Source of the DNA: Leucosporidium creatinivorum
Taxonomy: Eukaryota > Basidiomycota > Microbotryomycetes > Leucosporidiales > Leucosporidiaceae
Length of the DNA: 64,000 nucleotides
Direction of reading: 5' to 3'
Assembly (NCBI GenBank): GCA_001600635.1
Contig: BCKL01000002.1
Coordinates: forward strand, 257,007 to 321,006
The notes below the pieces were generated by a model. The model had not been told where the DNA came from. It did no database searches and saw nothing but the letters and a program-made list of their open reading frames with translations. This document shows positions 1 through 64,000 of this stretch, in pieces; the stretch's first letter is position 1; every line of letters starts with the position of its first letter. A program made the translations under genes and the position numbers.

Positions 1-557
1 TGTAGCGTCTCATGAGATCCAGTGCAGCTCACCTTGAAGCTTTGAAAGAGGCTGCTTCGGCTGCTACGGGCAGACGAAACGGTTCAACGCGTCGAGGGCG
101 AGAGTTGGCTGAAAGGGAGAGAAAAGGGTGGTGCGCTCCTGTAGGTAGTTGTAGCCGACCAGTCGAGGTTGCACACGAGAGTGAGCTGCGAGCCGCTGGC
201 GAGTAGACGAGAACGAGACGAGATAGAGGCGGAGAGCAAGAGCAAACAACTTGGCGCGCCTAGAAGTCGAGGGGGCCAGTGAGCTCGGCGATAGCTCAAG
301 CGATGCTGTAGGGATGTCTAGCTCTCTAAAATAGTATGCGGAGGTATCTTGGGACACTCAAGAGGCGTCACCGCCACTTGTACAGCTACAACTGGCTTCG
401 CCGAGCACGTGACTTGAGCCCAGCTCCTTGCTCGCTTTGCTGCCTCCGAGCTAGCTCAGAAATGAGCTCGAAATATATAGCATTTATTCGTTCCTGTCTT
501 AGCTTCCCCGCTCTACCTCTCCAACCTCGGGCACTGACCCTCGGCGCTCCACCGCCA
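1..557. other. intergenic region left of the RdRP 3' end
   Basis: No convincing protein can be read here. The open frames are short, many lack an ATG, and none resembles a known domain. A TATA-like stretch (AATATATAG) lies at about 470-479. On the minus strand it could serve a gene whose body lies left of the window, since an ATG on that strand sits at 11-13 and reads off the edge. This is only a possibility. The right end holds the 3' flank of the RNA-dependent RNA polymerase gene. Confidence 0.4.
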
Positions 558-3500
558 TCAATCCAGCTCAATGACCTCCTGCTCTTTCCTCAGCTTCTCC
601 AGCCACTCTCCTAACATACTCAACACCACCATCCAAAAGCTCTTCACTCCCAACGGCGTCGCCGCACCTCTATCCGCCTGCAACACAGCCATCCAAGCCG
701 CCCAACACCTCTCGACTTTTCTCTCACTCGTTCCTCCCTTCTCCCCCTCTACCTCGACTCTCAGCAGCGCGAACAGCTTCCCGCTCTTCTCCACCAGACG
801 TGCACTTGCTTCCCGCTCCGAGGGATCGAGTCGAGCGTCGCCGAGGAAGATGCCGAGAAGCAGTTCGTCCTCGCCGAGTTGACGAGAGGTGGAGACGAGC
901 TGCTTGAGGCGGCGAAGCTCGGTGCTGAAATGGGTGATGAGGTTGGAGAAGTGTTGGATGAGGTGCGGAGGAGGGTCGGCGGGAAGCTTGCCGATGGGAA
1001 GGCCGAGATGAGTTTGGGCGAGGAGGGCTTTGGTGAGGGAGCGAGATGGGTCGACGTCGAGTGCAGCAGCGGCGATGGGGTCGAGTCCTAGTGGGGCTTC
1101 ATCTCGAGGATCGAACGCTCGGTAAAGCTGGCCGAGAATTTGACCGCTTGAGTAGCCTCCCTCGCGAATAAAGTCGGGTCGATCATGCTTGCGGTCGAGA
1201 GGAAGTTTAGGAAGGGCGTCGAAGGGGACGTGGATGCCGCTCTTGGCAAAGTCGACGGCGTCCGAGTGGAGCTTGGCGAGCTTCTTGCAGTCGCGGTGGA
1301 AGGACCCTTGCTCGTGCATGTCGGAGAGGATGAGATGGCGCGTCGCGATGAGCCCCGTTCGGTCCTTCTTGATGTCTGCGACTTGAAGGGTCAGCGGGAT
1401 GTCTGAGAGCGTCAGATTCACGTTCGCGTTCGCGTACACTTGAAGAAGAAGTCGCGGCCGTCGGCGATGGTGCAGTCGTGGTCCAGTGGCTGAGAAGGCG
1501 ACGCGGCGTACGAAGCAGGCTCGGCGATCATCTCGCGCTTGGGCATGAGCTTGGGATCCCGCAGGAGGAGGAAGAGGTCGCCGTCAAGGTCTCCTCCCGC
1601 CAGCATTGATGGTAGCGACCGTTGACCTGCGAGTAGCAGAGACGGTGGTCAACGAGGGGTAGGGAGACAGGATCGACGAGCGAGCTCGGCGGCAAGGACT
1701 CGCCTTGGCTTGAAAAGACGATGCAGTTCCGAAATCCTTTGATGGCACGAGCAGCTTTTGGAGCATCTTGAGGAATCTTTCCGATGGCGCGAACGAGCTG
1801 AGAAGGCGCGAAGGGTCAGCTCAAGCGCGCCGAGCTCAAGCCGAACCCGCCAAAGCTCACCTGGACGTCTCCTGGATGCATCGTTGGGCTTCGACTAATC
1901 GCGACGTTGCCGTGGATGTAGTCGTTGCTTTTACCCGGCTCCGAGACGCAGACATAGATCTCGCCTTCTGCCAGGTAGCCCGAATGGTCTGCAACGCCGA
2001 CGAGATTGAAGCTAGACGAGCCGAGCGGAATGCGACCTCGATGCTTCATCTCGCGCACGCAGTGAGAGACGCAGCTGGGGAAGAAGTCGGTGAGCAAGAG
2101 ATCCCCGCTCGGAGATGTCGCTCGGCGACTCACAGATCCAGACAGCGCTTAACCAAAGGGTTCCCGAAAGCCGCCCTGCCCGTCCTCTCGTCTTTCGCCA
2201 TCCACTTCAACATCTCGACAAAATTTGCTCCTCCTCCAGCACCCACCGACCACCTCTCCAGTAGCTCGACCGACTCATCGAGGGTCGTCCTCTTCCTCCT
2301 CAACTCCTTCATCGCCTTGCGCTGTAGGCTGAGGAACGCCGAGTCGGGTGCGCCGAGGTCGGAGAGGATCTTGATGAAAGGTCGGTTGAGGAAGGCGGGG
2401 AAGGGTGCACGGAAATCGTCAACGATGGCGAGGGAGAGAGAAGGGGAGTCGAACTTGATCTGCGAGGGGCGAAGGGCGAGGATGGTGCCCACGAGAGTCG
2501 GGTCCAGCTGTAGCATGCCCTTGGCGCCTCCGAGTCGGAACTGTCGAGTACAGATGAGAGTCAGCGGGAAGGTAGCGATCCGTCTCGGTGGCGACCCACT
2601 TGCCAGCACGTTGACGGCCGAGCTCCTCCTTCTCTCGCCTGCGTGCCGGTCGCCTTGATGATCAACTGCGCCATTGCGGGGCTGACGAGGCCAACTCCGT
2701 CCGTATGGACCGAGCCAGTGGGAGAGACGATGTCGTCGATCCGCTTGACCTGCTCGGGCTTGAGTTCGAGAGACGACCGAGACGACGTAAGCGCTTGACC
2801 GAGGCGAGCCATCTATCTGAGGGGAGGATTCGTCATCTGAATTGCCCACAAGTGGAGCTTACTACTACGTAAGTACCGCTTTGGACTCACTTGGCCGGGT
2901 AGCGAGCGAGCTTCGAGAAGTCGCCGAGCGATTGTCGGATCGTCTCGGCGGTGACGGCAGCTCCATCCTTCTCGAAAGACTCTACAAAGAAGGCGGTATG
3001 CCACTTGAGCTGAGAGGAGGAGTAGGCGAGGAACTCGAACCGTCGTCCACAGAGCTCGAGTCCTTCGGCGAAGAGGGGAGCGAGGCGGCTGTCGATGATG
3101 GACTCGTGGCTGAAGCGAAGGCGGTCGTGATCCTCTTGTCGAACGGACACGCGAAGGAAATGCTGAGGAGCGCCGTAGTGTCGAAGAATGGCATTCGAGT
3201 CGTCGTAGCTCGGTCCTGCAGGTTCATCAGGTTAGTTTCCGAACTCGATCCGATTTGCGAGTCGCTCGCTGCTCTGGGGAGTGGTGGTACGCAGAGGATC
3301 TTACTCACCTTTGAGGATGAACCTAGTCGGCGTGATGGTGACATGGCGCGAGAGGACCGCTTGGTCGAGCCGAGCAAAGGGCGATTGAGCGGCCTCCTCA
3401 TCCGCCGCCGCTTCGACGAGAAGCTGCTCGAGGGCTCTCACGGAGGGGAACAGGTAGCCCACTCCCCAGCTCTCGATGCAGCTGATCGAACGTTCCCGAC

Positions 3501-4545
3501 TCCTCCTGGTCGGTAAGCGAATCGTCCTCCGAGTCTGAGCCTCCTTCGGACGACTCGTCCAGCACGAGCTCGATTCGTCGCTTGACGCCCGCTTGAGCCT
3601 GAGGCTTCTCCATCCCGATGAATCCGGCTCGACCCTCTTTTCCATGCTCGACGTCCCCGTTCTCCTCGGCTCCCGTGAGTTCCCCTACCCACGCCGAGAA
3701 CTGGATCAAGATCCGCTCCGCCGACTCCGCTCCCTGCGCCTCGACAGTCTCGTCGATAGCACCCTTCAGCCTGGAAAGCTGAGAGTAGTCCAATAGGCTA
3801 CTGTGGAGCAGCGCCTCGAGCTGGAAAGCTAGCCGAACGTCGAGCCTGGCGAGCCAATCTGCGATGGAGCCAATCGCTGCTTCCGAGTAGCGACTATGAC
3901 CGCCAATGACGACCTTGATCTTGGAAGCGATGGGACGAGAGACATGTATCTCCAGCATCTTCTTGAGCGCCGCGTCGCGCTCGTAGGCCGAGGAGAAGGC
4001 GACTCGGAGGAGGGTGCTGGTGAAGGGGGCGACTCGTTTGTGCTGCTCGTCGAGATGGGAGACTTGGGTCCGGGTTCGGCGGTCGGCGGCGATGGTTTCG
4101 AAGTGAGGTGGACGAGTGAGGTGGAAGAGGAGGGCGGTCGCCGTGGATTGAAGGTGCTTGACCGAAAGGGCCTGCGAAGGCAACGCCGAGGTCAGCTTGA
4201 AAGCCAGCCGGAGGCAGCGGTTACGGCTCACGTCAATGGTAACGTGTATCGAGCTCTTCTGATAGCTGTTCTCCACATCTTGGCCACCATCTTCGCTCCC
4301 TCTCGCTCAGACGCCCTCATCACGAACAGTCCATCTTGCTCCCTTCCCACCCGCTCCCATTCGACCGAGAAGGTATCTGAGGTGATAAGACGGCCAAACT
4401 GAAGCCTGTTGACCTTCAAAAGGTCCTCTTGCGTCGAGTCTATCCTCCTTGGGTTCAGCGAAGGGCGGCGGCGCATCGTCGCGAGAGCGCTCGGGCTCAA
4501 TCTGGGAGTTCTTGAGGCGAGTTGCTGCTCTCGCTGTTGCTGCAT
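558..4545 (-). CDS. RNA-dependent RNA polymerase of RNA silencing (QDE-1/RdRP family), possibly disrupted
   Basis: Cellular RdRPs copy single-stranded RNA into double-stranded RNA that feeds Dicer and Argonaute. Conserved blocks appear in the family order on the minus strand: an N-terminal LQFGRLITSDTFSVEW block (about 4.40 kb), LFHLTRPPHFE (about 4.13 kb), VTITPTRFILKG (about 3.33 kb), LAYSSSQLKWH (about 3.02 kb), ARLGQAL then TDGVGLVSPAMAQ (2.81-2.68 kb), FRLGGAKGMLQLDPT (about 2.52 kb), the HGNVAISRSPTMHPGDVQ block (about 1.88 kb) and the catalytic GGDLDGD at 1578-1598. The splice model includes a GC-AG intron (1627-1703) and a 35-nt intron (1403-1437). Three problems remain: an in-frame TAG at 2813-2815, an unexplained frame change within 3398-3645, and an uncertain first exon near 4.2-4.3 kb. 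The start is the ATG at 4545. The family call is secure; whether the gene works is not. Confidence 0.9.
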
Positions 4546-4891
4546 CGCAGTCGGAAGGGCTGGTGTTGACTGAGCTGAACGAAGATGCGAGAGGCCAACG
4601 ACGAACGCTCAACAAGTCGGCGAGGAGTGCGAGAGATGCGGGGGAGACGGCTCGTGCTCAGCTGCACAAGAGCAACGGAAATCGCACAGAGGCATTCAAC
4701 TCCGGCGCCGTAGCCTCGACAAGCGAGAGTCGGCGACGATGCGGAAGCTACGAGGGAAGGTGAGGAGCTGAGAAGAGGATTCGCTCACTCGCTCGTCTCT
4801 CATACACGAGACACGTCAGCTCTCGAAACCCAAGGATGTTTATGATCATTTACAACAGCATAGGATAGCCCAGCAGTATCGCCGAGCGCTA
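4546..4891. other. intergenic / 5' leader of the RdRP gene
   Basis: No gene is supported. On the minus strand there are intron-like stretches ending in CAG or TAG (about 4.75-4.79 kb, and another ending just before the chosen RdRP start). The RdRP leader may therefore be spliced. The right end is the 3' flank of the RBM5-like gene. Confidence 0.4.
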
Positions 4892-7800
4892 TCAGGCCCC
4901 ATCCTTGCGGCTCGGCGCCTGCGACTCGGACTCGGCCATCCTCGCCCTCGCCTTCTCGCGCAAGCTCTCAGCGTAGCCCTTGGGCGTCGAGTCGAACTCG
5001 CCGACTCGGACACCTGTAGCGGAGATGAGCGTTAGCGAGCCGATACACGAAGTCGAGAAGAGCGAGGGCGACAGCGAGGGAGAAGGGCAACCTCACCCTT
5101 CGTAGAACCGAGACCGGCACCCTGAGCGAACTGCGACGCTGCTATGGGGGCCACTCGGCCACTACCATCGGCTCCGAGTCCCACGCCCTTCGACCAGCCC
5201 TGTAGGAAGCGCAAAGAGGTCAGCTCGGCTCCTCGGGTCTTTACCCTCGAAGGTCGTCTCCTCAACCTCGACCTCAGCTCCCCAAACTCGCCCAAGACGA
5301 AAGCAAGAGCACTCACCATCTTCTCCAACATCTTGCTCCCCACGTTACTCTCCTCAATCTCCACATTCGCCCGATTGGGCTGCTCGACCTTCGGCGCCGG
5401 CGGGGTCGGTCCCTCAAACTTCCTCTTCTTCTGATGCACAGGGTGATCAGGCTGTCCCAGAGCTTCTCGTCGAGCAGCTGCGCGGTCGACGTATTGCGGT
5501 GCGTTGGTGGCTGATGCCGAGGTCGCGCTTGAGGCAGCGGCGGCGGCGTTCTTGGCGACCGAGGCGGCTTTGCGAGCGGCGCAGTCGAGGACGGTGGTGG
5601 GGTTGGCGAGGTTGGTCTATCGTCGATGAAGCGATGGCGAGGGAGAAGGGCGAAGAGAACAAGGCCGAGAGAGAGCATAGCAAGAAGAGAGGTCAGCGGC
5701 AAGTCCGAGCTTCGAATGCGAGTGCGAGGGGTGGTTCCCAAAGATGTGCCTTGTGGAGCGCAGAGAGCTTGTTGTGTTTCTTGAGTTCGTCGACCTTTTT
5801 GAACTGGCGTTGGCAGAGCAAGCAGATCATCGAGACGGGGTCGCCGTGCTCGAACTCCTCGTCGGCGGCAGAGGTGGAAGCGACGGGAGGTAGCTAGAGA
5901 GTGCGAGAAAAGGAGACGAAGGTTAGGACCACGTCGAAAGAGAGCTGAGCGTGTGCGTCGGTGTACGGAAGACGGCGGCGCAGCGGCCACGGGTGTAGTG
6001 TTGGCGGACGAGGTGACGACCTTCGGCGGTGCGGGCGTCGGGTCGGGCTGCTTGAGTTCGGCTTGCTTGGTGTTCCACTTGCTGATATTGAGAGCGGCCT
6101 TGCGACTGACGATGAGGTCGGCGCCCTTCTTCTTCTCGGCTAAGGACGGGAGAAGCAAGTCAGCAAGGCGCCGAGCGGGAGGAGGAGCCGGGGAACTCAC
6201 GCAGAAGGGGAGTAGCGACAACGGCGGCAGCTGCAGCAGAGCCAGGTCCAACGCTCGGCGCTTGAACAGCGGGACGAGGCTGTGCCTTGGGCGCAGGTTT
6301 GCTCTCCTCCTTCGGCGGGCCCGCGAGTGCGGCTGCGGTGGTCGACTTGAGGGCGATGGGTGCGAAGCCGGCGAGAGTGGGAGGCGGTGGAGCGATGGCG
6401 GCTGGATTGCCCTCGGCGGCGATATGAGGCGCCTCGGCTTCGAGCGACGAGAAGAAGGCCTCCATGTCGTCCTCGGCGCTGTCAGTCTTGGTCGCCTTGG
6501 CGGCTGCTGCCGCCGCTTTGATGGCTTGAGGGGGTACCCAGACGCTGACGAAAGCCTTGTCGTCCCAGTAGGCGAGCTGCTGTCCTCCCTCGCCTTTGAA
6601 CGAGAACTCGGAGCGAGCGTAGATGGGGACGAAAGAGTTCTCGTGGCAGAAGGAGAAGGCGACGACCGAGTTGCGGATGCGGAAGCCTTGAGGGTATTGG
6701 CTAGCGTTGAAGGCGGTAGCGAGGACGTCGGTGGCAAGCTGCGAGCGCGGAGAGGGTCAGCGATTGGTAGGGCCGAGCTGAGATGGCGCTAAACTCACGC
6801 GAACATCGGCAAACTGCACGAAAGCAAACCCCCAGCTTCCTCGCGAAGCGCGATCCCTGGTGATCATGATCTTCTTGACGCCGCCGGAGCGAATGTCGTT
6901 GCCCGCGCGACCGCCGAGTCCGCTGAGTGCCGCAACAATCTCGTCCTCGGGCGTGAGAGGGTCGAGGTTGCGAAGGAGAAGGATCTGCGTAGGAGCGGAT
7001 CCAATGTCGCGAGTGCCGTCGTTGACATAAAAGGATTGGGGAGCCGCTCCGGCCTCTACGAAACGGCGCAAGGGTCAGCGATGATTCGGCTGCTTAAAAG
7101 CGGAGACACGACTCACCAGCAGCCTTTCTCTGATCCTCGGTCATCCTAGCCGTAGCTCCCTGATCCTCCCTCCATCCTCCCGACTTTTGTGAGTAGTTGA
7201 TCTTGATCTTCATGCCATCCTCGGGGCTGATGCCGACCCTCTCCTTCCACGCGACGGTCGGGAAGTTGGGCTCGACGAAAGCGCGAGCATGCTCCACCGA
7301 AGAGAACTTGGCAAATCCGTAGCGCTTGGACAAGCCCGTGGCTCGGTCGACAATGACCGTCGTCTGGTCGATCGAGGCGCCCATGTCCTCGAGGAAATGC
7401 CGAAGGGACACGTCGGTGACGTGCGCGGGGATTCCTAGCAGCACGACGGAGGCGGAGGGAGCTTCTGGTGCAGTCGGCGCAGGTCGGCGAGGAGGAGGAG
7501 CGCCCTCTACTGGCGGCTGGTCGTGAGGAGCGGGCTGGAAGAGAGGTTGCTGAGCGTAAGCAGGTTGACCGTAGGATGCTGGTGCGGCGTAGGAATGGTC
7601 GGGGAACTGCTGCTGCTGCTGAGGTGCAGGAGGGTACTGTTGATCGTAAGGGCCTTGGGAGCGCTGACCGTCGCGAGCTCCGTACGGCGTGTCGTAGTCC
7701 TGTTCGAAGGCAGACAATTAGTTCGAATTATCCTCTCGTTATGTACCACCTGAACTCACGTCGTAGCGGCCTCGTTTCGCCCCGTAATCGCTCCCTTGAT

Positions 7801-8063
7801 CCCAGTCACGCCCGCGCCCTCCTCCGCCGCCGTTGCCTCCGCCTCTGGGACGATCGTAGTCTCGGTACTCTCGGTCACTCCTTCCACCAAAATCATCTCG
7901 CCCGCCCCCTCGCCCTCCTCGCCCGTCGTCGAAGCCCTGGCGCGAGTCCCAGTTGCGGTCCTCTCGAGGCGGCGGTGGCTGTCGAAAGTCGCTGTGGTAG
8001 AGCAGAGGGGTCAGCAGGTTATTGCCCTACAGCTTCAGAGTCGACTCACTCTCGTCTTGACAT
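4892..8063 (-). CDS. RBM5/RBM10-like splicing factor (RRM-RRM-C2H2-G-patch)
   Basis: A nuclear RNA-binding protein of the RBM5/6/10 architecture, expected to act in pre-mRNA splicing. Translation starts at the ATG at 8063 in a 14-nt first exon (MSRR), followed by an RGG/RD-rich exon (about 7.76-7.99 kb) and a Q/P-rich segment. RRM1 (about 7.20-7.46 kb) has RNP2 VVLLGI and RNP1 KRYGFAKF. RRM2 (about 6.7-7.0 kb) has ILLLRNL and WGFAFVQF. An Ala/Pro-rich linker leads to a C2H2 finger, ICLLCQRQF with paired His (about 5.75-5.83 kb). An RDRAAARRE-like segment follows, then a G-patch (GWSKGVGLGADGSG, about 5.1-5.2 kb) and a basic tail ending at 4892. I do not see the OCRE repeat found in vertebrate RBM5. 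The start is shared across a 375-bp divergent region with the gene at 8439. Confidence 0.88.
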
Positions 8064-8438
8064 GGTGCAGAGACGTGGTTGATGGTCAAGAGGCGGAAAG
8101 GTCGAACTCGCCTCTCTTCTTCCCGCTGCATTCTCGTCTGGTCAGCTGATCGACTACAACTCGGCGATGGCGCACGGACGTCTTGGAACTCAGGAGCACG
8201 GCGCTCGCAAGACAATCATGGCTTTCGGCTGAGCCCCAGCGCCGAACATGGGCCCCTTCTCCTGGCCACCCTTTGTCGTCCAGACGAGCTTGTTCTCAGG
8301 GATGGCCCGACTCTCCAAGTCTGCTGTCGTCTCTTGTCTTCTACGCTCCATCTTATCAACGTCCAAGCCTGGTGCTTGCAGCTTCTCCGAACCCTTTCCG
8401 CTCCTTCCTCTCATCGTCCTCTCGCTTCTTCGCCGAGC
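8064..8438. promoter_or_regulatory. divergent intergenic region between the RBM5-like and LRR membrane genes
   Basis: This stretch of about 375 bp separates two divergent start codons and must hold both promoters. It is pyrimidine-rich on the plus strand near 8439. An open frame running in from 8079 in frame with the right-hand gene reads like untranslated leader, so I did not extend the protein into it. No clear TATA box is visible. Confidence 0.45.
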
Positions 8439-9899
8439 ATGACTCTCGCCCCTCCTTGCCTCTCGATCCGAGTCCCAGGCGCTCACTCGAGAACTCAGTC
8501 GACGCCTGGCGCTTTCGGCATCTCAACCTATTCCCACCGAGTGCCTAACAATCGCCCTCGCCGCCCCTCCGAGACCTCCTCCGTAGCTTCGGCAGCCCCG
8601 CCCGTCACCTCATCCACTCCTGCCGGTCGAGTCACGCTCACGGATCCCCTCGACTCTCCCGCACAAGAGATGCTGGCCACCGGAGGGCTTCAGTCGGCGA
8701 CCTCGGACTGGCAAGGCGATTCGGATTCGGATCAGGAGCATGCCCATATCGCCCTCGCTCGCCTCGCCGCCGCGCCTGCACCTCTCGCAAGTCGTACATC
8801 TAGCGCCTTGAGCCTTGGCATCCACCCTCCCACCTCCGACGTCGCTCCCATCGTTCCCTCAGCTTCGGTGAAGCAGGTTCGGCGCACAGCTTCCATCTAC
8901 TCCGTCTCCAACGCCCCTCTCGACCTCCCATCCTCGCCCACCGGCACCTTCGTCTCCACCCTCGACGCCCCTGCACCTCTTCGCAACCCCACCATTCGTT
9001 CGCTCGGCTCATCTCGCCAATCATCGCGCGCCGACAATCTTGGCGAGGGCAACTCGACTCTCTCTCGCTCGACTTCGATGCTCGGACTCGGCGCAGTCGG
9101 CCATGAAAAGAAGAGGACGCGTGGGGGACGCTTGCCCGCCTATCAGAAGCATGCGAGCGACACGGTGGACGTTCGGACGGTTCTTGGCGAAGGACCAGGC
9201 AGACGGGAGGAGAAAGAATCGGATCGTCTGAAGAGGCTCTACCTCTGTCCATGGGACGCCCTCTCCCCCAAAGCCATCCGATCACGCTTCACCACCTCCC
9301 AACCCTTGCACACTCACGATCCGGAGAAGCAGCCCCTCCCCTCCTCCTCATCCACCTCTACTCGAACTCGCGCCCAAACCGCTCGCCTCCGTCTCCTCTC
9401 CACCCTCGGCATCGCCCTCCTCCTCCTTCTACTCCTTATCGACCTCCTCCTCGTCAACTACCGCGCCTTCCGCCCTTCTCGCTCCATCTCCGCCGCCGAG
9501 GCTCAATCTCTCACCTGCACCTCCCTTTTCGCCCTCACCGCGCCGGCCGACCCTCTCGCCTTCCCCTGCACCACCTGCTTCCCAACCATCACCTCCTCCA
9601 CCACCCCGACTTCTCGCACTCTTGAGCAGGCTCAAGTCATTCAATTCTGCGCGCTCAAGGACGTCTACGAAGCGCGGGGTTCGAACTCGACATTGGGAAG
9701 CACTGAGAGGTGGATGATGGGCACGAATGTCTGCAGCTATGGAGGAGTCAAGTGTGATGCGAAGGGAAGGATGCAGGAGTTGAGTCTGGTGGACCCGAAT
9801 ATGCCGAGCCAGGTGCCGGCGAGTTTGAGGGAGTTAAGAGGGAGCCTGAAGTTGCTGCAGCTGAATGGGGTGAAGTACACGGACGAGTACCTCGCTTGA
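8439..9899 (+). CDS. single-pass membrane protein with LRRNT-like extracytoplasmic domain
   Basis: Intronless gene of 486 residues. The first 315 or so residues are Ser/Thr/Pro-rich and probably cytosolic. One very hydrophobic segment (IALLLLLLLIDLLLV, about residues 322-337) is followed by about 150 residues predicted to face the lumen or outside. That part has a cysteine pair (CTTC) and then a block resembling the leucine-rich-repeat N-terminal cap of plant and fungal LRR proteins: CSYGGVKC followed by LSLVDPNMPSQVPASL and LKLLQLNG. The protein stops after about one and a half repeats, so it lacks a normal LRR solenoid. It may bind cell-wall or surface ligands, but that is inference. The start at 8439 is preferred because upstream residues in the same open frame look like leader sequence. 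Confidence 0.75.
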   Translation: MTLAPPCLSIRVPGAHSRTQSTPGAFGISTYSHRVPNNRPRRPSETSSVASAAPPVTSSTPAGRVTLTDPLDSPAQEMLATGGLQSATSDWQGDSDSDQEHAHIALARLAAAPAPLASRTSSALSLGIHPPTSDVAPIVPSASVKQVRRTASIYSVSNAPLDLPSSPTGTFVSTLDAPAPLRNPTIRSLGSSRQSSRADNLGEGNSTLSRSTSMLGLGAVGHEKKRTRGGRLPAYQKHASDTVDVRTVLGEGPGRREEKESDRLKRLYLCPWDALSPKAIRSRFTTSQPLHTHDPEKQPLPSSSSTSTRTRAQTARLRLLSTLGIALLLLLLLIDLLLVNYRAFRPSRSISAAEAQSLTCTSLFALTAPADPLAFPCTTCFPTITSSTTPTSRTLEQAQVIQFCALKDVYEARGSNSTLGSTERWMMGTNVCSYGGVKCDAKGRMQELSLVDPNMPSQVPASLRELRGSLKLLQLNGVKYTDEYLA

Positions 9900-10051
9900 G
9901 CGAGTCGAGTGAGTGCCGTCACCTTTATTACGACTCGGAGCGAATTCGGCTAAATAGATCTCTTGTTCGCAGGCTCGGCGAACATAGACTTCCGCGACGA
10001 CACTCTTAGGGTTCATTGTGTAGCTCTTCTTATGTACATGCTACAAACGGT

Positions 10052-11776
10052 CTAAACTCTCGCCATATCCTCCTTCGTCGCAAGCTCATCCACCACCAAC
10101 GGCTTCCTCTGCATCCCAATCCTCGCCGGATCAATCGCCGAAGTTGGGCGAGAGATCGACCACTTCTGCTTGAGGTTGTCGGGGAGGGTGTTCTCGAGAC
10201 GAGCTTGAATGAGCTCGCCGATGATGGGAAGGAACTGGAAGGGAGAGCGTTGGCGAGGTACCCTGAGAAGAGAGGCAGCGCCGAGAGACTCACTTTGAAA
10301 GCATGGCCTGCTCCGCCCGAGGCGAAGAGGAGAGACGGGTGTTGCGGGTGGTAGTCGACAACCCAGTCGCCATCGACCACATCGCTGTACCAGCACATCC
10401 GGGTGTAGGTGAAGGGAACTAAAGGCGCGAAAGACGTCCTCAGCCATCGCCGAGAGAGTTGAGCGAGTGGGAGAGCTCACGAGAAGCAAGCTCGGGGTAC
10501 TGAGCACCGAGCGAGGCTCTGAGAGCGTCAAGGGATGCTTTGGGAATCCATGCTGTTTTGCAGAAGTCAGTAGGAGGCGAGGAGACGAGCACTTAGCCAC
10601 TCACAAAGTCCCTTCTCCTCCCTCTCCTTGACTGCCTGAGGGTCCAAAGTCGTCTTGGGCACTCCATCATCCGACGTGAAGCCAGCCGCATGGAACGCGA
10701 CCTTCAGCTGACCATCGCCGGTCGGCTGAGGCAACAGGAACAGGTCAGCGGACGGGAAGCGACGGGAGCAAGCGCCGGACTCACAGGAAATGAGTAGAAT
10801 CCTCCTCCGGAGCCTGATCCACCGAGGTTGAGCACCACAGGGATATGCTCATACTTCTTGCGCAGCTCCTCGGTGAGCTGGATGCAAGCGATGGTCTGTC
10901 CCGTTGCGGTAACGAGGCCATGGGGAAGGAGGCCCTCGAGCGCGGGGATTGAAGGCGTCCAGCTACCGGTAGCGATGATGATCTTGTCGGCGTAGCACTC
11001 TTGTCCATCTCCAGTGCGAACACCTTGTACGTCCTTGCCGTCGTCCGAATAGAGCAAAGCAGCGAGCGAGGCGCCTGGGACGACTTTGCCGCCGAGCTCC
11101 TTGATCTGGTCGAGCAGCAGCTCTACGGCTCGTCTAGCCTCAGCCCATCCTACAGAGACAAAAAATATGCTTCGTTAGAAGCTCTGCGACTGTCAAAGAG
11201 GAGGAGGCTCACCTCCAGTCGGGTTGTGATAAGCCAAAGCCGACGAGGAGATGTCGGCGATGGGAACGTCGGCGCGGCCCTCGGAGCGAAGGGATTTGGC
11301 GATAGCGTCGGGCGTGTCCAGTACCGAGATGTTGCTCGCTTGGGCTTGTACGTTGGCGAGTGACTGACGAGCGACAACAGAGTCGACCGAATCGCCTTCC
11401 AAGCCGAGCACGACCACGCCGGACCTGCGAGCCGAGAGGGTGAGCGAGGGTCAGGAGATGTAGAGAAGCTACTTTTACTCGTGGTAGACGCTAGGATAGT
11501 CCTGCTTCCAGCGAGAGATGGCATCTTTGGCCAATCGCGAGTAGTCTGGGTCCGAGTAATCGAACCTGACCACCTTGGAGAGATCGGTCGACGCTGCATC
11601 CTCTGCTGGCAGCACTGAAGCTCTATCGATCACGGTGACCTGCGAAGAGATGGTCAGACGGACTGCAGAGCGAGGGAAGCTGAAGAGCTCACAGAGGAGT
11701 AATGACCGCTCTTCAAAAGAGCTACAGCCGTCGAGCATCCGAATTCCCCTGCTCCAACAATCAGTACAGATGTCAT
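10052..11776 (-). CDS. FAD-dependent amine oxidase, fructosyl-amino-acid/saccharopine oxidase type
   Basis: A DAO-fold flavoenzyme expected to oxidise a secondary amine (Amadori product, saccharopine, pipecolate or sarcosine) with release of H2O2. The N-terminus VLIVGAGEFGCSTAVALL is the dinucleotide-binding GxGxxG motif. KIIIATGSWTPSIPAL is the second FAD-binding strand. RMCWYSD (about 10.39 kb) carries the cysteine that binds FAD covalently in this family. DGDWVVDYHP and ASGGAGHAFK are the C-terminal signature. Six or so short introns are inferred from frame continuity. The start is the ATG at 11776, immediately before the Rossmann strand. The C-terminus ends in MARV, not an SKL-type peroxisomal signal, which is unusual for fungal members. 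The substrate cannot be told from sequence. Confidence 0.85.
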
Positions 11777-12220
11777 GCTGTAATAGACGAGTCGAAGGAG
11801 CAGAGATGACGAGACTGAGCAGAGAGAAGACGAAGGAAGAAGAGCGAGTCGGGCTTCGACTCGGCCAGTCAAGACCTCCACACCGCGATAGTCGTCGTTT
11901 CAGGCATTTCTAAGAGCGTACGGGGCCTCATTAGCTTCAGCCGGCCGAAGCACTCGCCTCTCTTTGCCGTAAACCGAGCCGAACTTCTCCTTCCAAGTGG
12001 AGGTCAATAGGGGGTTCGCGAGCTCTCGAGTCACAGCGTGATCTTTTCGAGCTCACCCGAAGCCTGGCCGTCTTCGAAGCGCAAGGAAGACTGCTGAGAA
12101 AAAGCTCGGCGACTCTGCTCTCCGCGCCGAGCAGGTCAAGTCGGTGTGGGAAGCTCAAGCACTGTAGCGTTACACCTCCGAGATCATACAACAAGATCCG
12201 CATCTATTCCTATGCCGCCT
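11777..12220. other. intergenic region, FAD oxidase promoter and CDC123 3' flank
   Basis: About 440 bp between two minus-strand genes. Nothing coding is supported. It must contain the promoter of the oxidase and the CDC123 terminator, but I see no clear TATA box or repeated element. Confidence 0.4.
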
Positions 12221-13742
12221 CTACCTGCCCGCTACGTCCGACCCCTCCTTCTCCTCTCCGACCGAATCCTTCACCCCCTCCTCCAGCTTCTTCGCCCACT
12301 CCTTCGCAAAGTCCGCAATACTTGCTCCATCCGACAACTCAACCACATCCTTGGGATACCGATTATGAGAGAAGGCGGGCATGACCTGGGAGGACATTGT
12401 CGGCGAGTCGATCACTCGGAGGAGAGGGTAGGGTGAGGGGGTGCTGGACGAGGAGGCGGGCGCGGAGGGTGTGAAGGCGTTGAGGGAATCCCAGGCGAAG
12501 AGGAGGGCGTCGGTTTGGGGCGCGTAGGGGTTGAAGTCGATGATAAAGAGGCGGTCGTTGCCTCGGGTGAGGTACAGGTCGATCACGTCTGTAGCAGAGC
12601 TGGAGGTCAGCAAAGCGGAAGTAGATGTAGAAGGAAAAGCTCGCACATGACTCGCTGGGGAAGACATCCCGAATCACGTCCTTGAAGAAGACCGAGATCT
12701 TTGTGCGAAGGTCGGCTTGAACTGACTCGGGCTGGAGGAAGTCGTAGTAGTTGGTGTCGCGCTGAGAGATGGCTGCCGAGATGATTAAAGTTCAGCTTTG
12801 TAAAGAGCTCGATTCGGTACCACTGCACGCACCAATGAGCTCGCGGTCCTTGACGAAGCAGCGCCATTCCTGCGACTTTGGCATGTCGAACCACTTCTTG
12901 AGGACCAGCTCGAACTCGTATGGACTCTTCTTCCGCGGTGTTGGTGGTGCAGGCTCGTCATCATCGTCCGACGAGTCCGTCGTCGACGTCTCCTGCTCTT
13001 GCAGCGCCAGCCGAGCAGCGAGCTGAGCCAAATCGTCCTGCGGCGCTGGTGTCGTTGCCTCTTCGGCAGGCTCCTCTTCCTTCTCGGGCTCGTAATCTAC
13101 ACACTCGTCATAGGCGTGGTCGAGGTCGTGGGAGATAAAGTCGGAGGATTTAAGAAGGAGATAGACGTCGGCGGGGCATTGGCATTTGAGAGCTTGGCCT
13201 GGGATCATCCAGGCGGCATCCTATACAGTGAGAGGGTCAGTGTGAGGTTGAGGTAAAGTGTTACAGAGAACTCACTTGAGGACTGGACCAGTTGAGCTTG
13301 GGAAAGACGGCGCCATCGTACTTGGTTACGATCCGCCGAATGTCCGCATCCAGCTCGGGGAAGGTGACCTGCCACGACTGGTCGTCCTCGCTCTCGGATC
13401 CGTTCCGACTGTCCTCATCGTCGCTAAGCTCGCTGACTCTGTAGGCCGACAGTGAGGTCAGCGGACCGGCGAGGAGCGAGCGAAAGAAGAAAAAGCTGCA
13501 GCCCAATCGTACCCCATGGGCCCGCTGCCTTCCGGTAGGAACAAGCCATCGCTCTCCAAGTAGTCGATGAAGCGGTCCTCGAGCGGTTTGATGACGGTAG
13601 CCTTCGGCGAGTGCTTGCGAAAGGTGGGGTACCAGGACGAGAATTGGCAGGCGAGTACAGCTGCACGAGTGAGCGGTGGGAAGCCTGCTGATGAGCTGTT
13701 GGTACTATCCTGTAGCTCTTCGGAGCTGCTCGGCCACGACAT
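12221..13742 (-). CDS. CDC123: CDC123 (D123 family) eIF2 assembly chaperone
   Basis: Cdc123 is an ATP-grasp-like cytosolic protein that helps assemble the eIF2 heterotrimer by binding the gamma subunit, and so supports translation initiation. Exon by exon, the family blocks are readable: CQFSSWYPTFRKHSPKATVI at the start, YLESDGLFLP, PELDADIRRI with FPKLNWSSP, a CQCPADVYLLLKSSDFISHDL block, the acidic linker EEEPAEEA to DSSDDDDEPAPP, FELVLKKWFDMPKSQEWRCFVKDRELIG, YYDFLQPE and finally LFIIDFNPYAPQTDALLF. The acidic linker is longer than in animal homologues. The start (13742) gives MSWPSSSEELQD, placing the first conserved block about 30 residues in. It is divergent from the permease gene, 285 bp away. 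Confidence 0.92.
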
Positions 13743-14027
13743 GTCAAGCAGAGGGAAGACGACGAGGCTAAGCCAGCTTGGGCGCGATTCGCGGCCAAGT
13801 CGCCCCTGATACACCTCATCAGCCTCTTATACCTTCGCGAGGGACCGACACCCTGTTCAAAGTATGTTCCAGCCTGCTCCCGCTGCCACAAGCTCACAAG
13901 AAAGCTGTATTGGATCACGGCAACCTCCGCCTCTTGAGCGGCCAGCTCCGCCAGTTTGAATTCTCGCCTTTCTGACTCTTGCCACCGCCTTGTTTCGAGC
14001 TCTTTGGACCAGCACCAGCAGCAGAAG

Positions 14028-16274
14028 ATGAGATCCGAGTCTGTAGGATCATTGGGCACCAGCGACGTCGAGGCCAGCAAGCTCGCTTTGGACCGCGACG
14101 AGGCAGTCTCTCCCCGCGCCGACGAACGGCAGTTCACGACGAGCAGGCTGTGGCACAAGGTCAATTCGCAGCTGAGTGTAGAGGGACACGGTGTAGCTCC
14201 CATCAGCGAGGAGGAGCGGACAGACGCGCGCTTCCTGCAGTGCTTTACTCTCTGGTGCGTGTTGGCCTCAGCTCCCGTCGGCCTCCGTCGCTCTTCGTAT
14301 TGGCTGCAGATTCCCAGAGATTTCTGCAGCCTGTTCGCACTATGTCTTGACAGTGCTGACGACCATCCATCGCGCAGGATTGGCATGAATGGCACGATTT
14401 CGGCGTTCTCGACGGGAACCCTCGGCCCACTCCTCTACGGTCTCTCCTTCCGCGACACGGCGCTGTGCATCGTCCTCTTCAACATCATCTCATGCGGACT
14501 GCCATCATACTTTGCTGTCTTCGGTCCTCGGCTGGGCATGAGGCAGATGGCCATCGCCCGTTACTCGTGAGCTTCGGCGCCGAGCAGCTGCAGAACTCGA
14601 GCTGACTCGCTCTAATCTACAGCTACGGTCTCCTTGGCGCTATTCTACCCGCGTTTCTCAATCTGGTCAGCTTTGTCGGCTTTTGCGCCGTCAATGCCAT
14701 CGCCGCCGGCCAAGTCCTAGCCGCTGTCAACCCTGGCTCCATTTCCCTCAACGTCGGTATCGTCATCATTGCGGTCGTCAGCATGGTCATCTCGTTCTGT
14801 GGATACCGCATCTTGCATGCGTGCGAGCGTTATGCTTGTGAGTCTCCGACAACCGAGGACGTGAGGCCGAGCCAAGGCTGACTTTCGGCGCTCGCAGGGA
14901 TCCCCGTTATCTTCTCCTTCATCCTTCTCGCCGGAATCGGAGGACGACACTTGGGGGCAGCGACTGCTTACCAGCCAAGACCCGCTTCGTCAGCCAACAT
15001 TCTCTCCTGGTCATCGCTCATCATCGGTTTCTCTCGTAAGTCGTTCGGCGCTCGTTCTCTAGACACCGACTGACTCGCTCTCGCCTCCAGTCTCCTGGTG
15101 CGGCTGCTCCGCGGATTTCAACACCTGTACGCACTCGTGGAACCCTTCTCGCCGAGCTGTGGTTGACTCCACCCTTTCAACTTCGACAGACATGCACCGT
15201 TCGGTCTCGTCGGTCAAGATCTTTTTCTACACCTTCGCGGGCCTGTACCTGCCTTGTGCTCTCATTCAGACCCTCGGAGCGGCGTTCGCTGCTGCTGCTA
15301 TGAGCGGACAAGTGCTCACGTGGGAGACGGCGTTTGAGGAGGGAAGTGTCGGAGGGTTGATGGCCGAGGCGTTGAAGCCTCTGCACGGGTTCGGAAAGGT
15401 GCTTTTGATCATCTTTGCTCTCGGCATGATCTGTGAGTAGTCTCTTTTACGTCTGCACGGCCTCGCTGTCTGCCTCGCTCGGCTCGGCTTCGGCGCTCAT
15501 TCTGCTACTTTCGAGCAACGCTGACCCGACTACACTCGCACACAGCCAACAACGCACCCACCGTCTATGCCTTCTCCCTGTCGATTCAAGTCGTCTTTCC
15601 CTTCCTCGCCGCCCTTCCTCGCTTTCTCTTCCCAATTGTCGCCACCGCCATCTACCTCCCCATCGCCATCGTCGGAGCCACGCAGTTTGCGACGGTGCTG
15701 TCCAACTTTCTAGGTCTGCTGGGTTACTGGGCAAGCATATTCGCTGCCGTATTCCTCACCGAGGTGAGTAAGATTTATCTTGAGAGGCCTCGCCGAGCAT
15801 CGCCGGGCCCTCAAGCCGGCTCGAAGGCCGAGGATCAGCTGGAGGCCGGCTCTGCATCCCTTTCGAATCGTTGCTCATGCTACGTAAGACTCGGTCGCTG
15901 ACCAGCTCTTCTGCACCTCTACAGCATCTCGTTTTCCGCCGCAACAGCTTCAACGCCTACCACATCCCCTCGTGGAACAGCCTCAAGTCACTACCTCCCG
16001 GCATCGCTGCCCTCTTCTCTTCCTTCTGCGGCGCAGCAATGGTCGTGCTCGGTATGGATCAAGTGGTGCGTCTCATGCTCCTCTCCCTTCCCGGCTCGGC
16101 GAACAGCTCACGCTGACCCGCCTTCCCTCGCAGTGGTGGAGAGGACCTATCGCCCGAAAGATTGGCGGTGAGGCTGAATACGGAGGAGATGTAGCGATCT
16201 GGCTGGGCATGGCCGTCGCTGCTCTGGTGTACATCCCTACGAGGGCCGCCGAGAGGAAGGTCTTCGGTAGGTAG
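14028..16274 (+). CDS. NCS1-family purine-cytosine permease (FCY2-like)
   Basis: A plasma-membrane nucleobase:proton symporter of the FCY2 branch of NCS1 transporters, importing cytosine and purines. A hydrophilic N-terminus (about 75 residues) leads into GMNGTISAFSTGTLGP, the TM1 signature. Further hydrophobic segments follow in separate exons: FNIISCGLPSYFAVFGPRLG, SFVGFCAVNAIAAGQVLAAV, VIFSFILLAGIGG, the LSWCGCSADF loop block, FFYTFAGLYLPCALIQTLGA, SANNAPTVYAFSLSIQ (usually well conserved in the subfamily), WASIFAAVFLTE and WLGMAVAALVYIP. At least eight short introns are needed. The start ATG at 14028 lies 285 bp from divergent CDC123. The C-terminus ends at VFGR. Substrate choice between purine, cytosine and related bases is family inference. 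Confidence 0.88.
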
Positions 16275-17489
16275 TTAGATTCCACGGTTCGGGATAACAA
16301 GGGTTACTACAGATATTAGTGGTTTGTGTAGAAGGTCGTATTAGGTAGTCAACGATGTCATTTCACCATCGAAGTCCCACAGTCTCGCTCGTCTCCTCCC
16401 TATCACTCGAGACATGAGCGAGAAGCCTGGCCGACCGAGGAGACGGCGATGATGCTGTCGAGGCCAGCTTGGCGATGCATGTGAATAGGCGAGCGAGAAG
16501 TAAGGCTTTGATTTGATGTAGGCTACAGACAATGAGACAGAGACGGCTGCAGCAGCTACCGGGACGTTCGGGGAAGGGACCGCCGAGCTTCGCGAGAGGC
16601 AGAGGTCTCGCAAGCCGAGGCAAGACCACAGTGAAGCGTTCAACTTTCTCGCGCAACACGGCGAGCGAGTGACCTACAGGGACGGAAGCGGCGAGCGCCG
16701 TAGCGTTGAGACAGCCAGTCGAGCTCGAGGCTCTCGGCGGCGGTCAAAAAGCTGTAGGTTGCTCGTCCTTTCACCGCCGAGAGCCTGATCGACAAGCAAT
16801 GTACTTTCGAAACCGCGCATTGCGTCGATCCTCATTGATGATGATGATGGCCGACCTCAGACAAGGAGGGGGAGTTCGGCGAGACACTCGGCGAAGACCC
16901 CCCCCTCTCTTTTCCTCCTCGCTTCGCTGCCAGCCTCGAGGCTTGCTGAGGTGCAGAGCTAGCATCTTCGAATGGTGCAATATACTAGTACAGCCGTTGA
17001 CAAGTCGATGCTGCAGCTCAATAAGCCAGCTCCTACCTTCCTGATGCAGGTCAAAAGTGGCTTGTCCTCCCGCCTCTCCGCCGTCGCCTGGCCTCTAAAG
17101 TGCCTCGGCTCGCCCTCCGGCTTGAGCAGTAGCTGGCTGAGACAGCGTAGGAGTGAAAGGTGGAAGGCTGGTCGGCGCAGCGCCCACCGAGAGACTCGAA
17201 CACGAATGTGCCGAGCGACCTCCAGGAGCTCGCCGTTCCTGCCTGCAGCTTTGCTCACGCCCGCCTCTTCGCTTCCTGCTTTGCTCTCTCCTCACGTTCA
17301 CTTGCCAGGCTTTGGTTCGACTGTAGCTGCACCCTCGACCCTCCTTCCCGCCTCGACAACTTCGCCGTCTTCACCTCCTGCCGGTCAGGCTTCGCACTCC
17401 TTACCCCGCTCCATCAACACCTCCAACTCTAAACGTCGGACATCTCGTCGCCTCAGCCGCAGCCTACAGCTCTACAGCACCACCAAGCA
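16275..17489. other. intergenic region upstream of the GDS/DxxH gene
   Basis: A gap of about 1.2 kb between two plus-strand genes. Open frames here are short or overlap each other on both strands and none shows a domain. The last 150 bases before 17490 are pyrimidine-rich with repeated CTACAGC words, like the other leaders in this window. A spliced 5' leader is likely. I see no tRNA or repeat longer than simple GA/CT tracts. Confidence 0.4.
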
Positions 17490-19300
17490 ATGTCCTTCCG
17501 CTACCAGGACGAGAGCCCGCGCGGCTCGGTCATGTTCCAGGGCCAGCACCTTCGTCGCCGAAGCAGCATTCAAGCCTCAACAGCAGCGTCGCCTCGGTCA
17601 CTGGCCTCGCCCTTCATTTCGCATTTGGTGTACGATGAGAAGACGGGAGAGATCCAGCTGCCACCATCACCACCACTCCCTGTGTGGAAGGAGAAGTCAG
17701 GACTCGATGGCAAGCCTCGCCTGCCGCCATATCGCCCGCCCAAGGGTCGCGCCTTCCAGCTTCCTCGGCCATGGCTCTCCCTCATCGCTGTCGCAGCAGT
17801 AACCCTCTCCGCCATCACCCTCCTCTCCTACCTCGTTCCCCCTTCGTGAGTTTCACCTTTCGCTCGCCTTCGCGCGTCTTGAGCCGCCGAGGGAACGCTT
17901 TCGCTGACCTCCAGCTTTCGCATCCGACTACAGATCATCCTACGCTCCCTCCTCCCTCATCAATCGGATACGCACAGGCTCGACCTGCGAGCCTTACTCG
18001 TCCTTCGGCTCCCTCTCGGTCGACCTGGTTGACCCCGACAAGAACCAATGGGTCCCTTTCGACCCGACCTGCTCCCCTACCGCCTTCTTCTCCAAACTCC
18101 GTAACGACCCTCACAAGACTGACTTCTCGTGGCTCCACAACCGAACGGCCCTCATCATCGGCGACTCCATCTCGCGCGAGCACGTCGAGAACTTCTGCCA
18201 GCTCATGGGCGAGGAGAGCGAGGTCGTGCGCCCGCATCACAAGTACGCGACCGCTCCTTCGCCCGTTCGCGCCGCCACCAAGGCTCAGCACACCCTCGAG
18301 CGGCCAAAGAGGCTGCAGAACCGAGCATTCCGGGTTGTGAGGGACGCCAGTCGGCCGAGGATCTGCTACATCCCCAAGTACGACTTCCTGGTATGTCTAC
18401 TCCTCACTCAGCGTGCTCTGTATCCTACCAGAGCTGACCCTGCTGTCTTCACAGCTCGTCTCGGTCTTCCACTTCGGCCTCGACCAGGAGGACTACTGGC
18501 GCGAGTCCCGCATGCCTCAGTACAGCGCCCCCGGCATGCTCGAGCACCGTCTCACCGACATCGTCGAGCCCCTCGTCGCCGCCATTCGCTCGGACGGACG
18601 TCCCAGCGCTCCCGATTTCGTCGAGGTCACCTCGGGCACTTGGGACCTCGCTCGCTGGGCTGAGCAGGACCTCGCCACTCAGCAGGACACCGTCTCGGGT
18701 CTCGCACAGGATCGCGTTACTTGGTACCGCTTCCGCGTCGGCCAGATCCTCGAGAAGGTCCGCAAGGCCTTCCCGAATGCGAAGGCCAAGACCTGGCGCA
18801 CCCTTCACTACCCTTTGGATCAGGTCGCCGAGCACGACTACTTCATGGTGCGCTACATCATTCCCTCTCTTCCTCTTCGCGCCTTTGCTGACCCTTCTCT
18901 CACCACAGGACAAGATCGCCCCTCGCGTGAACACGACGGCCTCGCTCGAACCCCCCTCCTTCTCTCACAACCGCATCTACCAGCTCGACCAAGCCGTTCG
19001 CACCCTCGTCCTTCCCACCACCATCGGAGAAGAGTCTGAGCCAGCTCCCCACGCCGACTTCCGCATCAACGAGTGGGGTCCCATCCTCAAGGGGCAGGAA
19101 GCTCACCAGCGCGACCGCCTTCACGGCGACCCTCTTCCTGGAGGTGAGCTCTTCTTGTCTTTCTCTTTCGCTCTAGCAGTCGCTGATCTTCTCTTCCACC
19201 TGTAGGCTACGTCTGGGGCGACATCATGCTGTACGAACTGTTCCGCGGTGTCAAGCAGAGCGAGTCGAAGAGCGTGAGGAGGGCGAGCAAGTCCGTGTAG
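17490..19300 (+). CDS. type II membrane protein, GDS/DxxH acyltransferase-like (paralogue of 59353-61234)
   Basis: An N-terminal cytosolic tail of about 100 residues precedes one membrane helix (LSLIAVAAVTLSAITLLSYL), then a lumenal domain. That domain has TCEPYSSFGSL, an LIIGDSISREHVENFC block with GDS at 18160-18168, SGTWDLARWAEQD, and near the end DRLHGDPLPGGYVWGD with DRLH at 19112-19123. A GDS serine paired with a late DxxH is the catalytic layout of PC-esterase/Cas1p/TBL polysaccharide O-acetyltransferases. I infer glycan O-acyl transfer or hydrolysis in the Golgi, with moderate confidence. Five exons are separated by short introns. Its nearest relative in view is the minus-strand gene at 59353-61234, which shares the helix, GDS, SG-WDL and D-LH blocks. 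It converges with the next gene, 63 bp apart. Confidence 0.8.
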
Positions 19301-19363
19301 AGTTTTAGACGACTTCACCGTAGCATTATTTAGTACCTCTGTAGCCCCCACCATCATCATCTG

Positions 19364-21507
19364 TCACATTACCGCATTCCTCATCTTCATCTGCGATTCG
19401 AGAGTGACGGTGAACGCAAGGCAAAGCCGAGCTCGGCGCAGACTTTCCTTCGCAGAACTCGCTTCAATATAGCAACCAGGTTGAGCGAGCAGATCGAGAG
19501 AAGTGGATCCTATTGCTCTATTGCTCGGCGAACGCGCTTTGTGTGGACGGCGGCGAGGGATCTGTATCGTGAACTTCGGCTCGACCTTGCCTACTGGCTT
19601 CTTCGGCGCAGCCTTCTTGCTAGGCTCCTCAAGCTCCTCCTCACTCTCCTCCTCACTCTCCTCCTCCTCCCCCTCATCCTCTTCTTCCTGATCCGCCTGC
19701 ACCACCCCAATTAACCCTTTCGCCTCGGCGGTTGCGCGTCGTTCGGTTCCACGAGCCCTACAGTCCTTGAGCTCCCGTCCATCAGCGCCAATGTAGCGGA
19801 ATACACTGTAGAGAGGTCCAGTGGTGTATCCCTTCTCGAGGTCGTCTCGAACCTGGGCGCGAATGGCGGTCGATCGGTCCTTCGGCGTGGTCTTCTCGCG
19901 CCAGAGATGCTTCTTGACGATGAGGTCGTCCCACGGTGGCGTGAATCCCCATTCCACCATGAGGTCGTAGTGCTTCTCCTCCGACCAGTACTTCTCGAAC
20001 GCGCTAATCACCGCCTCCTGCTGAGCGGCGTCGGCTTGTTGGAACTCGCCCGGCAACGGCCTGCCCGCCCAGGCAATCTCGTACAACCCATACGCCCTCC
20101 ACTTCTCAAGATGCGGCACCCAGCCATCTCGAGCATCTCCGACAGGCTTGATGTGATCGATGAAAGCGGCAATGTCGACGTCGAACAAGTCGTTGGCGCC
20201 GCCGGTCCAAATCCAAGGCTGACCGGGCCCCTTGCAGTCGATATTGAGCTTGGCCAGCATGGTGAGACGATAAGTACCGTATATGCGAGTCTTGGATGAG
20301 TCACTGTGGTAGCATTTGATGCGCGGACCGCCGAGATCATTCCGATGGAAGTGGCGCTCGGCGAGGAGATGGGCGGGGGGAGGAATTGTCGGCTGAGCGA
20401 ATGGCATGGTGGAGGTATCAAAGATATTGAAGGGGGTAGGCCGAGGGCCGATGCCGGGCGAGGGAAGGCCGTCGTAGGTAGGAGGGTTGGCGGAGAGGTT
20501 CATCGGGTCCGAAGGGAGAGGTTGCCCATTGCGAGGGCGAATAAGAGGCCTGCGAGGGCCAGGCTTCGGGTCCGGATTACTGGTGATTCGGAGAACGGGT
20601 CAGCCGATGTGCAGGCGCGCATCGCGAAGCGCAAGCCTACATCCTGATGACTTCGGTCTCTCCTCCGGGCTTCTGCTCTTCAAGCTCGGGCGCGGGAGCT
20701 CGAGTCTCGCGCTCGAATTCGCTGTCCACCTCGCTGTCGTCTTCGGACTCGCTGTCGGTGGCTCCGTCAAAATCACCGTCGGCGCTGTCGTCCTCCTCGT
20801 AAGCGCTGGCGCTGTCGGTGTCGCTGGCGGCGCTGTCCGACTCGGGCTCGGCACTGGAGACGTGTTGGTCAGTCAGAGTCTGGACTCGAGTTCGAGCACA
20901 GACAGCGTACTCGGCAAGCTCGGTGTTGTCGATGTCGGGCTTGACGTCCTCCTCCTCGACCGAAGTAGCGTCGGGCGTGTACTCGGGGGTAGTGGAGGAT
21001 TGACTGAGCGTCGACAAAGCGTCAGTGAGGCCCTACAGCTCGATAAAGCGCAACTCACGCGCCATCCTCGGTCTTCACGAGCGCGTCGCCCTCTACTTCA
21101 GCTTCCAGCGCCTCTGAAGCAGCTTCATGATCCTCCAGCTTAGTCCGCTTCGAGTCGACCTGTACAGAAGGACTGTTCTCGCGCTTGAAGCCCGCTCGGG
21201 ACGTGCTGGCGGCCGAAGAAGACGAGCCGAAACGAGGAGACGTGCGCTGCCTTTGAGAGCCAGATAGCAGGGTCAGCAGGGATACAGAAAGCGGAGGAGA
21301 GCAGTATACGATACTCACATGGGTTTGATGTCGTCGCTTATCGTTAAAAGCTGTCGACAAGAAGCAGAACGAGAGAGCGGAGGGAAAGAGAGGAGAGGGG
21401 ATCGCGCGAGGACTAGCTCGTCTGAGGGGTCGCCTACAGTAGTCCTGAGTGCAGGGGAGGGTGATTCGGAGGCTTATCGTGCTGTCCAGCTGCTCTTGCT
21501 GCCGCAT
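19364..21507 (-). CDS. unknown protein with long acidic tracts
   Basis: I do not recognise this protein. The large last exon (from about 20.58 kb down to 19364) encodes a folded-looking part: CYHSDSSKTRIYGTYRLTML, then PWIWTGGANDLFDVD, WRAYGLYEIAWAGRPLPGEF, an EWGFTPPWDDLIVKKHLW block and FRYIGADGRELKDCRA. A Glu-rich run (EEEDEGEEEESEEESEEE) and a basic segment follow. Upstream exons (20.64-21.25 kb) are Asp/Ser/Glu-rich with candidate KRTK-type nuclear signals, suggesting a nuclear, perhaps chromatin- or nucleolus-associated protein. Introns at about 20.59-20.64, 21.0-21.05 and 21.26-21.32 kb have good consensus and keep frame. The first exon is uncertain: the ATG at 21507 is the nearest in frame, but the residues after it look non-coding. 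Divergent from Rho-GDI. Confidence 0.6.
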
Positions 21508-21761
21508 CTCTGCCCGCCTCGGCGCAATTTGACGCTGCTCGGCGATGGCCTTTCGCAGGCCTCCTTTCAAAGCGGCTGGATTATTTCTGCAGCAAATCAC
21601 TCGGCAGCTCGGTCGAGGGTTGCTGACCTGTACTATTACACCGCAACAGCAGCCTCCAAGCCTACATCGCTATTCTCAAGAAACGCTAGCTCAACCTCGA
21701 GCTCGCGCGCCGTGGCCTCTCGCTGCTCTCCCTCCCGCTCTCTCAGCTCGCTCCTTTCAAA

Positions 21762-23002
21762 ATGTCGTACGTCGGCTCACAGAGCTACAAAGACTCGGTC
21801 TGACCCTCTGCACTTGACAGCCACCAACCTGAAGCCTCCACTATCGACGACCGCGAGCTCGAGGCGAGCGAAACGGCCGGCTACGTCGTGAGTCGCGCTC
21901 TCTCGACTACAGAGCAGCTGCTGTAGAGCAGAGCAGCTGCTGATCGCGCAGAGTAGCTGCTGATAGAGCAGAGCAGCTGCTGATACATCTCCAATACACC
22001 CTCAGATCAACCAAAAGAAGACTCTCGCAGAGTACGCTGAGGTGAGACCTCCGCCCGGCCCCCACACCACGTCGCGCCTGAAAGCTGAGCTGTGCTCTGT
22101 TCTATCGTACAGCTCGATAAGGAGGACGAGTCGTTGGCCAAGTGGAAAGCTTCGCTCGGGATTGGTGCTGGAGCAACTGCTGGAGCGGCCGGTACGTCCA
22201 GAGCGGGCTCGAGGGGGCGGGCGCTCGAGGGGACCAGGTGAGAGCAGAGTCTGCAGAGCTGACCGATTGTAACTACAGATGGAGCTAGGGTATCTATGAT
22301 CTCCCTGTCGCTCGTCGCCGAGTCGAGGAAGGCCGGCCCCATCGAGCTGGACCTCACCAACCCCGAGAAGCTCAAGGATCTCAAGAAGAACCGTGAGTCG
22401 CTCGCGCTGCAGTCTAAACTCCCGCACATATCGCTGACTACCCCTCTCGTTTCGCACAGCCATCGTCATCAAGGTGAGCTTGCTCAAAGCTGGATCAGAG
22501 CCATCGCCGAAGCTGACTCTCGCTCACCTCATCTGCAGGAAGGAGCCGAGTACGCCGTCGAGCTCAAGTTCTCGATCAACCACGACGTCGTGACTGGTCT
22601 TCGGTACATCCAGGTCGTTCGCCGCGCTGGTATCAACGGTGAGCTCCAGGTGGAACGAGAAACGAGAGCGATGGCTGACCTCTGCCGCTCGCAGTGGACA
22701 AGCTCGAGAGCATGATTGGTAGCTACGGACCTTCTTCCGAGCCTATCGTCAAGCGCTTCGTGACCGAGGAGGCGTAAGTCCCAGCTGCTCGCTCGCTCGA
22801 AATTCGAGCTCACCCCCTCCTCCGCAGACCCTCCGGCATGCTCGCTCGCTCTGGATCCTACAATGTTCGCAGCCGAGTCATTGACGACGATAAGACTGTC
22901 TACGGTGCGTTGCTTCCCTCTTGCCGACTTTGAGCCTTGCTAACCCCTTCTCGGCTCGCAGTCGATTTCGAGTGGGGCTTCACCCTCAAGAAGGAGTGGT
23001 AA
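21762..23002 (+). CDS. RDI1: Rho GDP-dissociation inhibitor
   Basis: Rho-GDI extracts prenylated Rho, Rac and Cdc42 GTPases from membranes and keeps them GDP-bound in the cytosol. The spliced product, about 200 residues, begins MSHQPEAST after a 5-nt first coding exon (ATGTC). Next come the N-terminal arm (GYVINQKKTLAEYAELDKED), SLAKWKASLGI, the LDLTNPEKLKDLKKN block, the immunoglobulin-like fold EGAEYAVELKFSINHDVVTGLRYIQVV, MIGSYGP, GMLARSGSYNVRSRVIDDD and the terminal VDFEWGFTLKKEW, which is the family C-terminus. Eight or nine introns are inferred, some separating very short exons. The second intron carries a 20-bp minisatellite (21910-21985). Divergent from the unknown acidic protein gene. 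Confidence 0.95.
21910..21985. repeat. 20-bp minisatellite in a Rho-GDI intron
   Basis: About four head-to-tail copies of CAGAGCAGCTGCTGATNGNG, the first one base short and slightly divergent. Each unit holds the palindrome CAGCTG. It lies wholly inside the second intron of the Rho-GDI gene, upstream of the acceptor before INQKKTL, so its copy number would change intron length but not the protein. Confidence 0.85.
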
Positions 23003-23391
23003 CGGAGGGGCGAGCAGTTTAAAGGGTGGAAGTATGTTTTGTATTCAGTCTCGCAACAACGATGTTTCTCGTTCGTGATGGCTCCGGAGGGAAAGAAGGT
23101 TGGCGAGCTCGGCGCTGAGGTTTTGGTCTGCGAAAGGGGCAAGCGTGCTTTTCGATGCACTTGCAGAGCCACTGAGTCTACCCTGTCATTTATGCAAGCA
23201 ACCTCTCGTCGCTCGATAACTTCACCGACGTTCGACGTACCGCGCTGCATCGCCTTCCGCAACGTCAGCTCTCCTTCTCTCTGTCCCGCGTCATCTCGTC
23301 AACTCATCGTCTCATCGCCTATCAACTACAGCCAGCTCAACACAAGCCCTACCCCAACCTACGACTCCCTACACCTCCGACTACCCTTCAG
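23003..23391. other. intergenic region between Rho-GDI and the DUF1772 gene
   Basis: About 390 bp. Nothing coding is supported. The right half is rich in CTACAG and CCTAC words, as in other leaders here, and may include a spliced 5' leader of the DUF1772 gene. Confidence 0.4.
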
Positions 23392-24498
23392 ATGTCTGCC
23401 ACCGACGCTCCTGCGCTGTGCTTCGCTCGTGGAGCTGCTGCAGTTGGGTTGGGATTGCTGGCTGGGTTCCAGGTTACTGTGGTAAGTCTTGTGCTCTTGC
23501 CCCTACACTCGAACTGTCAGTTACGCCTGCAGGCCGCTCGAAAAGGCGGCCCCACCTGCGTCCAAGCTCGAGCTTCTTGCTGAGCGTCGAGGATGTGCTC
23601 GGGCTCGGGCTAGTACAGAGCAGCAGTGTAGGGGTATGGGCGGGAAGGCCATCGCCTTAGCTGAGCCCGCGCCGATGGCCTGAGAAGGGCGAGGCTACGT
23701 TGCCTTGGCCTGAGCTCCGCAGAGAGAGCCGTGCAAAAGATGGAGACGTACAGAGGCTGACCTGCTCCCCTACACTATAATCCACGCTGCTATCAACCTT
23801 TGCAGTCCACTCAATCGGTCGCCACCATTTATCAAGTGCCGACTCTCTCCCCTCGCGACCGCCTCGTGAGCACCGTCCTCCTTCAACTCATCGCACGGTA
23901 CTCGGCTTACGCAAAGACCTACAGCACCTCTGGTCTCGCATCTACAGCAACGGAGCTGGCCTCGTAATCCCCTCCGTTCCCGTCCTCACGCTCCTCCTCG
24001 GCGCGGCCAGCTACTTTGCTAGAGCTCCTGCTCTCTGGGCTCCTGCCAACTGGGTCGGAAGGCATCGTTCGGTGAGTCGACCTGCTTTCACAGCTTACAT
24101 GAGCCTTGCGATCTCGCCGCGGTGTGCAGAAGTAGTTGGCGAGCGATTCTCGGCGCACAATCGCTGACCACCTCGTCCTCCCCTTCGCAGGCTGTGCTCG
24201 CTACGGCGGCTCTGCTCATCCTCGGCAACTTGCCCTACACCCTCCTCGTCATGATGCCCGATATCAAGGTGATGAAGAAGACCGAGGAGAACATTATCAA
24301 GGGTGGGTCTGACGCCTCGTCGCCGAGCTTCTCAGCGCTGATCTCCGCCTCACCCTCATCGTCTCAGACGGCGCCGAAGCGAGTCAAAAGCTCGACACCG
24401 ACACCTTCATCCAGCGCTGGCTCACCCGCCACCACTTCCGCACCCTTATCACCACGTCGGCTTTCGTCCTCTCCGTCACCGAGCTCGTTTGCGCTTGA
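23392..24498 (+). CDS. small DUF1772 (anthrone-oxygenase-like) membrane protein
   Basis: The spliced product is about 165 residues with four hydrophobic segments, typical of DUF1772 proteins. That family includes anthrone oxygenases and many uncharacterised membrane proteins. Exon 1 reads MSATDAPAL then AAAVGLGLLAGFQVTVV. The next exons give STQSVATIYQVPTLSPRDRL, WSRIYSNGAGLVIPSVPVLT with LLLGAASYFARAPALWAPAN, then AVLATAALLILGNLPYTLLV with MMPDIKVMKKTEENI. The last exon gives FIQRWLTRHHFRTLITTSAF and ends in a short hydrophobic tail. The NLPYTLLVMMP and RW--RHH-R features are the family signature. The first intron is unusually long (about 335 nt, 23480-23815). No biosynthetic cluster surrounds it, so a role in polyketide anthrone oxidation should not be assumed. 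Confidence 0.82.
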
Positions 24499-24799
24499 AC
24501 AGGGCGGCACGTAGCTTCATGGGACTCGCTGGTCGCTTCTTGTTTGAATGATTTGATTCTGTGCTCAATATGTACTGGACCGAGGGCGAGCACAAGGGGG
24601 AGTGGGCTGGGCTCGGCGATGCAATTCGCACTCCGCTGGCGGTCAGGGGGCGGGGACTTTCGGCGGGGTATAGCTCCAGCGGAGCGACGCATCAAAATAC
24701 GCTTTGGTCTTTCCTGCACTGCTCCGCCTGTCAGGCCCCGTCGTCTCTTCCTCTCTCGCCTCTCTTTTTCCTAGCTCGACCGCGCTTCGACTCCGACCC
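24499..24799. promoter_or_regulatory. promoter region of family member A
   Basis: About 300 bp between two plus-strand genes. A pyrimidine tract (CTCTTCCTCTCTCGCCTCTC region, about 24.74-24.78 kb) sits just before the ATG at 24800. No TATA box stands out, and no coding frame is supported. Confidence 0.4.
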
Positions 24800-25876
24800 A
24801 TGCCCCAACCAACGCCTGCAGCAGATACCGAGGCTCAGCTCGAAACGTACCGAAGGATCTTCGCCCTCATCCCCCCGAGCCGTCGGAACCTCCGAGCGGC
24901 GAAAGAGATTGTCACTCGCCTCTTCCGTGATAGAAGAGACCCTTGCTACATAGCGTTCAAGGATGGAACACCCCAAAATCTGAAACCGGAACTTGAAGAG
25001 CTCTACTCATCGAGGGCGCAGGCAAGGCTGCTCATCAATCAGTTCGGTGGGATCCTCGAGGACTCGGAGCTTACAAATGAGCTCGCAGAGGACATGAGAT
25101 GGCTGCTGGATCACCACGAAAAGGCGTACAGCTATTTTTTCAGTATTAAGAGCGTGTTCGGAGCCGGGAGCGGCTACACCAAGTGAGCTTTCGGCGTTCA
25201 CCTCGTTCACCGGCCGAAGAGCTCACAGTCGCCACCTCTTCCATAGACTGCTCAGGCAGAGCTGTAAGCATCTGATCCTTGTGTGCTGTGTGAGAGACTC
25301 ACTGAACGTCACTCTTTTCCCGCTCGGGCGCAGGGGTGCAGATCCGAAACATGTACCCTCGCCTCCGTGAAAGAGCAACCTCGCTCGAGATCACTCAGGG
25401 CATCTACCAAGTAATGCACAACGAGGTGAGTAAATCAGACTGCATCTTGGAGGTGCTCTGTAGCCTGCGCCAGACTAGTGCAGAGGGCGGTCGGCGTCGG
25501 TTGATCTTGCTCCGCTCGGTCAAGCTTGACACTTACGTTTCGCGACCTCTCCATAGCCCCTCAAAGTTGTCACACGACGTCGAAAGCTTGCGTCCACGGC
25601 GCGATCGGACAAAGACAACCACCATCAGAGTGAAGCCGAAGGAGGAGAGTCTTCGACTTCGGCGCCGCACGCTTCGGGAAGGGTAAGTCCCTGGCCAGCT
25701 CGAATCGTGTGAACAACAGCAGCTAACCCCAGTTATCAAAGAACGCTGTCAACCACAGCCTCGGACGAGGAGATTACCGCCGCGAGCAAGGAGGATCGCT
25801 CGCTTCTCGCCGTCTCGGTCGAGCCGAGCAGGCGTACGGAGTGAACGTCTTCGAGCCGGTGTCGAGGAGGCTGTAG
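24800..25876 (+). CDS. member A of a three-gene family of unknown function
   Basis: Function unknown; recognised only by its two relatives in this window (32390-33491 and 54620-55614). The spliced product is about 258 residues. Shared blocks in order: SRRNLRAAKEIV, then DMRWLLDHHEKAYSYFFSIK with VFGAGSGYTK, an intron within the last codon, LLRQS, a further intron, SLEITQGIYQVMHNE, an intron, a charged linker (NHHQSEAEGGESSTSAPHAS), a phase-0 intron, and the terminal exon NAVNHSLGRG to RAEQAYGVNVFEPVSRRL. Intron positions and phases match the relatives. The protein is helical and hydrophilic, with no signal peptide or membrane helix. Reading the last exon one frame over gives an earlier stop, but intron phase and conservation past that stop favour the frame used here. 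It converges with the PKA-R gene. Confidence 0.72.
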
Positions 25877-26092
25877 GAGAACGAGGCAATAGTCTTTGAT
25901 AGTCCACCATGTCCTGAACAGCACTCATCTCGAGCTGCTCGCCGATGCCTTCGCCTGGTCTCGAGCTTCGCCATCTCTCGGGTTTCGTGCCAGAGAGTGC
26001 TGAGACTGACGACGAGTATACATGACAAAAGCTGCTAGTCTGCAACGCTCCTCCCAACACCAAGATAGGACTACAACGATCCTTCCCACGCC

Positions 26093-27799
26093 TTACTCCT
26101 GCTGCTGCGCCGAGCTGGTCGAGTTGGCGCCGTACTCATTCTGCGCCTTGCGTTGGAGGAGGTCGATGACGGGGCCAAGGAGACGGGTGAAGGCCTTCTC
26201 GCCGAGGGTGGCGACGCGGAGACGTCCTTGGCCGGCTTGGGCGCGGACAGTAGCGGCACGAGGAGCCGAGTTGAGGAGGGCGAGCTCTGCGATGCGTAAG
26301 AGGGAGAGCGAGGTCAGCAAGGGAGACGAGGAAGAAGAGAGAACACAGAACGCACCTCCAAAGTAGTCACCCTTGCTAAGCGAGCCGAGAATCTCCTCAT
26401 CAAAGCCCGGTCCACTGGCCTTCCTCCTCCTCGACACCTCAGCTTTTCCACTCTCGATAATGTAGAAGTTCTTGCCGACCTCCCCCTCGACGACGACCGA
26501 CTCTCCCTCCTCATAGACCTTCTCCTCGAGGGCATCGGCAATCTTTGCCCGCTCCTTGGTGTTGAGCGAAGCGAGGATGGGCACCTCGGCGAGGAAGTTC
26601 TCGTACATCTTGCGCTTGCGCGACGTGTGCTCCATCAGGATACTCCTAAACGTGACGCGGTCCAAGGCCCACATGGTCGCGCGCGAGGTAGCCACGACGG
26701 TAGCGGCGCGAGGGGCGTTGTACATGAGGGCGAGCTCTCCGAACGAGCCGCCAGGGCCGTAGGTCGCCACCTTCTTCTCCTCGCCGGGGACGGTCGTCGT
26801 CTGTCCTGGTCCCGAGTAGGTGTGGGTAGGGGGGCCTCGGACCCAGACCTCGAATGTACCCTCCTCGACGACGTAGAAGAAGTCTCCGACGGCGCCTTGC
26901 ACGATGACCTCGGTGCCCTTGTTGACCGAGACCTCCTTCATGGCGTTGAGGACGTCGTTGTGCTGGTCCTCGTCCAGGTTGCGGAACAGCAGGTTGTTGG
27001 CGATGGAAGCCTCGATGCGCTCGCGCTGCGAAGTCGACTTGGCGATGACCGTCTTGGGGAGGTTGCTCGTGTTCTGGTTGGGGTCGAGCGACTCTGCCGA
27101 GACGGAGGTACGCCGACCGAGGTTGTAGGCCGCAGGGATGCCGCCAGTGTGATTGCCTGGTCCGCCGAGGAGCCCGCCGAAGCCGTTGTTGTTCTTGTTT
27201 GGGTGGTAGTTGGGGTCGTCGCGAGGGTCGTCGACTTCCTCCTCGTCCGACTCGTCATCATCGTTGGAGACCTTGCTGTCGCGAGAGCCGAGGGCGAGAG
27301 GAGCGGGCGGCGGCGAGCGAGAGGCGAAGGTGGAGCGGTTGGCGCCGGGCGAAGCGAGGGGAGCGCCGAAGGTGAGGGGAGTAGGGTGGGTGGTGACGGG
27401 AGGTTGGGAAGAGCGGTCTCCAGCGCGAGTGAAGGGGGAAGGAGGCTCGTTATCGCGAGCGGGAGGGAACTCGGAGAAGGGCGAAGGCTTGTTGTCGGTC
27501 TCGAGGGCGCGAGGTCCGCCGAAAGTGTAGCCTTGACCGACGAGCGAAGGAGGAGTGCTCTTGCGCTGAGGAGGCGGCGAAGCAGGTCCAACAGCCTGAC
27601 CTGGCAGCGCCTTGGCCGAGTGAGGGGGCGTCGTGTCCCTCATGCTCGAATCCTCTCCGCCGCGCGCGGTGAGGCGCTCCTGCTCGAGACGCGAGGAGAA
27701 CCAGTTGGCGCAGAATTGGAGAGCGTCGGTAGGCTGAGCGCGAGCGACGTCGCGGTTGAGGTCGCTGAGAATCGTGGTGTACGAGGTGGGGAGCGACAT
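26093..27799 (-). CDS. BCY1: cAMP-dependent protein kinase regulatory subunit
   Basis: The regulatory subunit binds and inhibits PKA catalytic subunits until cAMP binds. The N-terminal 45 residues (TILSDLNRDVARAQPTDALQ and FCANWFSSRLEQER) are an RII-type dimerisation/docking domain. A long Pro/Ser linker leads to the inhibitor site GRRTSVSAES (about residue 230), whose RRxS form means it can itself be phosphorylated. Cyclic-nucleotide domain 1 has the phosphate-binding cassette FGELALMYNAPRAATV. Domain 2 has DYFGG-ELALLNSAPRAATV, with its single intron (about 26.29-26.36 kb) falling inside the cassette. The protein ends STSSAQQQE. Spliced length is about 545 residues. Two intron-like segments in the 5' leader (about 27.83-27.89 and 28.07-28.14 kb) suggest a spliced UTR. 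Confidence 0.95.
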   Translation of the reverse strand: MSLPTSYTTILSDLNRDVARAQPTDALQFCANWFSSRLEQERLTARGGEDSSMRDTTPPHSAKALPGQAVGPASPPPQRKSTPPSLVGQGYTFGGPRALETDNKPSPFSEFPPARDNEPPSPFTRAGDRSSQPPVTTHPTPLTFGAPLASPGANRSTFASRSPPPAPLALGSRDSKVSNDDDESDEEEVDDPRDDPNYHPNKNNNGFGGLLGGPGNHTGGIPAAYNLGRRTSVSAESLDPNQNTSNLPKTVIAKSTSQRERIEASIANNLLFRNLDEDQHNDVLNAMKEVSVNKGTEVIVQGAVGDFFYVVEEGTFEVWVRGPPTHTYSGPGQTTTVPGEEKKVATYGPGGSFGELALMYNAPRAATVVATSRATMWALDRVTFRSILMEHTSRKRKMYENFLAEVPILASLNTKERAKIADALEEKVYEEGESVVVEGEVGKNFYIIESGKAEVSRRRKASGPGFDEEILGSLSKGDYFGGAFCVLSSSSSPLLTSLSLLRIAELALLNSAPRAATVRAQAGQGRLRVATLGEKAFTRLLGPVIDLLQRKAQNEYGANSTSSAQQQE

Positions 27800-28777
27800 C
27801 TCGACGAGGCGAGGTGGGGGGAAAGCTGTACGGCAAGCGCAAGTCAGCAGGGGGACAAGCAGCAGTCGCGCTACCAGTAAAGACCTACAGAAGGGTGGAA
27901 GCGAGTCCCTCTGATGGCGTAAAGACGAGCGAGAGTGAGCGGAGGCTCGAGAGTTGGACTGTAGCAGAGCTAAGGCCTCGACGTACGGTGGGAAGGGTAG
28001 CTTGTAGGTAGTTGGAGCCTCTGTCTGTTCTGCTGCCTATTAGAGGTGAGCTCTGCTGCTTAAAGAGAGGCTGGTCAGCAACGAAAGGGCTGGCTGGCTG
28101 GCGAGCGAGCGAGCGAGAGACGCAAGCCACTCGGTTCAACTCACCTGTAGCTTGTAATCTGTAGACGAGCGAGCTGTAGGCTGTTGGGAACGAGTAACGA
28201 GTTGCTGTACGAGTCGAGCAGGCGAGCGAGAAGAGAACGAGGCGAAAGAGTAGGAGCGCAAGGGAGGCAGCCTCCTCAGCCTCGCCCCCCCTCACTTTGG
28301 CAAGGCCTGGAGCACCTTCCCGAAGCGGCCATCTCGTGAGGCTTGTAGGCTGGTCAAAAGCTCCTGGGTTCTGTATTCAGCTACACAATCACTTACAGCT
28401 GAGACTCGCTTTCCTCGAATCGACCTGTCCTGCAACCGTCCGCTCCGACTTACAAAGCGCCGAACCGTTCGGCTTCGCTGTTCAGCTGCACCCTTCTTCC
28501 CAAAGGCCTCGCGAGCCACACCGCTGTGATCAGCCTTGACTCTGCATCGACCTGATCGCTTCCACTCGCTCCCATTTCCGTTCATCCTTCCATTTGTCCT
28601 TCGCCGAGCTCCGAATTGGCTTCTCACTTTCGGTCGACGAGCAATCGAATTGAAAGAGTCGCGAGGGAGTCTGGTTACACACTATTCGAATCACACGAAA
28701 GCGAGAGAGAGAAGGGATGAAGCTAGAAAGGGAGTAAACTCCCCACAACAGAGAAGTCGAGCCAACACCCGCTTGCT
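27800..28777. promoter_or_regulatory. 5' leader and promoter of the PKA regulatory subunit; NOT3 3' flank
   Basis: About 980 bp with no supported protein. On the minus strand two segments fit introns: about 27.83-27.89 kb (branch GCTGAC, acceptor GTACAG just before the CDS) and about 28.07-28.14 kb (donor GTGAGT, branch GCTGAC). The second includes tetranucleotide runs of GGCT and GAGC (28088-28117). The PKA-R transcript probably starts near or beyond 28.2 kb. Confidence 0.55.
28088..28117. repeat. GGCT/GAGC tetranucleotide microsatellite
   Basis: About three GGCT units followed directly by about four GAGC units. It lies inside the inferred leader intron of the PKA regulatory subunit gene. 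Confidence 0.7.
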
Positions 28778-31700
28778 TTAATCGCTGTCCAAGAACCTGC
28801 GCCGAGGGAGCGGAGGTCAGCGAGGAGTTGAAGGGAGAAGGAGAGCAGAAGACACACTTGTAGCTGAACTTGAAGTCGTTCTTCCTTCGTTGGCACCAGG
28901 ATCCTGCGAGCATAAGTCGGCGAGGTCAGCAATCGCTCTTCTCGGCGTCTCTCCTACTCTGCACCAGAACTCACCCTCCCAGTCGACTGTACAGCATCAA
29001 CGAGAGCGTGAAGTCAGCATCCACCTCACTCAAAGGAAACAGAGAGAGCAGCTCCAACGCACAGTAAAGGTAAACTCCCTGCTCGTACTCGTCGGTAATC
29101 TGCTGCGGCTCGTTGGCGCGCTGAAACCAGGTGAGGTACTGCTTGTGGAAGCGCCATGATTGCTTCTTGAGCTCGGAGGCGGCGAGGTACCTGTTTCGAG
29201 TAAGCGAGAGAGCGAGCGGGAAGGAGAGTGGAGGAGACGGAGGAGCAGGGAGGGCAAGGGAAGGCGATGAGGATCAGTTTCGTTCCGAGACGAGGAAAAT
29301 ACGAGGAGGAGGAAAGAGCAGACGCACTGGAGGTAAGTGCCCTGGCAGTAGTAGAAGATGTAGAACAGAGTGTCGACATCCAGCTTGGTGAACAGCGCCG
29401 GGTTGGCAAACTGTCCTGACGGCTCCTGGGGGTAGTATCCTGGCGTCGCGAAGGGCTGACGGGGGACGTAGTACTTGGGCCTGTTATTGCGAGAGAGTAG
29501 GCGGAAGAGAGCGGGGAGAAAGATGATCAGCGCCGAAGGAGGAACAGAGGAGAAAGCGAGGGGCTCACTTCTCGGCGTCAAGAGGTTGCGGTACGTTCGA
29601 GAATCCCGAGTCGAGGATCTGGTGGATCGCTCCGAGGTCGTTATCGCGGTTCATCGCTGTGTGAGAGGTCACTCTAGGTCAGCTCTCGCCCTGCGCCTCC
29701 CCTCGCCCCTCAGAGCGGGACTCACACTTCTGCTTAGCGCTCTCAAAGCTCGTCACCAAGTCCGCCAAACTACTCGGCAACCTCGGCTCATTAGGCCTCT
29801 GCTGCTGCTGCTGTTGCGGCTGCTCCTCGGCGCTCTTCTGCTCGCTCGAACCATCGCCGGCGGTGACTGTGGGTTGAGGGAGCGAGGCGGATGAAGGTGC
29901 GGGAGAGGTCGCAGGTGCTTGCGATTGCGAGGAGACGGAGGGTGCGGAGGAGGCGGAGGGGCCATTCGAGTTCTGCGAAGTGAGCGAAGGGTCAGCGAAT
30001 GGGGGGAGAGAGAAGGGAGCGAGGTCGAGACGTACGGGAACGGAAGCTGAGCTCATCGAAGGACTGGGCTGTCCAGCACCTGGAGGCGCGAGCGGCGAAG
30101 GTAGCGACGACGAGGCGTCGACCGACTTTGAAGTCTCGGGAGTCGAGATTGCCGGTGCTAGAGGTGCCTCCGACGAAGGGGTCGATGCAGGTGAAGCGGA
30201 GAGTCCGGGTGGCGGTGCAGCAGCAGCGGTGGTTGCTGGTGAAGGCGCAGGCGCGGCCGCCGAGCTGAGTGTCGGTGTAGGAGGAAGGTTGGCCGCTGCG
30301 GCAGCGGCGTAGCGAATGGTGGGCATCGGTGCTGGTGCTGTCCTTGGTGTAGGTTGTGGGCCCGATACCGAACGCGAAGGAGTGACGAGGTTGGTCGGCC
30401 GAGGGGTTGTCGAATCGAGCGTTGACTTGCGAACGGTCTTCTTGACGGGACTGCTGACTTCCTCCTCGACTGGTGCTGGTGCCTTCTTGGCGGCAGGCTT
30501 CTCCTTTGCTGGTGTTTTTGGTGGAGCGGCGGGCGTCGGTATCGAGGCATGCGAGGTGTCGTCCGCGACCGAGGTGGAATCATGCGAAGATTGGAAGTCG
30601 TCGCCGCCGACCTGGTACATATCCTCCTCCTCTTGCAGATTCAGCTCGTCGTAGATGCCTTCGTCTTCCTCGAAGTCCTCCTCCTGTGAGCGTAACGAGA
30701 GGTCAGCTCTCCGTCGCCCTGCTCGGCGCCTCCTCCCGCTTCGACTCACCGTATTGCTCTCGACAAAGTAGGCAATGTCGTCCTTGATATCTGCCACTGC
30801 TTCGGTCTGCAGGTTGCCGTTCTCCAGTAGTCGAAGGATGAGCTCCAGTCGGTTGATGTGCCACGCCCGTCGTTCGTTGAGCGTCTCGAGCTGATCCAGC
30901 CGCTGTTCCCGATCCGAATCCTTCTTCTTCTTGAGGAGTTGCAGCGTCTCGATCTCGGCTTCGGCCTGCTCGACTTGCCGACTCAGCTCGTCGACCATGG
31001 TGGTCGTCCATTGGCATAGTTCGAGCTTCTGCTGCTCTTTCGGGTCGAGCTTGGCGGCGGCGCTGAGCCCTTCCTTGGAGAAGGCCTTGGTCTTCATCTC
31101 CTTTTCGCATGCCTTGAAGCGCTCCATTTGCTGTGAGAGTTCGACGCATCAGCATACAGGCGCGCCGAGACGAAGCGAGAGCGGGAATCGAGGGACGCAC
31201 CGTTTCAATCAGCTTGCGGTTGTCGAGCAATGGCTGCTTGTCCTTGATGTCGTTGGACTGCATCCATGTCTTGATCTGGTCGCGTAGGCGCTGCAGCTTC
31301 TTGATCTGCGACTTGAGGTCGACCTCGAGCTTCTCCTTTTGAGTCTGGTTGGTGCTCGTCTGGATCTTCTCAAAGATCTGCAGCGGAGGAGCGCAGAGTC
31401 AGCCGCCGAGTTGCTGTAGGATAGTATAGACCCTTTCGGTGCGCACCCCTTCGAACAGCTCGACCTGTAGATGGAATCCAACGTCAGCTTAGCGCTCTCC
31501 ACCTCGCTCTCACCGCTAACGGGCTACTTACGCCCTCGGCGACCTTCTTGAGCGTCCGTTCAATCTCGGCTGTAGTTGCAAAGGTACAGAAAGTGTCAGC
31601 CCACTCTGCTTCCATGCCGAGAGCTTGCAGCCTTCGAATGCCAGCTCGTCCCCGCCGCATTCGAGGGTGGCGCTACAACGTCGCCTCTGCTGCTCGTCTG

Positions 31701-31897
31701 AGCTAACGAGCCACAGCACTGAAAGCAGCTCCCTGGCGAGCACATATCGACAAGTCTTTTGTGCGCGCCGAGCTGCTCCCCGTTGAGCTCGAAGCGGCGC
31801 ACAAAGGCGAGTTGAAGCTGGGAGAGGGCAGTCGAAGGGGAGAGGCGAGTTGTGGGTTTGGCTGTAGGCTCTTACTTTGTAGCTTCCGTGCTGCCAT
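28778..31897 (-). CDS. NOT3: CCR4-NOT complex subunit NOT3/NOT5
   Basis: NOT3/5 is a core subunit of the CCR4-NOT deadenylase complex; it contacts NOT1 and NOT2 and monitors ribosomes. The N-terminal coiled coil is unmistakable: MAARKLQ, then [71 protein letters not shown] and [17 protein letters not shown] long Pro/Ala/Ser linker with Gln runs follows (30.6-29.75 kb). The C-terminal NOT2/3/5 box has [55 protein letters not shown] and a final DFKFSYKFLDSD. The start (31897) gives a 7-residue first exon followed by a 300-nt intron, by far the longest in the gene. The full N- and C-domains argue for an intact gene. Confidence 0.95.
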
Positions 31898-32389
31898 TGC
31901 TGCTGCCCTTCTTGCTGTCGCTGCCGGAGGTGTTGTAGCAAAGTAGAAGCGAGGTGAAGCAGGCAGACAGTTCGAGCGGAGACTTGGGAGAGGGCGAGTC
32001 GTGGGCAGAGACTCCTTTAAATTTTGAAGTCGTTTAAGCGAGCTTTGGAAGGGCGTAGGAGATGGATATGGTTTCTGCACGTACTCTGCAGCACGAGGAG
32101 CTGCTCTACCGCCACTAGTGAGGCCGAACGAGCGGCTCGGCGTTCGCGAGCTCTCGCATGGCTGACGAGGTCGCTGAAGACCTACAGCGCGCATTTGAAG
32201 GGTCTGGAGTCGTTTTTGAACGTTTCGCTTGCGATCCTCCTCTCACTTGCCGTATCAAAATCGTCTCCAAGTTGCCCAACGGCCCTTTCGCCAGCGCCGA
32301 GCTCTCTCAGGCGGCCCATTGTTCTACCTAACGGTAGGTTCTCCGTAATTACAGCCGATAGCACGTCAAAACTTGTACGCTCTAGCTCC
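31898..32389. promoter_or_regulatory. NOT3 promoter and 3' flank of family member C
   Basis: About 490 bp, no coding frame supported. A TTTAAATTTT stretch at about 32014-32024 lies roughly 120 bp upstream of the NOT3 start on the minus strand and could act as a TATA-like element. This is inference from position and composition only. Confidence 0.4.
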
Positions 32390-33491
32390 TCACCAACTAC
32401 GCCTCGGCATAGGCTCGTAGACCCTCACTCCGTACGCCTGCTCGGCTCGACCGAGCAGCAGCCTTCCTCGGCCACGGCAGCTGCGTTTAGCCTGACCAAG
32501 GGAGTGACCAATCTAGGTACGCGATGAAATCAGTGCAAGTCTGCGTCAACTAAACAAAAGCAACAACTGACCCTGCGCGGCTCGCCAGAATGGTCATGCT
32601 CGGCGGGGCCGGACTCGACTCCGTCGCCGCGAAGGCGCTGGCTGGCAGGCACGAAGCGAGGCTTGAGAGCGGAAGCTTTCACAGGCGTTTTGAGCTCCTA
32701 TTGAGGTGAAGGGGGGTTCGCAACACAGGCACAAGCGAAACAGCGACGAATAGTTAGGGAGAGCGAAACGACGAGACGTGTAAACGCCCAGCTGCTGCTT
32801 TCAGACAGAGGCGAGAATACTCACCTCATGGTGGAAATTCTTGTACACCACTTGAGTGACCTTGAGGGCAGTCACATTCGTGTCAAGTCCGTAGCGAGCG
32901 CGAAGTTCAACCGCTGTCAAAGGTGATGGTGGCTCAGCGTGCGCCGGCGCTGGTAGACATCTCAGCATAGACTGTTGATACTCACCGTCGATACTGCTAG
33001 AGAGTAGTCTGAGGTTGGTCGTTAGCTTCCCGTACGAGACAATTCGGCGCCGACTCCACCTCGGCGGGAACGAATCTCCCGCTTGACATCACTCACTTGC
33101 TGTAGGTCAAGGTGGTTCCGAATAAGTTCTCAATCTTTTTGTACTGCTTATGAGCCAGCGGCATGTTGTCCTCCAGCCACTCGTCGCTGGCAGCTTCGGC
33201 GTCGGTGATGCCCTCCAACACGGCGGTGAACTCTCTGACGAGCTCCTTGGCTGCCTCCTGAGACGTGTAAGGTACAGCTCTACCTGTTTTGCCGAACCTC
33301 AACCATACAGCAGGATCTTGCTGTTCGAAGGGGATCTCGGGTTCGTGAGGAGGGGGACCGAGGAAGACCAGTTCGAGCAGCTCCACTGCCGCTTTGAGGT
33401 TGCGTCTGCGCTGGCGAAGAGAAGATCCATCAATTATTTGTCTATGAGCTTGATGGTGGGCCGCGTGTTCGGTGGTGATGACCATAGGCAT
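32390..33491 (-). CDS. member C of the three-gene family of unknown function
   Basis: Shares all blocks of members A and B: RRRNLKAAVELL, DEWLEDNMPLAHKQYKKIEN with LFGTTLTYSK, LLSSS after the first intron, ALKVTQVVYKNFHHE, a basic/acidic linker exon (ELKTPVKASALKPRF to EHDHSGEPRR), and a terminal exon ending LLGRAEQAYGVRVYEPMPRRSW. Intron phases agree with A: within the last codon of the first block, then phase 1, 0 and 0. The N-terminal half has an insertion (PPPHEPEIPFEQQD region) missing from B. Spliced length is about 250 residues. The start is the ATG at 33491 (MPMVITTEH); the open frame continues upstream without a convincing alternative. A TATA-like TTTAAATAG (33589-33597) sits about 100 bp upstream. 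Confidence 0.7.
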
Positions 33492-33588
33492 AGTGGAAGA
33501 AGCACTCGCCGACTCGCCGAGACTTCGATGGGACGAAGCTTGGGAGAGCAGGAAGGAGGTCGGTAGGTGGCGAGCTCGGAGCCAAGAC

Positions 33589-33597
33589 TTTAAATAG
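33589..33597 (-). promoter_or_regulatory. TATA-like element upstream of family member C
   Basis: The sequence TTTAAATAG on the plus strand reads CTATTTAAA on the coding strand, about 100 bp before the ATG at 33491. The spacing suits a fungal TATA element; there is no experimental support in the sequence itself. Confidence 0.4.
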
Positions 33598-33906
33598 CCT
33601 TGCTCCACGGCCCTGCAGCACTTGTCTAAAGCCTGCCGCACTGCCGGGCGTCTAAAGCCTACCGTTCGGCGATGACAATCTGAGCTTGGTGAGCGTCTCT
33701 CGGGGCTTTCTCTCTAACTACGCGCACTGCAGGATACTCTTCATTGCTTATCTACTTTACCCTGCACCCTACTCCAACCCCAGGATAGCCCTGCATTCAC
33801 TTCAATGTCGTCCCCACCCTGCTCGGCGAAAGGAGAACGAAGGGAGCACAGCCTGAATCTAGTTTTCTCGCTATGCTGAGCAGCTTCAAGATCATCTGCA
33901 TATTGC

Positions 33907-33927
33907 CAGCTCAGCTCAGCTCAGCTC
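33907..33927. repeat. CAGCT pentanucleotide repeat
   Basis: About four tandem CAGCT units in the divergent intergenic region upstream of the gene at 34251. Short and possibly variable in length; no further meaning is visible. Confidence 0.7.
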
Positions 33928-34250
33928 GTCGGTCTGAACGTACCGCCATTGGATCCCTTGGCTGAGCAAGGAGGCTCGCTCAAGCTCGGAGGGGCTGGAG
34001 AGGGGCAACAGGAAACGGAGAAATAGAAGTTGTAGCATTCCAACTCTGCCAATCAGCAAGTGCAAGCCTTCAGCCGAATTCTGAAGTTGGATAAGTTTGA
34101 TAACCATTAAGTCGAGGATCTGCAATGTGCCGGCGCCGGCCGCTTGAATTCACTTCTTGACCTCGAACCACTCGCTTATACTCGCTTCGACTTTGCCACC
34201 GCTCGCCTGTCACTCACCTACAGCAGCTTCAGCGCCCTACACAGCCCAGC

Positions 34251-35878
34251 ATGAACGACAGCCAGCCCATCGCCGTCGGCGCCCCTTCCCACCCCTCCCT
34301 CTCGCTGCCCGAGCCTCTGCGCCAGCTGCTCCACCTCCGAGTGCAGGCCGACTCTGCGCTGAATCACCCTTCACTCGAAATGGAATTGGCAGAAGGAACC
34401 CACGGCCAACAAGCAGGCAACGTCCGACAAGCCCTCGAAGCCACCATCGCCAAAGCGCAGGCCTGGCGAGGGGAGCTCACCTCCAAGCTGTCGGCCGAGA
34501 ACGAGGCGAGGGGGCTGTTTGTCGAAGCATGGGCGCTGGGAAGGATCGGCGAGTTTGATGGCACGAGCCCAGCGGAGCTGCCCCTTCGCCTGCAAGCCTC
34601 GTTAGAACGCTATCAAACCGCCGCTCGCCTCCTCAACCTCCCCGAGCCGCCGAGGCTGGACCAAGTGCCGAGCGTCACTCGGCCAAAGGAAGGACTCGCC
34701 CCGCTCGTGCTGCCCGAGGTCGCCAGCTGGGTCGGCGAGATGCTCGCAGAGTGGGCCCGAACGCAAACGACTTTGGCATTTTCGTCCTTGCTGCTCACGA
34801 GCGAGCAAGTGATTGATGAGGCTGCGCTGGCCGATTTGCTCGACATGGCATGCAGGCGTAACGTCCAAGGTGAGCTATCTTACTCGGATGGTGCCCCGCC
34901 GATCTCGACGCTGACTTTCGGTCTTTCACATTCGCCGCGCCCCCTCGCTGGAACAGCCCTCTTCACTCCCCTCGACCCTACCTCCCCCGCCGGCAACGCA
35001 CCTTCATCCGAGGAAGCCGGCACCGTCATGGGCAACGCCCGCCTCATCCGCGACATGTCGACCCTCATGCCCTTCTCCTCGGCCCCCTCCCTCTGGGCCC
35101 GTCGCATTCTCTGGGCCACCCACGTCGCCGATGTACGCTTCGTCGAAGCGAGCATGTCGGCCAACCGATTGGTCGATGCTGCTAGCGCCGCCGCTGCCGT
35201 CCTGCAGGACAAGACGACCGACGATAGGACGAGGAATGAGGTTCGCCAGGTCCTCGAGGCGACGATTCGGAGGCTCGTTCCGTTCGAGAGGGCTCAGGGA
35301 GGATGCCTACTCGTACTCGGACGGGTCATGCTCGAGGCGATTGGAGCTCTTTACCTCGGCAGGGATGAGGCGCTCCTCGCGGAGCGTAGGAGGAGGGACA
35401 GCTCGCGTGACCCGACGCAGGAGGAGGAGGAGCAGAGGGTCCCGGTACCAGAGAACGAGACGGTTAGGGAGACGAGGCAGGTCTTCATCCGAGGTGAGCT
35501 GCGACGTCTGGTTGTCCCCCATCGCCGAGCTAATCCCCTACCCTCTTCGCAGCCGCCGGCCTCTTCGAGAACGCCTACGCCTCTTTCCTCCGCACTCCTC
35601 AACACATGCGCTCCAAGCGCGAAGAGCGTCGCCTCCTCCGCCGCCTCGAAACGACCTACTGCAACCTAGAGGAGCTCGACAACGAGACGCCCGAGGTGGT
35701 CCAGCTGCGCTCCGAGCGCGTCGAGCGGGCATTGTGGATCAATGATCGCTTGTTGGCGTTGGGGGATAATGATGATGATGAGGCGGATGATGAGAGTGAT
35801 GCTGAGGGGGACGCGGGGGATGAGGATTCGGATGAAGAGCTCGGGTTGAGCAGTCGGCTGGGGAGGAGTACGATCTGA
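34251..35878 (+). CDS. unknown helical protein with acidic C-terminal tail
   Basis: I do not recognise a family with confidence. Three exons are joined by two good introns: about 34873-34960 (branch GCTGAC) and about 35492-35553, both phase 1. The product of about 490 residues is Ala/Leu-rich and looks all-helical, possibly TPR-like: SAENEARGLFVEAWALGRIG, LQASLERYQTAARLLNLP, VASWVGEMLAEWARTQTTLA, RRILWATHVADVRFVEASMS, then AAGLFENAYASFLRTPQHM and ERRLLRRLETTYCNLEELDN. The end is strongly acidic (NDDDEADDESDAEGDAGDED). Helical repeats plus an acidic tail faintly recall the fungal translation-termination enhancer ETT1, but no diagnostic motif supports that. There is no signal peptide or membrane segment, so a cytosolic or nuclear location is likely. 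Divergent from family member C. Confidence 0.7.
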
Positions 35879-36367
35879 GGGGCTGTAAGGGGTTCAGGGA
35901 TGTTGTAGTGACGAGGGAAGTACCGCCGAAACGACCAACAGTGCTGTTGTATACACGATTCGACTCATCTTGCTGCTCGGCGGAGAGGCTCTCGGCGAGA
36001 GAACAGCGAGTTGCTGATCCATAGGCTATTAGCATCTCAGAGACTCAGAGAGGAGGTTCTTCCAGCGTGTAGGACACTTGCTGAGGTGCAGTAACTCCCT
36101 CAGAGAGACATCTCTCGTTCGCTTCGGCGCTGCCCCCGCGACGGTTCGGCGAGGAGTCAAATGATGTCTCCTCTCTCGTTCTGCAGCAAAGCAGACTGGG
36201 ACTCCCTTGTCGTCCATTGTTCATCCTATTTCGGCAAGCCCTTCCGTCCTCAGCACACTTCAGAACCTTCATTTCGTAGTTAACGCCCTCATCCCCACCT
36301 GGGCGCCGCCCTCCTTCCCGCTCTTGTCTCCGACCACACTCTTGCACGAACAGCCATCCTGTACGGG
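35879..36367. other. intergenic region before the Zn2Cys6 regulator
   Basis: About 490 bp between two plus-strand genes. The short open frames on both strands show no domain. It holds the 3' flank of the 34251 gene and the promoter of the Zn2Cys6 gene. The word GCCGAA/TTCGGC recurs several times, but this is common across the window. Confidence 0.4.
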
Positions 36368-39300
36368 ATGAGTTCTTCACCTGAATCGACCAAGCCGAAG
36401 AAGACTCGCAATCGCAAGGCTGCTTCTTGTGAGTCTTGTACAGCTCCAGAATCCTCGTTCGCGTGTTGATGTCCCTTTCTACTTTACAGGCAACCCTTGC
36501 AGGCAGCGCAAGCTCCGCTGCAATCGTGGATTACCATGCGAATCTTGTAGTCAGAAGGGTACGTCTACTGCTGTACAAGGGCGAGGGAGCCTTCGGCTAC
36601 ACTTCGACAGCGAGGAGATCGGCGCACGGGAGTTACGAGCTGACCAGACTCGCGTCGTACAGGACACCCTGAGCTGTGCATTTGGGACTCGGATGCTGCT
36701 CCACCACTCTATGAAGCTCGCGAGAGGAATGAGACCGAGAACTTGAGGCATGAAGGTGAGCTCGTCAACTTCGGCGCTGAGGATGAGCGAGCCTGCTGAT
36801 TCCTTCTGTTCACCCACAGTCGACCGCCTCCAATCCCTCATCAGCGTCCTCATCGACTCCAAAAACTCCCCTCCCGCTCCACCCCAGCAGAACCCCTTCC
36901 CCAGCCCTTCCTACCGCGCCGACTCGACCTTCGGCGGCGGATCTGTCGGCTCGGAGCGTGGTGCTGCAGACGAGCCCAAGGATGAGGATCTCGCTGCTCA
37001 TGATCTCGCGCAAAAGCTGGGACATCTCACCATTAAGGCTTTCCATGTGGGGAACGACAAGGATAGCACGGATCCTTTAGTGAAGGAGGTGCGCCGAGCT
37101 TGACTTTTTGGGCTTCTTTGCCGCCGACTCGCGCTGACTCGCTGACCTACCCTCTCCAATCTCTCTCCTCTTTCTTCCGCTCTGACTGCACCACACCTCT
37201 CCTACACTACACTCGCACAGGCGCAAGAGATCCTCGACTCCTCCTCCCACGGTTCCTTCCCCTCCCCTCACGCCGACGGCAATTTCATCCTCAACTCGCC
37301 CCAACCCACCGCCGCTTTCTCCGTCTTCCCCTTCGCTCGCTCCCAAGCTACTACCCTCGAGATCCTCGCTCGTCTGCCCTCAAGAGCTCAGGCGGATGCG
37401 GCCGCGAGGTTCTACTTTGTCGGGACAGATTGGTACATGCATATGAGTGAGTCTGCAGCAGAGCTCGATGTTGGGCTTTACACTGGCGGTAATCGAGGCC
37501 GCCGAGACCGAGCTGGGATTCGGAGGAGCAACGGCGAGCGCCGAGATCCAATGCTGACCTCTTCGCACGTCGTCCTGTGGTGCAGTCCCTGCCTACATCT
37601 TCACCCAGCACGCAGAACAAGTTTGGATGGCTCAGGCGAGAGGGACGCCCGCTGATGGTGAGTAACTTGACGCCGAGAGTCGAGAGCCGAGCTGACCATC
37701 GCTCGGCGATCTTTTCGCAGCCTTCTCGCTCGCCATCGTCTTCGCTGTTTGGGCCGTCGGACTGTTCGGCATGTCTCCCAACAAGTAAGTTTTCCCTCGC
37801 TGTCCTCCTCTACCCTCACCGACCTCTCCGCCCCTGTCTCTCGCTTTTCTCGCTAACCGCCTCTGCCTCCAGATCCGCCGCCAGTGGTCTCCCCTCAACC
37901 CAAGCAGCCAAAGACGCCCTCGCAACCGAATGGCTCGAGCTCTCCTCCAGCGCTCTCGTTAACGGCCGCTTCCTCGAGCGCCCAACTCTCGAAGCCATCC
38001 GCGCCCTCCTCCTCCTCGCAACCCACTACGTCGCCCTCAGTCCCGGCGACAACGGCGGCGTCGGGATCGCCTACCTCGTCCTCACTATGCAGTGCTGCAT
38101 CACGCTCAAGATGCACAGGGATCCGGAGAAGACGCCGGGAAGGTACTCGGCAGGAGAGGCGGAGGATAGGAGGAGGCTGTGGTGGATGTCGTTCTTGGCG
38201 TGTCAGACGGCGACGACGACTTATGGACGCAAGACTTCGATGTTGCATCTCAGCGATATCGATACGAAGCTGCCTGCTGATATCGGCGACGAGTTGATGG
38301 GCTCCGGGAGGGGTGGAAATGGAGGAGAGACGATGATGACTTCGCTCATCATGCGTATCAAGGTGGCCATGCTCGCGGAGAAGATTGTGAGTTGTCAATC
38401 TTGCTCTCAGCTCAGTTTCTTGAGCTTCGGCGATAGCAGTGCTGACCTTTTCGCTCTTTCGCAGTCGGAGGAGGTTTTCGGGTGCGCCGCTTCGAGGCGG
38501 TGTCTGATATGGAGAATTAGAGCTGACCCTCACCCCCCTCCTACAGAATCCAGCCCGTCTCCTACTCCCAGGTCCTCGCCTTCGACCGTCAAGTTTCGCA
38601 ACTCGAGGCCGACGTCTTCACCCACTACGCCTACGCCTCCATCGACTACGACATTCAGAAGCAGCCGATTCGCGCTTTAAGATCCTACATGATCCAGGTA
38701 AGCTCATCTCAACGAGGCTTGGAGCCTGCAAGACCTGCTCGGCAAAGCTGACTTGCTCTCTTCTCGCCCATTCGCAGCTCGCCATCTGCCAAGAGCGCCT
38801 CCGCCTCCACCGCCCCTACCTCGCTCGTTCCTACGTCGACGAGACCTTCGCCTACTCGCGTACCATGTGCCTCAGCGCCGCCAAGCAGATCCTCGAGATG
38901 CAGGCCACTCCTCTGTGCCAGGCCCCCTGGAGTGGACTGCAGTACAAGAGCTGTCAGTCGGCCATCATCTTCTGTATCGACTTGCTCTACTCGCCTTACG
39001 GTAGCCAGGCGGCGAACCAGCGTGCCATGGTAGACGTCGCCCTCAAGACGATGGACAAGTTCGCTAAGGGCAGCGTGAGTTCGGACTCGTGCCGCTCACG
39101 AGTCGCTTCGCTGACTCTCTCCCATCACAAAGACCCTCTGCCGCCGTGGATCCAAGGTCATCCGCTTCATGCTCGCCAAGCTCCCTCCCAACTCGCCCGC
39201 CGCGCTCCCCTTTTACCAGCCCTCGCAGCCTTCGCAACCGAAGCGCTCTCGCACCGACTCAGACCCTCGTCTCTCGCGTAGCCCTCAGCACTCGCACTCG

Positions 39301-40059
39301 CAGTCGCACTCGCCTGGTCACGCCCATTCCCTCGACGGCCACCCCTCGGCGACGGAGGAAGCTCTCCCCCGCAAGATTCCTGCGCGCTCCGGCTCGGGCT
39401 CCTCGTCCATCCCTACCTCCTCCATCTACCCTTCGCCTCCCGTCCCCACTCCCGCCCCCATCAACAAACCAACCACTCAGTCCCTCCACCTCCCCGAGGA
39501 ACTCGGGAGCTTCGACTTCAATGCCATTCTCGGCCTCAGCTCCGCCTCCTCCACCGGCTCGGCCCCTTCCCCTCCCTTCGGTTTCGGCACCTCCTCATTC
39601 GGCAGCAGCGGCCAGTCGGGCCTTTCTCTCTTCCCGCCTCTTCCTCTTCCTCGGCACACGCCCTCCCCTCCCGTCTTCCGGCCCACCCTCGGCGGCAAGA
39701 GCAGCTCGGCGACGAGCTTCGACTTTGGCGCGCCGGTCGCTAGTGGGCTCGTCGGATCTGGACCTCCGCCCCTCGGAGGCGATAACATCGGCGCGTTCGT
39801 CGACGGAGGACAGAGGTCAGGAAGCGGCACGCCCATGCCTCGCAAGTCCACCGTCGGCGGCGAGGGATTCATCTTCGGCGCCGGCCTCGAGGGAGTCGTC
39901 GGAGTTGGAGCCGGGGGTGAGAACTACTTCAACCCTCTCGGGCTCGGAGTGATGGGAGGAGTGCAGGAGCAGCAGCAGTACGCTTTCGGAGGGATTGATG
40001 CGGGGTTGGAGATGGGACGTGATTTCGACTTCCTTTTTGACGGCGCTGGTTCGGCTTGA
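36368..40059 (+). CDS. Zn(II)2Cys6 fungal transcription factor
   Basis: A fungal-specific regulator with an N-terminal binuclear zinc cluster and a middle homology region. Splicing the first three exons gives KKTRNRKAASCNPCRQRKLR, then CNRGLPCESC, a fifth-to-sixth spacing of eight residues and CIWDSDAAPP. The cluster is therefore C-x2-C-x6-C-x5-C-x2-C-x8-C with basic residues between Cys2 and Cys3. A short heptad-like stretch (VDRLQSLISVLIDS) may mediate dimerisation. The fungal_trans domain spans about 37.2-39.1 kb: ARFYFVGTDWYMHM, AIRALLLLATHYVALSPGDN, AEDRRRLWWMSFLACQT, YGRKTSMLHLSDIDTKLPAD. The C-terminal third (39.2-40.06 kb) is Ser/Pro/Gly-rich with FGFG/FDFG motifs and ends in acidic-aromatic DFDFLFDGAG, a likely activation region. 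About nine introns. The target genes are unknown. Confidence 0.92.
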
Positions 40060-40588
40060 GAGGTGAGGAGGTTGAGCTTGTATGTAGACCACATGCTTTG
40101 GTTCTGTGTAGATGCTTCTGGGTTGAGATTGATCAGTACCTTTGTGCATGGAAAGCGTCGGAGAGGCCGCAGCGACACAGAGAGTGATCCGAACCATCGC
40201 CGAGGTCCGACGAAGGGTTGGCCAACTCAGCCATCGTCGCTCCCGTGTTCCGAGCCGGAGTGCAGCTCTATCGAGACAGACCTACTGCGAGCTTCAAGCC
40301 CTGCGCTGATCTTGTAGCCAATGGCTGCACGAGACAACGGGAGCCGGAGACGAGATCGGCGCTCCCTGGGTCAGGAGCGTATTCGCTCAGCCACCGCCGA
40401 GAGTCGAACAGAAGTAAGAACTACATAGATGGTGCTGCTTTGCCCCTCGACAGCCTCGCTCGCGAGCTGAGAGACGGACGACTTGAGGCGACTCGCAGCT
40501 CTCGTCTCTTTCGCTTCTACTTCAACCTCGTCTGCTCGTCTGCACCTCCGACAGCGTTGTACAGCAGAACAGTAGCAACCAGCACCTA
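40060..40588. other. intergenic region before SSU72
   Basis: About 530 bp between two plus-strand genes. No protein is supported. The region just before 40589 repeats GTACAGCAGAACAGTAGCAACCAG-like words typical of leaders here. It must contain the SSU72 promoter. Confidence 0.4.
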
Positions 40589-41768
40589 ATGAGCGACCGT
40601 GTGAATGACCCTCGGATGAGAAGCAACGCCTACGGGCGCGGTACGCCTCCTCCTCCGCCGCCGCCGCCGCAAGAACGGCCTTACACGCCGCCAACGGCTC
40701 AATCAGCAGCAGGAACAGGGTCTAGATATCCTACACCACCACCACCTCCACCTCCCGGCTTTCGCCCACCGCCAGGCAACTTTAACGGCGCGCCGCCTCA
40801 GACGAGCATTCCTCCTCAGTCGCAGTCTGGGCATTCTGCTGGCAGGGACTCGCCTGCGCATGGACTGGCGCCTACCAGTCCCTCCAAGCCTCGCATGACC
40901 TTCTGCGTCGTCTGCGCCAGCAATCAAAACCGGTCGATGGAAGGGCACAACGTCCTCTCGTGAGTCTCGAGGGAGCTGCTGTAAGGCCTCGTGGAGGTAG
41001 CTGACCTCTCCTTGGTTCGCGCATTCGCGCACTGCAGCAAGGCCAACTTCAAGGTCATCTCGGCGGGAACTGGTTCAGCGGTTCGACTGCCCGGCGCGAC
41101 CATCGACAAGCCCAACATCTACTCGTTCGGCACGCCCTACGAGCACATGTATCAGGATCTGAAGAAGAAGGACGAACGGCTGTGAGTCTCTTGGAACGCT
41201 GAAGCAGGTCCCGTACAGCTCAGCTGACCCGGTTCGTCTCTTGCAGATACACGGCGAACGGCCTGCTGCCCATGCTGGACCGGAATCGCAAGCTTAAGAC
41301 GGCGCCCGAACGGTGGCAGGAGAGTACGAGCGTAGCGGACGTGGTCATCACCTGCGAGGAGCGTTGCTACGACGCGGTTTGCGATGGTCAGCCCTTCCAT
41401 TTCGGCTGTCTTGCGCCGAGCTCGCTGCTGACCTTCGAAATCTCGCTTCTCGAATAGATCTACTGATGAAGGGAGGAGAAATGAACCGACCGGTGCATGT
41501 CATCAATGTCGAGATCAAGGATAATCACGAGGAGGCGGCCATCGCAGGGAAGGCCATGTTGGACCTCTGCACCGCTGTGAGTCGATTCGGTTCTCGGTCT
41601 CTTGCTCCGGATGTCGCGCTGACCTCTAGTCTTTATCTCACCTCCACTCGGCCCCTTCGTCCACAGATCGAAGCAGCCAAAGACATCGACGAGGAGATGG
41701 ATGGCGTCCTCGTGCGCCAGACGGACCGACACCCTCATCAGCTCCTTCATACAGTCTTATATTACTGA
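40589..41768 (+). CDS. SSU72: RNA polymerase II CTD Ser5/Ser7 phosphatase Ssu72
   Basis: Ssu72 removes phosphate from Ser5 and Ser7 of the RNA polymerase II CTD as part of the cleavage/polyadenylation factor. The catalytic loop [10 protein letters not shown] (C-x5-R) begins the conserved domain, followed by [57 protein letters not shown], the [16 protein letters not shown] block with the conserved Asp, then [17 protein letters not shown] and a C-terminal helix ending [12 protein letters not shown]. Introns interrupt at conserved-looking places and all keep frame. Unusually, about 100 residues precede the catalytic loop. They are Pro/Gly/Ser-rich with runs of 8 and 7 prolines, where most Ssu72 proteins begin almost directly at the catalytic strand. 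Confidence 0.95.
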
Positions 41769-42302
41769 ACTGAAATGCCGCGACGTCTCAGCTTACTCTT
41801 CTTAACCGTCAGCCGGACTCGTGAGCCAGCCGACTCGCTTTTTCGGCGTTCGCTGTTTCTCGGCGACTTCGACTCGCTCGCATCTCTCTCTCTCCTTCGA
41901 CTTCAGTCGCGGAAGGAGGATAGCGGTCACTAATGATCATAACACAAGAAGAGTCAAAGGAGCGCGAACGAATACCGAGGAGAGTAGAAGACTGGGGAGG
42001 CAAGAACATCGAGAGAGAGAGGGAGAGAAAACGAGGAGCTGAATAGAGGGATGCGAGAGAAGGGGATAAAAAAGCCGTGTACATGAAGAGAGGGGTGCGA
42101 TCAAAAGGATGAGAGGGTAACTGTTGCGAATGGAGGGTTGCAGTGGACGAATCGAGCCGAGGGTAGTCGAGTGAAAGGATGGATCAAGGGAACGAAAGCG
42201 GGTGTCGTTAAGTCGTAAAGGTAGTCGGAGAGGAAGGAACCGTGGATGGGAGGGGTAGCGGAGGAAAGAAGGGGGTGAGGCGGTCAAAGTTGTGCGCCGA
42301 GC
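41769..42302. other. convergent 3' region between SSU72 and the Rab gene
   Basis: About 530 bp between converging genes. Purine-rich on the plus strand (repeated GAGAGA/GAGGG) from 41.98 to 42.27 kb. Open frames in it are low-complexity artefacts. It must hold the terminators of both genes. Confidence 0.45.
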
Positions 42303-44104
<1,802 letters not shown>

Positions 44105-45888
44105 CCTGGTCTGCGCTCGCGCCCTCTGTAGCCTGTTAAAGGCGGAGGCGGAGTGTCCAGACGCGGTGCTCTTCGACTCCTCCGGCTGAGTGATGTCCTG
44201 CTCTGTAGGATGGCCCGCGAGTGTCCAGAGAGCAATGGGAGTTCGATGTAGGTTGTCGCTGATATTCCCTGCTGCACTGTAGTCGAGAACTGGCCGAGCG
44301 AAGCGTGACGGAAGGAGGAACGCGAGCGCTTCACGCTAAGCGGGCTCGAGCGGACGTGCTACAGAGTGAGCGAACGGGCTGTAGGAGAGAGCGACGAGGT
44401 GTACAGGTAGCCCAGTCGCCGCACCGAGCTGCTAGACGACGAGACGAGGCGGTTTGGAAGCGATGAGGAGGGAGCCAAGCTTGGGCGGGGCCGAGCGCGA
44501 GTCGGAACCAACCTTCGCAGCCGAACGATCGCCTTCGCTCAACCTTTTCTGCAGGACTTGCATGCCATCTAATCGTGTACTGTTCACTCCTCTCCCCCAT
44601 CATTCAACAGCACCTCCCGAGCTCGTCGCTTCGTTCAACAGGCGCGTCGAGAGGCAAGGGGGCTCGGAGGTTCCAAGATCATCTCGTTAAATTGCCTGTC
44701 ATCGCTGCCGGGCTTGCCAGCCGCTTCCTGGATAGAGGCCGAGAGCGAGAGCGAGTAGCCTGCTGTCCTGCAGCACAGCTCGGCCTCTCCCTACGAGCAC
44801 GGCGCTCCCCTCCCTTCTTCGCGAGCTTCCTCGTTGCCAAGCCCCGTTGCCAGCTGATGGTTCTCGGGTTGAGTGGTATGTAGATGAGGTGGGGCTTGCC
44901 TCGTTGCCTCACCTCCCGCCAAGTCACGTTTCCTGGCCCCTCTTTCCACACGCCAAACTATCGCCGAGATCGCCTCGATGAGCGCTGTGACATCTTCCCT
45001 GGATCTTGTACAGCCCAGCAGCGAGTACGGCTTGCTACAAAATTAATCTCCTGACGTCTATCAGCACCTGACTAGCTCTGTATCAATACTCGGGGCTCTG
45101 CAAGTTTCTCTCTGGGGCCGCCGAGCTCTACGTACGCCCGCTACACTAGACAAAGCTGGCGATCAGAAAGCTTCCTAAGCGCTCAGACAAGGATCTGCCT
45201 CACCTGCTCCCTCTTGCTGAGCTCTACGAACCCTCCCCTCGTCCCGTGACCTCACCTCCGAGCCAACCTTCGCTCTCCTTCGAGCGCCGCCAAGGTCAGG
45301 CCTGCCTCCCACGGTCAAGTTGAGTTCACACGTAGGTCTGCTCAAGGGAGCGGTCGGAGTCTGATGGGAGGTCTTCCACCTTGTCCCATGCAGCGTGAGG
45401 GTCACAACGGCCGAAAGCCTACCTTCGCCGGCGTGAGGCTGCACGTTCTGCAAGCTACTGCTCGAAGTGAGAACGTGTAAAAATCAACTTCTGTACATAT
45501 CGCTAGCGAAAGCCGCGGTAGCGTGCGGGTATGATCGGACTCCAGCGCACTCCGAGCAAGAAAGGCAAGAAGGCTGGCGCGAGACTTCGGTGCACTAGTC
45601 GAGCTGTAACTTAGCCGTAACACCTCAAGCCGCCAGCCAGGGAGCGTCGCAGAACTGCATACAGCTGTGAGTCACCTCAAACGATGGGAAGACAGCACCG
45701 AGGGAGACCGCTCGGCGCACGCGCGGTCGATCGAACTTCGTTCTCTCCCACAACGAAGAAAAGGTAAAGCATACAGGGCACTGCAGTTGGATAATTAGAG
45801 AACAGAATGTACTAAGAGCAACAAGACTAGACCGTACACGCTCTGAAGACCACCTCACTTCCCGCGACTCCCTCCCTCGGCGCTCCCG
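44105..45888. other. 1.8-kb intergenic region between the Rab and HSF-type genes
   Basis: One of the two longest gene-free stretches. Short open frames on both strands overlap each other and show no domain, coiled coil or membrane pattern. No tRNA cloverleaf or long repeat was seen. The left part must be the Rab promoter and leader, the right part the 3' flank of the HSF-type gene. The middle (about 44.9-45.2 kb) is less GC-rich than its surroundings. A non-coding RNA or a small multi-exon gene cannot be excluded. Confidence 0.4.
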
Positions 45889-47480
45889 CTACCTCGCCTG
45901 CCCGTGCACATAGCCCCCATCTCCATTCCCTCCGCTCACCGTCCTCGGTGCAGCCGACCATCCGAGGTTCCCTCCACTCTGCGGCGGCGGCATCCTCTGC
46001 CCAAAGTACTGCAATCCGCCTCCTCCCTGCGCCGCCGAGCCTGAAGGACCCGAGAAGGAGGATCTACTCGAGTTGGGAGCGGTGAGGAGGGAGCGAGGGT
46101 CGAGGTGCTGCTGATGTTGCTGGAGGGAGTGGTGTGGGTTGTGGTCACCGTCGGAGGAGTAGGTGGGTGAGGGAAGGGGGTTGGTCGTTTGCGCCGAGGG
46201 GTGAGGGAGGTGAGTGTAGGGAGCGTAGGGAGGTGGATTGGTATTGGAGGAGCCGTAGATTGAAGGAGGTTCGTAAGGCATGGGCAAGCCGGATGGAAGA
46301 GGGTACGTGTCGAACGTTGGTGTCGGATAAGGGGTGGAGCGGTGGGAGGCGGGCGAGTAGAGCGGTTCCTCGTGCTGCTGTTGCGGCTGGTGTTGGTAGT
46401 TGAAGGGATTGGGGTTCTGAAAAGAGAGAGACGAAGGCCCCTTGCGAAGGCGAGGCGAAGGGAGCTCCGTCTTGTGAGCCGACCTAGGCGAAACGGGCGC
46501 TGAGATCTTGAAGTCCGAAACGCTCGTTCGACGACCAGCCGACTGCTGAGGCGAGGTACCAGAAGTGCCGGTGTAGTTCCAGGTTGGTGGAGTGTACGCT
46601 CGCCACGTTACGTTCGTTCCCGACGAGATGGGAGGGATGGAGGATCCCGCCGAGGCCGCGGCCTGTTGGTCGCCAATCGTGCGAAACGAGCCAAGAGACG
46701 AATTGGAGGTAGAAGCAGAGCCGTAGGAGTGTAGTGACGAGTTGTGCTCGTCGGTGTATTGTGGCTCGTACTGCAAGGGCGGGGCCCACTGCGGAACGGG
46801 GGGAGGGGGAGGCGACTCGTCGCTACGGTCGTTAGAGACGGCCGAGGAAGCACTGGCGCGCCGTTTCGGAGGTCGATTGCGGACCTTGCGTATGATGCCA
46901 GGTAGTAGGGAAGGGTCGCTGCGAAGGAAGAAGCCCGAGGGATGCCTGCGAGAACCGCGATGAGGCCGAGTCAGCTTCGGCGATTCTCGCGACAAGCTCT
47001 CATCACAGCAGACTCACGCAAAGACGATGTAGGCTGCTGACGAAGTCTTGCGCTCTCCACTGCGACGCCGGTCCGAAAGGCGTCGGAAGCCGTAGTAGCT
47101 CAGTTGGCGGATGAACGAGCTCAAGCTGCAGAGAATCGCCGAAGAAGCAAGGTCAGCTCCGTAGGTCCTACAAAGCGCTCGAGGTGCTCAGGAAACGAAG
47201 GTCCAACTCACGAGCGAAACTCCCACTTGGGGGAGAGAGCGCGTCTAGCAGCAGCATCGTTCACCGTGATTGAGAAGGCATCATCGCCGACCCAGTGTAG
47301 ATTGTCGGGGTCGTAGGGGTTGGTGAGCAGACTGTAGGAGAGTGGCGAGGGAGGCAAGGTGTGGTCAGTATCCGCGTTCCCCTAGATCAGCAAGCTCGGA
47401 GCGAGGAATGAGTGGTAAGGGAAGAGAACGGCGCACTCATGGAGCTTCTCGATGAATTGAGAGCGAGTAGGCTTGGCCAT
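45889..47480 (-). CDS. HSF-type transcription factor
   Basis: A winged-helix DNA-binding regulator. The HSF domain occupies the N-terminus and is split by introns: MAKPTRSQFIEKLHD, LLTNPYDPDNLHWVGDDAFS, ITVNDAAARRALSPKWEFRS, LSSFIRQLSYYGFRRLSDRR (recognition helix region) and HPSGFFLRSDPSLLPGIIRK. Residues match the HSF pattern F--KL, W---G-SF and SSF-RQL-YYGF. The remaining 330 residues are Pro/Ser/Gln/Tyr-rich and disordered, with His/Gln runs and a phosphorylatable RRTSVSDF. I see no leucine-zipper trimerisation region after the domain, so it is more like Mga1/Sfl1-type factors than true Hsf1. The start at 47480 puts the domain at residue 8; the frame is open further upstream. It shares a 1.9-kb divergent region with MRC1. 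Confidence 0.9.
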
Positions 47481-49410
47481 CAGGAGCAGGGCTCCCCGAG
47501 GCTGGTAGGAGCACGAAGAGGAAGGAGACGATGGGTGAGATGCCGTTGAGGGAGGGGGAAAGGCGGAGAGCGAGCAAAGTGACCTTGGAGCTCTTCCCCC
47601 TCTCCCCGCTTCTTGAGTTTCGTGCCTAATTGACTGCAGCATGCTTATCTTGCGCCAGCTTTATTTTCCTTCCCGGGACGGCTTGCCTCTCACCGGACGC
47701 CTGAAGGGCAAGCACGCTCGACTTGAAACCAGCTCAGAGAGGTAAGATGGTCGCCGAGAGGACCGGCAGCGAGCGTTGTAGGTCATTGCGAGCTCGGTTC
47801 GGACCCACCCCACTCTGGCAGGAAGTTCAGCGTGGAGTAGTGACCCTCCGCCCTCGCCGCCACGGCCCGAGGTGCTGGCAGGGAGAGGCCTGCCGGCGGC
47901 GCCGAAGGAAGTTGGACTTCGGACCAAACGAGTCAAGGTGCGGGAGCGTACTGCGAGAGAGATCGGGCAGATTGAGACTGTTGGTATGTTTATAACTGGT
48001 ATCGTATCAATCCGTAAGCAGGCGAGATTGGCGAAAGGGCAGGTCCATGAACGAGGAGAGTCGAGGTCGCCCCGAAGGCCTGCTCAATTACTTGTGGTCG
48101 TTCGATGTTTCCCTCGAGTAGGGCGACGGTTATGAAGGTACAGCATCGTGCATGGGCGTATGCCCGCTCCAACAGAAGAGCAAAGCAGATCAGGCAAAGA
48201 GCAGAGACACTTCTGAGAGTCGCCGAGAGGCTCCTACTCGTCACCGTCTGATTACGATCTCCCACTTCAGCCAGGCTGATTCCTCAGCTTCCGAGGAAGG
48301 TCGCAGCAGGCAGGTCTTATCCTCTGCACGGCTTCGACCTTCACTCGGTCGAGGAGATGTGCTGTCTCGGGGCTCGGGAGGTCGGAACAGAGGCCAAGGG
48401 AAGATATACGAGGACTTGCGATGATCTGCAGCTGTTGTACAGCAGAGCGGGCAGCTTCAGAGGACTTGAAAGGGTGCAGAAGGCGTCAGGCGGTTTCCCT
48501 GGCCATGCGATAGCCTCGGAACCAAGCTCGTCAGCGTGAGAGCGGCGAAGACCTCACGGTGAGGAGAAGTCTTCGTCGGCAGCTGGCCATTCTTTCGTGG
48601 GTCATTGTCTTCCATGTGCTGCACCCTTGTGAACGAGTCGTCAGATGAGTAGCGAAGGCTGAAAGAGGGAATAAGGTCGGAGTAGTGGGTCTCCGCCCGG
48701 GGCAACGAAGACCGAGTGTGGCTTATCGCACGCTGCAGAAAAGCAGCAGCTCGCCGAGCGACGTGCCGCCGTATGTGAGGCTTGGTGTGCAGCAGCCCGA
48801 GCCTAGCAGATGTGCCAGCTGAGCCCAGCGCCGAGCCCGAAAGAGAGTGACAAACCAACCCTTCTTGCTCCTCCAGGGCAAGCCTGTTGTAGCTTAGTAG
48901 GTTTCTGCATTCTTACCTCGGCATAAAGAGTGTTGCCGAGTCTGATCCCGCCCCTCAGACGCTGACTTCAGCCCTCTGTCGGTCGATATAGCGCTCCAGC
49001 AGAAACTCGGCTTCCTGCAGTCGAAGAGGGGTGCGCCGAAGCCAGAGCTGAGCAGATAGCACGAGCAGTGAGCTGTAGTGTCGGAAGTCGATCTTAGGTA
49101 GCTGCTCGCGAAGAGACGAAGTTGTAGTCGAATGCAGCGACGCGACGACTGTTTGACCGACTTTCAAGCTTTCGCTCCTCCCGCTCTCTTCGCTTGTCTC
49201 GTTCTCAGGCTTGGCGAGCCGTACAGCGTCAACAAAACCATATCGACCTACAGCGCGCTCTCGTCACACTCCCACTTCGGTACACCCTTCAAAAGCGACG
49301 CGACCGACGCGCGCCATCACTTTCCGACTTCGCGCGGTCGCTTTCGAGCTGCACCTCACCAGGATCCTGTAGAGCACCAACTCAAAGCTACTCGAGTCAC
49401 CTACAGCACC
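47481..49410. promoter_or_regulatory. 1.9-kb divergent region between the HSF-type factor and MRC1
   Basis: The longest gene-free stretch. Short frames on both strands lack domains. At 49132 an ATG opens a frame continuous with MRC1; the added 93 residues have leader-like composition, so I treat this as UTR. The sequence directly before the MRC1 ATG (ACCTACAG, then CACC) resembles an intron acceptor and suggests a spliced leader. Long upstream regions are common for regulators such as the HSF-type gene, so much of this may be its promoter. Confidence 0.45.
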
Positions 49411-52400
49411 ATGGAATCTCCTGCTGGCACCATCATCGCCGATTCTGAGCCAGCGCCTGCGTTCACCTCGTCTCAAGCCGGCCTTTCCTCCCCTTCCGCC
49501 TCTGTCGACCAACCTACAGCTTTGACCGTCGAATTTGCTCCAGCTGTTGCGCCTGTACGTCACGCCAAGGCAGGTGCCAGGACGTACGGTCGCCGCGCTC
49601 CCGTCGCCGACAACGACGCGTCGACAAGTGATGCCGCTGGCAAAGCCCTCGTCGCGCACTCGACTACTGTGATCCCCGAGACGGATTTCAGTCCACCGAA
49701 TGGAGATCTTGATGAGGCGGTCGAGGAAGCAGCGGGCTCGGCGATCGTGAGCGGCGACCTTTCCTCCTCGTCGCCCTCCAAGCGCACCGAGCATTCGACC
49801 GACCCTACTTCCGAGGACGACACGCCCATCGCCAAGAAGAAGCCTACTGCTCTTGCCACTTCGGCTAGCCCTCAGCCCGCTGGAGCAGCCCAGGCAGCGC
49901 TCAGCGACGCGTCAAGCGATGGCGAGGATTCGGACGGCGGAGAGGAGACTGGCGCGCTGGCCTTCTTCAAGAACAAAAAGTCTCTCCAGGAGCAGATGGA
50001 CGAGATTGATCGCATGGACGACCAAGATTTCGCCAGCGCTGCCGTCCTTCCCCTTCCTCTCCCAGCTCTCAGCTCGGACTCGACCCTCACCTCGCTCGTC
50101 ACCTCCGACAACCCATCCACGCACCTTACCACCTACCCTCAGCCACCTCGCGCCATTCTCGCCTCCTCCTCCCTCAGCGAGCTCACCAGCGGTCCCTTCC
50201 ACTCGGCCACCTTCTCCTCCCCTCGCGGCGACCCCCTCCTCGACCAAATCGCGGCCACTCTGCCACCACTGCCCGAGCTCCCCAACCTCACCGATGGCGA
50301 TGTCAGCATGAGCGATGCCGACGATGAGGAGGAGAGCGAGCAGGTCAGCCGAACTGCGCGACCCAAGTCGTCCAAGCCTCGGCGAAGGATCATGGACTCG
50401 GACGAGGAGGATGAGGAGGCAGACGACCACCCTCAGCATCCTCGCTCCAAGTCGTCAGTCATTGTCGAAACGTCGCCGGAACAGGAGCGACTCTCGAAGA
50501 AGGAGCGTCTTGCTTTGCTGGCGGCGAAGCGAGCGCCTCCTCCACCGCCGGTCATCGAGGAGGAGCAGAGGGTGCGGAGCGCTAGCGTCCTCAGCGATGG
50601 TGATAGCGAGGCAGAGGGCAGGCAGAAGAAGAGCAAGGCCAAGGCCAAGTCTACTAAGATCAAGGTGAGCCGTCCTCCCCTGCACCCGCCGCCGACCGAG
50701 CTGACCCTTCCTCGTTCGCAGGGAGCTCTGTCCAAAAAAGCCGAGGCAGAGATGCACAAGGAGACTGCTGCTCTTCAGCGCAGTGAGTGTTGACGTTGTC
50801 TCCTTCTCGAGCTCTACTAATACCTCTCTCTCGCAGACCAAGATGCTCGACTCCAGCCTCGCGTCAAGCACATTATCAAGGTCGCCGACATCGTCAAGAA
50901 GACGTAAGCTCCTTGGATTCTTCGCCTGTTAGAGCCGAGAACTGACCTTTGCACCTCATACAGCGTCAACCGCCCCATCCTCGGCCACATCCCCCCTCGC
51001 GAGCACCACAAGCCCGACGTCGTCACCCTCTCCTCCGATTCGATCCAATCCGCCTCCGACTCGCCCGCCCGCTCTACCTACCTCTCCGAGAAGGCGCAAG
51101 GCAAGCAACGCGCGATGAGCCCCATCGACCACACCCCCATCGCCGTTCGCCGAGTCGTTCATCGCCTCAACGCTCTTCCCGCTCCCGCTCTCAAGACTCT
51201 CGCGCCAGCCACCCCGGCGGCTGAGGACGACGACGAGGAGGAGCTTCTTCCTCTCGACCAGATGCTCGCCAAGCGACAGAAGGACGCCGAAGCCAAGAAG
51301 CTCGCCGAGCAGAAGGTCGCGGAGGCCAAGAAGTTCGCCGAGATGAAGGCTGCCGCCGCCGCCAAGACCGCTGGCGAGAACCGGACTCGTCGAGCAACCA
51401 CCGTCCTCTCTGATTCGGACTCGGATCTTGAGATCGAGGGCGCACCAGCTCCCGTCCGGTCTCGCGTTTTCGGCACGCCAGGCTTGGATCGCGCTTCGAC
51501 TCCTCGCGCTCTCACTGCCACTGAGCGCAAGGTCCGAGGCTTTGGCGGACCTTCCTCGACCTACCACCAGGAGGAGGACCCCTCCGAGAGTCAGCTCGCC
51601 GATGCAGGTCACACTTTTGGCCGAGACCTCATGGCCAACCACCACGTCGCCGCTCCCCGACGACGCACGAAGAAGGGTCCCAAGCCTCAAGCACCCCACT
51701 CCATCGACAGCGACTCTCTCAACCGCGCGCTGCTCAACAAGGCCAAGGCGCAGAGTCTCGACACGGTCATCAAGAAGCGCTCGGCATTCGTCAGGAGGAG
51801 GAACGAGGAGCAGGAGAAGCAGAGGCTCGCGGGTCCCGAGGTCGCCAAGGTGGACGTCAAGAGCATGCTGGAGAAGAAGGAGAATGCGTTACGGGAAGCG
51901 GCGGAGAAGGGAGCGGGAGAGGAAGACGAGGACGGGGCGGATGAGGATTACGAAGAGGAGGAGAATGCGCTTGACTCGGACGTCGCGATGGACAGTGGAT
52001 CCGAGCTGCAGGGACCATCCTCTTCGCAGAGGGCAGTTCTCGACGAGGAGGCAGAGGAGGATGCCGAAGCAGAGGGCCCGGCGCCTCAGGAGGACGACGA
52101 TGAGGAGGAGAGCATGCCTGCTCCCGTCATTCGTGGCAAGAAGGTTCGCCTCCAGGTCGCCAGCGACGACGAGGACGAGGAGACTGCTCTCACCGCTGGC
52201 GCCACGGTCCCCGCTGTCGCCGCCACCCAGGTTCCCTTCGACATTCAGGAGGAGGGAGGTCGCCGAATCGCCTTCCCTGGACTCGAGGACACCGAGGATC
52301 GAGGCTTCTCGCAGTTCTTCGACAGTCAGTTCAGCCAGGACGTCGGCAACGTCAACGATGTAAGCTTGTCGTGCCTTCTCTTGCTTCTCGGTCTCGGCGA

Positions 52401-54408
52401 CTGACTCGCTCGGCCCTTCCCTACCGCAGGTTGAGGGATTCCACCGCCCCGACAAGTCGGACATGGGAGCCCCCGCACCGACACTCCTCGGACACGTCTT
52501 CCTCAACACGCAAGAGCGAGCTGAGGACGTCGAGCTGCTCGAGGGCCGAGGCGACTTCCGCGACGTCGAGCCCAACACTCCTCGCGAGGCGGCCGCTCCT
52601 CGTCAATACATCAACAAGCACGGGTTCGTGTCTGATCTCTCTCGTCTCCATCTCGAGCTCGTACTGACGAGTCATGCGAACAGCCTCTTCACCCAAACTC
52701 GCCCCGCCAACCTCTTTGGCAACTCTCCCGCCGACTCCCCGCATGGCTCCGAGTTCTCGCAGCTCGGTTCCCTCCCTCGCACCTACTCGACATCTCACGA
52801 GTCTCAGATGACCCAAACTCAGCTCGCCGCGACTCAGACCCCCACCCAAGCTTCCAAGGACCCCAACCGCCTGCGCCGAGGCAACGCCCTCCTCGGCTAC
52901 GAGAGCTACAATTCTCTCCCCGCCACCGAAGTCGTCCGCGAGGAGGATGAGGAGGAGGACGAGACGCAGGAGGAGTCGTACCCTACTGCTGCTCAGCCGA
53001 CCAAACCGACGAACGCCTTCGAGCTCCTCCGCGCCGCCGCCAACAAGCCTCATTCGCCCGTTGCTTCCGTCGTCGCTGCTCCCGCCAAGAAGACGAAGAG
53101 CGCCTTCATCGATACGGAGGCCGACATGTCGGACGAGGAGGAGGGTGCATTGGGACGGGCGAGTGGCGATGAGGACGAGACGGGCATGGACGCCGAGTTG
53201 GAGTCGCTCGTCGATAACGAGGAGGTGGATCGCGATCTGAGGGATCAACAGGACGAGATGGTTGATGAGCTCTATGCGTGAGTGCCTCTCCTCGCTTTCT
53301 CGGACATCGAGCAGTCGCCGAACTGACCTCGTCGTTTTCGCTTCGCAGGGAGGACATGGCCAAGAAGGACGCCGAGGAGCTCGCTCGTGCTCAACGCATC
53401 GCCGACGGAAAGGAGCGCAACAAGCGTGGTGCTCTCGACCTCGACGACGACGACTTTGACGACGAGTGGGGAGTCTCGAAGCGACCGAGGCAGAAGCAGC
53501 AGAGGATCGACAACATGACGACCGCCGAGCTCAGTAAGCTGCGCTTCGCTTATTCTTCTCTTCACTGCTGACCTTCACCACGTCATACAGCCGCCAACGA
53601 GGAGACCCAGGCCTTCGCCATGCACATCAAGGAGGGCTTGACCACCGAGGTCAAAATCGGCGAGTTTGACTTCCTCAAGGGTCCCGAGGAGGAGCAGGAC
53701 GATGCCGATGAAGAGCAGGAGGATGGAGACGAGCAGATGCTTCCTCCGCGCATCTCGGTCCAAGAGGCGACTCGATTGGCCATCGAGCGAACGAAGCTGG
53801 TGAGCCCGATCTCTGGTGCGCTACTACTAGGGACGCTCGCTGACGCTCTCTCTTTTGCTTCTCCTCCTTATTCAGCGCGAGCAACAGCGCGAGCGCTCAC
53901 CCTCGGTCGCCGTCCCCCACTTCGGCAACTCGAGCTCTCCCCTTCCTCAGTACAAGATCAAGGTCAAGTCGGTCGCCACCTCCATCGTCGCAACCACTTC
54001 TCGCGCTGCCGACGACTACACCGACCTCGATGTACGTTTGACCTGTCACCCGCTTTCGCAACCTCGCTGACTCTTGCTCGCCCCGCTCGCAGTCCCAAGG
54101 CATCCTCAAGATCACCTCGCACTCGTTGCAGTACAAGTTCGACTCGCGCGACGAGAGTCAAGGAGGCACCAACGGTACTACTGCAGGCGCCAACAGTGCT
54201 GTGTACGTTCTCCCTTCTTCTCGGCGACTGCTCGGCTCTCTCAGCTGACCTTGATCCCCTGTCCTCGAACAGCACCTCCTTCGCTAAGAACCCCAAACGC
54301 ACTACTTCAGCTCCCACTCTCGCTGGTGCAGGCGCGGCGAAGAAGGGTGGCAGACCTCTCACGTCCAAAGGCAGCTCGTTCAGCTTTAGGAAGGGAGGGT
54401 TCTCGTAG
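49411..54408 (+). CDS. MRC1: MRC1/Claspin replication checkpoint mediator
   Basis: Mrc1 travels with the replication fork and carries the Mec1/ATR signal to the Rad53/Cds1 kinase. This large acidic, Ser-rich protein of roughly 1,450 residues has short Lys/Arg-Glu helices, for example LLPLDQMLAKRQKDAEAKKL and VKSMLEKKENALREAAEKG. An SQ/TQ cluster is encoded at about 52.68-52.86 kb (ESQMTQTQLAATQTPTQAS and neighbours), the expected checkpoint-kinase targets. The MRC1 family core (53.1-53.5 kb) includes KSAFIDTEADMSDEEEGALG, the DRDLRDQQDEMVDELY helix and DDDFDDEWG. The C-terminus is basic with SFAKN and SSFSFRKGGFS. About nine short introns. The start at 49411 gives MESPAGTIIADSE; an in-frame ATG 279 nt upstream is less likely. 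Confidence 0.88.
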
Positions 54409-54619
54409 GCGGTTCGGTAAAAGAGAGAGAGAGGGAAAGACGAAGGGGTGGGTTTGGGTTCATTGGTTTAGTGTTTGCTTGTTCGCTCGTTGTTATGCCA
54501 TCTTATAATGCTCGCAGCCGCTGAAAGGTGTCGACGAGACGAGCGCCGAGCGAAGAATCGCAGATGGGCGCTGTCAAACTATCACATTGGACCGCATGCG
54601 TTCCGGAATCCATCCCTCA

Positions 54620-55614
54620 TTACACTCCCGTCCTTCTCGACACCGGCGCAAAGACGTTTACTCCGTACACCTGCTCGGCTCGACTGAGACGGGGAGAAGC
54701 GAACGATCCTTCCTGCTCGCGACGGTGTGATGCTCGCCCGAGGCTGTGGTTGACAGCAGTCTGTGAGGTTTGAGGTCAGCTGCTGTTGCTCTCGCGACTC
54801 GCACTGAGGAAAGAGGACTTACCCAGCCCGAGGCGGGCGCCGAGGTAGCCGACTCCCCTCCCGCTTCAAGTTCTCCACCGGTGTGCTCTTCCCCAGACTC
54901 ATGCCCTTGAGGAGAGCTGCTACGTGGGCGGTACCTGGGTACAGTCGTACGGTGTGCCCCTCGTTGCCTCAGATCCTGTCGGAGAGGGAGGTTAGTAAGA
55001 TCGGTCAGCGCCGAGTTCGGCTCAACTGCGCTAGATGGAGGCGAAAGGCCATCGAGCTCGAGAAGAACACCAGCATGAGGTCTACTAACCTCTCCATGAA
55101 GCTCCTTGTAGATGATCTGGGTGATGCGAAGTGCTGAGGCGTTTTGAGGGATCTCGTAGCGCGAGCCGAGTTGAGTCCCTGCGAGAGTGGGGAGACGATC
55201 AGCGAGGACCGAGAGGGCTGAAGAGTGTATCAAATCACGATTCTCCTGAAGCAATCTGTAGGCAGTGCCAATGGTCAGTGATGCAGCAAAGTGAGCCCCG
55301 ACAGTGTCGACGCCTCACGTATCGTAGCCTCTATGAGCAGCGAACAGGTTCTCAATCATTCGGTACTGCTTGTAGGCAGCATCACGGTGCTCCATCAACC
55401 ACTGCTCATCCCCTGCGTGTGTGTCCGAGATGGTGTTGACGATTTGGTCGAACTGCTCGATGAGCGCCTCTGCTTCCTCTCGCGACGTGTTGAGGGACCG
55501 CAGAACCTCCTGCGCTGCTCGCAAGTTGCGACGACGCTGACTTAGAGCAGTTGAGGAGAGAACGTCGCGATGCTGCTGCACGTGGGAGTAGTGCTTCGGC
55601 GAATGTGTGGGCAT
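54620..55614 (-). CDS. member B of the three-gene family of unknown function
   Basis: About 225 residues after splicing. Blocks shared with A and C: QRRRNLRAAQEVLRSL, DEQWLMEHRDAAYKQYRMIE with NLFAAHRGYDT, LLQEN after the first intron, ALRITQIIYKELHGE, a linker exon (SGEEHTGGELEAGGESATSA) close to that of A, then a phase-0 intron and the terminal exon TAVNHSLGRA to RAEQVYGVNVFAPVSRRTGV. It is closest to A, matching nearly codon by codon in the last exon. The start is the ATG at 55614 (MPTHSPKHYSH); the frame stays open to 55986 with further ATGs, so a longer N-terminus is possible. A run of ten G residues lies just upstream (55628-55637). Converges with MRC1, 211 bp apart. Confidence 0.7.
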
Positions 55615-56148
55615 GGCTGCTCGAAGTGGGGGGGGGGGTGTCGAATGAAGAGCGACGAGCAAGACGAGTTGAGCGAGTGGAAATGGAGTGCAGCTCAAGT
55701 CCTCGGTGCTGTGGACCTCCTGAGCGGGAATAGAGGTGACTGCCGGCTGTGGGAAGCAGAAACGAGCCAACGCCATCGTCGCGCCGAGGGGGGGCTCAGC
55801 GCCGATTGCCGCTCTCATCGCCACCGACGAAGGCTGAGAAGTGAGGGGACACAGCTCGAAAGCGTCGTGCAGTGGAGAGTAATGTAGCGCATGCGCACCG
55901 GATTTCGAAGGGAAAGGGGAGGAGGGAGAAGGCAGCGAGCGAGGGCCAGCGCCGAGGTTGCTCACCGCTCCGAGCATCTGCCGCACTTAATGGAGCACCA
56001 GCTCGGTCGAGCAGCTTTTCGAATTCTCTCCGACCGTCAAGGACCACCGACGAGTAGGGGTAGTCTCGGCGCAAGCTCCAGCGCCCGTGGCCGTCGTTTC
56101 GCCCTTCGTTCGTCGAGCGGGCGGGTGAACGACAACGACCGTATGGCA
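55615..56148. other. intergenic region between family member B and BolA
   Basis: About 530 bp between two minus-strand genes. A homopolymer of ten G (55628-55637) stands 14 bp before the B start codon. The frame of B is open through much of this region, so part may be coding if an upstream ATG is used. Otherwise nothing is supported. Confidence 0.4.
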
Positions 56149-56674
56149 TTACTCGGCAGACGTCTTAAGCTGTTTGGAGAGATGCCCAATCAGCTGCAGC
56201 TCTCCATTCGCCATCAGAACCGGACAGAACGCACCTGGAGGCCATGCATCCCCTTGATCTCCTCAGCGAGCAGCCCGTTGACGAGTCGGTGCTGCTTCAT
56301 GGTAGTCAAGCCCTTGAACGAAGGGTGCGATATCGAGATGGCGTAGAAGGATCCACAGCCGCCTGTAGCGAGAAAGGGAGCTCGGAGCGTCAGCTGAGCT
56401 CAGCCGGCGAGCGAGAAACAAGCTGCAGCTCACCAGAAACGTCCTGTACATCGACCTTGGCACCCTCTAGCTCCTTCTCCAGCTTATCCTTGAGCGCCTT
56501 TTCGCCCTCGGTGAGCGAAGCCGGGGTTTCAGCGGCGGCAGCTTGGCGGAGACGAGAAGTCGAGGCGAGGGGAGCTGGTCGAGTTGTAGTGAAGCAGCGC
56601 ACTGGTAGAGGGGCGGCCGAGCGAAGGATTGGTCGACCGAGAGCTGTTCGTAGTGATGAAGCGAAGAAGGACAT
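56149..56674 (-). CDS. mitochondrial BolA-like protein (Bol1/Bol3 type)
   Basis: BolA proteins of mitochondria work with Grx5 and Nfu1 to insert [4Fe-4S] clusters into client enzymes. The product is about 128 residues. An Arg/Ser/Ala-rich N-terminus (MSFFASSLRTALGRPILRSA) fits a mitochondrial presequence. Then come LTEGEKALKDKLEKELEGAK, VDVQDVSGGCGSFYAISISH, PSFKGLTTMKQHRLVNGLLA and EEIKGMHGLQ, ending LKTSAE. The GGCGSFY---I-S--F and HR-VN motifs define the family. Two introns: about 56.37-56.43 kb, and a last one separating the six terminal residues. Divergent from COX15 across only 154 bp. Confidence 0.92.
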
Positions 56675-56828
56675 GGCTGATTAGAATGAGGTCGGAGCCA
56701 ACCAGCGCGGAGCTCGATCAGCGCGAGCACTTGGTCGGCGACTGGCGCTTCTTGGCTCTGCTCTTGTCGCTCGTTTTCTTCGCTCGTTCGCCTTCCGACT
56801 CGCTCTACAGAGCTACAGGACCCCAGCG
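56675..56828. promoter_or_regulatory. 154-bp bidirectional promoter between BolA and COX15
   Basis: The two start codons are separated by only 154 bp, so both 5' leaders and promoters overlap. Repeated CTCGCT/CTACAG words precede the COX15 ATG. Both proteins act in mitochondrial cofactor assembly (Fe-S clusters and heme A), which makes joint control plausible, but no binding site is recognisable. Confidence 0.55.
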
Positions 56829-58921
56829 ATGGCGTTCCAGCAGCTACGGCCGCTACTAGCCAGCACCTCTCGTCTCGTCTCTTCTTCCTCGCCCGCCGCT
56901 TCGTTGCTCGCCAACTCGTCGCGCTTGGCAGGATGCACTTGCTCAGCAGCACGGTTACCCACCCGGACTTTCTGCTCTGCTACTCGCCAGCAGACTAGCG
57001 CTGTACCATCGAGCAACGCTGCTGGAAAGGGTCGATTCGCGTCGCCGCATGCCGTCGGAGGAGCTTCGGTCTTCTCGAGGATTCCCAACGTAAGCTCCGA
57101 TACTCTACCGAGCTATAGGAGGAAAAGCACATCTGTCGGCGACCAGCACATGAGGACACCTTTTCGTATCACCAACCTCCGAGTGACTTGAATGTCGTGC
57201 GGATGAGTGTTAAAGATCAGCTCTGATGCTACAAGCCGGCGATGCTGCTGTTCGGGGGTTCAGTGAAGATATATCGGAGCTCTCGCTGACCTACCTACAC
57301 CTACAGCAGACCCGCGCCTCGCTTCTGGCGCGCTTCCGCTCCCTTTCCACAGCTGCCGCCTCGCCCTCCACCGCCGAGACCACCAACCTCGACCCTTCCA
57401 CTACATCCTACCCCGACCCACCAGAAGTCCCTCTCACCACTCCCGCGGTGGCCAAGTACCTCTTCCTCATCGCCGGCATGGTCTTCGCCATCGTGGTCGT
57501 CGGCGGCATGACCCGCCTCACAGAATCCGGCCTCTCCATCACCGAGTGGAACGTCGTCAGTGGTGTGCTGCCGCCTATTGGAGCTGCCGATTGGGAGATG
57601 GAGTTTGAGAAGTACAGGGCTACCCCCGAATGGAGGATGTGAGTTCGGCGATCCTTCTCCCTTCTCCCTTCTTTCTCCTCGCTGACAGTCTGCAACATCG
57701 CACAGCCAAAACTCGCACATCACCCTCGAAGAGTTCAAGACCATCTACTTCTGGGAATGGTCCCACCGCATCCTGGGCCGCGTCATCGGCCTCACCTTCC
57801 TCGCTCCCATCCCCTACTTCCTCCTCCGTCGTCGTCTCTCACCTCGCTCCTCCCTCTCCCTCCTCGGTATCGGCACCCTCATCGGCGGCCAAGGAGCCCT
57901 CGGATGGTACATGGTCAAATCAGGATTGGACGAAGCCTCGGTCAAAGAGCTTGGAGGAGTGCCCCGAGTCAGCCAGTACAGGCTGGCCGCTCATCTCGGC
58001 ATGGCGTTCCTCGTATACGCTGGATGCTTGAGGATGGCGCTTGGTGTGGGGAGGGATTGGAAGATTGTGAATGGTGGGGCTGAGGGCAAGGGAGCGGGAT
58101 TGGCTGGATGGAAGGGCATCAAGGAGACAATTGAGGGCCTCAACGCGAGGACGGTGGGAAGGACTAGGATCGCCGTCAATGCTGTGACTGCTCTCATCTT
58201 CCTCACCGCCATCTCTGGTGCGTTCGCTTCGTTTCTCTCGCGCTGATTCAGGTCGGCGCTGACCTTCTCGTCTCGTCTCCCTTTCCTCCTCCTCCTCTTC
58301 CCCACCGACATCTCTCCTCTCTCATCGCATCACTCGCAACCATAGGCGCTTTCGTCGCTGGCCTAGACGCCGGACTCGTCTACAACGAATTCCCTCTCAT
58401 GGGCGGCCGCCTCATGCCCCCTACCAAGGAGCTGCTCGACGAGCACTACTCTCGCAGGAAGGACGGCACGGGCATGTGGCGCAACTTCTTCGAGAACCCT
58501 ACGACCGTGCAATTCGACCACCGTGTCCTCGTGCGTCGACACTCTTGCGCTCCTTCGCCGCCGAGCTCAACTGACTCCAATCTTCTCCCTCGCTTTTCTT
58601 CTGAAACAGGCCATGACGACCTTCACTTCGATCCTCACCCTCTTCCTCCTCACCCGCCGCCCCCACATCCGCAAGCACCTCCCACCCACCTCCCTCCGCC
58701 TAATCAAAGCCACCCTGCACATGTCCCTCCTGCAAGTCGCCCTCGGCATCTCGACGCTCATCTACCTCGTTCCTATCCACCTCGCTGCTACGCATCAGGC
58801 TGGTAGTCTAGTGCTGTTGAGTCTTGCTCTCGCGGCGGGAGCGAGTTTGAGGAGGCCGGGTGCTGTGGCGAGGGAGATTATGAAGACGAGGAAGTTGGGG
58901 CAGTTTACGAAGAATCAGTAG
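56829..58921 (+). CDS. COX15: heme A synthase COX15
   Basis: Cox15 oxidises the C8 methyl of heme O to make heme A for cytochrome oxidase in the inner mitochondrial membrane. An Arg/Ser-rich presequence of about 90 residues is encoded mostly in exon 1; a 218-nt intron separates it from the mature part. The family blocks follow: [20 protein letters not shown] with [39 protein letters not shown] (heme-ligand His), [36 protein letters not shown] (second His), [28 protein letters not shown] and [17 protein letters not shown] with [11 protein letters not shown]. Eight hydrophobic segments match the usual topology. Introns all keep frame. Divergent from BolA; converges with the GDS/DxxH gene. Confidence 0.95.
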
Positions 58922-59352
58922 ACGGCGTGATGAGATTCGGCTGTAAGATTATGCAAAAGAGAACTCCCTCCACCTCTCGACTTTGAGCCGACCGCTTGGA
59001 GAGAGAGCACTGGAAGTCGACCGAGGAGCTGGAGCGCTGTCATGCAGGTCATCAGTTGTACCCCGTCTCTCATTACTCGCGTAGGAAGCTCTCGGACCGC
59101 GTCGTCGTCGACCGAGATGTATCCAAACGACGATTGCGAGCCCGATGCACAAAACGAACGAAAGCCGACTGCCCCCTTCCGCCTGCTCCCACCCTGCCGA
59201 TACGTTACTCCTTCTCTTTCTTATACTGGAATCTCCGGACACCGCTCTAACTCCTGCCAATCTTGAGCACCGCCCTCTTGAGCCTGCGAAACGTCCAAGT
59301 CGGTCAGCCTTCCCTTCTCGCTCCCTTCTTCCTCACTCCCTCCTCATCGTAT
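58922..59352. other. convergent 3' region between COX15 and the second GDS/DxxH gene
   Basis: About 430 bp between converging stop codons. Short open frames have no domain. Expected to hold both polyadenylation regions; no distinctive terminator can be named. Confidence 0.4.
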
Positions 59353-61234
59353 TCACTCATAAAGTACCACATTCCCCCACAAATAGCTGCCGGGCACCGC
59401 CATCGGATGCAACAGATCCCTAAAGTGATGCTCCTGTCCGAGCATCATCGCGCCTGTCTCGTCAATCCTCAACCGCTCGTCGAGGCCGAGGTCGTCCATG
59501 TCGGGTAGCTCGTCGTGTACTGAGGGAGCAGCTGAAGCGGGGTCGACGAGGTCGGAGATGACCTTGCGAGCTAGGGAGTCGAGGGCGAAGACGCGCTGCG
59601 AGTTGAGGGCGAGGAGGAGGTCAGCGCCGAGCGAGATAACGAGAAGAGAGGAAGGACGTACAGGGAACGGCGCGTAGTTATGCCTCGGCGGGTGATGCAG
59701 CACCCTCCACAGCAGAGTAGGCCCACTCCTCGCATGCCCATCCTGCTTGCCTCGGAAAGCGCGAGCGGCCTCCTTGATCGCTCGCCGAGCTTCTCGTTCC
59801 CAGGTCTGCTCGCGGAGGGGGGAGAGGTTGGTATAGGGGATGGGAGAGTCTTCAGGGTAGGGTCGGTTTGGGTAGCCGGCGGCGACGAAGTCCTCTGTTT
59901 GCGTGGAGGAGGATGGTTGCGAAGCGAGAGAAGGGGAAGAGAGTCGGAGGGGGAGGAAATCGAGGTGGGAAGAGGGGAAGGGGAGAAGGCTGGGTCAGCG
60001 ATCGAGAGCGAGTACAAACGAGGTCGTCGGATAGCCGAGAGGGGAGATAGAGTCGAGGAAAGTTCGATTCGAGGACAGAAACTCACCCTCGGTGTACTTG
60101 CGCAGATCCCAGAAGCCTGAGTTGAGCTCGACGAGGTCGGGGAACATGATTTGAGGTCGGCTCCAGTGCTTGGCGAGTCCTTCGAGTAGTGGCATGGTGA
60201 TGGCGGTGAGGCGGTCGACCCAAGTGGCTGTTGAGAGCAAGAAGCGAAGGGTCAGCCGAGCGCCGAGCTGAGCGTCGAGCGAAACACGATTCACCTGGAG
60301 GATGATACCACCTCTCCGTCTCGAAGAACTCTTCTGCACCTTGCAGACCCCATGTAAAGACGTTGATGAGGGTGGCCCCATACTCCTCGATATCGCAAAC
60401 CCAAGGGTTCGTCAACTCCCACCCCTCCTTCGGCCTTCCTTCCCAAAACTGCTCCTTCTGCACCCTCGTATGCCTTCGGTCCTTGCTCGCTTGAGTCTCT
60501 TGTCCATTCATGTCGACCTCGTAATTGTCCCCCGTCTGCCTGTAGGGCTTGGGACTGGCCGGATGGTCGGGCGTGATCAACGTCAACTTGCCGCCGACCA
60601 TGCTGCAGAAGTCCTTAAGGTGGAAGCGGTCGATGCTATCGCCATGGATGACGATCGTCCTGTTCATGAGCCAAGGAAGGAACTCCCGCGGCGAAGAGCG
60701 GTCGCCTCGGGCGGGAACGAGGGGGAGGCTGTCGCCCTCGGGGCGGTAGATTTTGGAGAGGTAGTTGGAGGGGCGACAGCGTCGGTCGAAAGGTGTCCAA
60801 ATGTTGCTCGTTGGGTGCTGCTCGTCGACGCACAGCCGCCCCGTCGCGCTGAACGGATTGCAGGCGAACTCGTCGAAGAAGCCTTGGGCGTTGAGGCTGA
60901 GTGAAGGCTTCTTGGGATGTGTGCGCCAGTCGAGCTTGTCCAGCGATTCATGTAGGCGAGTAGAGTAGCCTGCGAAGGTCTGCTCGTGGTGCGCCGAGGA
61001 CGGGGCGAGTAAGAGGTAGAGGATGAGGGCGGAGAAGGCGAGGGTGGGGAGATAAACCGCTGGTCGGCGGAGGTAAGACCGTGTAGCATGCGAGTAGTCC
61101 AGTCGGCTGTAGGGGACTCCTCCGTGCACCGATAAGCTGTGGCTCTTGGTGGGCGTAGGCGGCTCGTCTTGCATCCGCGATGAGAAGGGCAGCCGAGGTG
61201 AGGCGGAAGGTCGACGAGACATGATGGACGACAT
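59353..61234 (-). CDS. type II membrane protein, GDS/DxxH acyltransferase-like (paralogue of 17490-19300)
   Basis: Same layout as the gene at 17490: a basic/Ser-rich cytosolic tail, one membrane helix (VYLPTLAFSALILYLLLAPS), then a lumenal domain with FACNPFSATGRLC, TIVIHGDSIDRFHLKDFCSM (GDS at 60634-60642), WVCDIEEYGATLINVFTWGL, ELNSGFWDLRKYTE, LREQTWEREARRAIKEAARA and a final block EHHFRDLLHPMAVPGSYLWG (DLLH at 59407-59418). Ser of GDS plus His/Asp of DxxH fit the PC-esterase/Cas1p-type catalytic set. I infer a Golgi polysaccharide O-acetyltransferase or related esterase. Four exons; the third intron (about 59.92-60.08 kb) is longer than average at about 160 nt. The start at 61234 gives MSSIMSRR; a second in-frame ATG lies four codons later. 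Confidence 0.8.
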
Positions 61235-61860
61235 CGAGTCCTGTAGTACGAAAGCAGGGTCCTCGAGACTTTTTCAGACTGGTGCAGCTGAGACGACGAA
61301 CGAGAGACGAAAGCAAGCGTTCGAGTTGGAACCCCGGAAGGGGGCTGGCACGCCCAGCTGCGAAAGCCGCAATTTCACCCCCTCATCCGGAAGGCGAGGC
61401 TCTGCGGCTGAATGCTATCAAACATCTGGGCCGAGTTGTAAGGCTTGAGCGGACGTGGCTATGGCGCTGAGGGAGGGAAAGCCGAACGAGACTGATGGAG
61501 GTCAATCTTGTCGACCTACAGCGTCATTTGCAGCCCCAGGGCGAGCCTGCAGACTTTGATAATCATGGAGTTGGCTTATGCGCTCCGAGAATAGCGTTGA
61601 AGCAAGGAAATCGCCTCGAAAGCCTGTTCGGCGATGATGCTCGAGCTCTCGAGCCTGGCGAGGTCTTCCGCTCGGCCATGTAGAGCTTCCATCGAGTCTT
61701 CAATGGCGACAACTTCATCCTCTCCCTCTCTCCGCGAGTCTGTGGCGACCAAAGAGCACCAACAAGGCAACTTGCAATCCCCTCAGCGCCGAGCTACGAG
61801 TTCCCTCCTCCCGCCTCCAGCAGCGACTCTTTCCACCGCCAGTCTCCCATCATACTCCCC
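61235..61860. other. intergenic region between the second GDS/DxxH and F-box genes
   Basis: About 630 bp between two minus-strand genes. A plus-strand open frame at 61634-62023 overlaps the F-box 3' end and looks like an antisense shadow. The remaining sequence shows no domain. It holds the promoter of the GDS/DxxH gene. Confidence 0.4.
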
Positions 61861-63368
61861 TCAGTCCCGATCCCTCAGCATCCTAGCCCTCAACGGCGTC
61901 AACGCCTCGACCAACGACTCGGCGCCCTCCAAATCGCCCGTCGCCTTCATCCTCCCCGACTCCGCCAGCGTATGCCTCAGCACGTCGTCAACCCCATCGC
62001 AGCGCCGATCCGTTTGCTCCTGACGAGTCCCTGAGTCGCCGTTGTATAGCCGACGATGGAGGAAGATGCCGTAGGGAGGGCGGAGAGTGAGGGGGATGTC
62101 GCGTTGAGCAGTGAGGCGGCTGAGTAGGCCGATGACGTCTGTATCAGGGTCGACATCTTGAGGCCGAGGGCGAATGACGGTGAAACGTAGCAGCTTGTAC
62201 TGAGCCAGCATCTTGACGATTTGCTCGACCGCGCTTGGGGGATTGAAGGGAGACGGCGCCTCCTTCGAGTCGGGCAGAAGCCTGAGGCGCAGCTGTGCGA
62301 TGGGCGCATCCTGGAGGAGCGAGAGTAGGGGAGGGACTAAGACTAGAGCGCCACCGAGCTTGACAACCCGAAGCTCTGGGAAGCGAGTGCATGATGTCGA
62401 GTCTTGGTCGCCGAGCGGAGAAAGCGGGATGTGGAGGTCGTAGATGTGCATACGGAATGTGACAAGAGTGGGGGAGTGATGTTGAATGAAGGTCCAGATG
62501 CTGGAGAATGCCTCGTGCCACGCCGAGAAGGCGAAGACCTGCAACGAGCTCGATCTCCACCGACCAGCTTCGACGACCTCTGCGAAGGCTTTCCCGTCGC
62601 TCACGTCCATGCAATGAAGGTGGAGGTCCTGAAGGTGTGTGAGCTCCGCGATGGCGTATGCTGCACCGCGAGCGCTCTCAGCTGCGACGTGCTCCAGGTC
62701 GAGGTAGAGCGTGCGAAGATTGGCGAAAGCCGGGAGAATCCAGGACAACGCCTGGAACGGGAGTTTGGGGAGCGTAAGGTCCTGTATGCCTGGCGCCGCG
62801 GCACGGATGGCGTTCCTATAGCGCATCTGCGACTCGGTGAGGTCGCCATCGCCGAAGAGCAAACCGAACGTCTCCTGTCCGAATGTCAGGGACTGGAGAT
62901 TCTGGAAGTGCTGAAGGGACACCAGCAGGGCGACTGTGTCCTCTGTGGTGTTGTCATCGTCGAACCAGACCTCGCGGACTATCCCGCCATGTCGGCGGAC
63001 GATATCGAAGGCGAAAATCTCCTCGTGACAACGTAGAGGCAAGAGGGTCTGTTGGCGCTCAGTGGGTCAGAGCTGGGTAGACGGACTATAACACAGCGGA
63101 CCAGACTGACCTGGAAGTAGACCGCATCCGCCACCGAGCTCCACCCTCGGCTAACCAGCCGCAAGGCTTCGAGGGCGTGCCCGGCCCATTCACCAGCCTC
63201 AAACGGGGGCGCTTCCAGTTCGCTCGACGTGACCACTTGCATCCTAGCATGATAGTTCCGGTCCTGTTCGGAGACTGTGGTGGCTACCAGCGCCTTGAGC
63301 TCGGTAGGCAGGTCGTCGAGCGAGGTAGGACGCCGAGCGGGAGCATTGTCGGCGGAGGAGGTAGACAT
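61861..63368 (-). CDS. F-box-like protein with degenerate leucine-rich repeats
   Basis: The N-terminus has an F-box-like block (TSLDDLPTELKALVATTV and LRLVSRGWSSVADAVYFQ), so the protein probably recruits a substrate to an SCF ubiquitin ligase. One phase-0 intron (about 63.04-63.11 kb) follows. The second exon encodes about 390 residues with irregular leucine-rich periodicity: LQHFQNLQSLTFGQETFGLL, GIQDLTLPKLPFQALSWILP, FANLRTLYLDLEHVAAES, LTHLQDLHLHCMDV, ELRVVKLGGALVLVPPLLSL. Such F-box/LRR-like proteins are abundant and fast-evolving in basidiomycetes, and the target cannot be predicted. The start at 63368 gives MSTSSADNAPARR. Two intron-like segments upstream indicate a spliced leader. Confidence 0.8.
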
Positions 63369-64000
63369 GGCGCGAAGGGGGAAGGCGAGAGAATATTGTG
63401 ATGAGGGTGAAGCTGTGCTTGCGCTAGGCGAAAGCGTCGAGCGAGATTGAGGGGGATGAGGGGACGGAGGAAGGAGATGGGAGCAGCGACGGGCGATTAA
63501 GAAGCTGTAGGGGTATTGGAGGGTCAGCGGCAGCTCCAAAATAGTGTTATACATCCGACGCACCTGTAGCAAGTGCAAGAGTCACGAGCAGCGAGCTTCC
63601 AGTGCGAAGGAGCGGGTTCGAGCGTCCTGGTTGAGAGAGCGAATGGTGAGCTGAGAGCTGTAAGACGGTACAGAGCAGCACAAACTCACCAGTAGCTTCG
63701 ATAATCAATCGCCAGTGTGGTCCTAGTCCAGCAACGAAGTCGAAAGCGAGCGAGAGACGAGGTGAGGAAAGGCGCAAGAGGTGGGAGCGCGTGAAGAGTT
63801 GAAGAGGGTGCACTTGATGCGGAGTTAAGAGGGGCTGCAGGACGCTATCTGAGCTCAATGCGGATCTCTGACCTACTGCATAGCTCTCTGCAGCTCTCTA
63901 GCCTGTCGCTCGGCGCACGCCCCCTTTCGCTCTCTCGCCGCTGCTCAACTCGTTGGAAACTGTGGGCATAAATGGGGAGCGATAGATAGAGGGGATTACT
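63369..64000 (-). promoter_or_regulatory. spliced 5' leader and promoter of the F-box gene
   Basis: On the minus strand two good introns lie upstream of the F-box ATG. One runs about 63.50-63.56 kb (donor GTGCGT, branch GCTGACC, acceptor CCTACAG), the other about 63.63-63.69 kb (donor GTGAGT, branch CTCAC, acceptor CCAG). Joining them gives a frame without a start codon that ends at TAA, so the exons look untranslated. An AT-rich CATTTATG at about 63967 could be a TATA element. No other gene is supported up to the window edge. Confidence 0.5.

Follow-up and report, generated by a model that had tools for sequence, protein, structure and literature searches.

The 64-kb window, i.e., the whole stretch of DNA that was analysed, holds three five-exon genes, whose spliced models encode proteins of 253, 251 and 231 aa. 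Gene 1 is found on the forward strand (24800..25876; exons 24800-25182, 25247-25263, 25334-25425, 25557-25682 and 25733-25876). Gene 2 (32390..33491; exons 33491-33097, 33008-32986, 32913-32825, 32697-32572 and 32512-32390) and gene 3 (54620..55614; exons 55614-55319, 55255-55239, 55178-55090, 54975-54823 and 54760-54620) are both encoded on the reverse strand. The models are predictions from sequence and were built with knowledge of the coordinates given in a preliminary description of this DNA. At these coordinates, the spliced exons of each gene are open from ATG to stop, GT-AG borders are present at 12/12 introns (with a GTGATT donor at intron 2 of gene 3), and the intron phases are 2,1,0,0 in all three genes.

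Two details of the models may vary. In gene 1, the acceptor of intron 4 may sit 9 nt downstream, such that exon 5 would begin at 25742 with unchanged frame (250 aa) and in the same register as in gene 3. For gene 3, the open frame continues upstream of the modelled ATG and contains additional in-frame ATGs. We assigned its start because an MP start is then common to all three proteins; the N-terminus would differ if translation begins at an upstream ATG.

Homology and shared blocks

The three proteins are homologous over their full length, with pairwise Smith-Waterman scores of 209-348, while 1000 shuffles of each pair reach 60-78 at most. When the terminal exon is omitted, the scores are 141 (genes 1 and 2), 202 (genes 1 and 3) and 253 (genes 2 and 3), while the respective shuffle maxima are 55, 69 and 64 (1000 shuffles each). 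Since the shuffle maxima are far below the pair scores even without the terminal exon, chance is excluded as the source of the likeness. The top-scoring pair depends on the last exon, i.e., it is genes 2 and 3 without exon 5 and genes 1 and 3 with it.

The preliminary description reported ordered blocks as well as common intron positions and phases, which splicing, protein alignment and the shuffled Smith-Waterman scores confirm. All three proteins contain the blocks RRNL(R/K)AA and A(Y/H)..(Y/F)..I..(L/V)F, an LL directly after intron 1, and, in the terminal exon, HSLG...RAEQ.YGV.V..P..RR. A further block, described before as a helix with the pattern (L/V)TQ--Y----H-E, is present as well, but its pattern was slightly off: it reads (I/V)TQ..Y...H.E, i.e., three residues lie between Y and H, and I or V precedes TQ. 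The protein alignment places introns 1 and 3 in an identical column in all three genes and intron 2 in a matching column except for a two-residue gap. Intron 4 is located within a gapped stretch immediately before the NHSLG/GHSLG block.

None of the three proteins reaches a Pfam cut-off. A match of all three to a known domain family was looked for there, and no family is matched by even two members. NCBIfam provides zero families for the three members, and PHROGs nothing significant (4 families, each matched by one member, best E 0.05); both libraries are of prokaryotic or phage type, so that the lack of a match is hardly informative for a fungal protein. When a profile of all three proteins was compared with PDB sequences, nothing significant was found; the 5 matches with E-values of up to 10 have a best E of 0.2 and were taken as chance. 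Within Pfam, NCBIfam, PHROGs and PDB sequences, the earlier view of a family without recognised domain is thus borne out. The exon 1 structure model is all helix and that of exon 5 mostly without regular structure, both at low confidence (pLDDT 61 and 56, respectively); with the former, Foldseek found nothing (best E 8.0 among 4 matches). No relative was confirmed in viral contigs (profiles A1, A2 and A3 and one exact DNA pattern) or in prokaryote genomes (profile A1), where the four profile scans cover only stretches with a short peptide pattern (63, 58, 30 and 63 stretches, none confirmed by tblastn). Within the accessible part of the literature on gene conversion in gene families, and on families that are expanded, duplicated or orphan in red yeasts and their relatives, we did not find the family described; a nameless family can escape such a text search.

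We also considered whether the three genes are diverged members of a described family that the profiles miss, e.g., of a kinetochore coiled-coil protein. Gene 3 shows weak local similarity to the Mis12 kinetochore family (PF05859) at residues 9-94 (E 0.0069, 16.6 bits), a part for which the low-confidence model is helical, and gene 1 weakly matches DASH Duo1 (PF08651; E 0.081, 13.2 bits). However, neither reaches its curated cut-off (25.7 and 25.4 bits, respectively), gene 2 has no Pfam hit, and no match is listed to Mis12 for genes 1 and 2 or to DASH Duo1 for genes 2 and 3. Given also the best E-values of the PDB and Foldseek comparisons, we consider such a hidden membership unlikely. These two hits and the further ones below Pfam cut-off, i.e., SIKE, MAT1, RasGAP_C and Rx_N (gene 3 only) and DUF7500 (gene 1 only), were rejected as chance.

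Age and genomic setting of the copies

Over all aligned codons, dS ranges from 1.16 (genes 1 and 3) to 1.64 and 2.3 (other pairs). For exons 1-4, we counted 29/57 identical among shared codons for genes 1 and 2, 33/61 for genes 1 and 3, and 29/63 for genes 2 and 3, where 23.7, 24.2 and 27.3 are expected; for genes 1 and 3, P is 0.008 or 0.07, depending on which of two codon tables is used. That is, the silent sites of exons 1-4 have reached saturation or come close to it. The three are old paralogues, and their introns match. The preliminary description had called the family recently expanded, which is contradicted by these values, i.e., the dS range and a codon identity in exons 1-4 close to the saturation expectation, and by a blastp identity of 30-37% among the proteins. 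A recent exchange looks to have occurred at the 3' end only.

Concerning the setting, copies 1 and 2 are separated by a PKA regulatory subunit gene (26093-27799) and a Not3 gene (29030-31127), so that the copies are indeed not in tandem, as had been stated. When the 2133 stop-to-stop frames in the window with a length of 12 aa or more were searched with profiles of the whole protein and of exons 1 and 5, no fourth copy was revealed (best match outside the genes E 0.1). In the 3.2-3.3 kb surrounding each gene, the inverted repeats of at least 16 nt are imperfect as well as short, and they do not flank the genes consistently, i.e., no consistent terminal inverted repeats were found. A DNA transposon or transposon cargo was rejected on the same ground (no consistent flanking inverted repeats of at least 16 nt). 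A tRNA scan found none.

The view of the preliminary description, in which the genes represent what is visible of a very large, lineage-specific family that continues to spread, can draw on three non-adjacent copies in 31 kb in both orientations. Yet near-saturated silent divergence of exons 1-4 speaks against recent spread, the window holds neither a fourth copy nor a fragment, no terminal inverted repeats of at least 16 nt were seen around the genes, and a local cluster needs fewer assumptions. We therefore regard this view as improbable; a local cluster that rearrangement has broken up accounts for three copies in 31 kb no worse than a very large dispersed family does.

Unusual similarity of the 3' ends

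Beyond the preliminary description, we find that the silent sites of the last exon are more similar between the copies than those elsewhere in the genes. In exon 5, 15/21 shared codons are identical for genes 1 and 2, 27/33 for genes 1 and 3, and 10/18 for genes 2 and 3, while 7.5, 11.8 and 6.4 are expected from the codon usage of the three genes. The excess is clear for genes 1 and 3, less so for genes 1 and 2, and marginal for genes 2 and 3 (P 0.05 or 0.16). Comparing exon 5 directly with exons 1-4 by a Fisher test gives significance for genes 1 and 3 alone (P 0.006; 0.085 and 0.33 for the other pairs).

Genes 1 and 3 can be aligned at the DNA level with 61% identity; this alignment has 916 columns, starts at 25001, ends shortly after the stop and includes the introns. 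A stretch of gene 1 comprising the end of exon 4, intron 4 and exon 5 (25641..25870, forward strand) shows 79% blastn identity over 233 columns to its gene 3 counterpart (54632..54861, reverse strand); given blastn and the silent-site excess, this is our candidate conversion tract. Intron 4 of the two genes aligns with z 5.1, compared to 0.0, 2.5 and 2.2 for their remaining three introns. Between genes 1 and 2, intron 4 is unlike (z -0.6), and a 54-nt core of the last exon, which encodes the conserved C-terminal tail, is 89% identical (25814..25867, forward strand, and 32402..32455, reverse strand, respectively).

We consider gene conversion the likeliest reason for the likeness of the last exons, and it is probable that genes 1 and 3 exchanged their 3' ends by this route. 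Outside the 3' end, too, genes 1 and 3 resemble each other slightly more than the other pairs do (DNA alignment, dS, introns 2 and 3, codons), and thus part of their 3' similarity may reflect common descent plus constraint. Gene 2 would be linked by a shorter exchange or by strong constraint.

Alternatively, the last exon may be constrained as DNA or RNA, i.e., as a regulatory or RNA element or by a second frame used via alternative splicing, with no conversion involved. This would fit that frame 1 of exon 5 stops at the same place in all three genes, after a common SVEPSR(R/C)TE, that the exon 5 differences between genes 1 and 3 (5, 8 and 8 at codon positions 1, 2 and 3) are not concentrated at third positions, and that gene 2 has the 54-nt core too, despite the unlike intron 4 of genes 1 and 2. 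On the other hand, the last exons do not fold clearly better than shuffles (z -0.63, -1.81 and -0.24 for genes 1, 2 and 3; the value of gene 2 is reached by 8/200 shuffles), Rfam yields 0 matches in the window at gathering thresholds, and a non-systematic look noticed no obvious acceptor for frame 1. Furthermore, the likeness of genes 1 and 3 extends beyond exon 5 into intron 4 and the last part of exon 4, which neither a coding nor a local element explains. We thus rate such a constraint as rather unlikely.

As far as the account of the mammalian BEX/WEX/GASP genes (PMC1274310) bears on it, conversion has homogenised part of a gene there as well, such that paralogue similarity varies along the gene, non-coding sequence included; proteins and organisms are unrelated, i.e., the comparison concerns the evolutionary pattern only.

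Proposed explanation and its meaning

The modelled proteins show no strong hydrophobic stretch (highest 19-residue hydropathy 0.16-0.74) and have a pI of 8.2-9.8. Near the N-terminus, the highest 11-residue mean hydropathy is 0.61, 0.58 and -0.06, a crude measure that depends on the modelled starts (with upstream in-frame ATGs for gene 3); for these starts, it would speak against a secretion signal. The products are thus best pictured as soluble, basic, probably helical and intracellular, with a putative N-terminal helical part (exons 1-3), followed by a Ser/Glu/Gly-rich linker of low conservation (exon 4) and the conserved C-terminal tail (exon 5).

Our main reading, to which we assign a probability of about 0.45, is that of old paralogues encoding helical intracellular proteins with a C-terminal tail, among which genes 1 and 3 have exchanged their 3' ends. 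Regarding function, we offer the weak guess that the tail serves as a docking peptide. More specifically, it might act as a short linear peptide for docking to a common partner, with the helical parts binding copy-specific partners and the paralogues acting as putative adaptors, a proposal that is weak and more probably wrong than right. It is highly doubtful, though conceivable, that the genes belong to a sizeable undescribed fungal family in which helical bodies diverge freely and one C-terminal exon is homogenised by repeated gene conversion, i.e., many variable heads with a common tail.

Paralogue families without known domain are common in fungal genomes, and the family alone is therefore modest news; nothing shows a recent or exotic expansion. 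Of more use is that the body is old and diverged, in contrast to a last exon that was either exchanged recently or is under tight constraint. This contrast singles out the tail for shared-partner testing, and it warns that the most similar segment misleads when such families are dated.

Gene models and homology

Gene 1 (24800-25876, +), gene 2 (32390-33491, -) and gene 3 (54620-55614, -) can be modelled with five exons each, resulting in spliced products of 253, 251 and 231 aa with intact frames from ATG to stop. Introns are GT-AG in 12/12 cases and show the same phases (2,1,0,0) in 3/3 genes, such that the structures of the preliminary description hold, with the caveat that our exon models were made with its coordinates already known. 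The agreement in intron position and phase is more telling since exon 2 is so short (17-23 nt). The intron 2 donor of gene 3 (GTGATT) is weak as judged by eye. Read from the sequence, intron 4 of gene 1 has a possible alternative acceptor at 25742 (+9 nt; same frame, in register with gene 3); codon and protein counts for gene 1 take exon 5 as starting at 25733. With regard to gene 3, the reading frame continues open 5' of the chosen ATG with more ATGs there; we used the ATG that aligns with genes 1 and 2, and all three proteins begin with MP.

The resemblance among the three genes exceeds chance. Whole-protein Smith-Waterman scores are 348 (genes 1-3), 309 (2-3) and 209 (1-2), compared to respective maxima of 78, 73 and 60 from 1000 shuffles each, which bears out the family proposed earlier. 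Full-length blastp (one direction per pair, database of 3 sequences) yields E-values of 5e-42, 9e-36 and 8e-19 in the same order. Without the last exon (exon 5), the scores are 202, 253 and 141 (shuffle maxima 69, 64 and 55; 1000 each), i.e., the top-scoring pair is genes 2-3 without exon 5 and genes 1-3 with it.

Divergence of the gene body and the last exon

NG86 estimates over all aligned codons of the three pairs are 0.49-0.73 for dN and 1.16-2.3 for dS, where dS values this high are rough; by exon, dS was not computable in 4 comparisons. We also counted identical codons among codons for the same residue (Met and Trp excluded). The expectation at saturation was derived from the codon usage of genes 1-3 or of four neighbouring reading frames. 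For the body (exons 1-4), 29/57 (genes 1-2), 33/61 (1-3) and 29/63 (2-3) codons are identical, while 23.7, 24.2 and 27.3 are expected from own usage (P 0.08, 0.008, 0.36) and 27.0, 27.1 and 31.5 from the neighbours' usage (P 0.33, 0.07, 0.80). Judged by these counts, the body is therefore old, least clearly for genes 1-3, and the suggested recent expansion is not sustained.

Exon 5 shows 15/21 (genes 1-2), 27/33 (1-3) and 10/18 (2-3) identical codons, compared to 7.5, 11.8 and 6.4 expected from own usage (P 0.0005, 0/20000, 0.049) and 9.1, 14.1 and 7.6 from the neighbours' usage (P 0.005, 0/20000, 0.16). Tested directly against exons 1-4, exon 5 has Fisher P-values of 0.006 (genes 1-3), 0.085 (1-2) and 0.33 (2-3). 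Respective NG86 dN and dS estimates for exon 5 are 0.15 and 0.25 (genes 1-3), 0.50 and 0.53 (1-2) as well as 0.55 and 0.89 (2-3).

For genes 1 and 3, the excess similarity extends into intron 4, with an alignment z of 5.1 over shuffles (other three introns: 0.0, 2.5 and 2.2); intron comparisons in pairs 1-2 and 2-3 range from -1.6 to 1.4 (8 comparisons). A stretch of 79% identity (25641-25870 and 54632-54861) runs from the interior of exon 4 through intron 4 nearly to the stop. A looser DNA alignment of the two genes (61% over 916 columns) reaches from 25001 to about 10 nt beyond the stop, and no similarity was seen by eye further downstream. Gene conversion of the 3' ends of genes 1 and 3 would explain coding and intron likeness together. 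However, introns 2-3 and silent sites elsewhere are also more alike between these two genes, which speaks against a clean conversion. With regard to gene 2, a 54-nt core of exon 5 (32402-32455, -) is 89% identical to gene 1 (25814-25867, +) and 79% to gene 3 over 53 nt. Since no intron similarity accompanies this core, a short tract or constraint would be needed.

One conceivable rival source of the 3' similarity is a second frame within exon 5: frame 1 ends at the same place, after SVEPSR(R/C)TE, in 3/3 last exons (25733-25876, +; 32390-32512, -; 54620-54760, -). In our view, this common stop probably just follows from the likeness of the DNA. A structured RNA element in the last exons is not clearly supported by folding.

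Relation to known families and possible role

Pfam yields five weak matches for gene 3, two for gene 1 and none for gene 2, with no family matched by two of the three proteins; the best match of gene 3, Mis12 (E 0.0069), is under its cut-off. NCBIfam gives no match for any of the 3 members, and PHROGs gives 4 families, each matched by a single member (best E 0.05). Among PDB sequences, the three-protein profile has 5 matches with E of 10 or less; the top one, a type IV pilin (E 0.2), is taken as chance. That is, no shared or significant family emerged from these collections, in line with the earlier statement that no described domain is recognisable. No relative was found in the viral contigs and prokaryote genomes scanned; since these collections are viral and prokaryotic, not fungal, fungal databases may contain many members of the family.

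The modelled proteins are basic (pI 8.2-9.8), have at most one cysteine and show no strong hydrophobic stretch, and are thus probably soluble and intracellular. AlphaFold2 models are not reliable, both for exon 1 (three rows; all-helical, pLDDT 61, pTM 0.35) and for the last exon (single five-residue helix, pLDDT 56, pTM 0.15); Foldseek with the unreliable exon 1 model found no match at E below 8. Our favoured reading is an adaptor built from helical head, loose linker and docking tail, an anatomy that fits, while docking by the tail itself is a rather doubtful proposition.

Neighbourhood and copy number

Among 20 neighbouring frames, 13 are without match at the thresholds used. An RNA-dependent RNA polymerase match (558-1439, -; Pfam RdRP, E 1.7e-19) suggests an RNA-silencing polymerase in this organism. 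Further matches are a PKA regulatory subunit, a fungal transcription factor domain and a Not3-type CCR4-NOT subunit (29030-31127, -; N-terminal match 29679-31127, C-terminal NOT2_3_5 match 29030-29581), beside a weak LRR family match under its cut-off. Left of gene 3 and directed towards it, a weakly MRC1-like frame (52463-53281, +; 24.1 bits, Pfam cut-off 25) is perhaps a replication-checkpoint mediator gene.

Introns are short and GC is 0.60, which along with the neighbouring matches suits a fungal genome, perhaps that of a basidiomycete red yeast or relative. On both strands of the window, the 8-mer AGGTCAGC (reverse GCTGACCT), which includes CTGAC and which we take to resemble an intron branch-point signal, occurs 30 times (4.6 expected), and CGCCGAGC (reverse GCTCGGCG) 63 times (22.9 expected).

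Searched with profiles made from the whole protein and from exons 1 and 5 separately, the 2133 stop-to-stop frames of the window yielded no fourth copy (next match E 0.1). The extrapolation to many more copies genome-wide does not follow: under random scatter and an assumed genome of about 20 Mb, three copies per 64 kb would imply several hundred. A local cluster interrupted by other genes is the simpler account of the three copies.
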